From a virus, in IMG/VR virus record IMGVR_UViG_3300010354_000196, positions 1 through 41,282 of that record: DNA of 41,282 bases. One strand, 5' to 3'. The position numbers and the translations under genes were made by a program. The notes beneath the pieces are model-generated. The model saw only the letters and a list, made by a program, of their open reading frames with translations, did no database searches and was not told the origin of the DNA. This document shows positions 1 through 41,282 of this stretch, in pieces; the stretch's first letter is position 1, and every line of letters begins with the position of its first letter.

Positions 1-535
1 CAGACACGCTGGAGGCACCAACGGCGCCCGTGGTCAGGCGGCTGCGGAGCGTTCCTGCCGCAACCCCCGTGACCGCAAACGCCCCGGCACTGGCGGCAAG
101 GGTGCGCCCCTTGGCCAAAGCCGCCGCGTTGCCCGTGATCGTCAGCGCACCGGCAGCCGCCGACAGGCTGAGCGGACGGCTCAGGGCTGCGGATACCCCC
201 GTGACCGTGAAGCTGCCAGCAGAGGCCAGCAGAGTCAGAGGACGGCGCAAGATGGCGTTATCGCCTACGTCACGCCACGTCGAGCCGTCCCAATAGCCGG
301 TGCCCCAGTTGTGGCTGACGTAGACCGCACCCGCGTCGGCAACAAGGGTCTTGCCCTTGTTCAGGGTTGCCGCGTTGCCCGTGACGGCAAAGGTGCCGCG
401 AAATGCCGGCAAGCCGCTGGGTCCATACAGCGCCCGCGCAATGCTGCGCGTAGCCCCCCGAGGCGTGAAGGCGGTGGTTCTAGTGAAGATGCCAGGCCGG
501 GCCCAGACGCCAAAGCGGACCCGCGCCCGAGCCAT
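1..535 (-). CDS. Repeat-rich tail/fibre protein, 3' end cut off by the window
   Basis: The ATG is at 535 and the frame is open to the left edge, so the C-terminus is missing. After an Arg-rich start (MARARVRFGVWARPG) the protein contains several copies of a roughly 22-residue beta-rich repeat built on G-x-F-x-V-T-G-x-A-A (GTFAVTGNAA, GSFTVTGVSA, GALTITGNAA, GAFAVTGVAA). The same repeat opens the tail protein at 8603-9613. A short insert around YVSHNWGTGYWDGSTW separates the first copy from the rest. Such repeats are common in phage tail and fibre proteins. It is the last visible gene of the leftward tail cluster, 3 nt after the gene at 539-1363. A host-contact or tail-surface role is inferred. 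Confidence 0.75.
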   Translation of the reverse strand, partial: MARARVRFGVWARPGIFTRTTAFTPRGATRSIARALYGPSGLPAFRGTFAVTGNAATLNKGKTLVADAGAVYVSHNWGTGYWDGSTWRDVGDNAILRRPLTLLASAGSFTVTGVSAALSRPLSLSAAAGALTITGNAAALAKGRTLAASAGAFAVTGVAAGTLRSRLTTGAVGASSVS

Positions 536-538
536 GGC

Positions 539-1363
539 TTAACCCTCCGCGATCTCGATCAGGACGTTTGGTGTGCTGGTGCTGGTGCTTTCAGGCAGGG
601 CCATGAGCATGATGGCCGAGGTGCCGAACACCTCAGGCATCCCCGTGAGATCGGGGCCAAATACCTTGTGGGTGTTGGCTTCCACCCGGCCAGTCCACAA
701 CCGCCGCAGGAACATGGCCGTCACCGCACCCGTGGCGCTGGTGGCACCGTTCACCAGATAGCCATTCATCAGGCGGGCGCCATAGTCGCCAGCGTTCCAA
801 GGCACCCGCAGCACCCGGTTAACCGCCACGTTCTGTGTGCTCACCGTGGCGCTGCTCTCTGCGGTGTTGTTGTCCTGGTCCCGGTAGGACATCTGGAACG
901 TGTGGGCATGGTTGGAGCCTGCAGTGCTCAGCCACACCCACATCTCCACTTCCTCCCATGCCGGGGTGGTCCCATCCGAACGGAAGGGCAGCCGGCCCGA
1001 ATAGTCGGGCTGCGTGCCCAGCGTGACGGTGGTTGTGCCGCTGGTGGGGATGGTGGTAGGACCGGCCCAGAAGATCAGATCAAACAGCGCCAAGGTCTGG
1101 TTGACGGGGGAGAAAGCCTCCACCCGCGACAAGTAGCCCTTGTTGGAGCCGTTGAAGGTCTGGATCGTCGGGAAGCCGGTGGTTGCATCCGTGGGCACCA
1201 GGCCCGTGGTGGTGTTGGCAGGCGAGGATCCAGCGCCGGGGAATCCGGCAGCCGCGAAGGTGGTTGCCCAGTTCCCGGCCGTCGTGGTGACGGCCGCCGA
1301 CTTGCTGATCTGGATGTGCTGCTTGACCGCTCCGATGTACTGATCGAAGTTGGTAATCGCCAT
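539..1363 (-). CDS. Phage structural protein of unknown role (274 aa)
   Basis: The protein starts MAITNFDQYIGAVKQ and is rich in Thr, Ser, Gly and Ala with many predicted beta strands, as in phage adhesion or decoration proteins. No catalytic motif is visible. Its ATG overlaps the stop of the upstream gene as TGATG, which indicates translational coupling with 1363-1800. I recognise the general type from phage tail-fibre neighbourhoods but cannot assign a precise function. Confidence 0.7.
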   Translation of the reverse strand: MAITNFDQYIGAVKQHIQISKSAAVTTTAGNWATTFAAAGFPGAGSSPANTTTGLVPTDATTGFPTIQTFNGSNKGYLSRVEAFSPVNQTLALFDLIFWAGPTTIPTSGTTTVTLGTQPDYSGRLPFRSDGTTPAWEEVEMWVWLSTAGSNHAHTFQMSYRDQDNNTAESSATVSTQNVAVNRVLRVPWNAGDYGARLMNGYLVNGATSATGAVTAMFLRRLWTGRVEANTHKVFGPDLTGMPEVFGTSAIMLMALPESTSTSTPNVLIEIAEG

Positions 1364-1800
1364 CAGGCCACCGTGAACAGGCCGTTGGTCTGGTCAAGGT
1401 CAACGGTGAAGGTCTCGCCGGCTGCCAGGGTGAAGCTGGAGCCGTAATCCCAGTAGCCGATTACTGGGTCAGCGGGGGAGGTAGGGGTGTCGTTGTAGAG
1501 CACGGCATAGCGGGCTGTGAAGCCACCGCCGGATGCCGTCCACACAGGATCGGTGCCGCCTGTGCATTTGAAGGTGCCGGAAGTCTCAGCGCCGGTAATC
1601 GTGCCGACAGAGATACCACCGCTGGTATAGCCGCCGCTGGTGGACAGCTCGGTGATGTCAGCGCGGACGGCGTGAGTAGCAGCGTTGGGCGCGGTGTTGG
1701 TGAGCGCCACTTTCAGCACGTGGCTGGTGCCAGTCTGGAACTGATGCACGCCGCTGCACAGGTCAGCTACGAACTGCTCGTACTTGACGAAAGAGGCCAC
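1363..1800 (-). CDS. Small phage structural protein, fibre-associated type (145 aa)
   Basis: Starts at GTG 1800 (MASFVKYEQFVADLCSG). It is beta-rich, with a central Thr/Ser/Gly stretch and a segment YNDTPTSPADPVIGYWDYG. Proteins beginning V-K-Y-E-x-F-V-x-D-L recur beside tail or fibre genes of many phages, usually without a known role. It couples to the following gene through TGATG. Motif A (GAAACCTAG) lies 23 nt upstream of its start and contains the stop codon of the preceding gene. Confidence 0.7.
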   Translation of the reverse strand: MASFVKYEQFVADLCSGVHQFQTGTSHVLKVALTNTAPNAATHAVRADITELSTSGGYTSGGISVGTITGAETSGTFKCTGGTDPVWTASGGGFTARYAVLYNDTPTSPADPVIGYWDYGSSFTLAAGETFTVDLDQTNGLFTVA

Positions 1801-1823
1801 GGAGAGAAATCGGCGGTGGTCCC

Positions 1824-1833
1824 CTAGGTTTCC
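1824..1833 (-). promoter_or_regulatory. Motif A copy (GGAAACCTAG)
   Basis: Read on the minus strand this is GGAAACCTAG. It holds the TAG stop of the gene at 1824-2573 and lies 23 nt before the GTG at 1800. It is a GGAAACC variant of the recurring motif. Confidence 0.5.
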
Positions 1834-2573
1834 AGCGTGATGCTCAGCTCATCCACCACGCCACTGACCGCGCTGATCTCCAACCACACAAAGGCATCCG
1901 CCGGAATCGGCATCTGGGCCAGCGCCACGCTGGTGCCCGTGGTGGTGCTGGTGACGGTGGTGCTGACCGTGGCGGCCGTGCCGCTGGCCGTGCGGTCTGC
2001 GGCGTGTTTGATGACAAAGGTGACGCTGGGGCTGCTGGCACCCTGCAACACCGCCAGCACCGCCGTCAGCGTCACGTCCGTATCGGCACGGAACAGCGTG
2101 AAGTCGTCGCCCGCAACCGGCGCCGTGATGCTGATGCTCTTGGGCAGTTCCAGGTTGGCCAGACCCGTTGGCGGCGTGTAGTTGAGAATCCCTGCCTCGC
2201 TCGGGATCCTCAGCTGCATCTGGTTCTTCGGCCCCACCCGCTCGGGCACGTTGATCCGGGTGACCGTAGATCCTGAGAACGAGTAGAGCAGTATGCCGGC
2301 CACCGTGTTCAGGTTGGCATCCCCTTCCCAGTCGGTCAGGTACACCGTCCATTCCCGTGTTGCCCCCTGCCCCTGGTACTGCAGAACCGGCGTTAGGTCC
2401 GGCTCAACCAAGATGACGCACTCGAGCCCGCTCACCCGCGTACCCGGTGCCAGGCCTTCCCCTGCAGAGCGCACGGCAATGGATGGCGTGGTGACCCCGT
2501 TAGCCAGCGTGTAGAGCCCCAGGAACGGGCTCAGCACCGTTGCCAGCTGGCCTCTGAGGGTGAGCACGTCCAT
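1824..2573 (-). CDS. Tail protein with beta-rich C-terminal part (249 aa)
   Basis: Residues 1-130 (MDVLTLRGQLATVLSP onward, with LECVILVEPDLTPVLQ and REWTVYLTDWEGDANL) form a compact alpha/beta domain resembling small tail-completion or minor tail proteins. Residues 130-249 are Thr/Ser/Ala-rich beta strands typical of an exposed appendage. The ATG lies 4 nt after the stop of the chaperone frame. The last residues ET plus stop are encoded inside a motif A copy. Tail terminator is one possibility for the N-terminal domain, but I cannot confirm it. Confidence 0.65.
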   Translation of the reverse strand: MDVLTLRGQLATVLSPFLGLYTLANGVTTPSIAVRSAGEGLAPGTRVSGLECVILVEPDLTPVLQYQGQGATREWTVYLTDWEGDANLNTVAGILLYSFSGSTVTRINVPERVGPKNQMQLRIPSEAGILNYTPPTGLANLELPKSISITAPVAGDDFTLFRADTDVTLTAVLAVLQGASSPSVTFVIKHAADRTASGTAATVSTTVTSTTTGTSVALAQMPIPADAFVWLEISAVSGVVDELSITLET

Positions 2574-2577
2574 GCTT

Positions 2578-3234
2578 TCAGGTTGCCATCAAAAGCAGGT
2601 CGCCCTCTAGCCATGCTGCCGCGTAACGGTTGGGCACCGTGAGGTCGTAGTGCAGCAATGGCCGGTCCATGTCCCGAACCCTGACTGGCCCATGTAGCGG
2701 CTTGGCCACGCACACCAGCCCACCGCGCACGTTCCGGCCCTCCAGCTTGGGTGCCAGCACCCACACCACGCCATCGTCTGACCGCAGGCACCGCAGGCCA
2801 GGGGGTGCCACGTCAGGATTGGAAGCCTTCAGGATCTCAGGCCAAGCTGCCAGCAGGATCGGGGGTGCTTGCCCCTCCCGCTGCAGGCTCAGCGCCACTG
2901 CCGCCACCTGGGGCGATAGGCCCTCACTGCTGCTGGCCTTCTGCTCACGCTGGAACAGGGCCACGTCTGCCGGCATGAACGGCTCTTTGCGCTTTTTCTC
3001 GTCCCTGTTCAGGTTCAGGGTCGTGGAATGCAGGTAGGCAATTGGCAGCTCTGCCAGCGCCGCCGCGTCCATCCGCATTCGCTGCAGATGGTTCCATGCC
3101 CTGATGACCACGGCCCGCCGTTCATCCCCAAAGGTGGCCCGGTGGAACTGGCCAGGGAACGCGGCGATCAGGCTCCAGAAGATCTCTTCCCAGTCCCACG
3201 TTTCGGGCTGCCACCGCCCGCTGGCGGCTTTCCC
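2578..3234 (-). CDS. Tail assembly chaperone, T-like part reached by -1 frameshift
   Basis: This frame is open from the slippery site at 3234 to the TGA at 2578 and has no good start near its beginning; the first possible start is a GTG at 3111. It continues from the upstream gene in the -1 frame and encodes WDWEEIFWSLIAAFPGQF then NRDEKKRKEPFMPADVALF. Ribosomes slipping at GGGAAAG would make a fusion of about 391 residues. In lambda and many siphoviruses a G/GT pair made this way coats the tape measure protein during tail assembly. The equivalence rests on the frame structure and the identical heptamer, not on residue matches. Confidence 0.7.
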   Translation of the reverse strand, partial: GKAASGRWQPETWDWEEIFWSLIAAFPGQFHRATFGDERRAVVIRAWNHLQRMRMDAAALAELPIAYLHSTTLNLNRDEKKRKEPFMPADVALFQREQKASSSEGLSPQVAAVALSLQREGQAPPILLAAWPEILKASNPDVAPPGLRCLRSDDGVVWVLAPKLEGRNVRGGLVCVAKPLHGPVRVRDMDRPLLHYDLTVPNRYAAAWLEGDLLLMAT

Positions 3235-3752
3235 AGCTCTTCCTCACTCCTGGGCTTGCTGGGCAGGTCTTCCGTGACCGTTTCATCCTCGGCCAGCCGG
3301 TACAGCTCATCGAAGAGCCGGCGATGAAGGCCCTGGGTGTCCGCCATGGTCCATTCGGGCATCCCAAGCCGGTGGCGAATCAGGGCGGTCACGGTGGCCT
3401 GCCTTGTGCGCTCCCCTGCGCTGCGCAGCACTTGGCCCATCTCTTCCATCCGCGCCGCGTGGCGCAGCTTCATGGTCAAGGCTTCGGGTTCCAACTCGCG
3501 GCCGGCCACTGCCGCTTCCACCAGCTCAAAGGCCTCCACTAGCGTCACCCCCTCGGCTTTGGCAATCGCATCAGCGATCTGCGCAGCTTTGACAAAGGTG
3601 CTCTGATCGCCTGAGAGCAGATCCTGAATCGTGGCACTCTCTGCCACCGTCAGACCGCCCAGAACAGGCACCTCCAGCGTGCCACTGGCCTCATTGCCAA
3701 CCACGCGCTTGGATGCCTTTGCCGGGGCTTGCAGGAACGGTAGAGCGGTCAT
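3168..3752 (-). CDS. Tail assembly chaperone, G-like protein (194 aa)
   Basis: Starts at ATG 3752 (MTALPFLQAPAKASKRV). It is mostly helical and acidic to neutral (AAQIADAIAKAEGVTL, HAARMEEMGQVLRSAG), ending in a Pro/Gly/Lys tail that looks like readthrough past the useful domain. Near the end, codons CTG GGA AAG present the lambda slippery heptamer GGGAAAG, and the -1 frame continues for about 215 codons. The start overlaps the stop of the 42-residue gene upstream as ATGA. The gene sits after the tail tip and lectin genes, whereas G/GT genes normally lie between tail tube and tape measure. Confidence 0.7.
   Translation of the reverse strand: MTALPFLQAPAKASKRVVGNEASGTLEVPVLGGLTVAESATIQDLLSGDQSTFVKAAQIADAIAKAEGVTLVEAFELVEAAVAGRELEPEALTMKLRHAARMEEMGQVLRSAGERTRQATVTALIRHRLGMPEWTMADTQGLHRRLFDELYRLAEDETVTEDLPSKPRSEEELGKPPAGGGSPKRGTGKRSSGA
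3228..3234 (-). other. Programmed -1 ribosomal frameshift site GGGAAAG
   Basis: The minus strand reads CTG GGA AAG in the 0 frame, so both tRNAs can re-pair on GGG AAA in the -1 frame. This is the heptamer lambda uses to make gpGT. The two reading frames overlap for 67 nt (3168-3234), and GC-rich sequence downstream could stall the ribosome. Confidence 0.7.
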
Positions 3753-3877
3753 GAGGATGCCTTGGTGATGGTGCGTGCGAGCTGTTCACGCTTGAGGCGT
3801 GACTGCCGGTTGAGTTGTGCGATGGCCTGCAGCCTGGCAAGCAGCTGCTGGGGCATCTGTGACTGCGGTGCGTTCAT
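3749..3877 (-). CDS. Small helical protein (42 aa)
   Basis: Frame MNAPQSQMPQQLLARL to TITKASS. It is basic and Gln/Arg/Leu-rich with the look of a single amphipathic helix. ATGA overlaps join it to genes on both sides (stop 3749 with start 3752; start 3877 with stop 3874), which is strong evidence that it is translated. Function unknown. It could be a partner of the tail chaperone. Confidence 0.55.
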   Translation of the reverse strand: MNAPQSQMPQQLLARLQAIAQLNRQSRLKREQLARTITKASS

Positions 3878-5031
3878 GCTAGAGACGTGATGGAAGTGGG
3901 CGGCGTGTAGGTGTTGCCGGTGTAAAGCGCGCGGGGGGTGAAACGAAAGCCGTGGGCCTTTGATGGCTGGCTAATTGTTGGCGCACTTCCCGTGTCGTCA
4001 AACGCAAAACCAATGTCTGCGTAGACTCCTAACAGTCTCGCGGCCGGGTTGGGACTACTAGGCGTGTCCCATGCTGGCAGCAGTTCGGCGCTTACCTCTG
4101 GACTGTATGCCACCCGCTGCCCGTTGTAGTAGCGCGAAACGTTGCGAGTCGTCGGGCTTGATCCTGGCTGCTGAACAACTGCAACGTGATGCCAAACTGC
4201 TGGATCCGCAACGGACGCGATAACGTCTGCCGTCACTCCGGGAATCTCGATGTTTGTAGCGCTGTAAGACGCTGCCCCGTAGTCAATGTTCAGAACGCGA
4301 TAAGGCGTGTAAGTCGTTTCGTCTACTTGATCCCAAAGATGGCCAATCGACAATCCAACGACGCCGGGGATTGCCACCTGGATTGAGCTTTGAAAATACG
4401 GGGACCCTGCAATGGCAGGCATCAATCGCAGCAACGCCTCAAACGTCAACGATCGAGACAGGGGCTCCTTGCCCGTGCCGCCAGTTGCCTGCAGTGCGTA
4501 GGAGCATGTGCGATCCCCGTCCGCAAACACTGGCGCCGTGGCCATGTATGCGGCGCCGCGCCCAGCAGGTCCCCCTGATGCGTCGAACTGAAACAGGAAC
4601 GGTTCAGCGTTAGAAAACGCAAACGGCGGCAATCCGCGCACCTTGGCCCTGAACTCCGCGTCAGACGGGACCAGCAGCCACGATTTGCCGCCCCGAGGCG
4701 TCGCCGCCACCTTGGGCCCCGTGTAGTACTCCGGCACGCCAGACCGCAGCGTCCCTGCCCGCAGCTGGGCATCCAGATCAGCCAATGGGCTTGCGCTGGC
4801 AGCCTGACTGGCCCTGTTTCGGCCGTTTGCACTGGGGCCACCAAGCCCACCAGACCCGCCACCGCTGCCCGCAGCGCCATCCACACCGCGTTCAATCGCC
4901 CCCTGGATCTTGGCCTTATCCCGCTCCCCTTGCTCACGCTCCAACCGCTTCTCGCGGTTCACCGCTGCCAAGGCACTCACCCGCTGTGAAAGCAGGGCCT
5001 GAGCAACGTCAACGCTGATGCGAGTGCCCAT
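3874..5031 (-). CDS. Tail protein with LamG/ConA-like lectin fold (385 aa)
   Basis: The N-terminus is helical and charged (NREKRLEREQGERDKAKI), followed by a Gly/Ser linker near residues 50-80 and a large beta-rich region. Around residues 285-315 the pattern WHHVAVVQQ...YYNGQRV matches the laminin-G / concanavalin A-like lectin signature (W-H-H-V-A-V, then Y-x-G-Q-x-V). Such domains in tail proteins bind surface glycans. A receptor-binding role is inferred. The start couples to the 5031-5483 gene as TGATG, and the stop overlaps the next start as ATGA. Confidence 0.7.
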   Translation of the reverse strand: MGTRISVDVAQALLSQRVSALAAVNREKRLEREQGERDKAKIQGAIERGVDGAAGSGGGSGGLGGPSANGRNRASQAASASPLADLDAQLRAGTLRSGVPEYYTGPKVAATPRGGKSWLLVPSDAEFRAKVRGLPPFAFSNAEPFLFQFDASGGPAGRGAAYMATAPVFADGDRTCSYALQATGGTGKEPLSRSLTFEALLRLMPAIAGSPYFQSSIQVAIPGVVGLSIGHLWDQVDETTYTPYRVLNIDYGAASYSATNIEIPGVTADVIASVADPAVWHHVAVVQQPGSSPTTRNVSRYYNGQRVAYSPEVSAELLPAWDTPSSPNPAARLLGVYADIGFAFDDTGSAPTISQPSKAHGFRFTPRALYTGNTYTPPTSITSLA

Positions 5032-5483
5032 CAGCTAGCCGCAAACAGCTGGATTCGGTAGGTCACGGGCACATCAGGCGCCAGCGTGACGGCCGGCGAC
5101 TCGACAAGTAGCGAATGCACCCGCGTCTCCTCTGTCCATCCCCCGCTGCCGTTGTCAGTCCCGAGCACGACGTAGATCCGGTCGTAGGTGATGCTGCCAC
5201 CACTGGGGGTGAACACCGCATAGATGTAGGTGTTGGCCCCACTGGTGCCGCCCATCTCGTAGCGGGAGTCCGTGGCATCAAAAGCGCCGGCCTCCACCAC
5301 GTCGGTGAAGTCCACATAGCCACTGCCCGACACCTTGACGGAATCCCAGTCGGTGACGGTGCTTTCTGCCGTGAAGCCGGTGGATCCCACGTTGGCCAGG
5401 CTGACGCGGACGCGCTTGCCCTCGTAGCAAAGGCCTGCCACACGGGCTAGCTCATGGGTGCTCAGGGTTGCGGTGAGGGCCAC
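5031..5483 (-). CDS. Beta-rich minor tail protein (150 aa)
   Basis: Starts at GTG 5483 (MALTATLSTHELARVAGL) and is mostly beta strand with Gly/Ser loops. The segment YIYAVFTPSGGSITYDRIYV suggests a phage-tail beta-sandwich. A motif A copy ends 17 nt upstream of the GTG. Its position between the tail tip protein and the lectin-like protein suggests a distal tail component. I recognise no specific family. Confidence 0.65.
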   Translation of the reverse strand: MALTATLSTHELARVAGLCYEGKRVRVSLANVGSTGFTAESTVTDWDSVKVSGSGYVDFTDVVEAGAFDATDSRYEMGGTSGANTYIYAVFTPSGGSITYDRIYVVLGTDNGSGGWTEETRVHSLLVESPAVTLAPDVPVTYRIQLFAAS

Positions 5484-5500
5484 GGTCTACAGCGTATGAG

Positions 5501-5510
5501 CTAGGTTGCC
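5501..5510 (-). promoter_or_regulatory. Motif A copy (GGCAACCTAG)
   Basis: GGCAACCTAG on the minus strand immediately follows the TAG stop of 5511-8603 and lies 17 nt before the GTG at 5483. Here the motif is entirely non-coding, so its conservation cannot be explained by protein sequence. Confidence 0.6.
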
Positions 5511-8500
5511 CTAAGCCTTGATCAGTGCCGCATCGTTGCCGGTGACATCGACTGCGCCAACTTCGGCGGCGATCAGGGAGTCTTTCTTCAGGGTGGCATC
5601 CAGCCCCTCGACAAAAAAGTCTCCGGTCGTCACCATTGATGCCGAGATCCCAACCACAACGCCTATCGCCACCTCGCGTTCCAGCGGCACCACGGCATAG
5701 CCAATCCGCTTCACCCGCAGTCCGACCCTCACCCCGCGCTCCACGGTTACCGTCTGCGCCGTCGGCGGAATGATGAAGTCCGGGGCCAGCGTTTCCGGGT
5801 ACTCCACCACATCCAGGCTAGGAATGCTCTCCAGCGCATCACCAGGCGCTGCAGGGTCAAAGTTCGGCGGCACCGGAATGCTGCTCCAGGGCACTGCCCC
5901 AGGTGTCGTCGTGCTGCTAGGCACCGCAGGCAGACTCGTCACGGTGGAAGGCACCGGGAAATAGGCCGGGCCCGCACCGCCAATGCCGCCCACCAGCAGC
6001 GCGTCAATGTTGGCCACCACGCCATTGCTGTCAAAAGCCACCGTGATCCCATTGGTCCGATACGCCCCCACCACTCCAGCCAGATCGAGGTAGATCGGCT
6101 CCAGCGGATACCGGGGCACCGACCACGGCACGACTTGAAGGCTCATGCCGTAGCGGTTCCCGTAAGCAATCGTGCGTTGTGCCCGCGCGTAGCGCAGAGC
6201 CAAGGCATTGGCGTTCTGCTGCTGGTACTCAGCCCACTGCTCCTGATACCCATTTTCCCGGTCCCACGTCTTTGGGATCGCAGGGCTCAGCGGCAGCCGC
6301 AGATCGGGCGGGCCAGGGTTGCCCCCAGTCTGCCGACCTGGCGGCGGATCGCCCCCAGTGTCTCCGCTGTCCGCCCCATCAGGCTCTCTAGGCTTTGACG
6401 AATCAGCCGGCGCGGCAGGCCGCAATCCAAAGTTTGGATCGTACCGGGTGTTACTGCTTTGCCCTGCAAATACCAATGACGTGGCATCTGCCAGCCACTG
6501 GGATGAGCCCACGGCTTCTGCCTGTGCGTTTAGACGCTGTTGTCCTTCCGGTGTTTTGTAGGCTGCTGCATAGCGTGTTGTGACCGTGCGCGTGATCCCC
6601 CTTGAGCGATCCCTGTAATACTCGGTCCGCACTCGTTCCCCGACATAGGCCGGATAGGTCAGAGGAGGCAACATTCCATCCGGCCAGCTTAAAGCGCCAA
6701 TCGCAATCTCCCCAGGCTCATAGGTGGTAACCGTTTCGGATACAGGTTCCTCGTCAACCTCCCCGATAAGCCCAAGGTTTCTGGCATCACCAAGGGTGAG
6801 GCGTGGGTTCTGCTGTGTATCAGGATCATTGACGGTGCCGGTCGCAATTTCCCAATAAGTACCAGTGAAGCGATACGCGCATTTCCCGTAACGATGAACA
6901 GACCCAGCAGCAGCGCCACTTGGAAATGACAAATCAGCCGGACAGTCTCCATTGATAACGCAGGCGCCCCACCCGATGCCATCCTCTGTCGGGCTGTTCG
7001 GATCTTTACCTTCGATTGGCTTGTACTGCGTCAGCGTTACAGTCGTCACCGGCACTGAACCGCTAATGTCTGGGTTGCTGCCAGCCTCTAGATGACGCTG
7101 CACCGCGTTGCCAAGAGATGCGGCACGGCCGATTTGTTGGCGTTCCTCCTTATAGCTGATGTTTCCGTTGGCATTTGCCTGCTCTCTAGTAGAAGACGAC
7201 GGATAGTGTGTATAGGAAGCGGTGGCAGCCTCACCGCTTAGGGTCTGGTAAGAGACCGTGGTTGTTTCTCTGCTGCCGCTGGTAAAAGTCCAAAAGGTAC
7301 TCCCTCCCTCTGGGCCATCCGGCGGGGGCGGATCTGTTGCCGGCTGTTCCTCTAGGTCCCTTGCCAGATCCTCAGGCGTTGGGCTGGAATCCTTGACCCG
7401 GATATAGACGGTTGCGCTGTTCGATAGCTGGTATCCGTCCGTGACCTGATACGAGAAGGTCGCGGTGCCGTTGAAGCCCTGCTCAGGCGTGAACACCACG
7501 CCTTGCTGTGTCTGTGTGACGCTGCCGCCATTGCCTCCGCTGACGCTGAATAGTGCCAGCGAGGCGCCAGGGCGCTGGAGCGCCAACGTAGCAGGGTCTT
7601 GCCATGTACGGCCCGTAAATAGGCCGTTGATAAGCGTCACAGGGTCGCCTAAGTACGACGCGCCTCCAACGAAGTCGTAGGCGACTGGTGCGACAGGCTC
7701 AGGCTCGGGCGCCTTCGGGGGCTCGCGTGGCGTGTCCCGAAACTCGATAACCGGATCATCCATCGGCAGTTCACCCGAGCCAATGGGAGCAATATCAATG
7801 ATGTCAACTTCGCGGATTACAGGACCGGAGGAAGGTTCCTGCAGCGACATAGCTTGTATGACCAGCCGCTCTTGCTCGTCAAGATAGCCGACGTAGCTTT
7901 CGGCACTCAGCAGCTGCTCCATCGCAGCAACGTAGCCGTTGCTCAGATCAACTTGGTTTTCCTCGTAATCGCTGCTAAGCGGAATGCCGGTGCTGGTCAG
8001 GGCCAGGGCTGCCAGGCACTTGATGAAGATGGTCCGCGCCGCGATTGTGACCGGGGCCTTGAACTCCTCATCTGCCGGGCGGTCTGGGTTCTGTTCAAAC
8101 GGTGAGGTAGTTGGGTTGGTCCAGTCAAAGGCGAACTCATCTTCTGGGTTGATGATCTCCGTTTTCCAGCAGATGCCGTTAAAGACCCGTCGCTGAATCT
8201 GCGGGCTGTTGCCAAACTCAGGAGGCGGATACGGCAGTGGTGTGTCGAGCTGGTCGCCGGGCTGCGGATCGGGCGGGTAGGCGGTGGTGCCGAGGGTGGG
8301 GCCCTGCTTTTTCTGCTCCAGCCATACGAGCTTGTCGCCCAGTTGCACCGTGGTGGTCTGGCGCAGGGGGTCAGCGAAGCTGCTCAGCACCCGCAACACC
8401 CTGGGCACCAGTGCTAGCTGGCCGTCACGCACGTAGGCGAGCTTGACGATGGTGCCGGCCTCGGGCACCACAATGCCCCGCAGGATGAGTTGGCCACGGC

Positions 8501-8603
8501 AGCGGATCAAGCCCTGGCCTACTGCGAGGGCCTCGTCGCTCCAGTTGCCGCTGATGACCTCACCGAGGCTGCAGCTGATCTTGGCGCGGATGTCGGCAAC
8601 CAT
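5511..8603 (-). CDS. Large tail tip / central tail protein (1030 aa)
   Basis: The N-terminal 150 residues (MVADIRAKISCSLGEV, then RGIVVPEAGTIVKLAYV) resemble tail hub or baseplate domains that follow the tape measure gene. Residues about 370-400 (FTPEQGFNGTATFSYQVTDG) match the cadherin-like/VCBS beta-sandwich repeat found in bacterial and phage adhesins. Pro-rich linkers follow, then a second mixed domain and a Thr/Val-rich C-terminus. Size and place (tape measure, small tail protein, this gene) fit the tail-tip protein that contacts the host. Its ATG overlaps the preceding stop. No enzymatic motif is visible. Confidence 0.75.
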   Translation of the reverse strand: MVADIRAKISCSLGEVISGNWSDEALAVGQGLIRCRGQLILRGIVVPEAGTIVKLAYVRDGQLALVPRVLRVLSSFADPLRQTTTVQLGDKLVWLEQKKQGPTLGTTAYPPDPQPGDQLDTPLPYPPPEFGNSPQIQRRVFNGICWKTEIINPEDEFAFDWTNPTTSPFEQNPDRPADEEFKAPVTIAARTIFIKCLAALALTSTGIPLSSDYEENQVDLSNGYVAAMEQLLSAESYVGYLDEQERLVIQAMSLQEPSSGPVIREVDIIDIAPIGSGELPMDDPVIEFRDTPREPPKAPEPEPVAPVAYDFVGGASYLGDPVTLINGLFTGRTWQDPATLALQRPGASLALFSVSGGNGGSVTQTQQGVVFTPEQGFNGTATFSYQVTDGYQLSNSATVYIRVKDSSPTPEDLARDLEEQPATDPPPPDGPEGGSTFWTFTSGSRETTTVSYQTLSGEAATASYTHYPSSSTREQANANGNISYKEERQQIGRAASLGNAVQRHLEAGSNPDISGSVPVTTVTLTQYKPIEGKDPNSPTEDGIGWGACVINGDCPADLSFPSGAAAGSVHRYGKCAYRFTGTYWEIATGTVNDPDTQQNPRLTLGDARNLGLIGEVDEEPVSETVTTYEPGEIAIGALSWPDGMLPPLTYPAYVGERVRTEYYRDRSRGITRTVTTRYAAAYKTPEGQQRLNAQAEAVGSSQWLADATSLVFAGQSSNTRYDPNFGLRPAAPADSSKPREPDGADSGDTGGDPPPGRQTGGNPGPPDLRLPLSPAIPKTWDRENGYQEQWAEYQQQNANALALRYARAQRTIAYGNRYGMSLQVVPWSVPRYPLEPIYLDLAGVVGAYRTNGITVAFDSNGVVANIDALLVGGIGGAGPAYFPVPSTVTSLPAVPSSTTTPGAVPWSSIPVPPNFDPAAPGDALESIPSLDVVEYPETLAPDFIIPPTAQTVTVERGVRVGLRVKRIGYAVVPLEREVAIGVVVGISASMVTTGDFFVEGLDATLKKDSLIAAEVGAVDVTGNDAALIKA

Positions 8604-9613
8604 CAGCGGGATTCAGCGACGGAAACAGACACCGTGTATTCGATGACCTTGAGGCCGCCTTCGATGCGGTTGGCAGCGGATGCTGAGGGTGCCGAGATGG
8701 GGAACAGATCGCCGGTGCTGGGGCGGGCCTGCACGGCAGCCTCAAACCACGTCTGGATGCCTGCCCAGCCGGGGGCGTTGGTGGTGCCTTCCACCTGGTA
8801 GACCTTGGTCGCAGCCAACGGGCCAGAGATGTAGCTGCGGCCTGTCGTGGTCAAGGCCAGCTGCGGAACGTCTTGGTAGGTTTCCGGCGGTTTGAGCAGC
8901 GTCAACACAACACCGCCAAGGGTGAAGGTGCCAAGGGCCGGGCGGTCATCGTTGCCAATCTCCTGCGACCGCAGGGCCACGGCAAGCGCCTGATTGGCGT
9001 CCACCAGTTCGCAGGAGGCCTGCAGGTAGATGCCGACCTGCTCCGCGCTGGGGGCGGTGGAGAACCAGCAGGGAACGCTGATCCAGCTCTGGCCATTGGT
9101 GCTGGCCGTGAGATTGATGGTGGTGCCTACGTCCTGGGCGACGACCGAGTCCGGGTCATCAATGCGGGCATCCCGCCAGGCCTCGTAGACGGACACCAGC
9201 GCTTGCCACTGCGTCTTGGTCAGCAGCCCCGAGACTTGCCACTTCCGCGCGGTGAGGCCCTGGCGCGTGTTGGTTTCGTCGTAGCCGAAGGGCTGCGCGG
9301 CGAGGTTGCGATCAATGCTCAGGGTGCCGATGGTGACGCGACCCACGGCACTGGGGCCGATGGATGCGGCGATGCCGGTGAGGGCAAGGCTGCCAGGGGA
9401 TGCGGTGAGGCGCCTTGTGGCCCTGAGCCCTGCGGCGATGCCTGTGAGGGCATAGGTGCCTGCGGCGGCGGCAATGAAACGCCCTAGGCGGGCAGCGTTG
9501 CCTGTGACCGTGAAGGTGCCCTTGGCGGCGGTCAGCTGGCGATTACGGGGGAAGGTTGCAGCCTGCCCTGTGACCGTGAAGGTGCCCTTACCGCCGGAGA
9601 TGTAGTGGTTCAT
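8603..9613 (-). CDS. Minor tail protein with N-terminal VTG repeats (336 aa)
   Basis: Residues 1-90 contain four copies of a repeat built on G-T-F-x-V-T-G-x-A-A (GTFTVTGQAATF, GTFTVTGNAARL, GTYALTGIAAGL, GSLALTGIAASI), the same repeat as in the truncated gene at the left edge. Residues 100-336 form a distinct domain (TARKWQVSGLLTKTQWQ, YLQASCELVDANQAL) resembling distal-tail proteins. ATGA overlap with the tape measure stop places it as the first gene after tape measure, where distal tail proteins normally lie. The repeat fusion is the odd element. Confidence 0.7.
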   Translation of the reverse strand: MNHYISGGKGTFTVTGQAATFPRNRQLTAAKGTFTVTGNAARLGRFIAAAAGTYALTGIAAGLRATRRLTASPGSLALTGIAASIGPSAVGRVTIGTLSIDRNLAAQPFGYDETNTRQGLTARKWQVSGLLTKTQWQALVSVYEAWRDARIDDPDSVVAQDVGTTINLTASTNGQSWISVPCWFSTAPSAEQVGIYLQASCELVDANQALAVALRSQEIGNDDRPALGTFTLGGVVLTLLKPPETYQDVPQLALTTTGRSYISGPLAATKVYQVEGTTNAPGWAGIQTWFEAAVQARPSTGDLFPISAPSASAANRIEGGLKVIEYTVSVSVAESR

Positions 9614-11364
9614 GCGACACCCCCGAGCACGTCACCAGAGACCGCAGCAAGGCCGTCTGAGGCGACGTTGACGACTACCTGCCAGTCCTTTTCAGCCAGG
9701 CTGATCAGCGGCGACTGGACGGCATTGAGGGCGCCAACCAGATCTTTGCCTGCTGCGTCGAAAGTCTTGGTTGCAGCCAGCACGCCACGGGCTGAGCCCC
9801 CGATGCTCAGCAGTTCCTCCGGCGTGGTGTTGAACCCAACCACGTCCCCCCGGAAGATGCCGGCCTTCTGCGCGGCCTGGATGTCCTTCCGCGCATTGTC
9901 GGTTAGCTGCCGCTGAATCTGCGGGGTGAGGAACTTGAAAGCGCCCTCAAGAGAACCACGGAGGGCCTCGCCGGCGCCTTTGAAGCGCTCGGCCGCGCTG
10001 ATCAAGCTGTCAGCGGCGATCCTGCCGCCTTCCCCAAGCGCGGACTTGATCTGCTCGGCGTCCTTCTTGGCAATGTCGCCAAGCCTTTGCTTAAGACCGG
10101 CAATCTCTATCCCGGCGTCAGCATACGCAGGGCTATTAACATCAAGGTTGCTTTGCTTGCCTTGCAACTCCTTGATCTTGTCGTTGATCTTGGTTGCAGT
10201 GTTAAGGCGCTGTTTGTCGGTTTCCAGCAACGCTCGCGCGGCTGCGGCCTCCGCCTCCGTTTGAGCGGTGCGGTCTGGATAGCGGGCCCGCCAGATCTTG
10301 GCCAGCTCCCGGAAACGCTCAAGCACGCTGCCGACCTGCTCTGGCTTTGCTAGTCCGATGTTGTTGATGCCCTCTAGCTTTTGAGCATCAAAGAACAGGG
10401 CGTTAGCCTGCTTGTCGGTGAGATTCAGCTGCTGCTGCGTTTGCTTGAGCACGGCGACGGCATCTAGCGCCTCTTGCTTGAAAATGCCAAAGCTGCCGAG
10501 TGCACCGGTGCCGAACCCAAGACGGTCGGCGCTCATCTTGCTTCCCTGCACCTCCAGAATCTGACTGAGCACCTTGACCCCCTCAATCACCTGGGGCAGG
10601 AGGTTTTGCCCAAACGACGTTTGGAGATCTTTCCAAGCGTTGCCGAGCTTCTGGAAGTTTTGGGCCGCTGTCGGCGCACCCCCTGCAGCCGCTGTTAGCT
10701 CGTTAAGCCCCTTGGTCAAGGCCGGGAAGAATTGATCAGAGGTGAGGCGGCCAGTCTCTACCAGCTTAATCAGCTCCTGCTGTGTCAACCCCAATCCCTT
10801 TGCAGCAGCACCGAAGGCGATTGGCAGTCGCTCCCCAAGCTGGCCGCGCAGTTCTTCCATCTGCACGGTGCCCTTAGAGGCGATCTGCTGCAGGGCCAGC
10901 AGGCTGCCGCTCAACTCGTCATTACTCAGACCAAGCGCTTGAGCGGACTTTGCGACAGCAGCGAACAGATCCTCCTGCACTTTCAGCGGCGTTCCTGCGG
11001 CGGTTGCCGCTGCCGTGAAGCTGCCAAAGGTGCCGGCCAAGGTCGTGAAGCTGAGTCCAAGCTGATCCGCGAGGCCACGTGTCACACCGAGGGCACGCGC
11101 TGCACCCTGTTCACCAAGGGTGTTGGACAGCTTACGGGTGATCGTTTCCAGCTCAACAGCGGAATCAATCGAGCCCTTGAGGAAATTGACGGCAGTGACG
11201 CCAAGGCCAAAGGTGGCAATGGCACTGGAGACAGAACGGGCAAAGCTATTGCCGACTTGGACTCCTTCAGTTGCGGCAACCCGCTTAGCCTGATCAAGCC
11301 CAGCACGAAACGGCCCCTCGTCAATGCCAAGGACTAGGACGGCATTGCCAAGCGTTTCCGCCAC
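9610..11364 (-). CDS. Tape measure protein (584 aa)
   Basis: Starts at GTG 11364 (MAETLGNAVLVLGIDEG). Residues about 70-230 match the tape measure N-terminal domain (ETITRKLSNTLGEQG, MEELRGQLGERLPIAFGAAA, TSDQFFPALTKGL). The middle is helical and coiled-coil (KQRLNTATKINDKIKELQG). The protein sets tail length during siphovirus tail assembly; at about 1.5 Å per residue it would give a tail near 90 nm, which is short. The GTG lies 18 nt after the minus-strand half of the palindrome at 11381-11403. Immediately upstream is an inverted two-gene module. Confidence 0.88.
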   Translation of the reverse strand: MAETLGNAVLVLGIDEGPFRAGLDQAKRVAATEGVQVGNSFARSVSSAIATFGLGVTAVNFLKGSIDSAVELETITRKLSNTLGEQGAARALGVTRGLADQLGLSFTTLAGTFGSFTAAATAAGTPLKVQEDLFAAVAKSAQALGLSNDELSGSLLALQQIASKGTVQMEELRGQLGERLPIAFGAAAKGLGLTQQELIKLVETGRLTSDQFFPALTKGLNELTAAAGGAPTAAQNFQKLGNAWKDLQTSFGQNLLPQVIEGVKVLSQILEVQGSKMSADRLGFGTGALGSFGIFKQEALDAVAVLKQTQQQLNLTDKQANALFFDAQKLEGINNIGLAKPEQVGSVLERFRELAKIWRARYPDRTAQTEAEAAAARALLETDKQRLNTATKINDKIKELQGKQSNLDVNSPAYADAGIEIAGLKQRLGDIAKKDAEQIKSALGEGGRIAADSLISAAERFKGAGEALRGSLEGAFKFLTPQIQRQLTDNARKDIQAAQKAGIFRGDVVGFNTTPEELLSIGGSARGVLAATKTFDAAGKDLVGALNAVQSPLISLAEKDWQVVVNVASDGLAAVSGDVLGGVA

Positions 11365-11380
11365 ACCACCACAGCTGTTC

Positions 11381-11403
11381 CCTTAGCTTGCCGGAAACCT
11401 AGG
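11381..11403. promoter_or_regulatory. Palindromic double motif A between divergent genes
   Basis: The sequence reads CCTTAGCTTGCC followed directly by GGAAACCTAGG, so two motif A half-sites point outward from a TGCCGG centre. The minus half ends 18 nt before the tape measure GTG (11364). The plus half runs to within 3 nt of the ATG at 11406. This is one of two places where the motif forms a full dyad; the other is 40948-40967. Confidence 0.6.
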
Positions 11404-11405
11404 CC

Positions 11406-11810
11406 ATGACTAGCGCCATCGCCTTTCTGGCCAATGCCTCGGCAGTCTTTGACGTGCCCACGGCAGGGACACTGACCGACCCGACGACAGGCAACGTGGT
11501 GCCCAATACGACGACGGTGACGGTGAGCCTGTACCTGCGCGGGCAGGGTGGCAGTGCCCCATCCCTCAGCGAGTTCCCCGGTGTGGGCGTTGAAGACGAC
11601 GTGCTGGAGGGCTATGCCGTGAGCCCCCAGACCCTCGATAGCCGCATCGTGCCCGGTGTGCGTGGGACGCTGACCTTCGGCGCCGATGACCCGGTGCCCT
11701 GTGAAGTGGCCGCTGCGCGGTATCCGTTCGGCAGTACCGGGTTTCTGGGGGAGACGCTGCAGGGGATCCTCGGGGACAAGATCAGGCTCTCCCGCTACAG
11801 CCAGCGATGA
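11406..11810 (+). CDS. Phage head-tail neck/connector region protein (134 aa), inverted
   Basis: Starts MTSAIAFLANASAVFDV; beta-rich, with SLYLRGQGGSAPSLSEFPG and a C-terminus LGDKIRLSRYSQR. It couples to the next gene through an ATGA overlap. Position between tail tube and tape measure, and pairing with a gp10-like protein, suggest a neck or stopper role. That is inference; I do not recognise the family. The gene runs opposite to all surrounding structural genes, with motif A almost touching its start codon. Confidence 0.6.
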   Translation: MTSAIAFLANASAVFDVPTAGTLTDPTTGNVVPNTTTVTVSLYLRGQGGSAPSLSEFPGVGVEDDVLEGYAVSPQTLDSRIVPGVRGTLTFGADDPVPCEVAAARYPFGSTGFLGETLQGILGDKIRLSRYSQR

Positions 11811-12232
11811 CCACAGTCCGCACCAGCTACCGGCTCCAGGGGTGGAACGCGACACAGCTCAAGCTGCGCATCCCGGCCATCCTCACGGCCTACGGCAAAG
11901 CAGTCGGGGACGAGTTTCAGGAGCAAATCAAGCTAGTCCAGTACCCCTGGCCACGGCGCACCTACCGGAAGAACGGCACCATCGAAGAAAGCCCGCGCGA
12001 CATCGTGGACCTTGGCGGCTTCCTGCGGTCCCAGCGCCGCGAGCGCGTCAACGCCACCACCCTGCGCTTCAGCTGGAACACCCCCTACGCCTCGCTGATC
12101 TTCAGCGGGTACACCACCAACCGTGGCAACGTCTGCCCGCCCCGCAACTGGATCAAACCGGCCCTAGACGCGCAGCCGCTGGATCGGTTCTTCGCTGACC
12201 AGTGGAAAGCCCTGGCACGCCGGTCGCTGTGA
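11807..12232 (+). CDS. HK97 gp10-like tail completion/connector protein (141 aa), inverted
   Basis: The segment PRDIVDLGGFLRSQRRERV then LRFSWNTPYASLIFSGYTT is the hallmark of the HK97 gp10 / neck protein family (P-R-x-I-V-D-x-G-x-L-R-x-S-Q followed by W-x-x-Y-A-x-x-x-x-x-G). These proteins join heads to tails. It is transcribed opposite to the adjacent capsid and tail genes and converges on the tail tube gene, with a terminator hairpin 8 nt past its stop. Confidence 0.75.
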   Translation: MTTVRTSYRLQGWNATQLKLRIPAILTAYGKAVGDEFQEQIKLVQYPWPRRTYRKNGTIEESPRDIVDLGGFLRSQRRERVNATTLRFSWNTPYASLIFSGYTTNRGNVCPPRNWIKPALDAQPLDRFFADQWKALARRSL

Positions 12233-12236
12233 CATG

Positions 12237-12262
12237 AAAAGCCCCCGGCGTGAACCGGGGGC
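12237..12262 (-). terminator. Rho-independent terminator for the leftward head/tail-tube transcript
   Basis: On the minus strand an 8-bp perfect GCCCCCGG/CCGGGGGC stem with a 6-nt loop is followed by TTTT. It sits between the convergent tail tube gene and the gp10-like gene. On the plus strand the stem lacks a T-run, so it should stop mainly leftward transcription. This separates the head operon from the tape measure operon. Confidence 0.75.
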
Positions 12263-12285
12263 GTGCGTCCTACTCCCTAGCTTGC

Positions 12286-13044
12286 TCAGCTCACCGTGGC
12301 CACCGTGAACTGAGGCAGCACGTCAGACCCTGCATCGCCCACAGTGCCTGCGGCCACGGTCAGGATGTCGCCAACCTTGTAGTTGGTGCCGCCAGCCACG
12401 ATAGTCGGCGCTGCACTCACGGTGCCGCCGCCTGCCACCACAATGTCTGCCGTGGCGCTGCGGCCACTGCCCACACCTTGGCCAGGGGTCACGCCAATGA
12501 GCGACACGCCGCTGTAAGTGGCGGGGGTCAGGCCGCTGCCGTTGGTGGTGACGGTCAGGGTGGCGATGGGGTTGCCCTGCGGATACCAGATCAGACTTCC
12601 ATACCCGCGGAAAGTGAAGCTGACAGTCGCTACATCGCCAGCCTGCACACTCTCTTGGAATCCCTCAACAAAGGCAATGCCGCTGTGGATCTCAGCGTTG
12701 TCACCGCTGCCATCCTTCACCGGAGACACGCGATAGACCCGCAGCGCAGTCCCGGCAGCGCCACCCAGCCATGCCGACTTGAGCAGCTTGTAGCCGGCAT
12801 CCCCGAGGGCCAGGTTCATTGAGGCGGGGACACTCCACCCAATGTTGGTCATCAGGGGGTTTTTCCACCCGTACTCTGATGCGTAGTCCAGAGGCGCATC
12901 GGTAGAGTCGGTGCTGCCGTCAATGCTGGCGTTGGTGAGGGAAAGAACCTGCGTCAGGCCCGAGCTGGAAGTGGGGGCACTAGAGGCGGTGGTGCCAAGC
13001 CCTACATAAAGCTCGTAATCAAGGGCTGTGAAATACCCGGACAT
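12286..13044 (-). CDS. Major tail tube protein with C-terminal Ig-like/fibre domain (252 aa)
   Basis: Residues 1-165 (YFTALDYELYVGLGTT, LTNASIDGSTDSTDAPLDY, HSGIAFVEGFQESVQAGD) follow the pattern of siphovirus tail tube proteins. Residues 165-252 form a separate Gly/Val-rich domain (GQGVGSGRSATADIVVAGG, GGTNYKVGDILTVAAG) typical of exposed tail-surface domains, comparable to the C-terminal Ig domain of lambda gpV. The ATG lies 18 nt after a motif A copy. A motif-A-like GAGCAAGCTAG follows its stop, just ahead of the terminator. Confidence 0.75.
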   Translation of the reverse strand: MSGYFTALDYELYVGLGTTASSAPTSSSGLTQVLSLTNASIDGSTDSTDAPLDYASEYGWKNPLMTNIGWSVPASMNLALGDAGYKLLKSAWLGGAAGTALRVYRVSPVKDGSGDNAEIHSGIAFVEGFQESVQAGDVATVSFTFRGYGSLIWYPQGNPIATLTVTTNGSGLTPATYSGVSLIGVTPGQGVGSGRSATADIVVAGGGTVSAAPTIVAGGTNYKVGDILTVAAGTVGDAGSDVLPQFTVATVS

Positions 13045-13062
13045 GATTGGCAGTCGTTTGGC

Positions 13063-13072
13063 TTAGCTTGCC
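13063..13072 (-). promoter_or_regulatory. Motif A copy (GGCAAGCTAA)
   Basis: The minus strand reads GGCAAGCTAAGCCAAA. It covers the last codons and TAA stop of the sigma-like gene and lies 18 nt before the tail tube ATG. Its downstream flank (GCCAAA) matches the copy before the portal gene. Confidence 0.6.
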
Positions 13073-13674
13073 GCCGCCAGTTCCCGCTCCTCCTCAGCCT
13101 CCAGCCATTCCATGGGCGACGGCCGCTGATCGCAGTGCAGTTCCCAGTCTTGAACGTCGTGCCCGATGCCTGAGGTGGCCAGCAGGCTCTCCTGTAGCTC
13201 CTGCAGGCTGCAGCCGAGGGCCTCGGTGACCTGCTGCGGTGTCATGCCAGAGGCTGCCAGCTTGCGTGCCTTGCTGCCCCGCTCGCGCACGACGGGGGGC
13301 GCTGCGATCTGGAAGCCGTGGTCCCGGAGGTAGTGCATGATCTCGCCCTCCACAAAGCGGCCTAGGAGAGTGCTGAGCTTGTAGGGCTCACCGTTGGCAG
13401 GGTTCAGCTTGGTGGGGTCGTAGCTGCGGAAGGTGCGCAGGAAGGCCACGTCCACCAGGGACGAGATCACGTCCCTCTCCAGGACTGGAAACTTCCTGCT
13501 CATCTTGGCGGTGAACTTCCAAGCCAGCCCGATGTTGGCGGCGTAGAGCTTCCCAAAGGCCCGCCGTTCCTCCCTTGTGAAGGGCCGCTCTAGGTGGTCG
13601 CGTTCTCGCCACCGATCCTCCTCAAAGCCAAGGCCCGTCAGGAGTGTGAGCTGGTTGCGGTCTTTGCGGGCCAT
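13063..13674 (-). CDS. Phage-encoded sigma-70-like RNA polymerase sigma factor (203 aa)
   Basis: Residues about 35-120 have the sigma region 2 pattern: LYAANIGLAWKFTAKMSRKF (2.1), ERDVISSLVDVAFLRTFRSYDPTK (2.2), then LSTLLGRFVEGEIMHYLRDHG (2.3-2.4, compare FstyA...irgEI.hylRd). Residues about 125-170 (VVRERGSKARKLAASGMTPQQVTEALG) look like a region 3/4 helix-turn-helix. Length fits a small group 3/4 alternative sigma. It would redirect host RNA polymerase to phage promoters. It lies inside the head-gene operon, 6 nt after the connector gene, which suits late timing. A host-like group 3 sigma acquired by the phage is my reading. Confidence 0.8.
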   Translation of the reverse strand: MARKDRNQLTLLTGLGFEEDRWRERDHLERPFTREERRAFGKLYAANIGLAWKFTAKMSRKFPVLERDVISSLVDVAFLRTFRSYDPTKLNPANGEPYKLSTLLGRFVEGEIMHYLRDHGFQIAAPPVVRERGSKARKLAASGMTPQQVTEALGCSLQELQESLLATSGIGHDVQDWELHCDQRPSPMEWLEAEEERELAAAS

Positions 13675-13680
13675 GGCCCA

Positions 13681-14238
13681 TCAGCCACGGAACACCCTGA
13701 TGCTACCGGAACTGCCTTTGGGAACCGAAGTGGTCAATACACCGAGGGTTCCGACAAGGGAGGGCACCACCGTGAGGCAGTTGAGCACGGTGGGCGCACC
13801 GCCCTGGCGGAAGGTGACGGACACCACGTCCACGCTGGCGCTCTGCAGGCTGCTGTTGGGGATTCCGGGGATCAGCTCCCCCAGTGCCGTGTTGCTGCCT
13901 CTGAGCAAGGTGGGGGCTGCCAGCAGCGCATTGGCCAGGTCAAAGCACGCCTGCTCCACCTGTTCGGGAATGGTGGTGCTGCTCAGGGCCACACCGTCCA
14001 GGGTGATGCCGCTGCGGGGCCATCCGAGGGCCTGGGTGGATGATGCGCGATCGCCGATCCACTCCAGCTCGTCCAGATACCGGGTGGCACTGATGACGGC
14101 CCGGCCCTTGTCATCGGTGGTGGCAGACGACCAGGCCAGGGTGCCTAGCTGCAGGTTGGCGATGGTGTCACCGCCTGCAACCGTGAGGTAGGAGTTGGCA
14201 GAGGCAGAGCCTGCCGTGGCGGTGACGGTGACGGTCAT
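13681..14238 (-). CDS. Head-tail connector adaptor, DnaT-like-domain family (185 aa)
   Basis: Residues about 15-110 carry the pattern SYLTVAGGDTIANLQLG, KGRAVISATRYLDELEWIGDR, QALGWPRSGITLDG, IPEQVEQACFDLANALL. This matches the phage head completion / 'DnaT-like' adaptor family that binds the portal ring. Residues 110-185 are beta-rich. The start overlaps the stop of the 42-residue gene upstream (ATGA). The order minor head protein, basic protein, small ORF, adaptor is normal for siphoviruses. The coding sequence contains one motif B copy at 13717-13730. Confidence 0.75.
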   Translation of the reverse strand: MTVTVTATAGSASANSYLTVAGGDTIANLQLGTLAWSSATTDDKGRAVISATRYLDELEWIGDRASSTQALGWPRSGITLDGVALSSTTIPEQVEQACFDLANALLAAPTLLRGSNTALGELIPGIPNSSLQSASVDVVSVTFRQGGAPTVLNCLTVVPSLVGTLGVLTTSVPKGSSGSIRVFRG

Positions 14239-14363
14239 GGCTTCTGGATGCGCTTCACGGTGCCATTAGGGCGGACCTTGAGCAGCTCGTGTCGATGGGG
14301 TTCGCCGGCCTTGGGCTGCAGGAGCTTGCCTACGGCCACGATGCTGTCCTGATAGGTGGCCAT
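14235..14363 (-). CDS. Small conserved-looking head-region protein (42 aa)
   Basis: Frame MATYQDSIVAVGKLLQP to TVKRIQKP. The start overlaps the upstream stop as TGATG and the stop overlaps the adaptor ATG as ATGA. This tight coupling on both sides supports translation. It is basic at its C-terminus. No known domain. Confidence 0.55.
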   Translation of the reverse strand: MATYQDSIVAVGKLLQPKAGEPHRHELLKVRPNGTVKRIQKP

Positions 14364-15016
14364 CACTTCTTGCCCCGCTTCTTCTTGCCGCCGCCACCAT
14401 TGGCCGCGTAGTAGTCAATGGCGGCCCGTGCCACCTTCTCCGACCGGACCCGATTCTTGCTTGGCGCGGTCATTGCCCGCTCGAGGTTGCGATTGGCGCG
14501 AGCCATGGGGGTCTTGCCCTTGCCGCTCAGCTTCCGTCCTTCAAGGCGGCGGTTGTTGACATCCGCTGCGGCCATCTGGCTGGCACGACGGTCACGGCTC
14601 TTGGGAGGAGCTTTTGGGGCAGCCTTTGCCGCAGGCTTGGCAGTTGCAGGAGGCGCCGGCTTGCTGGCCTTGACACGCACACGCGCCACCTGACGCGGAG
14701 AGACTCCGACTGTGCCCATAGATGCAGAGGTCCGGGGGCCAGAGCCCTTGCCGGTGTACATGATCCGCTTCTGACTGCGCAGACCGCCAGCACGCTCCTG
14801 GGCACCCTTGCCACCGGCAAAGCCCTTGGCCTTGACGCGGCCGCCAATGGCCGTAGTGCCCTTGGCCTTCAGGTCAGCAGCGCGGGCGGAGTTGGTCTTG
14901 CGGGTGGTTGCAGCTTTGTTGCCGCCGCCCTTGCTGGCGCCACCGCCACCGCCACCAGTAGATGCGAACTTGCCGTTCTTGTCCCTGTTGTACTTCCTGC
15001 CCCCACCCTTGGCCAT
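14363..15016 (-). CDS. Basic GRF(A/S)S-family phage protein, copy 1 (217 aa)
   Basis: N-terminus MAKGGGRKYNRDKNGKFAST, then a Gly/Ala/Lys-rich low-complexity body strongly enriched in Lys and Arg, ending GGGKKKRGKK. The N-terminal signature (R/K-x-Y-x-R-D-x-x-G-x-F-A/S-S) is shared with three other genes here (20640-21302, 33891-34343, 40984-end). Probably disordered and nucleic-acid binding by charge. Proteins of this look occur next to phage head genes. Motif A lies 18 nt before the ATG. Confidence 0.7.
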   Translation of the reverse strand: MAKGGGRKYNRDKNGKFASTGGGGGGASKGGGNKAATTRKTNSARAADLKAKGTTAIGGRVKAKGFAGGKGAQERAGGLRSQKRIMYTGKGSGPRTSASMGTVGVSPRQVARVRVKASKPAPPATAKPAAKAAPKAPPKSRDRRASQMAAADVNNRRLEGRKLSGKGKTPMARANRNLERAMTAPSKNRVRSEKVARAAIDYYAANGGGGKKKRGKK

Positions 15017-15034
15017 TGGTCCAGCTCGATTGCC

Positions 15035-15044
15035 TTAGGTTGCC
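15035..15044 (-). promoter_or_regulatory. Motif A copy (GGCAACCTAA)
   Basis: GGCAACCTAA encodes the last residues (Ala-Thr) and TAA stop of the gp7-like gene and lies 18 nt before the ATG of GRF(A/S)S copy 1. It is preceded by GGCGCC, so GGCGCCGGCAACC is partly dyad. Confidence 0.6.
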
Positions 15045-16102
15045 GGCGCCTGCCATAGCTTCACCGCACGATCCAGGCCAATGCGCTTCACCGGGCGCCC
15101 CTCGCGGTCACTGCCGAGCAGCTGGTCCCCGATGCGTTTGCCGAAGATGGCGCGGGTGGTTTCAGGGTTGGCGCGGATCCAGTCCACGGTGGCGGCCTTG
15201 AAGCTCAGCGCGCCCTCTCCACGGTCGCCCTCGGTGGGACGCTTGGGCTGCACCTTGCGGCCGCTGGGGGCCGTCATGTCCTCATTGCGCCACTTGTTTG
15301 GTAGGACGTAGCAGCGGCAGTTCATGTGCGGCGACACCTTCGCCCTGCCGTCCCAGTAGGCCCCCGGCTCCCCGAACTGATACCGCTTGCCGTCCAGCCC
15401 CAGACAGATCGGGCACACGGCAGAGTCCAGCGTGGCCGTCCACACCAGGCCATCCTCTCCCAGCCAATCTGGGTCCGTCTCAACCTCATAGATGGCCATC
15501 TGGGCAGCGGATCCAACCTCATGCACGCCGGTCCTGATGATCGCCTCCACGTTGTTTGAGGTCGTGCGAACAACGGCATCCGCATAGGTGGCCGCCACTT
15601 CCCCGCCCAGATCGCTCATGCCCAACCGGATCAGGCGTTCCATCCTGTCGCTCACCATCAGGGGCACCGAGATGCGCAGGGTGTCGGCCAGGGTCTTGCC
15701 GCCCACCACCGCCTGATTGATCGCCTGATTCACCAGCCCCTGCGACGCTGCCACCGCACCGGGGTTGCTCAGCGCCCCGCCGGATAGCTCCACCATCTGG
15801 CGAGCGAACTCCAGCTGCTGCGCAAAGAACGGCGTCAGCGCCTGCTGCAACGCCTCGATCTGCGGCACGCCCCAGGACCGCTGCACGCTGTTGGCAACGG
15901 CTGTGACAAGCCTGCGGATCTGCTCATCACGCCCCGGCCCAGGCGACATGATGCCCGAGGTATCCAGCGTGCGCTGAATCCCCGTGAGGGTCTGGCGCAG
16001 GGCCTTGAGAGCATCCTGCACCAGCCCATCTTCCAGGCGCTTCTGACTCAGCGCATTGCGCAGGAACGCCTCAATCTGATCCGGCAGATTCGGATCAGCC
16101 AT
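15035..16102 (-). CDS. Minor head protein, SPP1 gp7 / Mu F family (355 aa)
   Basis: The C-terminal half carries the family's zinc-binding signature: DSAVCPICLGLDGKRY, then SPHMNCRCYVLP (C-x2-C ... H-x2-C-x-C). This follows the helical segment TGVHEVGSAAQMAIYEVE. The N-terminal half is helical with many Gln/Arg. These proteins sit inside the head near the portal and help packaging and ejection. The last codons overlap motif A. It precedes GRF(A/S)S copy 1 in transcription order. Confidence 0.82.
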   Translation of the reverse strand: MADPNLPDQIEAFLRNALSQKRLEDGLVQDALKALRQTLTGIQRTLDTSGIMSPGPGRDEQIRRLVTAVANSVQRSWGVPQIEALQQALTPFFAQQLEFARQMVELSGGALSNPGAVAASQGLVNQAINQAVVGGKTLADTLRISVPLMVSDRMERLIRLGMSDLGGEVAATYADAVVRTTSNNVEAIIRTGVHEVGSAAQMAIYEVETDPDWLGEDGLVWTATLDSAVCPICLGLDGKRYQFGEPGAYWDGRAKVSPHMNCRCYVLPNKWRNEDMTAPSGRKVQPKRPTEGDRGEGALSFKAATVDWIRANPETTRAIFGKRIGDQLLGSDREGRPVKRIGLDRAVKLWQAPAT

Positions 16103-16107
16103 CTAGC

Positions 16108-16356
16108 TCAGCCCCGGTTGGCTTTGTAGGCAACGACCTTGCCGCTGCTCAGGGTGACGCTTGAGAACTGGCCATCAATGAAGCCGCCGGCAGGGATGGG
16201 CACGGTGGCAAAGGTGCTGCCCGATGCCCCGCGAACCGTGGCCGCGCTGATCGTTGCAGCTGCCACCGCGTACAGCCGGCAGAACGCCCCGGTGTGCGCT
16301 GCGGTGTCATCGATGTACTCAAACCCCTGGTCAAGCAGGATGTCACTCGCGCTCAT
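16108..16356 (-). CDS. Small head-region protein (82 aa)
   Basis: MSASDILLDQGFEYIDD, then Ala/Thr/Ser-rich beta strands (STFATVPIPAGGFIDGQFSSV), ending KVVAYKANRG. A convincing Shine-Dalgarno AAGGAGG lies about 8 nt before the ATG, unusual for this window. A motif A copy lies 30 nt upstream. The composition suggests a capsid cement or fibre element. Function unproven. Confidence 0.65.
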   Translation of the reverse strand: MSASDILLDQGFEYIDDTAAHTGAFCRLYAVAAATISAATVRGASGSTFATVPIPAGGFIDGQFSSVTLSSGKVVAYKANRG

Positions 16357-16504
16357 TGATGGGCCTCCTTACACGGCGTCGTTTCGTAGGTTGCCGATCA
16401 TGTGTCGGCTCGGGTTGCGGCTCAACAGAAGAAGAGGCCGCAGCCTCTGCCTGAGCAGAGAGTGCAGCCTCGATCTTGTGCCGCCGGAAAGCGGTCAGAC
16501 CCAT
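16343..16504 (-). CDS. Small basic protein overlapping the next gene (53 aa)
   Basis: The frame from ATG 16504 reads MGLTAFRRHKIEAALSAQAE, then a Ser/Pro spacer and a basic tail PTKRRRVRRPINERE. It starts 1 nt after the decoration gene's stop and overlaps the 16356 start by 14 nt. Short 'LTxFRRRxxxEA' proteins between capsid and connector genes occur in many siphoviruses. A motif A copy (GGCAACCTA) is encoded in frame within it at 16387-16395. Confidence 0.5.
   Translation of the reverse strand: MGLTAFRRHKIEAALSAQAEAAASSSVEPQPEPTHDRQPTKRRRVRRPINERE
16387..16395 (-). promoter_or_regulatory. Motif A copy (GGCAACCTA)
   Basis: This copy lies inside the short basic ORF, 30 nt before the ATG at 16356. 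It is the most distant example from its presumed target gene. Confidence 0.45.
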
Positions 16505-16505
16505 C

Positions 16506-16889
16506 TCACTTGCGGTAGTAGACCACAGTGCTGGAGCTGGCCACCCGACCAATGAAGGTCGCGGAGGTGTTGGCCGCCACGGTTGCCAGACCAGTCACGG
16601 TGACGCCAGTGGCGTTGGCCGTGAAGGTGATGGCATGAGTGGCACCAGCCAGGTTGACGACGGTCACCTCGAACTCGGTGCCGACCCGATAGGCGCCGCC
16701 GAGTTCAGCGATGATCTCGGGGCCTGTGGCAGTGGTCACAGCACGACCCGTGGAAGGGGTCATGGTGACGATGCTGTTGATGGATTGAGCAGCAGTCAGA
16801 GCGGTTGCCGCGTCGGTAGCAGCCAGGAGAACCCGGCCACTCACTGCACGGTCAAACACCGGCTGCTCAAGGTTGAACTGTCCAGCCAT
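16506..16889 (-). CDS. Head decoration-like protein (127 aa)
   Basis: MAGQFNLEQPVFDRAVSG, then Thr/Ala/Val-rich beta strands (EFEVTVVNLAGATHAITF). The gene directly follows the major capsid gene in transcription order with a 15-nt gap, the usual place for a head stabilisation or decoration protein. No specific residue motif. The role is inferred from position and composition. Confidence 0.65.
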   Translation of the reverse strand: MAGQFNLEQPVFDRAVSGRVLLAATDAATALTAAQSINSIVTMTPSTGRAVTTATGPEIIAELGGAYRVGTEFEVTVVNLAGATHAITFTANATGVTVTGLATVAANTSATFIGRVASSSTVVYYRK

Positions 16890-16904
16890 GGTTAGTTACC
16901 TCGA

Positions 16905-17978
16905 TCAACCGTAGAGGGGGCAGGTGCTGACGATGTTCGCCACACCGATGTTCTTCTTGTCGAAGACCTTGGTCCAGGATGCCGAGGCTTCCAGATCAGA
17001 CGCGCCGGGGTTGGCAGCGCCTGCGTAGGAAGTGCCCAGCGCGTGGAAGCACTGGTCCCACTGCACCTTGATCACATCTTCACCACCGCTGGTGAGGATG
17101 TCGCGGTCGGTCTCAGTACGCACCGGAGCCTGGTAGCCCATGCCGATGGCGCCGGGCTTGAAGACGTAGGTGCCGTACTTGTAGGAACCGGGCGAACCAG
17201 CACGGGGGGCATCGTCAGAGACGATGACGCGCTTGCTGCCGAACACGGGCACGGTGGACTCACCAGTGAAGGCACCGGAGAAGTCACCGTTGACAGCGTT
17301 GCTGGCAGTGATGCTGCCGGCAGCGATGGTGGAGGCCGTGATGCCAGGCAGTTCCTTGGCGTTCACGTAGTTGATCATCTCGCGCACCCGCAGGTAGGCG
17401 TAGATATCAGGGTGAACGACCATGATGCCGTAGTTGTCGGCATCCTCGCCCAGCAGCAGGTCAGCGCGGACGACGTGGGAGACAGAGAAATCGGTCTCAC
17501 CGGAGCCGCCGGCATCAATGCTCATGCTGGTGAGGGCATAGGCGCTGTTGCTGGTGCCAGGGACGCCAAACAAACCCTTGAGGGTGGACAGCAGACGGGC
17601 CTGCTGAGCGTTGGCGACGTACTGAGCGACCTTGGCACCGATGGCCATCATGGGGTCGTTGTTGGAACCCACAGCCAGCTTGACCAGTTCGGACGCGCCC
17701 CATGCCTGGATGGCGTGGTAGACGACTCCGGTCTGTTTGGAGCTGCCCAGCTTGTTGACGGTGGCCTGCACTCCCTCTTGGGGGATTTGCAGGGTGCCGC
17801 CGAGGTTGGCCGCCCAATTGGGGATTTGGAAGGTATCCCCTTTGGTGATGTTCGCGGAGATAACCGGATTCGTATCGACGAGGCCGGAGGTCAGGAAGGC
17901 AGAGCGCAGGGTGGTCTGTTCAGAGATGTAATCGCTGAACGGATTCAGGATCTGCGCATCTGAACGATACGTCAGCAT
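16905..17978 (-). CDS. Major capsid protein, HK97 fold (357 aa)
   Basis: Starts MLTYRSDAQILNPFSDYI. The order scaffold, this gene, decoration protein is diagnostic. Features of the major-capsid-13-like family include GDTFQIPNWAANLGG near residue 48 and, near residues 260-300, DDAPRAGSPG, YGTYVFKPGAI and RTETDRDILTSGG. Length fits a T=7 shell protein. The 82-nt gap upstream is long for this operon and contains a motif B copy directly before the ATG (17983-17998, CAGTTTCCCAAA). That suggests a separate control point for the most abundant protein. Confidence 0.85.
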   Translation of the reverse strand: MLTYRSDAQILNPFSDYISEQTTLRSAFLTSGLVDTNPVISANITKGDTFQIPNWAANLGGTLQIPQEGVQATVNKLGSSKQTGVVYHAIQAWGASELVKLAVGSNNDPMMAIGAKVAQYVANAQQARLLSTLKGLFGVPGTSNSAYALTSMSIDAGGSGETDFSVSHVVRADLLLGEDADNYGIMVVHPDIYAYLRVREMINYVNAKELPGITASTIAAGSITASNAVNGDFSGAFTGESTVPVFGSKRVIVSDDAPRAGSPGSYKYGTYVFKPGAIGMGYQAPVRTETDRDILTSGGEDVIKVQWDQCFHALGTSYAGAANPGASDLEASASWTKVFDKKNIGVANIVSTCPLYG

Positions 17979-18060
17979 CGGATTTGGGAAACTGAGGGAC
18001 GGGTGGCCACAGGCCCACGGGCGGCACAGCCGGCCCAGTTACAGATAGTGTGCCACGGAA
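17979..18060 (-). promoter_or_regulatory. 82-nt leader of the capsid gene with motif B
   Basis: Read leftward, the gap carries GTGGCACACTATCTGTAAC near its start, a GC-rich stretch with possible pairing, and CCCTCAGTTTCCCAAATCCG ending at the ATG. A local promoter is possible. I cannot assign clear -35 and -10 boxes. Confidence 0.35.
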
Positions 18061-18750
18061 TTATCCGCGTGCATTGATAGCGTCAGCCTCGCTCTTGAGC
18101 TGAGCGGCCAACAGCGGATTGATCCGCACCAGGCGGTCTTGCTCGGTGAGGTTGTAGGACGCCCGCACCCACGGGTTGTTGGTGCCGGTGGGGAGTGAGG
18201 TTGCCACGCTGCCGCCCACGGGCGCCCCGGTGCCACGGGCCTGGGGTTCCTTCAGGTAGTGGCGGGGGAGGTTGGCGCGTGCCCAGTCGGCAATGGGGAT
18301 ACGCTCCAGGCCATTCACCACCACCGGGCCGGATGCGCCGTGTTCGATCTGCTCAGGCTTCAGGCGGCCGGTCTTGAACACGTCGTCAGGATCGTGGACG
18401 TGCTTGGCCAGCTCAGAGGATGCGGGGCTGATCAGCTCCAGATCGCGGATCCTGGCCTGTAGCCGCTCGATCTCACGCTTGAGGGCTGCGGTGTCGGTGT
18501 CGTACTGCTGCTGCAGCTGCTGGCGCAGTTCCGCGAAGTTGCCGGCCTCTTCCAACTTGGCCTGCTCAGTCTTGCGGCGGAACTCGATCAGCTCCTGCAC
18601 GTCCACGCCATCGGGGACCTGGGAGGCCTTGGCCTTGGCCTTCTTTGCCTCGTCCAGGAGTTCGCGGTTCTTGGCGCGAAGGCGCTCCAGTTCTTCGGCA
18701 GCGGTGTCGGTGCTGGGGGTTTGCTCCACAGGAGCGAGATTGTCGGACAT
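18061..18750 (-). CDS. Scaffolding protein (229 aa)
   Basis: Chosen start is ATG 18750 (MSDNLAPVEQTPSTDTAAEE); an in-frame GTG two codons earlier is possible. Long coiled coil at residues about 15-125 (ELERLRAKNRELLDEAKKAK, QLQQQYDTDTAALKREIERL). Then Pro/Gly-rich sequence and a basic C-terminus. Position immediately before the capsid gene and the helical charged composition are typical of phage scaffolds. Its leader CCCTGTGGGC before ATG is shared with the small terminase gene. Motif A lies 23 nt upstream. Confidence 0.75.
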   Translation of the reverse strand: MSDNLAPVEQTPSTDTAAEELERLRAKNRELLDEAKKAKAKASQVPDGVDVQELIEFRRKTEQAKLEEAGNFAELRQQLQQQYDTDTAALKREIERLQARIRDLELISPASSELAKHVHDPDDVFKTGRLKPEQIEHGASGPVVVNGLERIPIADWARANLPRHYLKEPQARGTGAPVGGSVATSLPTGTNNPWVRASYNLTEQDRLVRINPLLAAQLKSEADAINARG

Positions 18751-18773
18751 GCCCACAGGGCTGGTGTGCCTCG

Positions 18774-18782
18774 TAGGTTGCC
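18774..18782 (-). promoter_or_regulatory. Motif A copy (GGCAACCTA)
   Basis: AGGCAACCTACG begins at the stop codon of the 75-residue gene and ends 23 nt before ATG 18750 (17 nt before the alternative GTG 18756). Confidence 0.55.
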
Positions 18783-19009
18783 TATCGGCCCCAGCGCTTC
18801 AGCACTGCACGTGCATACGGCTGCCAGGCCCAAATGGCCCCGCCACCGTCAATGTCGGCCCATAGCTCGTCCAGCTCCTCATCCGTCGGCCCCGCCGGCT
18901 CGGGCTGGGCAAGGGCGCCAGCCGCCTTGGCCTTGATCTTTTCGCACTCTTCCCAGTCCAGCTGCTCCATGCTGAGCAGCTCAGCGCAAAGCCCTCTCCA
19001 GTCAATCAT
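18782..19009 (-). CDS. Small acidic head-region protein (75 aa)
   Basis: The start chosen is ATG 19009 (MIDWRGLCAELLSMEQLDWE), because it overlaps the stop of the small membrane ORF upstream as ATGA. An open extension to 19141 has no better start. It is helical with acidic patches (PTDEELDELWADIDGGG) and a C-terminus WQPYARAVLKRWGR. Function unknown. It lies between portal and scaffold. Confidence 0.6.
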   Translation of the reverse strand: MIDWRGLCAELLSMEQLDWEECEKIKAKAAGALAQPEPAGPTDEELDELWADIDGGGAIWAWQPYARAVLKRWGR

Positions 19010-19104
19010 GGCTTCTTCTGCGTCGGGAGGCAGCAATAAAAGATGGCCGTAACCAAGAGGCTGACGGCCAACGCAACCGGCGGCACTAACAGCGGCGGAA
19101 TCAT
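19006..19104 (-). CDS. Tiny single-TM protein (32 aa)
   Basis: MIPPLLVPPVALAVSLLVTA then IFYCCLPTQKKP. It has one hydrophobic helix with a short basic tail outside it. Its leader is CCGCACCACCACC-like (leader C). Its stop overlaps the next ATG. A small membrane protein could be a lysis or superinfection factor, but nothing in the sequence decides this. Confidence 0.5.
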   Translation of the reverse strand: MIPPLLVPPVALAVSLLVTAIFYCCLPTQKKP

Positions 19105-19144
19105 GGCTTGGTGGTGGTGCGGACCCCCATCCTACTCCCAAACC

Positions 19145-20611
19145 CTAGGCCGGCAGCTGGCTCATCCCTGCCTGCAGCATCTGCTCCTGCTCCTGTAGCC
19201 GCTGCTGCTGCTGCGCCTCGGTGGCCTGCAGTTCATCCTCAATGCTGAACTCATCGCCCATCCATCCGCCCTTGTCCAGCAGCGTCAGCAGCCGCTCCTG
19301 GGTGATGGTGCCGTTGACGGTGAGGGCGATCAGCTGGGCCACTTCGGTGGGATCCAGGCGCTGGGCGAGGAAGTCGCGGGACAGCTCGCAGCTGCCGGCG
19401 GGTAAGCCGAGGTAGTCAGCGTGGAACTGCAGGCAGTTGTCAATGCAGTCCTGCAGCTGCAGCGCGAACGTCTGCAGCGCCGCATCCCCTTGGCTCCTGT
19501 CGATCGCCTTGCTCTGGGCCGTCTCAGCCGAGAGCTTCTGCGGCATCACCGTCGCCAGCCCCAGCTGTGCAATCTGCTGCTGGATCAGCTCTAGGTGCTG
19601 GAACTGGTACTGATAGGACGTGCCGGCAGGCTCGATGAACTCGGCGCGGGCATCCACGGGCCAGGTGGTCGCGGCCTCGGGGCCGGCTTCGATCTCTTCA
19701 ATCTCGGCACTGGCGCCGAAGATCATCAGCCGGGGCACGGCGGCCAGGTGCAACTGATTGGCCAGGTCGCTGCTGCGCTGGTATGCCTGCAGGTTGAGGT
19801 GTGCGATCTCCTCCAGCGGCGGGCGGGACTCAAGGGTGCCCACCTGTTCGCTGTAGGCCACCGCGAACGGGATGTAATCCAGCGTGGTGGTGCCGTTGGC
19901 GGTTTCCACCCAGTCCTGGCCCTTGGATGCGCGGCGGGTGAACACGCGGTACGCCCCAGGCTCCAGCACCCGCACCTCTTCCACCTGCTCCTCACCGAAG
20001 TCGCCATAGGGCGCGGTGTAGGTGTTGTACAGCCGCAGCTGCGTCAGCGTGCCCCCGTTGCCTCCGGTTTCCGTGCGCCAGCCAATGATCTGCCGGGGCT
20101 CGTAGGCGATCCAGTAGGGCCGGGGGCTTGGTGTGCCGTCCACATCAGCGGGATAATCCACGAGGATGCCCATGTGGCCCCAGCGCAACGCCTTGCGGGC
20201 AAGGGTGCCAAGGAAGCGTTGAAGGTCGGAGCCGGCCTGATCCACGTCGTACAGATCAGTGAGGATCTGGTCTACGACCCCATCCAGCTTCAACGGGACA
20301 CGAGTCAACATGCCTGCCAGCATCGACTCCATGCGGATCAGATACGGGGGGCAGACCGACCCCTTAAGCCGCCTCTGGTACGACTCGTCAGACTCTCGCG
20401 GCTCTTGGGGCAGCCACGTCGTACCGGCGCCTTGCATCCCGAGGGTGCCACCGTGCAGGGCCTCGATCAGCCGCCAGCGGGGCTCTTGCCGTGTCCATGC
20501 GGCGGAAGGCTGCCAGACCTGCCAATCGTTGACGCTGGCCGCAGTGGTGCCTGGGGCAGCAATGATGCCGGAGGCTGTGTATCTGGAGGGCAGCAGGTAT
20601 CCGGCGCTCAT
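19145..20611 (-). CDS. Portal protein, DUF4055-like (488 aa)
   Basis: Residues about 50-130 (LIEALHGGTLGMQGAG, ESYQRRLKGSVCPPYLIRM) and about 150-190 (ALRWGHMGILVDYPA, YWIAYEPRQIIGWRTE) match the DUF4055 portal family. A Gln-rich coiled C-terminus (EAQQQQRLQEQEQMLQ) follows. Portals form the dodecameric DNA gate at one capsid vertex. It sits after TerL and GRF(A/S)S copy 2. Its leader (GGCAACCTAAGCCAAAG, then CCTGACCC before ATG) nearly repeats that of GRF(A/S)S copy 3 at 33864. Confidence 0.85.
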   Translation of the reverse strand: MSAGYLLPSRYTASGIIAAPGTTAASVNDWQVWQPSAAWTRQEPRWRLIEALHGGTLGMQGAGTTWLPQEPRESDESYQRRLKGSVCPPYLIRMESMLAGMLTRVPLKLDGVVDQILTDLYDVDQAGSDLQRFLGTLARKALRWGHMGILVDYPADVDGTPSPRPYWIAYEPRQIIGWRTETGGNGGTLTQLRLYNTYTAPYGDFGEEQVEEVRVLEPGAYRVFTRRASKGQDWVETANGTTTLDYIPFAVAYSEQVGTLESRPPLEEIAHLNLQAYQRSSDLANQLHLAAVPRLMIFGASAEIEEIEAGPEAATTWPVDARAEFIEPAGTSYQYQFQHLELIQQQIAQLGLATVMPQKLSAETAQSKAIDRSQGDAALQTFALQLQDCIDNCLQFHADYLGLPAGSCELSRDFLAQRLDPTEVAQLIALTVNGTITQERLLTLLDKGGWMGDEFSIEDELQATEAQQQQRLQEQEQMLQAGMSQLPA

Positions 20612-20627
20612 GGGTCAGGGCTTTGGC

Positions 20628-20637
20628 TTAGGTTGCC
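20628..20637 (-). promoter_or_regulatory. Motif A copy (GGCAACCTAA)
   Basis: Non-coding copy 16 nt before the portal ATG and just past the TGA of GRF(A/S)S copy 2. The extended form GGCAACCTAAGCCAAAG matches the plus-strand copy at 33864 at all but one base. Confidence 0.65.
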
Positions 20638-20639
20638 GC

Positions 20640-21302
20640 TCAACGACTGCGACGACGGACAGACCCTGATTGACGGGGCAAACGGGTAACGCCGCGAGAC
20701 TGCCCACCACTGCCTGGGATGGGACGGCCCATCTTGGTTCCTTTCAATGGGGCAACAATCCGGGACTGAGGATTGCGGAAGGCCCCAAACGTCCGCTTGA
20801 AGCTGTAGGCCGCTGCAACGTTGGTCCGGTTGCCGGCCCCATACCTGGCCCCCCTCTGAAAAGAGCCAGAGTCAGTGCGTCCAGTCAAATAGTCCCGAGC
20901 TCTTAGCGCGGTCATCTGGCTTTTCTTTGCTTTCTCGGATGCCGCAAGCGCCTTGGGCGACTTGACGGTTACCGCATGACGGGCAGCCGCAATTGACTCA
21001 TACCGAGTCCGATTGATGTTTGCCTCGTTCCTTGCCAATCGCGCAGATGCCCTTGAAGCGCCTGCCAAAGACGACGGAACTGCTGGCACTGGCTTCACCT
21101 GCCTTGTCTTTGGCTTAAGAGTGCCTGGCTTGAGCCCCTTGGGCTTGGCAATAGTGCCATTTCCTCCGCCCTTGGCCTTGACGGTGACGGTGGCCCGCTT
21201 GTTTCCGCCTGCGGTCTTGAGCCTTCCGCCTCTGGCAGTGGCCCCAACCGATGCAAACCGTCCCCGGTTGTCCCTTGCGTAGCGCCTGCCGCCCTTTGCC
21301 AT
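20640..21302 (-). CDS. Basic GRF(A/S)S-family phage protein, copy 2 (220 aa)
   Basis: N-terminus MAKGGRRYARDNRGRFASVG then ATARGGRLKTAGG, followed by a Lys/Arg/Pro-rich body and a C-terminus ending SVRRRSR. The ATARGGR block is shared with copies 3 and 4. It lies between TerL and portal, where a DNA-packaging accessory or head protein is plausible. That is inference. Motif A lies 19 nt before the ATG. Confidence 0.7.
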   Translation of the reverse strand: MAKGGRRYARDNRGRFASVGATARGGRLKTAGGNKRATVTVKAKGGGNGTIAKPKGLKPGTLKPKTRQVKPVPAVPSSLAGASRASARLARNEANINRTRYESIAAARHAVTVKSPKALAASEKAKKSQMTALRARDYLTGRTDSGSFQRGARYGAGNRTNVAAAYSFKRTFGAFRNPQSRIVAPLKGTKMGRPIPGSGGQSRGVTRLPRQSGSVRRRSR

Positions 21303-21321
21303 TGCCCCGTATGCGTTGGCA

Positions 21322-21330
21322 TAGGTTGCC
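21322..21330 (-). promoter_or_regulatory. Motif A copy (GGCAACCTA)
   Basis: GGGGCAACCTATGCC, non-coding, just after the TerL stop and 19 nt before the ATG of GRF(A/S)S copy 2. Confidence 0.6.
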
Positions 21331-21335
21331 CCGGG

Positions 21336-22739
21336 TCAGTAGAGCCTGATGCTGCCGACCTTGCGCCCGGCCTGCGCGTTCTCCACGGCCCTGATGCGGT
21401 GGACGATGTAGCCGAGTGCGTCGTTCATATGGTCGTAGCCGCCTTCCTTGTCCGGCTCGCCTTTCTCGTTCCAGCTCTGCAGCTCCAGGCACTCAATCGT
21501 TTTGGAGCAATTAGGGGACACGAATAAATGCACCTCACCTAGGCCGTTCTCCAAGGCAGCCTGCACAGCGGCCACACGGTCACGGACCGGGGGGTTGGCA
21601 GAGGGTGCCATGTTACTGAAGCCGTAGCCCTCAAGAATGGCCACGTCGCTGCGGGTGGCGTTGGTGGTGCGCTTGGCGCCTGAGGCATCGGGGTAGGCCA
21701 GGATTCGGTGGTCTGGGTACCGCTCGCGGACCTTCCGGGCCAGGTCGTCGGTGTCGTGGGCCTCGGCGATCTCATCGAACACCCACAGATCAGGGCCACG
21801 ACGCAGGGCCAGGCAGCCGTGCATGTTGCCCACGTTGAAGTCCACGCCTAGGAGGATGGTTTCATCCGCGCAGGGTTTGCCGGCGGTCTGGTGTTGGTAG
21901 GGCCTGCCGAATCGATCCTCCAACAGGGGCAGATCACGCACATGCTTGGTGCGGTCGAAGCGGTCGTAGACCTGCCCGGTGGTGAGGTTGACCCATTGGC
22001 CCATCACATAGGCCTGCACCAGCTGCGGCGGGTAGTTGGCCTCAAGGGAGGGGATGAAGTCGGCGGGGAGGTGCGGGTTGTCGTAGCTGCTGCCACGGAT
22101 CAGGGCGGTGTCTTCCCCGGCGTTCTTCTCGAAGGTTTCGTAGGCCCACCCCCATCCTTCCGGGGTCGTTGCCGCGTAGAACTGCCGCACGTTGCCGGCC
22201 CGCAAGCGTGCCAGGGCCATGCGGGTTGCCTGCTCTGCGACGCGCTTGTTGGCGGTGTCGGCTTCATCGAATCCGATGGCGCAGAGGTTCTGGCCGCGGA
22301 TGCGGTTCCAGGTTTCCATGGTGCGCAGGAGGATCGTGTGACTGCCCTCCGCGAATGTCAGGGTGTATTCCGGGAGGGGCGAAACGCGGAACGTGAAGGG
22401 CACCGCGTATTCCTCCAGCAGGTCATCCATGGTGCGTTGCAGGATGTCGCGCAGCATGGGCGCCACGGGCTCGAATAGGGCGCTGACATGGCCGATATTC
22501 AGTGCTGCCATGGTGATCGCCTTGGCCACCAGGGCGTGCGTCTTGCCTGCCCCGAAGCCGCAGACAAGGCCGAGCTTGCGTGACTCGATGTTGTCGCAGA
22601 ACTCCAGCTGATGGCGCAGCAGAGTGGGCCTCATGCGGGCCAGCACCTCGGCCGTGGTGGGGGCAGCCTCCGGCGTGGCCTCCTGATCGGCACGGGCCAG
22701 GGCTGCCCTGATGTGGGAGCTAGGCGGCAGGGTCAGCAC
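21336..22739 (-). CDS. terL: Terminase large subunit (467 aa from GTG 22739)
   Basis: Walker A CGFGAGKTHALV near residue 55, Walker B with catalytic Glu in LCAIGFDEADTA near residue 155, and a nuclease domain beginning ILLGVDFNVGNMHG near residue 300 with DEIAEAHDTDDLA. The ATPase pumps DNA and the RNase-H-like nuclease cuts concatemers. Starts at GTG 22739 or TTG 22757, overlapping TerS; GTG is preferred. Length is normal. Confidence 0.92.
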   Translation of the reverse strand: MLTLPPSSHIRAALARADQEATPEAAPTTAEVLARMRPTLLRHQLEFCDNIESRKLGLVCGFGAGKTHALVAKAITMAALNIGHVSALFEPVAPMLRDILQRTMDDLLEEYAVPFTFRVSPLPEYTLTFAEGSHTILLRTMETWNRIRGQNLCAIGFDEADTANKRVAEQATRMALARLRAGNVRQFYAATTPEGWGWAYETFEKNAGEDTALIRGSSYDNPHLPADFIPSLEANYPPQLVQAYVMGQWVNLTTGQVYDRFDRTKHVRDLPLLEDRFGRPYQHQTAGKPCADETILLGVDFNVGNMHGCLALRRGPDLWVFDEIAEAHDTDDLARKVRERYPDHRILAYPDASGAKRTTNATRSDVAILEGYGFSNMAPSANPPVRDRVAAVQAALENGLGEVHLFVSPNCSKTIECLELQSWNEKGEPDKEGGYDHMNDALGYIVHRIRAVENAQAGRKVGSIRLY

Positions 22740-23181
22740 CGATGCCCCGAGCAGCAAGGGACAGGAGCACGGCTCGGCGCTGATCTACGGGCAGGCCGGG
22801 GGTAGCTTCAATGGCAGCCACCACTTCAGACACGGTGCGCTGCACCTCACGGCGCGTGGCGGCTGCATCGGACCAGGTGTTGCGCCAGCGGGGGGAGTGG
22901 GTCAGAAGCCACTGGGCATCGCGGGATTCACCTTCGGCGGCCTTGGCACGGATGAAGCCGAGCAGCTGCTGCTCACCGCGCAGAGTGCCTCTCTGGATTG
23001 CGTCAAGAAACGCAGCGTGGGTGTCGTCTCCGGTGCCTGTCTTGGCAAGATCGACCCACTTGTAGAAGGTGGCATGTGACACGCCAAGGCCGGCCGCAAT
23101 GGAGGATTGGGGGAGTCCTTCAGCGGCCAGCTCTTCGGCGCGAGCAATCATCGCCGGGGTGATTTCGATTGCTTTTGCCAT
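22720..23181 (-). CDS. terS: Terminase small subunit (153 aa)
   Basis: Start ATG 23181 (MAKAIEITPAMIARAEELAA). An N-terminal helix-turn-helix (GLPQSSIAAGLGVSHATFYKW) precedes a helical region (RGEQQLLGFIRAKAAEGE) that would form the oligomer. It overlaps TerL by 20 nt. Small terminases recognise the packaging site and hand DNA to TerL. The leader CCCTGTGGGC before ATG repeats that of the scaffold gene. Confidence 0.82.
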   Translation of the reverse strand: MAKAIEITPAMIARAEELAAEGLPQSSIAAGLGVSHATFYKWVDLAKTGTGDDTHAAFLDAIQRGTLRGEQQLLGFIRAKAAEGESRDAQWLLTHSPRWRNTWSDAAATRREVQRTVSEVVAAIEATPGLPVDQRRAVLLSLAARGIGADPAA

Positions 23182-23202
23182 GCCCACAGGGCGAGGGTGT
23201 GT

Positions 23203-23433
23203 TCAGGCGTCGTCTTCTTCAGTTTCCCCGTCGTCATCCTCGCTGTCGTACAGGGCGAGATCAGCGTCGGCGCGGCTGAGGATCAGGTCAACGTAGGGGA
23301 AGGCGTCTTCGGCAGTGATGTGGAAGCCGAGGTCGCGGAAGGCTTGGGATACGACGGCAAGGGCGGTGGCGACTTCGGTGGAGGCGTCTTGGAGGAAGTC
23401 GGGGGCCGCGTCGATGAGGTCGGGGAGGGTCAT
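23203..23433 (-). CDS. Small acidic protein (76 aa)
   Basis: Start ATG 23433 (MTLPDLIDAAPDFLQDAST). Helical, ending in a strongly acidic tail (SEDDDGETEEDDA). The short leader contains a complete motif B (TTCGATTCCCAAA) followed by GCACCGCCACCACCC directly before ATG (leader C). The gene is therefore likely to have its own regulated start. It resembles the first gene of the rightward small-gene chain (36322-36543) in leader and in its opening MTL-x-D. Function unknown. Confidence 0.55.
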   Translation of the reverse strand: MTLPDLIDAAPDFLQDASTEVATALAVVSQAFRDLGFHITAEDAFPYVDLILSRADADLALYDSEDDDGETEEDDA

Positions 23434-23468
23434 GGGTGGTGGCGGTGCGTTTGGGAATCGAAGGAATG

Positions 23469-23789
23469 TTAGTCCAGAACGGCGATGGTGCCGCTGGTGG
23501 CAAGGGATGCCATGCGCACTACTGCGTCGTCCGGGTTGTCGGCCGGGAGTTCGGCTAGGCGGTCGCGGCCGTTGAAGGTCCAAAGGACGAGGACGGTCAC
23601 CTCGGTGGAGAGGTCATCGGGGTGAACCACCAAGTCGGTGACGCTGTAGGTGGTCGCGATGGCGTGGGACAGGATTGCAGCTTCCCCGAGGGTGGTTTGT
23701 TCAGGCCAGGGGAGGCAGATGGGGACACCGGATAGGGGGTGATAGCCGGTGAGCGCCCAAGTGCGGCGGTCGGGTGCGGTGGTGGCCAT
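23469..23789 (-). CDS. Hypothetical protein (106 aa)
   Basis: The chosen start is ATG 23789 (MATTAPDRRTWALTGYHP), 1 nt after the stop of 23791-24108; an upstream open stretch would overlap that gene. Mixed alpha/beta, with VTDLVVHPDDLSTEVTVLV. No motif recognised. Confidence 0.55.
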   Translation of the reverse strand: MATTAPDRRTWALTGYHPLSGVPICLPWPEQTTLGEAAILSHAIATTYSVTDLVVHPDDLSTEVTVLVLWTFNGRDRLAELPADNPDDAVVRMASLATSGTIAVLD

Positions 23790-23790
23790 C

Positions 23791-24108
23791 TCAGAGGGGG
23801 GCCGGTTTGAGTGGTTTGCCCACCGTGATGCGTGAGGTATCGGCGTTGGGGTGGTTGTTGGCAGCGAAGGTGCGTGCCTGGCGTGTGCTGACGGCACGGA
23901 TGGTGGCTTTGACGGTTGGTGCGTTCAGCAGGGGGATGGTGACGGGGTAGAGGCGTGCGGTGGGATCGGAGGTGCGTGAGATGCCCTCGCCGAAGCGTGC
24001 GGACATGTCTTCGGCACGGTTGATGAGGGAGGGGAGCTTGACGGGGGCTTCGGTTGCCCAGTCATCGGGGCAAAGGTGGTCGATGCCTGCGGGTTTGGTG
24101 TCGGTCAT
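23791..24108 (-). CDS. Hypothetical protein (105 aa)
   Basis: MTDTKPAGIDHLCPDDWATE, then SLINRAEDMSARFGEGI and a Thr/Val-rich second half. ATGA overlap with the 54-residue gene upstream supports translation. No known family recognised. It belongs to the small-gene stretch between the replication genes and TerS. Confidence 0.55.
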   Translation of the reverse strand: MTDTKPAGIDHLCPDDWATEAPVKLPSLINRAEDMSARFGEGISRTSDPTARLYPVTIPLLNAPTVKATIRAVSTRQARTFAANNHPNADTSRITVGKPLKPAPL

Positions 24109-24269
24109 TTGCGGTTCAGCCAGGCGAGGTAGGCAGCGCAGTCGAAGGTGCCGTCTGGGAGCTCGAAGGGCGGTGGGGGCGTGGGGACGGCAGGGGTGTG
24201 GAAACGGTGGAGGGTGTGGAGGGCATGGAGGTGAGCCCAGGCCTCATGGGTGGGGGTCTTGTCGGTCAT
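24105..24269 (-). CDS. Small His/Pro-rich protein (54 aa)
   Basis: MTDKTPTHEAWAHLHALHTL, then a Pro run and FDCAAYLAWLNRK. The start at ATG 24269 lies inside the tail of the tiny membrane ORF, and the stop overlaps the next start as ATGA. Function unknown. Confidence 0.5.
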   Translation of the reverse strand: MTDKTPTHEAWAHLHALHTLHRFHTPAVPTPPPPFELPDGTFDCAAYLAWLNRK

Positions 24270-24348
24270 GGCTGGAGGTGAGCTGAAGGATGGAGAGGCC
24301 GAGGCAGATGCCGGCGAGGTAGGCGACGAGAAGGAAGGACGTGATCAC
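24244..24348 (-). CDS. Possible tiny single-TM protein (34 aa)
   Basis: From GTG 24348: MITSFLLVAYLAGICLGLSI, then LQLTSSHDRQDPHP. One hydrophobic helix fills the first 22 residues. It begins 4 nt after the stop of 24353-25237 and overlaps the next gene by 26 nt. No good ribosome site, so confidence is limited. Confidence 0.35.
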   Translation of the reverse strand: MITSFLLVAYLAGICLGLSILQLTSSHDRQDPHP

Positions 24349-24352
24349 GGGG

Positions 24353-25237
24353 CTAGAAGGGCCAGTCAGAGGGGTTTGGCGTGGGAGACACGGGGGCAGG
24401 GGGTTCAGGGGCCTTGCTGGGGCTGCTGGGGGCCTCTGCGGTGGGTTTGGGAATCGAAGGGAGTTGGGTCCCGACGATGGCCTCTAGGAGCCCGATTGGG
24501 TTGGGGTGGTCTTCGGCGATGGAATCGGCAGCGGTGAGCAGCTGATTGGCGAGGCCGTTGGGGAAAGCAGGGTCCTGGCGATAGCGGGCGGTGATCGCCT
24601 TGCGGATCGCGTCGGCCTGCGGCTTGAGGGGATCGAGCCCGCAGAGGCGCTCGATCGCTACGGCAACGGGATGGGGCAGCTCGGTGGAGCTGGCCGCAGG
24701 CTTGGCCGTGGCAGCGGTGCCGAGGATGGCGCCGATGGGCTGGAGGCGGTGATCACGCGAGGGGGCAGGGGATGCGAGGTGCTCGCGGATGGTGGCGATG
24801 AACCACGGGGGTTCTGAGGCTGTGTTGCTGCGGCGGTCAAGGCGTGCGGCGTTCATGGCTTTTGCCGTGGATGCCCAGAGTTCGCGGCGGCGACGGTGAA
24901 GGTCGGCCGTGATTTCCCTGGGGATCTCGGCACCGACGCGGCGATCGCCTTGCTCGGTGGTGACGATGCGAATGGAGCCGGAGTCTTGGCGGAATCCGCC
25001 CCGGCTGAGCTTCCCGTCTGCGTCCTGCTGGGGGTAGGAGGCAAGGCAGTGGCAGACGATGGCGCAGTCAGAGCCGCCGCGGAGCTTCCCGTCAAGGTTG
25101 CGGTCGTAGTCGGGTAGATGCTCTGACAGCAGGCCATCGCCGTTGGTGGCGATGCCGGTGTCGTAGCAGGCAAAGCACTCGGGAGAGGGTGCGGTGAAGG
25201 TGAGAGCGCGGTCTGTGGCAGATCGCTTGTAGGTCAC
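24353..25237 (-). CDS. Cys-motif protein following the replication initiator (294 aa)
   Basis: Starts at GTG 25237, 3 nt after the initiator's stop. Residues about 16-70 hold CFACYDTG and, later, CAIVCHCLASYP, a likely metal-binding set (C-x2-C ... C-x3-C-H-C). The middle is basic (LHRRRRELWASTAKAMNAAR). The C-terminus is Pro/Ser-rich and ends NPSDWPF, resembling the -PF tip with which SSB proteins recruit partners; the SSB here ends DDSFPPF. Position suggests a helicase loader or primosome adaptor as with lambda P, but that is inference without sequence support. Confidence 0.6.
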   Translation of the reverse strand: MTYKRSATDRALTFTAPSPECFACYDTGIATNGDGLLSEHLPDYDRNLDGKLRGGSDCAIVCHCLASYPQQDADGKLSRGGFRQDSGSIRIVTTEQGDRRVGAEIPREITADLHRRRRELWASTAKAMNAARLDRRSNTASEPPWFIATIREHLASPAPSRDHRLQPIGAILGTAATAKPAASSTELPHPVAVAIERLCGLDPLKPQADAIRKAITARYRQDPAFPNGLANQLLTAADSIAEDHPNPIGLLEAIVGTQLPSIPKPTAEAPSSPSKAPEPPAPVSPTPNPSDWPF

Positions 25238-25240
25238 GGC

Positions 25241-26236
25241 TCAGACCCCCGCTGCTTCGCGTTGGCGCTGGAGTTCGCCAAGGGTGAGGCCGGTGTTGGG
25301 GTCAACCGCATGGGGGCTGACGCAGATGCCTTTGACCGGGAGGGGAGGGCCAGGGTTGGGGTCAGGCCGGCGGTTGCCGACGTACTGCGGGCGAGGCTCA
25401 AACACGTCGCCCCAGCCGTTGGTGATGGAGGATTCCAGGGCCTGCCGCTGGGATCGGTGGTCCCATGTGCGGAGCTTGTTGCAGATGCGCTGAAAGACGG
25501 GGCCAGAGCGGACGCCTTTCTTGACGGTCCAGAACTCGGCCAGGAGAGCGGCGCAGTGCTCAAGGTCTGCCGGCACGACGCCAGCGGGCAAGACCTTCGC
25601 GGAGAGGGGGTCACGGGCTTTGGTGGTGGGGGTGCGTGACTCCTTGGGCTTGGAAGCCGCAGGAGCTGTTTGCACAGTAGCTCGGCCGTGGCCGTTTGCC
25701 CCGGTTTCCAGCTCCGGTTGCTCGGCCCAAAGCGGCGCCGCAGGCGCTGCGCCTTCTATTGGTTTTCTTGATCTACTTGTATTGATCTTGTTCTGTTGAT
25801 CTTCTTTATGGGCATCTCCTGCCCTACCCCCGTGCAGCTGCTGCCCTACCCCTAGGGCATCTCGTGCCCCACCCCCTAGGGCATCTCCTGCCCTATGGGC
25901 ATCTCCTGCCCTACCCCCAGCAGGCGGCTGGTCGTTCCAGATCCGCAGCTGATACAGGTTGCAGTCGCGGGCTCCGGCTTCCTTGAGGCGGTGGACGCGG
26001 ACCAGCCAGCCCTTACGTTCCATGTCAGCCAGCACCTTTTGCACGGTGCGACGGCTGAGGGAGGCTTCCTCGGCCAGGCGGGACAGGCTGGGGCGGATCT
26101 CGGGGTAGTGACTCTGCAGCACCCAGAGCACTGCGATTTCCAATGCGGTGGCCTGCCCGCGCAGCCAGTTGGGCAAAGGGGTAAAGGACGGCCGCTGGCC
26201 TTCGAAGGCCGCACCGTCGCCGTTGCTTGGGATCAT
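25241..26236 (-). CDS. Replication initiator-like winged-helix protein (lambda O type layout, 331 aa)
   Basis: Residues about 18-100 form a winged helix: FTPLPNWLRGQATALEIAVL, then SLSRLAEEASLSRRTVQKVL and DMERKGWLVRVHRLKEAG. Residues about 105-145 (RAGDAH/RAGDAL/ARDAL) are encoded by an iteron-like DNA repeat. Residues 145-160 come from an AT-rich tract. The C-terminal 170 residues are a separate domain (EHCAALLAEFWTVKKG, VFQRICNKLRTWDH). DNA-binding N-terminus, internal iterons, AT-rich tract, then C-terminal domain is the layout of lambda O and its origin. It is the first leftward gene of the divergent control region, with GCAAGCTAG 4 nt before ATG. Confidence 0.75.
   Translation of the reverse strand: MIPSNGDGAAFEGQRPSFTPLPNWLRGQATALEIAVLWVLQSHYPEIRPSLSRLAEEASLSRRTVQKVLADMERKGWLVRVHRLKEAGARDCNLYQLRIWNDQPPAGGRAGDAHRAGDALGGGARDALGVGQQLHGGRAGDAHKEDQQNKINTSRSRKPIEGAAPAAPLWAEQPELETGANGHGRATVQTAPAASKPKESRTPTTKARDPLSAKVLPAGVVPADLEHCAALLAEFWTVKKGVRSGPVFQRICNKLRTWDHRSQRQALESSITNGWGDVFEPRPQYVGNRRPDPNPGPPLPVKGICVSPHAVDPNTGLTLGELQRQREAAGV
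25754..25809. other. AT-rich tract, candidate DNA unwinding element
   Basis: This 56-bp stretch is T-rich on the plus strand and clearly AT-richer than its GC-rich surroundings. It contains TTGATC three times (spaced about 17 bp). It borders the iterons on their downstream side relative to the initiator gene, as in the lambda origin. One strand is strongly pyrimidine-biased. Confidence 0.6.
25809..25918. repeat. Five iteron-like repeats inside the initiator gene (candidate origin)
   Basis: Units begin at 25810, 25832, 25855, 25879 and 25897 (spacing 22, 23, 24, 18 bp). The core is GGGCATCTCCTGCCCTA, usually followed by CCCCC. Four units have dyad symmetry; the unit at 25877-25895 reads TAGGGCATCTCCTGCCCTA with perfect 7-bp arms. 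The unit at 25832 is degenerate (three differences) and lies in a shifted reading frame, so the DNA rather than the peptide looks conserved. Confidence 0.7.
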
Positions 26237-26462
26237 GGGCTAGCTTGCTTTCGGTAGCTCAGCACCCAGCCCGGCAGGTAGAAGCGCCGGGCTTTTTTCT
26301 TGGGTGCCGTGGGCACCTTGGCACAGGACGGGGCCGTCTGCTGTGCATTTGGGAACCGAAGGGGCTAAGATCCTTTTAGCGGATCAAGGAGGGCAGCCAC
26401 CCTCCCCGCCCTGGCCTTGACCAGCCCCCTTCAGTGCCGGCCTCAGTTGCCGGTATTCTCTC
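26237..26462. promoter_or_regulatory. Divergent control region between the initiator and the ParB-like gene
   Basis: This 226-bp gap holds, left to right, motif A (GCAAGCTAG on the minus strand, 26241-26249), a plus-strand terminator hairpin (26269-26299), motif B (26348-26362), an inverted repeat CTAAGATCC/TTTTAG near 26366-26380, and a GGAGGG-CAGCCA-CCCTCC hairpin near 26387-26404. The region must contain promoters for both arms. I cannot assign -35/-10 boxes with confidence. Confidence 0.55.
26269..26299 (+). terminator. Rho-independent terminator facing right, upstream of the initiator gene
   Basis: AGCCCGGC, a 10-nt loop and GCCGGGCT form a perfect 8-bp stem followed by TTTTT. No plus-strand gene lies upstream, so it can only end a transcript running antisense to the 5' part of the initiator gene or starting locally. 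Confidence 0.7.
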
Positions 26463-27320
26463 ATGAATAAGCGTCCCTGCTTTCAGCTGCAGCATCTGCG
26501 CGAGTGCATGGCGTCAGAAACACGCCAGAACTTTACGGATCAGGTAGTCACGCCAGAGCTGGCAGCTATCTGGGTTGAGCAATACAACACCAGGAACCGT
26601 TCCCTGAAGCCCAGTCAGATACTGCGGTATGCCAACGACATGAAAGCCGGCCGCTGGACCGTTGGCAGCCGCATCATCTTCTACAAGGACGGAATCCTGT
26701 GCGACGGGCAGAACCGTCTAGCCGCTGTTGCGTTGGCCAATCAGCCATTGATGTTTGACGTGATGGTGGGCGCTACCCAGGAGGAAGGCGCCAACATCGA
26801 CACCGGAAGCAAGAGGTCAACGACGGACGCGCTGAAAATAAGCGGTGCGGTCGATTGGGTCAGCAATAACAAGTGCGTTGCCATGATCAACTGGATCGCC
26901 AAAAACGGCCCAAGCAACATCCGCAGCACCAGCCACTACGATGTGGTGGCCTTTGCTTTGGCCAATGAGCAGTGGCTGCGTCCCATCGCTCACCTGTATG
27001 CCACGTCCACAACCAGGAAGCAGCTCAGCACCGCAGCCTTTTACGCGCAGCTGGCCGTGGCGCACAGGCACGGGGAGCCATTGGATGAGCTGCTTGACTT
27101 CAACCACAGATTTATCACAGGCGAAAACTACGAGCGGAGCAAGAACGCAGTCATCAAGCTCCGTGAGCTGTGCCTTACCGAGCCTTCGTGCTGGTCGTCA
27201 AGTCAGACCATTGAGACTGCCATGCGCACACAGCGATGCATCAAGGCTTTTGTGGAGGGCCAGCACCTAGAAAAGCTATACGCCCCCTCGAAGTGGATTT
27301 ACGAAATCCCCACTTTCTGA
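26463..27320 (+). CDS. ParB-like phage protein (285 aa)
   Basis: The core at residues about 25-115 reads TPELAAIWVEQYNTRNRSLK, then PSQILRYANDMKAGRW, DGILCDGQNRLAAVALANQP and IDTGSKRSTTDALK. This is the ParB-N-like phage family (R-Y-x-x-D-M-x-x-G-x-W ... D-G-Q-x-R-L-A-A ... D-T-G). Proteins of this type occur widely in actinobacterial and other phages with unknown function; a nucleotide- or DNA-binding fold is assumed. First rightward gene after the divergent region. An in-frame ATG at codon 16 (MASETRQN) is an alternative start. Confidence 0.7.
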   Translation: MNKRPCFQLQHLRECMASETRQNFTDQVVTPELAAIWVEQYNTRNRSLKPSQILRYANDMKAGRWTVGSRIIFYKDGILCDGQNRLAAVALANQPLMFDVMVGATQEEGANIDTGSKRSTTDALKISGAVDWVSNNKCVAMINWIAKNGPSNIRSTSHYDVVAFALANEQWLRPIAHLYATSTTRKQLSTAAFYAQLAVAHRHGEPLDELLDFNHRFITGENYERSKNAVIKLRELCLTEPSCWSSSQTIETAMRTQRCIKAFVEGQHLEKLYAPSKWIYEIPTF

Positions 27321-27352
27321 CTGTGACACGCCAAACGATACGAGCTTTGCCC

Positions 27353-27511
27353 ATGACTGAACCAGCCAAGCGCCACCTCCTAGGCGTGACCATGCGCCCA
27401 GACCTTTACGAGGCCGCCAAGGCCGCCGCCGCCAAGCACGACATGCCCGTCACCGCTTGGGTTCGGCAGGTGGTAGTGGCCGAGCTTGATCGGCTTACCA
27501 AATCCCAGTAG
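27353..27511 (+). CDS. Small ribbon-helix-helix protein (52 aa)
   Basis: Start ATG 27353 (MTEPAKRHLLGVTMRPDLYE), then AAKAAAAKHDMPVTAWVRQV and VVAELDRL. This is the classic RHH/Arc-type layout of a short strand and two helices, expected to bind operators as a dimer. It is followed within 45 nt by a strong terminator, so it ends the ParB-like transcript. It is a candidate regulator of the divergent region. Confidence 0.65.
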   Translation: MTEPAKRHLLGVTMRPDLYEAAKAAAAKHDMPVTAWVRQVVVAELDRLTKSQ

Positions 27512-27555
27512 CCTCAGTTTTGCCCGGTTCCCTCGCCGGGTGGTGTCGGGAGACT

Positions 27556-27584
27556 GCCCGCCTTTGCAGAGGCGGGCTTTTCTT
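27556..27584 (+). terminator. Rho-independent terminator
   Basis: GCCCGCC, an 8-nt loop and GGCGGGC form a 7-bp stem followed by TTTTCTT. It closes the two-gene unit 26463-27511. Confidence 0.85.
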
Positions 27585-27674
27585 GGGTAGTTCCCGAACC
27601 TTGCACTACCCCATCGGGGTTAGGCAATGCGATGTAAGGTGCCTGTAGCTGACCCTTCAGCCCGCACCCCCACC
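27585..27674 (+). promoter_or_regulatory. Leader/promoter region of the putative regulator gene
   Basis: Between the terminator and ATG 27675 lie TTCCCGAACC (weak motif B), GGGGTTAGGCAATGCGATGTAAGGT (longest continuous promoter-like stretch, 27615-27639; a TGTAAGGT -10-like element is possible) and a leader C copy CGCACCCCCACC ending at the ATG. A new transcript must start here. Confidence 0.4.
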
Positions 27675-28427
27675 ATGGCCACCCCTTCCCAGAGCAAGCT
27701 GCTGCCCTCGCGCAGACGGGAGCGGGGGATTGCCCATGCGGCCAGCACCATCAACTACTGGCTGGGACGCTCCGAAATGTCGGCCGAGATCCTATCTGCC
27801 ATCAGCAGCTGGGGCCTCGGGGAAAAAAGCGGCCTGATCAGCAGCAACATCAGCCACCTGCGTAACGCAAGGGTCAGCCGCCTCAACCTCACCGTGTTGG
27901 AAGGCCTGAGCGCCGCGAACCTAGCCATCTGGCGCTGGCACACCCAAGGGCCGGAAGCCTCCCTGCAGGCCCTCGGTCCGCTGTCCACCTGGCAGGTGCG
28001 CCCCGAATGGCTGAACCGTGCCATCTGGCTGCATCACCCGGACGACACCACCGACCCGCTGCAGTTCGCAGACTGGGCCGAGCTGTTCGCCGGGATCCTC
28101 ACGCTGGATTACGTGGGGGTGAGCCTGAGCCCTGCTGAGGATCTGAGCCCTGAGCTTGCAGCCCTGCTCAATCAGCTCACCGTGAGTGCCGGCACCATCC
28201 GTGATGCCATGGCCGCCCTGGAACGTGCCTATCCCGTCACCGACCGTGACCGGCTCAATCTGCTGCTTGACGTGGTGACGGGCCGGCGTAACTACACCCG
28301 TGACGAGCTGGAGACGGAGCTGGCATCGCTGGCGATCACGGTCAGCCGCCTGCGAGGGGAAGAGGATGGGAGCCTGAGCCCAGAGGGGCTTCATGCGTTG
28401 CTGTCCACCGGCCGGAAACGGACCTAG
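27675..28427 (+). CDS. Putative DNA-binding regulator (250 aa)
   Basis: Start ATG 27675 (MATPSQSKLLPSRRRERGIA), chosen because it directly follows leader C. Residues about 25-85 (MSAEILSAISSWGLGE, SGLISSNISHLRNARVSRLN) look like a helix-turn-helix with a basic recognition helix. The rest is helical and acidic (LAALLNQLTVSAGTIRDAMA). It has its own promoter region behind a strong terminator, and a convergent gene overlaps its 3' end. A lysogeny repressor is possible but I cannot assign a family. Confidence 0.5.
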   Translation: MATPSQSKLLPSRRRERGIAHAASTINYWLGRSEMSAEILSAISSWGLGEKSGLISSNISHLRNARVSRLNLTVLEGLSAANLAIWRWHTQGPEASLQALGPLSTWQVRPEWLNRAIWLHHPDDTTDPLQFADWAELFAGILTLDYVGVSLSPAEDLSPELAALLNQLTVSAGTIRDAMAALERAYPVTDRDRLNLLLDVVTGRRNYTRDELETELASLAITVSRLRGEEDGSLSPEGLHALLSTGRKRT

Positions 28428-28560
28428 CGGCCCGCCAGACAAGGCCTCGGCCTGCCACGTGCAGCTCAGCCTCTGAGATCGTTTCCTGCTGCCGTAGGAG
28501 CTGCCACGCAGCGTCCAGGGCATCGATGGATGGAACCGTGATCACAAAGCCCTGAGCCAT
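28342..28560 (-). CDS. Hypothetical protein (72 aa), convergent overlap
   Basis: MAQGFVITVPSIDALDAAWQ, then LLRQQETISEAELHVAGRG. Mixed helix/strand with a natural-looking composition. Its 3' end overlaps the preceding plus gene by 86 nt. An 11-G tract and a GGCAAGCT motif-A-like sequence stand directly before its ATG. Function unknown. It could also be non-coding. Confidence 0.5.
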   Translation of the reverse strand: MAQGFVITVPSIDALDAAWQLLRQQETISEAELHVAGRGLVWRAARSVSGRWTATHEAPLGSGSHPLPLAGG

Positions 28561-28842
28561 AACACCTGCGCGCGGGGGGGGGGGAGCTTGCCACTGCGTT
28601 CTGGCAGAGGCCGGACGTTAAGTGGGTCTTAAGGAAAGCTGGCGAGTTTGGGAGCAAAACTTGCCGGTTTGCAAAACACGCATAACGCCGGGAACGGGCC
28701 TCCCAAAGCGCAGGGCACCTGTAGCACGGCTGCCAGCCTCCCGGCAGTGCTGCGTGAGACTGTTCCCCTGCCTCCCAAACCGCAGGGGTTGCGGTAGGAT
28801 GCAGCAGTGCCCCAGGGCACCCGCACCACCACCGCAGAAATC
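28561..28842. promoter_or_regulatory. Divergent control region with clustered motif B sites
   Basis: This gap holds an 11-G run (28574-28584), a GCAAAAC direct repeat (near 28653 and 28672), motif B on the minus strand near 28645 (GCTCCCAAACTC) and on the plus strand at 28696-28708 and 28769-28783. It also has a hairpin AGCACGGCTGCC/GGCAGTGCT near 28714-28752, and GGGGTTGCGGTAGGAT ahead of a leader C copy. The spacing of three motif B copies recalls an operator region. Confidence 0.5.
28574..28584. repeat. Poly-G tract, 11 bp
   Basis: An uninterrupted run of 11 G (11 C in the sense of the minus-strand gene) ends 14 nt upstream of the ATG at 28560. It is the longest homopolymer I noticed. Such tracts slip in replication and can switch expression, but they are also error-prone in sequencing. 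Confidence 0.8.
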
Positions 28843-29637
28843 ATGGCCACCACGCGCAGGGCTCCTGCAGACACGGAGCCCGCAGCCGACAGCCTCGGCT
28901 TCCCAAACCTGGCAGGCGTCATCACGACCGATGACGTCAGCACCAAGGGCACCGGCTCCTACCAAGCCGACTACATCAACTGGTGCCGCGTTGCCCACCT
29001 GCTCCACGTCCATGCCCCCGGCTGGCAGTTCCACCTGCGGCCCACCGCAGAGGGCCACCACGTCTGGGCGGCTCCCAACGGCACCGGTTACGTCGTCGGC
29101 TATTTCACCGGCCCTGATGCCCAGGTGACGCCTGACTTTCCCCAAGCAGTCATGGACAACCGCAATGCTCCGGTGCCCATGGATCGGATCAGCGCCCGTG
29201 ACCTGACCGACTCTCACCGCCGCTGCCTCTGCACGGCCGCCGCAGCCACGTTCGGCCTGGCATGGCAGCTCTGGGCACGGGAGGAGATCGAGAACCCCCA
29301 CCGGGACACGCCTGCGCCGGCATCTCCTGCCCGCACGCCTGACCCGGCCAAGGTGCTGCAGAGCGTGGAGGCTGCCATCACCCGCAGCGACCTCACCCCA
29401 TTCGGCATCCGCACCGTTTGCCACCTGTTCAGCGGTGGCACCACCCAGGCCCTGCGCCAAGTGCCTCAGGAGCAGCTGGAGAAGATCCCCACATGGATCA
29501 CACGCCCGGACAACGTGGCTGCCTTCAACAGCGGCACCAACCCGCGCACGGGTGAGGTGGTGCTGGTGCCTGAGCCCTCGGACCTTGAGGATCCCGAAGA
29601 TCAAAGCCTGCTCAGCCTCGCGGGGGCAGCGGCATGA
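28843..29637 (+). CDS. Single-strand annealing protein, DUF1071/Sak3-like (264 aa)
   Basis: Start ATG 28843 (MATTRRAPADTEPAADSLG), favoured over GTG 28807 because leader C lies between. The core YINWCRVAHLLHVHAPGWQF, GTGYVVGYFTGPDAQV, VMDNRNAPVPMDRISARDLT and RRCLCTAAAATFGLAWQLWA matches the DUF1071 (Sak-type, Rad52-superfamily) recombinase. These proteins anneal ssDNA in phage recombination and replication. The C-terminal 90 residues are a separate segment. Its stop overlaps the helicase start as ATGA. The SSB gene downstream is its expected partner. Confidence 0.75.
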   Translation: MATTRRAPADTEPAADSLGFPNLAGVITTDDVSTKGTGSYQADYINWCRVAHLLHVHAPGWQFHLRPTAEGHHVWAAPNGTGYVVGYFTGPDAQVTPDFPQAVMDNRNAPVPMDRISARDLTDSHRRCLCTAAAATFGLAWQLWAREEIENPHRDTPAPASPARTPDPAKVLQSVEAAITRSDLTPFGIRTVCHLFSGGTTQALRQVPQEQLEKIPTWITRPDNVAAFNSGTNPRTGEVVLVPEPSDLEDPEDQSLLSLAGAAA

Positions 29638-31019
29638 GCTTTGACGTTGCCACCTACAGGCAGTTCATCGCATCCAAAGGCGTTGCAGCCGGTCGCCATG
29701 GCTTCCAGGTGCACGGCAGCTGGGACACTCTCTTTGAGCACCAGCGCGAAACACTCCGCTTCGCCTGCGAAAAGGGCCGCTCAGCTGCCTTCCTAGACAC
29801 CGGCCTCGGCAAGTCCCGCATTGAGGCAGCAGCAGCAGAGGAGTTCAGGATTGCCAGCGGCAAGCCCACTCTGATCCTGACCCCGCTGGCGGTCGCCAGG
29901 CAGATGCAGCGCGAGTGCGAGAGCGTCGGGGTTGAGGCCCGGGTGATCCGCGAGGATTCTGAGGCGTGGTCTGGCGTAAACATCGCCAATTACGAACGTG
30001 TCCCGAAGCTCGATCTGTCCCGCTTTGGAGGGGTCGTGCTCGACGAGAGCAGCATCCTCAAGAGTTTCACCGGTCCGACGAAGCGGATGCTGTGCGAGGC
30101 ATTCGGCGCCACGCCCTACCGCCTGGCAGCTACTGCCACGCCGGCACCCAACGATCACATGGAGATCGGCCAGCACTCCGAGTTCCTTGGCGTCATGCCC
30201 GGGCCGGAGATGCTGTCCCGCTGGTTCATCTCGGACCAGTCCACCATGGGCGGCTACCGGCTGAAAGGCCATGCCCGTGCTGACTTCTGGCGGTGGGTGG
30301 CCTCATGGTCTCGGGCCGCAACGCTGCCCTCTGACCTAGGCGGTGACGACGACGGCTTTGTGCTGCCGCCGCTGAACTATCACATCCACACGGTCGCAGC
30401 CGACATCACGACGGACGTGCCAGAGGGGATGCTGTTCAGGATCCCCGATGGCAGTGCTACCACCATTCACCGCGAGAAGCGCCTCACACTTGAGCAGCGC
30501 GTCGCCACCGCTGCCGAGATTGCCAACTCCACCGATGGCGCTGTGATCGTCTGGTGTGAAACCAACGACGAAAGCGCCGCCCTGGCCGCTGCGATCCCGG
30601 ACGCGATTGAGGTGCATGGATCGATGAGCGTTGACGCCAAGATCGACGCCCTGGATTCCTTCACCTTCGGCCGCTCTCGCGTGATCGTGAGCAAGCCAAA
30701 GTTGGCAGGACTTGGCCTGAACTGGCAGCACGCGCAGGCGGTAGTGTTCGCTTCGGTGTCCCACTCCTACGAACAGCACTACCAAGCGGTTCGGCGTGCC
30801 TGGCGATTTGGCCAGACCAATCCTGTTGACTGCCACGTCGTCATCAGCGACACCGAATCCCCGATCTGGGCCAACGTCCAACGGAAAGCGACAGATCATG
30901 CCCGGATGAAGCGAGCCATGGCACAGGCCATGAAGGCTGGGCAGACAGATGCCGTACTTCGACGCTCCTACAACCGCGCACCAAAGGTTGAACTTCCCCG
31001 ATTCCTGCAGCCAATATGA
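29634..31019 (+). CDS. SNF2-like DEAD/DEAH-type helicase (461 aa)
   Basis: Walker A FLDTGLGKSRIEAAAAEEF near residue 62, motif Ia-like TLILTPLAVARQMQ, Walker B VVLDESSILKSFTG near residue 140 (DES rather than DEAH), and motif III LAATATPAPND. C-terminal motifs V/VI are LGLNWQHAQAVVFASV and YQAVRRAWRFGQTNPVDCH, with the Q-x-x-R-R-x-x-R-x-G-Q arginine-finger pattern of SNF2 enzymes. A phage DNA-remodelling or replication helicase. It couples to genes on both sides by ATGA overlaps. Confidence 0.85.
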   Translation: MSFDVATYRQFIASKGVAAGRHGFQVHGSWDTLFEHQRETLRFACEKGRSAAFLDTGLGKSRIEAAAAEEFRIASGKPTLILTPLAVARQMQRECESVGVEARVIREDSEAWSGVNIANYERVPKLDLSRFGGVVLDESSILKSFTGPTKRMLCEAFGATPYRLAATATPAPNDHMEIGQHSEFLGVMPGPEMLSRWFISDQSTMGGYRLKGHARADFWRWVASWSRAATLPSDLGGDDDGFVLPPLNYHIHTVAADITTDVPEGMLFRIPDGSATTIHREKRLTLEQRVATAAEIANSTDGAVIVWCETNDESAALAAAIPDAIEVHGSMSVDAKIDALDSFTFGRSRVIVSKPKLAGLGLNWQHAQAVVFASVSHSYEQHYQAVRRAWRFGQTNPVDCHVVISDTESPIWANVQRKATDHARMKRAMAQAMKAGQTDAVLRRSYNRAPKVELPRFLQPI

Positions 31020-32038
31020 AACCCGACTACGAAGGCCGTTCATGGGCCATCTACGTTGCCGACTGCGTTGAGATCCTGGCCGGTCTACCGGACAACTCTA
31101 TTGACGCCTCGGTGTTCAGTTCGCCGTTCAGCTCGCTCTACATCTACTCAGATTCTGAGCGGGACATGGGCAATGCCGCATCTCATGATGAGTTCCTAAA
31201 GCACCATGCCTACATGGCACGGGAGCTGTACCGCGTCATGAAGCCAGGCACCGTGATCTGTGATCACGTCAAGGATACGGTGTTCTACGCCAACTCCAGC
31301 GCCACCGGAGAAAGCGGTCTGTATCCGTTCAGTGATGCCGCATTGGCGAACTACCGAGACGCCGGCTTTGTTCTCAGGGCCCGCACGACGGTCTGGCGCT
31401 GCCCCGTGATGGAGCGCAGCAAGTCCAACCCGGAACGGTTGCTATACAAGAACATTGGCGAGAACTCCAGGGTCTGTGCGCCCGGAATGCCTGAGTACAT
31501 CTTGGTGATGCGGAAGGATGCCCAAGGCGTCAAGGTTGGCGATCCTGTCCGCCATGCCGTCGCCAAATGGACGCCGGAGCGCTATGAATCCGATGCACTG
31601 GAGATCGGCGAGGAGAATGCGGCCCGCATGGCACGGGTTGGGCTGATTGACGGATGGGATGAGCGGCTTGTTCGTCAGCTGGCCGAGATGGCGAAGTTCC
31701 CGCTTGACCAGTGGCAGGAATGGGCCTCGCCGGTGTGGATGGACACCAGGACAACGGAGGTGCTGAATTCCCGGTTCAAGGCCAACGGCGATGAGAAACA
31801 CATCTGCCCGATGCCGCTGGACCTGATTGAGCGGTGCCTGACGCTCTACAGCAACCCCGGCGACGTGGTTCTCGATCCGTTCAACGGTATTGGCTCCACT
31901 GGCTACAAGGCCGTGGAGATGAAGCGCCGCTATCTGGGCATCGAGCTGAAGCCTGAGTATGCGCGGCAGGCCGCCAAGTTCCTGCGGCAGGCCGAAGTCC
32001 AAAACCTTTCCCTGTTTGCCATGGAGGTGGCAGCATGA
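31016..32038 (+). CDS. DNA methyltransferase, N4-cytosine/N6-adenine type (340 aa)
   Basis: Catalytic motif IV lies early (ASVFSSPFSSLYIYSDSER, residues about 32-50). The AdoMet motif I lies late (DVVLDPFNGIGSTGYKAVEM then RRYLGIELKPEY, near residue 285), the beta-class order. Motif IV reads SSPF where SPPY/DPPY is canonical, so the first proline is replaced by serine. Phages use such enzymes to mask restriction sites or to mark DNA. No restriction gene is beside it. Overlaps of 4 nt join it to its neighbours. Confidence 0.82.
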   Translation: MKPDYEGRSWAIYVADCVEILAGLPDNSIDASVFSSPFSSLYIYSDSERDMGNAASHDEFLKHHAYMARELYRVMKPGTVICDHVKDTVFYANSSATGESGLYPFSDAALANYRDAGFVLRARTTVWRCPVMERSKSNPERLLYKNIGENSRVCAPGMPEYILVMRKDAQGVKVGDPVRHAVAKWTPERYESDALEIGEENAARMARVGLIDGWDERLVRQLAEMAKFPLDQWQEWASPVWMDTRTTEVLNSRFKANGDEKHICPMPLDLIERCLTLYSNPGDVVLDPFNGIGSTGYKAVEMKRRYLGIELKPEYARQAAKFLRQAEVQNLSLFAMEVAA

Positions 32039-32319
32039 ACCGCACCATCAGAAAGGCGCAGTTCCACCGCGAGAACGGCACCGCCATCCGTGGCCAGGAT
32101 CTGCTGGCTATGCCTACCACGTCGCTGCTGAAGGTGTTCCAGGAAGCCCGGCGCATCCATGCCAGAAACAACGACGCACTGGCTGCCATGACGTGTGACG
32201 AACGGCAGTCCAAGGCAGCGCAGACAATGATGCACCAGCGATCCGTGGCGGCACTGATCTTCAACGAATCGGCGGTGATGATCGTGGAGCGACAGCTGGG
32301 CATGGGGTGTGAGCCATGA
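32035..32319 (+). CDS. Hypothetical helical protein (94 aa)
   Basis: MNRTIRKAQFHRENGTAIRG, then TSLLKVFQEARRIHARNNDA and MMHQRSVAALIFNESAV. Basic and helical. ATGA overlaps on both sides. It lies within the replication/recombination operon. No family recognised. Confidence 0.6.
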   Translation: MNRTIRKAQFHRENGTAIRGQDLLAMPTTSLLKVFQEARRIHARNNDALAAMTCDERQSKAAQTMMHQRSVAALIFNESAVMIVERQLGMGCEP

Positions 32320-32495
32320 CCCTCTATGACCAAGCCCGCGCCATTGCCGATGCCACCGGCACCCCCTGCTTCATCGTCCACCCCGCCCATCGCCCGCCCT
32401 ACATCGCCCGCACACCGCAGGCCGTAGAGCCCGGTTACACCATGCTCGCCCGTGTACTCCCTGAGCACGGATACTCCTCATCCTGGAAACCATGA
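32316..32495 (+). CDS. Hypothetical small protein (59 aa)
   Basis: MTLYDQARAIADATGTPCFI, then HPAHRPPYIARTP and LPEHGYSSSWKP. Exact ATGA overlaps with the genes before and after it fill an otherwise empty 170-nt gap, which is good evidence that it is real. No known domain. Confidence 0.6.
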   Translation: MTLYDQARAIADATGTPCFIVHPAHRPPYIARTPQAVEPGYTMLARVLPEHGYSSSWKP

Positions 32496-32899
32496 GCGCT
32501 CAACACCGCGCCACGCCGCAAACGTGGACACACATCAGGGCCAAAGCGTCATTGGCTGAGGTGGATTCTCCATCGGACTGGGACTACTGTCAGGCTCTTG
32601 CAGAACTTATAGACCGTGCGGAGACGATGCACGCTTGCATCGTTGACATCTACGACCAGCTCGGCCGCCTCAAGCACGGCCACGAAAGCAACTGGAGCCG
32701 GATCGTGAAGTTGGAGGAAGGCCCGGCCGTGGCCGAAGCCAGAGGACAGGGCTCTGTCGGTGACATCGTAGCGACAGAGGAGGAGCTGGCACAGCTCTAC
32801 TCCAGCGGCACATGGCACCGTGAGGTCCTCCGCGCCATCTACAACCTCGGCCGCCAGCACGTCGCTGCGGCACAACCCACATTGCAGAACCATCAATGA
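32492..32899 (+). CDS. Hypothetical helical protein (135 aa)
   Basis: MSAQHRATPQTWTHIRAKAS, then ALAELIDRAETMHACIVDIY and LYSSGTWHREVLRAIYNLG. Mostly helical and acidic. It overlaps the SSB start by 4 nt. No family recognised; position suggests an accessory replication role. Confidence 0.6.
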   Translation: MSAQHRATPQTWTHIRAKASLAEVDSPSDWDYCQALAELIDRAETMHACIVDIYDQLGRLKHGHESNWSRIVKLEEGPAVAEARGQGSVGDIVATEEELAQLYSSGTWHREVLRAIYNLGRQHVAAAQPTLQNHQ

Positions 32900-33267
32900 A
32901 CACCGTCCATCTCGTTGGCGAGCTGGCCTTCGATGCCAAGCTCAAAACGTTCCAGAGCGGCAGCGCCAAGGCCACGGCACTGATTGCCGCCAAGGCCGAC
33001 GGCCGTCAATACCCGGACAAGGTGGACGTTGCCGCCTGGGATGACGTCGCCCTGGCACTGGCAGACATGAAGCAGGGCGACCCGGTGGAGATCCGGGGTC
33101 GTGTCACCACCGAATCGTGGGATGACAAGACGACCGGGAAGAAGGTCTACAAACAGGTCGTGGTGGCTGAGCAACTGCGGCAAGGCCCGCCGCCTGAACC
33201 GCAGCGGCAGGCGCCGGCACGGCGGCAACCTGCAGCAGCACGGGATGACTCGTTTCCGCCGTTCTGA
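32896..33267 (+). CDS. ssb: Single-stranded DNA-binding protein (123 aa)
   Basis: The OB-fold core MNTVHLVGELAFDAKLKTFQ, AAWDDVALALADMKQGDPVE and IRGRVTTESWDDKTTGKKVY matches a compact SSB. A Pro/Arg/Gln linker leads to the C-terminal tip RDDSFPPF, close to the DDDIPF tip that recruits replication partners. It is shorter than cellular SSB. It pairs with the Sak-type annealing protein upstream. Overlaps the next start as TGATG. Confidence 0.82.
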   Translation: MNTVHLVGELAFDAKLKTFQSGSAKATALIAAKADGRQYPDKVDVAAWDDVALALADMKQGDPVEIRGRVTTESWDDKTTGKKVYKQVVVAEQLRQGPPPEPQRQAPARRQPAAARDDSFPPF

Positions 33268-33860
33268 TGCGCGTTCTAGTGGCCTGTGAATACAGCGGCA
33301 GGGTGCGTGATGCGTTCCGCCGCCGTGGCCACGATGCCATCAGCTGCGACCTGCTACCCACCGAAGTGCCCGGCCCTCACTACCAAGGGCCGGTGCAGGA
33401 TCTGCTGGGGGATGGCTTTGACCTCCTGATTGGCCACCCCCCTTGCACGCATCTGGCCGTCAGCGGCAGCCGTCACTTCCACCGTAAACAGCAGGAACAA
33501 CGGGAAGCCTTGGACTTTGTGCGCCTTCTGATGGATTCACCCATCGAGCGGTGGTGCATAGAGAATCCCGTCAGCATCATCAGCAGCGCCATCAGGCCGC
33601 CAGATCAGATCATCCAGCCGTGGGAACACGGCCACGGTGAGACGAAGGCCACCTGTCTCTGGCTGAAAAACTTGCCGCAGCTGCGCCCCACCAACGTGGT
33701 CAGCGGCAGAGAGAACAGGGTTCACAGGATGCCCCCTGGCCCTGATCGGTGGAAAGAACGCAGCCGCACCTACGAAGGCGTGGCCGAGGCCATGGGCAAG
33801 CAATGGGGAGAGGCTGCGCTGCCTGCCGTGGTTGAGCAGCTCTGCTTGATGACGGCATGA
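33267..33860 (+). CDS. C5-cytosine methyltransferase-like protein (197 aa)
   Basis: MRVLVACEYSGRVRDAFRRR is the AdoMet loop of Dcm-type enzymes, DAISCDLLPTEVPG follows, and LLIGHPPCTHLAVSGSRHF holds the Pro-Cys catalytic pair. ERWCIENPVS provides the ENV-like motif VI. The protein lacks a large target-recognition domain and is about half the length of full enzymes, as in short phage versions. Together with the other methyltransferase it suggests modified phage DNA. Activity is not assured. Confidence 0.72.
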   Translation: MRVLVACEYSGRVRDAFRRRGHDAISCDLLPTEVPGPHYQGPVQDLLGDGFDLLIGHPPCTHLAVSGSRHFHRKQQEQREALDFVRLLMDSPIERWCIENPVSIISSAIRPPDQIIQPWEHGHGETKATCLWLKNLPQLRPTNVVSGRENRVHRMPPGPDRWKERSRTYEGVAEAMGKQWGEAALPAVVEQLCLMTA

Positions 33861-33863
33861 TCC

Positions 33864-33872
33864 GGCAACCTA
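33864..33872 (+). promoter_or_regulatory. Motif A copy (GGCAACCTA), plus strand
   Basis: GGCAACCTAACCCAAAG followed by CCTTAGACCC and ATG 33891. The copy is non-coding and lies 18 nt before the start. It nearly duplicates the portal leader although it is on the opposite strand, 13 kb away. Confidence 0.65.
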
Positions 33873-33890
33873 ACCCAAAGCCTTAGACCC

Positions 33891-34343
33891 ATGGCCCGCG
33901 CTTCTGGCAGGAGATACAGCAGAGATGCCCGTGGGCGGTTCTCTAGCTCCGGCGCCACGGCACGCGGCGGCAGGCTCGGCAAGCAATCAGGGCGCCGTGG
34001 GTCCGTCAAGGCCAAGCTGCCCGCATCGCGCCCCGGCGGCACCGTGACCAAGGGGAAAACCAACAAGCCGGCAACCCCTCCGAAGCCGGCAGCACGCAAA
34101 CAGCGCGGCATTGAATCGCGCCTTGAGCGGTCGTCAACGTTGATGCTGGACTACCGCAGAAGTCAGAATCGCGTCCCTTGGCAACATGGCGTTAAGCCGA
34201 TGACGCCCGCAAGGGCGCAGCACATGGAGCGCCGTGTGCAGCAGCAGAAACAGGCGATTGCCAACCTGTACGGCAAGCTCTCACCTTCCAATCAGAAAAG
34301 GGCTTCTACCAAGCTGCGCCGGTCGAGGTTGATGAGTGGCTGA
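33891..34343 (+). CDS. Basic GRF(A/S)S-family phage protein, copy 3 (150 aa)
   Basis: MARASGRRYSRDARGRFSSS then GATARGGRLGKQSGRR, followed by Lys/Pro-rich sequence (GKTNKPATPPKPAARKQRG) and a helical C-terminus (AQHMERRVQQQKQAIANLYG). It shares the N-terminal block with copies 1, 2 and 4 but not the tail. It is separated from the head genes, between a methyltransferase and RusA, and carries its own motif A. That makes it look like an inserted cassette. Confidence 0.7.
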   Translation: MARASGRRYSRDARGRFSSSGATARGGRLGKQSGRRGSVKAKLPASRPGGTVTKGKTNKPATPPKPAARKQRGIESRLERSSTLMLDYRRSQNRVPWQHGVKPMTPARAQHMERRVQQQKQAIANLYGKLSPSNQKRASTKLRRSRLMSG

Positions 34344-34755
34344 CGCCATCACCTTCCGAGTCTCGGGGATGGCTCCCCAGCCACAGGGGAGCAAGCGCCA
34401 CGTCGGCGGTGGGGTGATGATCGAGTCGTGCCGAGGCGTGAAGCCCTGGCGCATCCTTGTTGCCGAAGCTGCCGCAGCCTCCGGGGCCTCTCTGCTGAGG
34501 GGCCCCGTTTCAATGTCAGCCGTGTTCCTGTTCGCCCGTCCCAAGGGCCACTACGGCAAACGCGGGTTGAAGCCTTCCGCGCCACGGTGGCACTCGGTCA
34601 AGCCTGACGTTTCGAAGTTGCAGCGCAGCACCGAGGATGCACTGAGCGGGATCCTGTTTGAGGATGACGCACGGATCACGTCGGCCAACATCTCCAAGCG
34701 GTACTGCGTGGGTGACGAGCTGCCTGGGGCGATCATCACGATCGTTCAGTTGTAG
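34336..34755 (+). CDS. rusA: RusA-like Holliday junction resolvase (139 aa)
   Basis: Starts at GTG 34336, overlapping the previous stop. Contains FRVSGMAPQPQGSKRHVGGG at the start, PDVSKLQRSTEDALSGILFE then DDARITSANISKRY. The P-D-x-x-K-L ... D-A-L-x-G-x-L-F-E-D-D pattern carries the catalytic aspartates of RusA endonucleases. RusA cuts four-way junctions left by phage recombination. It ends the replication block; a palindrome covers its stop codon. Confidence 0.85.
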   Translation: MADAITFRVSGMAPQPQGSKRHVGGGVMIESCRGVKPWRILVAEAAAASGASLLRGPVSMSAVFLFARPKGHYGKRGLKPSAPRWHSVKPDVSKLQRSTEDALSGILFEDDARITSANISKRYCVGDELPGAIITIVQL

Positions 34756-34766
34756 GTGCCTACAAC
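34749..34766. repeat. Palindrome over the rusA stop codon
   Basis: GTTGTAGGTGCCTACAAC has 8-bp perfect arms around a TG centre and includes the TAG stop. A weaker AACCCC/GGGGTT hairpin follows at 34769-34792. Together they may terminate the replication operon, although no T-run follows. Confidence 0.5.
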
Positions 34767-35040
34767 GAAACCCCCAGGCTTCCCCAGGGGTTCCGTCCGC
34801 ACCCTCCCCCGACCACACCAGGCAGCCAAAGGAGAGACAGTCGGCACCACCCGTTACTGCCCAGCCATCCTAGAGCCCCCTCGCCACTGCATTGTGTCGA
34901 GTTGTGACAGCGGCGGGGCATGGGGGTTCCCAATGGCGACAATGGGGGAGTCGAAGGACGCGCAGGCGCTGCCCCGTCCACCGGCACATCCACCCGGTCG
35001 CAGGCACTGAGAGGCCTCCCGGATCCCGCACCCACCACCA
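34756..35040. promoter_or_regulatory. 285-bp gap with hairpin, weak motif B and leader C
   Basis: After the hairpins the gap has no convincing gene. It contains GGGGTTCCCAATGGCGACAA near 34922-34941 (weak motif B with a possible -10) and ends CGCACCCACCACCA directly before ATG 35041. It probably starts a separate transcript. Confidence 0.4.
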
Positions 35041-35442
35041 ATGAAATCCACCATCCCCGCCCACGCTGGCCGCATCGCAGGCCACGTCTGGCTGGCACTC
35101 CGCTGGTTCTGGGCCCAGCTTGATTGGGAACTGATCGGCTACCTCGTCAGCCGTGGCATCGTCACCTTTGCGGTCATCCTGTACCTGCTGGGCAAAGGCC
35201 TCGGCACTGCGGTTCACAAGGCGAACGATTGGCTCAGTGCCTGCTGGGTGGCCCTCTGGGTCCGCCCCGAGGCCCCTGCACCCGCAGCCGCCCCTGAGCC
35301 TGCCCCGGTGCCCGCACCGCCTGCCGTGGCGCCCCTGTTCGATGAGCTGGCGCACCTGTCAGTCCGGCAGTTACGCGAACTCACCGGCATCCGCTCCAAG
35401 CGATTCCGTCGCGCAGAACTACTCGCCATGGTTGCCGCCTGA
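35041..35442 (+). CDS. Membrane-anchored protein with SAP-like C-terminus (133 aa)
   Basis: A hydrophobic segment at about residues 32-55 (ELIGYLVSRGIVTFAVILYL) follows an aromatic amphipathic stretch. Next comes a Pro/Ala linker (EAPAPAAAPEPAPVPAPP), then LSVRQLRELTGIRSKRFRRA, resembling a SAP/HeH/Rho-N helix-extended-helix motif that binds nucleic acid or protein. A membrane anchor joined to such a module could tether DNA or RNA to the membrane. That is inference. Leader C precedes it. Confidence 0.6.
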   Translation: MKSTIPAHAGRIAGHVWLALRWFWAQLDWELIGYLVSRGIVTFAVILYLLGKGLGTAVHKANDWLSACWVALWVRPEAPAPAAAPEPAPVPAPPAVAPLFDELAHLSVRQLRELTGIRSKRFRRAELLAMVAA

Positions 35443-35452
35443 GGTAGAGGCT

Positions 35453-35475
35453 GCCCTAGGGGAACGCCCTAGGGC
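35453..35475. repeat. Direct repeat of a CCCTAGGG palindrome
   Basis: GCCCTAGGG, 5 nt, then GCCCTAGGG again. Each unit is itself an 8-bp palindrome and the two centres are 14 bp apart. It lies between convergent genes (35442 and 35549). It could be an operator or, as one larger hairpin, a terminator. Confidence 0.5.
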
Positions 35476-35548
35476 TCACCGCCTGCCTCCATGACGGACT
35501 CTTGGACGAGGGTGCAAAACGACCCAGAAACCCTAGCCACAACAGGCC

Positions 35549-36157
35549 TCAGGCTGCCACCCACTCCCACCGCCGCCCCAGCGACCGCCGGCCCGTCCGC
35601 GCTGACCACTGAATCGTGGACACGTCACAGTGCAGCGCCTCCGCAGCCTCCCTCGCACCCCCGTACACCTCCCCGGTATCCACGCACCGCACCCGCCGCC
35701 GCACGTTCGGACGGAACGGGTATTCAGCCGCGATCCGGTCCGCCAGCTCACGGTTTTCCAGCACCTCAAACAGTGCATCCGCGCTGCAGCCCCCAAACCG
35801 CCAGGGCTGTTCCTTGGCCAGCCTCACAAGGTGCCGCCGCTTGATGAACCGCTTCCCGTAAGGGTGCGTCTGACGCGACTGCAGCAGCCCGCTCTGACAC
35901 CACTGGTTGATGGCTGACTGCGTGATCCCCAGCGACTTCAGGCCGCTGAGCATGATCCACGACCCCACTGGCACCACGCTGTAGCCGTGATGGTTCAGGA
36001 ACTCCTTGATGGCCAGCCGGGTCCGCTGCGGCCACCCACGCCTGGCGGCCTCCCCTTTCCAAAAGCTCACGATCATGCCTAGGGGCAGATCCCCGGCAAG
36101 CTCCTGCAGCAGCTCAGTCTCTGCCTGCGTCCAGTGCTTGGCGCCTTTGCGTCCCAT
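35549..36157 (-). CDS. Multi-domain DNA-binding regulator (202 aa)
   Basis: Start ATG 36157 (MGRKGAKHWTQAETELLQEL), chosen for the leader C copy before it. Residues 8-60 resemble a Myb/SANT-like domain (HWTQAETELLQELAG ... GWPQRTRLAIKEFLNHHG). Residues 65-115 look like a MerR-type wing (MLSGLKSLGITQSAINQWCQ, KRFIKRRHLVRLAKE). Residues 155-202 match a NUMOD1-type motif (VRCVDTGEVYGGAREAAEAL). No nuclease motif is visible. Divergent from the rightward small-gene operon, it is a candidate repressor of that operon. Confidence 0.6.
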   Translation of the reverse strand: MGRKGAKHWTQAETELLQELAGDLPLGMIVSFWKGEAARRGWPQRTRLAIKEFLNHHGYSVVPVGSWIMLSGLKSLGITQSAINQWCQSGLLQSRQTHPYGKRFIKRRHLVRLAKEQPWRFGGCSADALFEVLENRELADRIAAEYPFRPNVRRRVRCVDTGEVYGGAREAAEALHCDVSTIQWSARTGRRSLGRRWEWVAA

Positions 36158-36321
36158 TGGTCGGTGGTGGTTGCGGGCCGCCCCACGGCGGCAGTTCCCG
36201 GAGCCTACCCCTTCGCTTCCCAAGGCCGTATGACGAGATGCAACAATCCGCCTCCCAAAGCCGAGGGACAGGGGTTACAGTTCCAACAGGCGGACCTCCC
36301 GCCCCGCACCCACCACCACCC
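36158..36321. promoter_or_regulatory. Divergent control region with two motif B copies
   Basis: On the plus strand motif B occurs at 36211-36223 (TTCGCTTCCCAAG) and 36248-36260 (CCGCCTCCCAAAG). After them come GGGGTTACAGTT (possible -10) and a leader C copy CGCACCCACCACCACCC ending at ATG 36322. On the minus strand CGCAACCACCACCGACC precedes ATG 36157. Both genes thus start with the same type of leader. Confidence 0.55.
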
Positions 36322-36543
36322 ATGACCCTTAGAGACTTCATCGCCGAGCGGCTGCAGTCCGCCTACGGCGATCAGATCAGCGATCAGCTCTGGGATCTGG
36401 CCGACTCCGTTGAGGCCTCCCTGCTGTTCGATGGCCTGAATGACCAGATCGATACCGTGGCCGACGCGATCCTCTGCGAACAGGTCACCGCTGCCCGCGA
36501 TGAGCGTGCTGCCCTGTCCTGGGCTGCCTCCGGTTTCCGCTGA
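36322..36543 (+). CDS. Small acidic helical protein (73 aa)
   Basis: MTLRDFIAERLQSAYGDQIS, then DQIDTVADAILCEQVTAARD. It opens the rightward small-gene chain. No motif recognised. Its leader and first residues resemble those of 23203-23433. The start is fixed by leader C. Confidence 0.6.
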   Translation: MTLRDFIAERLQSAYGDQISDQLWDLADSVEASLLFDGLNDQIDTVADAILCEQVTAARDERAALSWAASGFR

Positions 36544-36569
36544 CTCCTGTCCCTCCGCTTTCCAAACCC

Positions 36570-36893
36570 ATGACCATCGAATGCGAATCCGCCCTGTCCG
36601 ATCTGGTTCTCCAGGCCGCACGGGATGCCGTTGCCTCTCCCCTCGGGCAGGCCTTCCAGCGTGGTGGCAGCCGCCCCGCTGCCAGCAGCCGCAACCAGCC
36701 GCTGGTGCCCCTGCTGGAGTCCCTCCTGGACGCTGCCGACGCAGTGGCCGCTGCCATTGCTGACAACGCCTGGGACGAGTCCCGCCCCATGGACAAGGAC
36801 TGGGTGCAGGAGCTGCGCGGCCAGGCCCAGAAGCTGGCCGCCGTGATCCACTCCGCATCCACCTGCCCTGATCGCACAAAGGAGCTGGTCTGA
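36570..36893 (+). CDS. Hypothetical protein (107 aa)
   Basis: MTIECESALSDLVLQAARDA, then LLESLLDAADAVAAAIADNA and DWVQELRGQAQKLAAVIHS. Helical. A motif B variant (CCGCTTTCCAAACCC) ends exactly at its ATG. The stop couples to the next start as TGATG. Confidence 0.6.
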   Translation: MTIECESALSDLVLQAARDAVASPLGQAFQRGGSRPAASSRNQPLVPLLESLLDAADAVAAAIADNAWDESRPMDKDWVQELRGQAQKLAAVIHSASTCPDRTKELV

Positions 36894-37156
36894 TGTTCGC
36901 CACCGTTGACGACGCCATGGACGCCTGCGAAACCGCAGGCCTTGAGCCACGCATCCAGCACGGCGGCCTCGGGGAAACCAGCTACTGGGTCTACCTGAAC
37001 GGCGCCTTCAGCAGCTATTGGGGGGACAAACAGTTCCTGGGCTGGGCTAACGCCTACTTCGCCCTGCTAGAGGCCGGCGGCCTTGACGAAGACGACACCG
37101 ACAGCGACGAGGACGTGTTCTTTGTCCTGCCGTCCGCAGCGCGGGGGGAGGTCTGA
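36893..37156 (+). CDS. Hypothetical protein (87 aa)
   Basis: MFATVDDAMDACETAGLEPR, then SYWVYLNGAFSSYWGDKQFL and an acidic stretch DEDDTDSDEDVFFVL. Alpha/beta and acidic. It overlaps its neighbours by 1 nt. Function unknown. Confidence 0.6.
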   Translation: MFATVDDAMDACETAGLEPRIQHGGLGETSYWVYLNGAFSSYWGDKQFLGWANAYFALLEAGGLDEDDTDSDEDVFFVLPSAARGEV

Positions 37157-37332
37157 TGCCTGCCTACGTCATCACCTACCAGCGCCCTGCCCGCAGCGCC
37201 CCAGACGTTCGCATCAACGATGTCACCGTCTGGGTAACGCCTGACGACTGGGACGCCCAACTCGCCTCAGAACGCTTTGAGGCCATCCACAACGGCACCA
37301 CCGTCCTGAACATCCTGCCGACCCACCAATGA
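37156..37332 (+). CDS. Hypothetical small protein (58 aa)
   Basis: MPAYVITYQRPARSAPDVRI, then NDVTVWVTPDDWDAQLASER. Exact start/stop overlaps with both neighbours support it. Its first half looks like a small beta-hairpin domain. No family recognised. Confidence 0.6.
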   Translation: MPAYVITYQRPARSAPDVRINDVTVWVTPDDWDAQLASERFEAIHNGTTVLNILPTHQ

Positions 37333-37595
37333 GCCCTGAGCTTCCTCCGTTCTGTAATGCCCGTGCTCGCGCCCGTATTCGTGCCGCTGCGCCTCGTTCA
37401 CGTCGCGTTGCATCGCCTCGCCGCCCCAACCGCTGTGCTGCGGCTTTTGCCAAGGCCTTTACCTATCGCGGAGCCTTGACGGTCTTCGCCGTGGGCACCT
37501 TCCTCCTGGCCTGGTACGCCGTGTCCCTTGATCAGAAGGAACAGCAGCACCGCCGGGACATGGCTTACCTCACCTATCGCACCCTTGCCCAATGA
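37329..37595 (+). CDS. Arg-rich single-TM protein (88 aa)
   Basis: Residues 1-42 are very basic (RARARIRAAAPRSRRVASPR). Residues about 47-66 are hydrophobic (GALTVFAVGTFLLAWYAVSL). The end is polar with coiled-coil character (DQKEQQHRRDMAYLTYRTLA). Positive-inside topology puts the Arg tail in the cytoplasm. It is paired by a 4-nt overlap with a second membrane protein. The pair could be a lysis or membrane-modifying unit. Unproven. Confidence 0.6.
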   Translation: MSPELPPFCNARARARIRAAAPRSRRVASPRRPNRCAAAFAKAFTYRGALTVFAVGTFLLAWYAVSLDQKEQQHRRDMAYLTYRTLAQ

Positions 37596-37741
37596 CTAAC
37601 CGCGCCTGGCTGTTGCTCGTCTGCGCCGTGCTGTCCCTGCAGATCGGCCTAGCCGTCTACTTCCTGCCCCAGAAGTGGTTGGTGTGTCGTGTGCTCTACA
37701 CCGAAACCCTGGCCCGTGTCCTTTGCCTGTCTTCCAAGTGA
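37592..37741 (+). CDS. Small membrane or secreted protein (49 aa)
   Basis: MTNRAWLLLVCAVLSLQIGL then AVYFLPQKWLVCRVLYTETL. An N-terminal hydrophobic helix with a positive start resembles a signal anchor. Overlaps of 4 nt connect it to both neighbours. Confidence 0.55.
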   Translation: MTNRAWLLLVCAVLSLQIGLAVYFLPQKWLVCRVLYTETLARVLCLSSK

Positions 37742-37995
37742 CCACCGACACCACCACCGCAGCGCCTGAGCTGCTCATTGCCGACGACGACGACACCCGC
37801 TTCCGCTTCAAGCTGGGCAAGCGTGCCTACGTCCGTGGCTGGATCAACAGCGAGCCGGTCATCATCACCCGCCGCCTGCTGCACCTCTCCACTGTTGGCA
37901 TCTACGCCCCGCACTACGAGGTGGCAGACGCGGATGGCAAGGGCTGGCGCATCGCCCAGTTGGAACTCAGCAGCAAAGCTATCGACGTGCGATGA
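37738..37995 (+). CDS. Hypothetical beta-rich protein (85 aa)
   Basis: The start chosen is GTG 37738, which overlaps the preceding stop (GTGA). Sequence MTTDTTTAAPELLIADDDDT, then FKLGKRAYVRGWINSEPVII and GIYAPHYEVADADGKGW. The body looks like a small SH3-like barrel. Function unknown. Confidence 0.6.
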   Translation: MTTDTTTAAPELLIADDDDTRFRFKLGKRAYVRGWINSEPVIITRRLLHLSTVGIYAPHYEVADADGKGWRIAQLELSSKAIDVR

Positions 37996-38576
37996 CCGTT
38001 TACCGCAAACCAGCCCCGCAGGTTGACCGCCTCCCAGACCAAGCCATCCGCATCACCGTAGGCAAGCTCACCTCCACCGTCCACTCTGAGCACCTAGTAC
38101 CAGAGCGCATCCTCCAGCTAACCCGCCGCCATCAGCGCCACCGCTACGGCAAAGGTACCCACAACCCCAACGCACGCTGGAACGAGGCCGTGGTCAGGGA
38201 GATGCGGGAATTGCACCTGCTGCAGCACCAGAGCATCTGCCAGATCGCCAAACGCTTCAACACCCACGATGCCAGCGTGTCACGCATCGTGCGGTGGAAG
38301 GATTGGGCCCACTGTGACCACGACCTCCGCGACCTCCCACGGCCCAAGCTGATCGGCAACCAACGCCCACAGCTCAGCCCGGAAGAGGAGGCCCGGCGGC
38401 TGGAGGCCAAGCGGGAACGGCAGCGGGAATACAACCGCAACTACCGCAACCGGCAACGGACCCTCAACTGCGCAACCTGCGTCCATTGGGTTCACAGGTG
38501 CGGGCTGGAGTATCCCGAGGCCAGCCGATCGAAGGGCACGTACGCCCGCCACTGTCCTGCATACGCAACGCCATGA
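37992..38576 (+). CDS. HTH protein with C-terminal Cys motif (194 aa)
   Basis: Residues about 60-100 contain a resolvase-type helix-turn-helix (NEAVVREMRELHLLQHQSIC, QIAKRFNTHDASVSRIVRWK). Residues 130-155 are a charged helix. The end carries CATCVHWVHRCGLEYPEASR then ARHCPAY, a four-Cys metal site (C-x2-C ... C ... C) also seen in small cyanobacterial proteins. It may bind DNA. Role unknown. Coupled by 4-nt overlaps. Confidence 0.65.
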   Translation: MTVYRKPAPQVDRLPDQAIRITVGKLTSTVHSEHLVPERILQLTRRHQRHRYGKGTHNPNARWNEAVVREMRELHLLQHQSICQIAKRFNTHDASVSRIVRWKDWAHCDHDLRDLPRPKLIGNQRPQLSPEEEARRLEAKRERQREYNRNYRNRQRTLNCATCVHWVHRCGLEYPEASRSKGTYARHCPAYATP

Positions 38577-39361
38577 CTAACTTCCGCGCCCTGTGCGCCG
38601 AGCTGAAGTCTGCACTGCAGAACCGCAACATTCTCACTCACGACGAGATGGATCTGATCTTCCGCGCCCGCACCGCCCTGGCCGAGGGGGCTGGGGTGGG
38701 GCCGAGTGATGGCGCATTAGACGGGCTTTTCGACGTGGCCTGCGCCACATCAGGCCAGTCGGCACGATCACTGCGGATCAATCGGGTTCAGTTTCGCAAG
38801 GCCGCCCGCGATGTATTGGCCCGCTACGGCACCACCCACCCCCGCCCCATTCCGGTGGCTGAGGTGGGGCCTACGGATGAGGATCTGCTCAAGACCTACG
38901 GAAAAGCTCGGCGGGAGTTCTGCTACGAGGGGCCGGCTGACGACTGGCCCAAGAGAGAGGAACGAGCCTCAACCGTCGCCGGCCTTCGCGCAGTCTTGGC
39001 CCGCTTCGGCACCGCCCACCCCCGCCACATTCCACCACTCGACGCAACCCGCCAACTGATCCTGCGGCTGACCGCTGAACTGGCACGACTGCACGACAGC
39101 AACCCGCAAACGCTGGACCTGATTGCCGAGGCTCGGGCCTTCATTGATGCGGACCACCCCCGCCCCATTCCGGTGGCGGAGCGGCTGCCGACAGAGGCGG
39201 ATTGCGATGGGGAGGGGAGGTGCTGGTGGTGGTATCCCGAAACCATGCACTTCTGCGGCTATTGGCAGTGGGAGGCGGATGCTCCCGAGCGCGACATGGA
39301 TAACCAGCCCGTTGCCTGGCTCCCGGCCTCCGCCATCCCGCTGCCGGAGGCATCCCCCTGA
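38573..39361 (+). CDS. Protein with HPRPIPVAE repeats and DUF551-like end (262 aa)
   Basis: A helical N-terminus (CAELKSALQNRNILTHDEMD) precedes three related spacers: THPRPIPVAEVGPTDEDLL, AHPRHIPPLDAT and DHPRPIPVAERLPTEADCD. The last runs into a Trp-rich end (GRCWWWYPETMHFCGYWQW, QPVAWLPASAIPLPEA), typical of DUF551-type phage proteins. The repeats look like an internal duplication of a module recurring in phages. Function unknown. Confidence 0.65.
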   Translation: MTNFRALCAELKSALQNRNILTHDEMDLIFRARTALAEGAGVGPSDGALDGLFDVACATSGQSARSLRINRVQFRKAARDVLARYGTTHPRPIPVAEVGPTDEDLLKTYGKARREFCYEGPADDWPKREERASTVAGLRAVLARFGTAHPRHIPPLDATRQLILRLTAELARLHDSNPQTLDLIAEARAFIDADHPRPIPVAERLPTEADCDGEGRCWWWYPETMHFCGYWQWEADAPERDMDNQPVAWLPASAIPLPEASP

Positions 39362-39558
39362 TGGATGCCCGCACCGCCCTTCGGCAGATCGCCCTACAGG
39401 CCCTGGCGAACCCTGACCTTGACCTCAGCGGGATTCCCGACGTACACGATCTCCTGCACGAACTCCAGCAGGACCGCCCGCAGCTGCCCCTCACTGGCAC
39501 CCTCCAAAGCCCCAGTCACTGCAAACAGCGCCGCAAGCCGGCCCGCATCAAGGCCTGA
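39361..39558 (+). CDS. Possible small protein antisense to the recombinase 3' end (65 aa)
   Basis: MDARTALRQIALQALANPDL, then DLSGIPDVHDLLHELQQDRP. The ATG overlaps the preceding stop as TGATG and the first 35 residues look like a real helical protein. However, 165 nt overlap the recombinase on the other strand. It may be a genuine overlapping gene or a chance frame. Confidence 0.4.
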   Translation: MDARTALRQIALQALANPDLDLSGIPDVHDLLHELQQDRPQLPLTGTLQSPSHCKQRRKPARIKA

Positions 39559-40656
39559 TGCTGGAGCCGGCTGCAGCAGCTTCAGCTCCAGCTCATCCAT
39601 GCTGCGCTCCAGCCCGGGCACACCCTGCGCCTGCAGTTGCCGTAGCTGTTCCAGCTGCTGTTGCCACTGCGCTGCTTCTGCGCTCACCGTTGGCACCGGG
39701 GCACTTGCGGCCACACGCCCCAGCCCGTCGCTGGCACTCCGCAAGGCCTCAATCACCTGAGCCCTGACCCGCCACACCGCAATCCCTCGGCTGTACCACT
39801 GGCACAACAGGGCCGTGCATTTCAACCTCGGATGCTTCCGCTCCAGTTCCGCGTAGTGCATCCACCCGCCGCAGCCTGAGCACCGCACAAGGCCAGAGAA
39901 CAGGCGCACGGTCCTAGGTGCCCTCGTTCGGCCGCTGCGGCGCCTGTTGCGGTGTTCCATTCCGGCCCGCCATTCCTCCCACGTGATCAAGGGCTCTACG
40001 GCATTGGCCTTCCCCTTGACCACGCCCCGCAGGATTGGATGCTCGATCCAGTCGTACAGGCCCTGCGGGCTCCATTGGCGCCCGTGCTGGCGGATCACGG
40101 CCACGGCGTTCATCTCGGCCGCCACCAGCTGATCCCACAGGAGCCGTGCATCCGTGAACGTCTCCGGGTTGGGCACCACGGCACCGCCTGAGTAGACGTA
40201 GCCGTAGGGCACTTTGGCGCAGGCGTAGTGACCGGCTGCCTTCCGCCGGTCTAGGCCGTTTTTGATGTTGATGCTTTTGATCTGGCTGTCCACCTCGTTC
40301 ACGGTGGCCATCACGCCGGTCATCAGCCGGGCAGCCGGGTCGCTGATGTCCCCAGGTGTGCCGTCTAGGAATCGCACCGTGACGCCACGGCGGGCACAGA
40401 TCCGCAGGAACTGCACATCCTCCCCGCGCCGGCTCAGGCGGGACTGGGAAACGGCCACCACCTCGCGGGCCTGACCCGAGGCCACCAGCGCCTGTAGCTC
40501 GTCCCAGCCGGGACGCTTGCCGCCATCCTTGAAGGCAGATGCCCGCTCGCGGATCACCCGGTCACAGCCGGCATCCAGCAGCTGCTGCACCTGGGCTTCA
40601 ATGCTCAGGTCTTGGTCGGCCTGCTCAGTCGAGACCCTGGCAAAGCCGACGATCAT
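39394..40656 (-). CDS. Serine recombinase / phage integrase (420 aa)
   Basis: The catalytic domain starts MIVGFARVSTEQADQDLSIE with nucleophile Ser in ARVSTEQ (about residue 9) and Arg residues in VVAVSQSRLSRRGEDVQF. A recombinase domain follows (AAGHYACAKVPYGYVYSGG), then a zinc ribbon VRCSGCGGWMHYAEL...LKCTALLC, then a coiled coil (AAQWQQQLEQLRQLQAQG). This is the large serine integrase layout, at the short end of its size range. It would integrate the phage at an attB and marks it as temperate. A palindrome lies 40 bp upstream. Confidence 0.9.
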   Translation of the reverse strand: MIVGFARVSTEQADQDLSIEAQVQQLLDAGCDRVIRERASAFKDGGKRPGWDELQALVASGQAREVVAVSQSRLSRRGEDVQFLRICARRGVTVRFLDGTPGDISDPAARLMTGVMATVNEVDSQIKSINIKNGLDRRKAAGHYACAKVPYGYVYSGGAVVPNPETFTDARLLWDQLVAAEMNAVAVIRQHGRQWSPQGLYDWIEHPILRGVVKGKANAVEPLITWEEWRAGMEHRNRRRSGRTRAPRTVRLFSGLVRCSGCGGWMHYAELERKHPRLKCTALLCQWYSRGIAVWRVRAQVIEALRSASDGLGRVAASAPVPTVSAEAAQWQQQLEQLRQLQAQGVPGLERSMDELELKLLQPAPASGLDAGRLAALFAVTGALEGASEGQLRAVLLEFVQEIVYVGNPAEVKVRVRQGL

Positions 40657-40759
40657 GAGCCCACCGCACCGCGAACGGGGCAGCGTACTTTGCGCAACCT
40701 CTCAACTGAGAAGTTCCCTTAACAACGCAGGCAGATCCCCTGCGCCGCAGGCAGTCTGC
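40657..40759. promoter_or_regulatory. Recombinase upstream region with candidate attP palindrome
   Basis: At 40696-40715 AACCTCTCAACTGAGAAGTT forms an imperfect dyad (8 of 10 pairs match). Serine integrases usually recombine at a short dyad site next to their gene, so this could be attP. It could equally be an operator or part of the recombinase promoter. A second short GC inverted repeat (CTGCGCCGCAG) lies at 40739-40749. Confidence 0.4.
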
Positions 40760-40927
40760 CTAGCAGCCGGTCAAGATCAGCCCCGTCACCCACGTATCCG
40801 CACCCTCGGCCCGCAGCGCCTGCCGCACCTCCTCCACGTCATCGCGGTGGATCTTGCGGCAACTTGCCCCGGCCCGTGTCCACCACCAGACCGTGACCAG
40901 CTGCTCACGCGCCTCTGCCACGTCCAT
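40760..40927 (-). CDS. Small hypothetical protein (55 aa)
   Basis: Start ATG 40927 (MDVAEAREQLVTVWWWTRAG), then KIHRDDVEEVRQALRAEGAD and WVTGLILTGC. Compact alpha/beta composition with a Trp triplet. It lies 103 bp upstream of the recombinase in the same direction, so it may be its partner (excisionase or directionality factor). No sequence proof. Confidence 0.5.
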   Translation of the reverse strand: MDVAEAREQLVTVWWWTRAGASCRKIHRDDVEEVRQALRAEGADTWVTGLILTGC

Positions 40928-40947
40928 GCGACCGCTGCTGTTGCCAC

Positions 40948-40967
40948 AGGTTGCCGGAAACCTAAGG
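40948..40967 (+). promoter_or_regulatory. Palindromic motif A before GRF(A/S)S copy 4
   Basis: AGGTTGCCGGAAACCTAAGG joins two motif A half-sites in dyad. The plus half (GGAAACCTA, ending 40964) lies 19 nt before ATG 40984. The minus half points toward the 55-residue gene (start 40927). Confidence 0.6.
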
Positions 40968-40983
40968 GACAGGCGGCGGGTGG

Positions 40984-41282
40984 ATGGCCAGGGGCGGGGC
41001 ACGACGGCAACCACGGGACTCCCGTGGGCGGTTCTCCAGCACCGGGGCCACAGCACGCGGCGGGCGGATTAAGAAGACCTCAGGCAAGCGGGCCACGGTG
41101 ACGGCCAAGGCCAAGGGGCAGGCCACCGCGGGCACCATCGGCCGGCGGCCGGGCAAACTGTCAAAACCGTCAGCCAACGGCATCAGGCCCACCGGCACCC
41201 TCCCGCGGCCTCAGCCCGGCAACTCGATCAAGCCCACCGGCCGCCGCGCACCGCGCAACAACGTTCGCCCCTATAGGCCCGC
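40984..41282 (+). CDS. Basic GRF(A/S)S-family phage protein, copy 4, cut by the window
   Basis: From ATG 40984 the frame reads MARGGARRQPRDSRGRFSST then GATARGGRIKKTSGKR, followed by Lys/Arg/Pro-rich sequence, and stays open to the right edge. It is closest to copy 3 in its N-terminal block. It is preceded by a palindromic motif A and opposes the recombinase transcript. It may start another plus-strand unit outside the window. Confidence 0.65.
   Translation, partial: MARGGARRQPRDSRGRFSSTGATARGGRIKKTSGKRATVTAKAKGQATAGTIGRRPGKLSKPSANGIRPTGTLPRPQPGNSIKPTGRRAPRNNVRPYRP

Follow-up and report, generated by a model that had tools for sequence, protein, structure and literature searches.

GGMAASCTA, a nine-nucleotide box that recurs at gene junctions of a virus contig of 41,282 bases (the window, analysed at its full length and on both strands), quite probably marks phage late promoters that are read by host RNA polymerase together with a phage sigma factor encoded at 13063-13674. 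We infer each part of this reading, namely the promoter nature of the box, the sigma factor as its reader, the late timing of expression and the host supply of the core enzyme. Beyond the window, we lean towards a broader pattern in which a (mostly) freshwater-type clade of cyanosiphoviruses combines GC-rich, -35-less promoters of structural genes with a SigF/SigB-like sigma factor lacking region 4, with start sites so precisely set that mRNAs are exactly leaderless or have leaders of at least 7 nt, and with back-to-back boxes that form compact bidirectional promoters. The open-licence literature that we searched contained neither GGMAASCTA together with cyanophages nor a case of cyanosiphoviruses in which a region-4-less SigF/SigB-like sigma factor goes with a GC-rich box and with a class of leaderless mRNAs.

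A repeated box at the gene junctions of a cyanosiphovirus

The window carries siphovirus head and tail genes on its minus strand (terminase, portal, head morphogenesis, scaffold, major head, major tail and tape measure) and genes for a Sak-like annealing protein, a helicase and DNA methyltransferases on its plus strand. Its closest cultured phages are the Synechococcus and Prochlorococcus siphoviruses KBS-S-2A, S-H1, MED4-184 and MED4-117 (44-53% identity in the portal, 36-40% in the major head protein), and it is therefore a cyanosiphovirus. A serine recombinase is also encoded, given which the phage may be temperate. A genome scan with the capsid protein gave no match and portal alignment led to one cyanobacterial contig. 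CAIJRN010000045.1, a 44 kb contig binned with an uncultured cyanobacterium, carries the portal, sigma factor and boxes of this phage group; it is a phage or prophage and points to the host.

The initial annotation, made from the letters alone, had described at least 13 copies of GG(C/A)AA(C/G)CTA in gaps or gene junctions, always pointing towards the next gene, and had named similar copy numbers in shuffled sequence as a result that would speak against the motif. We recovered 13 exact matches against 0.64 expected, at coordinates agreeing with that annotation within 1 nt, and the looser pattern GGVAAVYTA returned the identical 13 sites; at least 13 copies were reached in none of 100 dinucleotide-preserving shuffles. 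Location and orientation held for 12 of the 13 copies, which lie at gene junctions and share the orientation of the downstream gene (Table 1). They did not hold for the copy at 8877..8885(-), which we rejected as a site and judged to be coding sequence because it falls within gene 8603-9613(-), in the codons GAA ACC TAC CAA GAC, and because identical words recur in relatives. Another over-represented word of the window, CACGCTGGA, lies away from gene junctions and was set aside, as was GATGTCACG, over-represented in KBS-S-2A and likewise away from junctions.

Table 1. Boxes, one-mismatch candidates and the sigma factor gene in the window
Feature	Position	Strand	Context
Box GGAAACCTA	1825..1833	-	24 nt before GTG 1800 of gene 1363-1800
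Weak one-mismatch candidate GGCAACCTG	2579..2587	-	5 nt before ATG of 1824-2573
Box GGCAACCTA	5502..5510	-	18 nt before GTG 5483 of gene 5031-5483
Box GGCAAGCTA	11384..11392	-	19 nt before GTG 11364, tape measure gene 9610-11364
Box GGAAACCTA	11393..11401	+	4 nt before ATG of 11406-11810; predicted leaderless
Sigma factor gene, 203 aa	13063..13674	-	PHROG sigma families, Pfam, profile, fold
Box GGCAAGCTA	13064..13072	-	19 nt before ATG 13044, major tail gene 12286-13044
Box GGCAACCTA	15036..15044	-	19 nt before ATG 15016 of gene 14363-15016
Box GGCAACCTA	16387..16395	-	30 nt before ATG 16356 of gene 16108-16356
Box GGCAACCTA	18774..18782	-	Scaffold gene 18061-18756; 17 nt to GTG, 23 nt to ATG
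Box GGCAACCTA	20629..20637	-	17 nt before ATG 20611, portal gene 19145-20611
Box GGCAACCTA	21322..21330	-	19 nt before ATG 21302 of gene 20640-21302
One-mismatch candidate AGCAAGCTA	26241..26249	-	4 nt before ATG, replication-initiation gene 25241-26236
Box GGCAACCTA	33864..33872	+	18 nt before ATG 33891 of gene 33891-34343
Box GGAAACCTA	40956..40964	+	19 nt before ATG 40984

When sites in this phage group were located by gene position, a set that admits up to two mismatches, the consensus was GGMAASYTA with G1, A3, A4, T7 and A8 (columns counted from 0) nearly invariant, and the conserved unit extended beyond 9 nt to roughly GGMAASYTA-N-G-S-C-A-A. The major tail box overlaps the stop codon of the sigma gene, and the predicted leader behind the box at 16387..16395 contains a Shine-Dalgarno-like AAGGAGG. 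Two of the boxes, 11384(-) and 11393(+), abut head to head with zero spacing, the 40956(+) box abuts a near-match GGCAACCTG at 40947-40955(-) in the same manner, and such head-to-head pairs recur in relatives. Zero-spaced, back-to-back boxes leave no room for private -35 elements and fit compact divergent promoters.

Some of the genes behind boxes are observations in their own right. Four that stand directly behind one, 14363-15016(-), 20640-21302(-), 33891-34343(+) and 40984-41280(+), have a common basic N-terminus (MARGG-R-Y-RD-RGRFSS-GATARGGR) and differing C-termini; these paralogs are dispersed over the genome with a box ahead of every copy, and those tested matched neither Pfam nor PHROG families. 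At 11406-12232(+), flanked by the tape measure and major tail genes, lie two genes that run opposite to the late module and are conserved in the box-bearing clade, the first being predicted as leaderless from its divergent box.

A phage sigma factor and the distribution of the box

The 13063-13674 protein combines sigma region 2 with a C-terminal, region-3-like helix-turn-helix (HTH) and matches PHROG sigma families. Twelve homologs have the same region-2 core and HTH, two homologs score above the Pfam Sigma70_r2 cut-off, and the family profile matches solved SigF (1l0o, Bacillus-type) as well as other sigma factors. Its predicted structure is of moderate confidence (pLDDT 74); the fold search returned sigma factors through much of its list at modest overall scores, and the model aligned to the SigE region-2 domain 8b3z with a TM score of 0.83, normalised to that domain. 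Region 4 was not detected by Pfam in the six family members scanned, and a like scan of the KBS-S-2A sigma factor saw regions 1.2 to 4. The protein is thus a SigF/SigB-like sigma factor of the sigma-70 family without detectable region 4.

Evaluating the box across relatives, we found that loci fetched by portal similarity split cleanly into one high-GC group with several boxes each and others with close to zero, and that the pattern read backwards, as a control, was almost absent. Because the box-bearing group among these loci was partly chosen for the box, loci selected by the sigma protein are the cleaner test, and across their 824 kb we counted 238 boxes, compared with 15 for the reversed control, with at least one box in 73 of 79 loci. 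The box-bearing relatives are high-GC uncultured phages, and the genes preceded by the box are the same in them as in the window (portal, scaffold, major tail, tape measure, connector). An exact box preceded the portal in 60 of 74 cases, the scaffold in 44 of 78 and the tape measure in 22 of 31; it preceded the major tail gene in 55 of 92 and the homologs of gene 11406 in 35 of 72, rising to 90 of 92 and 69 of 72 when one mismatch was allowed. No box stood before the sigma gene (0/92), head morphogenesis (0/75) or terminase (0/50) in these relatives, nor before the portal in motif-free relatives (0/57). As the sigma gene is never preceded by a box, it is presumably reached by read-through.

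The initial annotation had also held that absence of the motif from equivalent gaps in related phages would count against it, and here the outcome divides, with the box present in the uncultured relatives and missing from the more distant marine ones. The cultured marine relatives KBS-S-2A, S-H1, MED4-184 and MED4-117 hold 1-3 copies, which is chance level, S-CBS1, S-CBS3 and S-LBS1 hold zero, and no GGMAASCTA array was found in the examined parts of S-CBS2 and PSS2. These last two carry repeats of other kinds. In S-CBS2 (36877-72332), we counted about 8 occurrences of AGGAATTCAA and words overlapping it, for an expectation of 0.04, and these are a different repeated, near-palindromic element of that phage; in PSS2 (1-20000), a palindrome, GCACTAGTGC, was present 6 times over both strands, for an expectation of 0.02.

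The sigma gene was present in all 83 loci that span its position, 78 of which contain an exact box, the five others all being partial contigs, and we did not detect it in relatives that lack the box, six complete or near-complete genomes among them. With the exception of a distant S-CBS2 homolog, the sigma-bearing members form one portal lineage, so that the co-occurrence of sigma factor and box amounts to a single clade-level event with no independent replicates, and it is supporting, not decisive; the two together were sought outside the portal clade and not found.

This common descent confounds the co-occurrence and leaves room for a promoter that is read by something else, be it a host sigma factor, another phage factor or a phage polymerase, and further proteins without assigned function are indeed confined to the same clade. 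We nevertheless consider another reader unlikely. A host-type signal was rejected, and a host regulon is improbable, since a cyanobacterial metagenome-assembled genome (MAG) of 3.4 Mb contained the box 20 times and the reversed pattern 97 times, with 4 of the 20 boxes located on the contig that bears the phage, and since none of 41 genomes from the same cyanobacterial genus had more than one match to the 15-nt form of the box; the box is a phage-specific feature. The missing -35 element described below also fits a sigma factor without region 4. A search for a single-subunit (T7-type) polymerase gave no PF00940 match in the window, and none in the control genomes either. Two further proteins that the initial annotation had put forward as possible binders were dropped as readers because their distribution does not follow the box: the 35549-36157 protein (gene 35549-36223(-)) has homologs in motif-free relatives, and the 27675-28427 protein (gene 27627-28427(+)) has homologs in four loci only.

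Spacing between box and start codon

Spacing was evaluated for 115 non-redundant sites out of 326 distinct ones, taking the first ATG that opens at least 50 codons, which revealed a bimodal distribution. The distance from box to ATG is exactly 4 nt at 8 of the 115 sites (33 of the 326), it is 0-3 or 5-10 nt at none of the 115, and at all others it is 11-53 nt with a peak at 19; among random positions, 0.35% have an ATG at 4 nt and 4.2% at 0-10 nt. The distance of 16-19 nt that had been reported for eight copies was remeasured as 17-19 nt and survives as one mode of this distribution, not as a fixed spacing. The 4-nt class is not confined to one gene (it includes portal, 11406-type, tape measure and other genes) and is kept at sites located by gene position whose boxes are imperfect, and for the portal the spacing is 4 nt or 17 nt depending on the phage. 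Outside the 4-nt class, an A occupies offset 4 or 5 in 90 of 107 sites. The base at the presumed start is A in about 60% of sites, not all. Upstream of the 115 sites, no column from -70 to -3 rose above 0.06 bit, and with zero conserved columns and weak 5-mers a -35 or other upstream element was rejected.

The 4-nt class, the empty range at 5-10 nt, the start-site A and the lack of upstream conservation together give the signature of a -10-only promoter, and, judged from the sequences, the simplest account of the spacing would be that transcription starts at the conserved A. In the mechanism that we propose, host RNA polymerase core with the 13063-13674 sigma factor would bind GGMAASYTA as the -10 element of late promoters, at about -13 to -5, which is the register of the T4 late box, and RNA synthesis would begin at the conserved A, four (or five) nt beyond the box. 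An ATG exactly at this A would produce a leaderless mRNA, whereas for an ATG farther away the leader would measure about 7-26 nt, with 15 as its commonest length, and leaders of 1-6 nt would be avoided. A -35 element would not be needed because the sigma factor lacks region 4; promoters without a -35 element are what such a sigma factor leads one to expect, and the sites have this form.

Of the three suggestions in the initial annotation, it is the promoter box for the phage sigma factor that the evidence supports, and the exact 4-nt class, the empty range and the A at +4/+5 were predicted by neither of the other two. One of these would have the boxes serve as stoperators or operators, asymmetric sites in gaps, oriented with transcription, at which a phage repressor silences the prophage as in mycobacteriophage L5. 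Gap location, orientation and asymmetry do fit the description of stoperators (PMC9283540) at 12 of the 13 sites, back-to-back pairs exist, and the serine recombinase suggests a phage that may be temperate; with the start-codon geometry against it, with the regulators proposed as binders not following the box and with no obvious repressor co-distributing, we regard such a role as quite unlikely. That the box is instead a start-associated translation signal, aiding ribosomes at weak starts at the RNA level as in Cluster K mycobacteriophages, is highly improbable, for while the sites precede start codons and a Shine-Dalgarno-like word accompanies only 13 of 61 leadered sites, the distance is not fixed and has a forbidden range (4 nt or 11-53 nt), it changes between phages for the portal, and divergent boxes abut with zero spacing.

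Comparison with known systems

Among mycobacteriophage elements, the start-associated sequences of Cluster K, GGGATAGGAGCCC, are asymmetric repeats located immediately upstream of many starts, mostly in one orientation (PMC3203893). Our box is likewise an asymmetric repeat before many genes and mostly in one orientation, and it differs in sequence and in having a bimodal spacing with an empty range. The stoperators of Cluster A (PMC9283540) share with our box its asymmetry, its location in gene gaps and an orientation that follows transcription; the start-codon geometry and start-site A seen here are not expected of repressor sites.

Further likenesses lie with sigma-dependent promoters. The Bacillales SigB consensus is GTTTAA-N15-GGGTAT (PMC9847131), and the SigB/SigF promoters resemble the present sites in a -10 element beginning with GG, and the family profile of the sigma factor matches a Bacillus-type SigF; the differences are that the cyanophage system has no -35 element and no region 4 and that the rest of its -10 element departs from theirs. 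The small sigma factors of S-CBS2, S-CRES1-3 and PSS2 are of similar size and have 25-31% identity to the 13063-13674 protein over part of its length.

T4 is already known to combine a phage sigma factor with late promoters of the -10-only kind, which consist of a short 8-bp TATA box without conserved -35 and are served by the small, diverged sigma factor gp55 (PMC2988020). Our sites agree with these in a short, -10-only box placed roughly one helical turn ahead of the presumed start, in the lack of a conserved -35, in serving both transcript polarities and in the reader proposed here, a small phage sigma factor with region 2. They differ in that GGMAASYTA is GC-rich and not of the TATA type, so that the cyanophage box is not a member of the T4 type and is similar only in its working; in a sigma factor closer to SigF/SigB, with an HTH after region 2; and in the leaderless class. 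If our reading is true, start sites could be predicted to the base for many uncultured cyanophage genes, and the box would be a sequence tag by which phages of this group, and their late genes, can be recognised in metagenomic data and in genomes of cyanobacteria. Genes that occur in both a leaderless and a short-leader form would offer a natural comparison of the two. The system would also represent a second, sequence-unrelated version of the role of T4 gp55, with -10-only late genes served by a region-4-less phage sigma factor.
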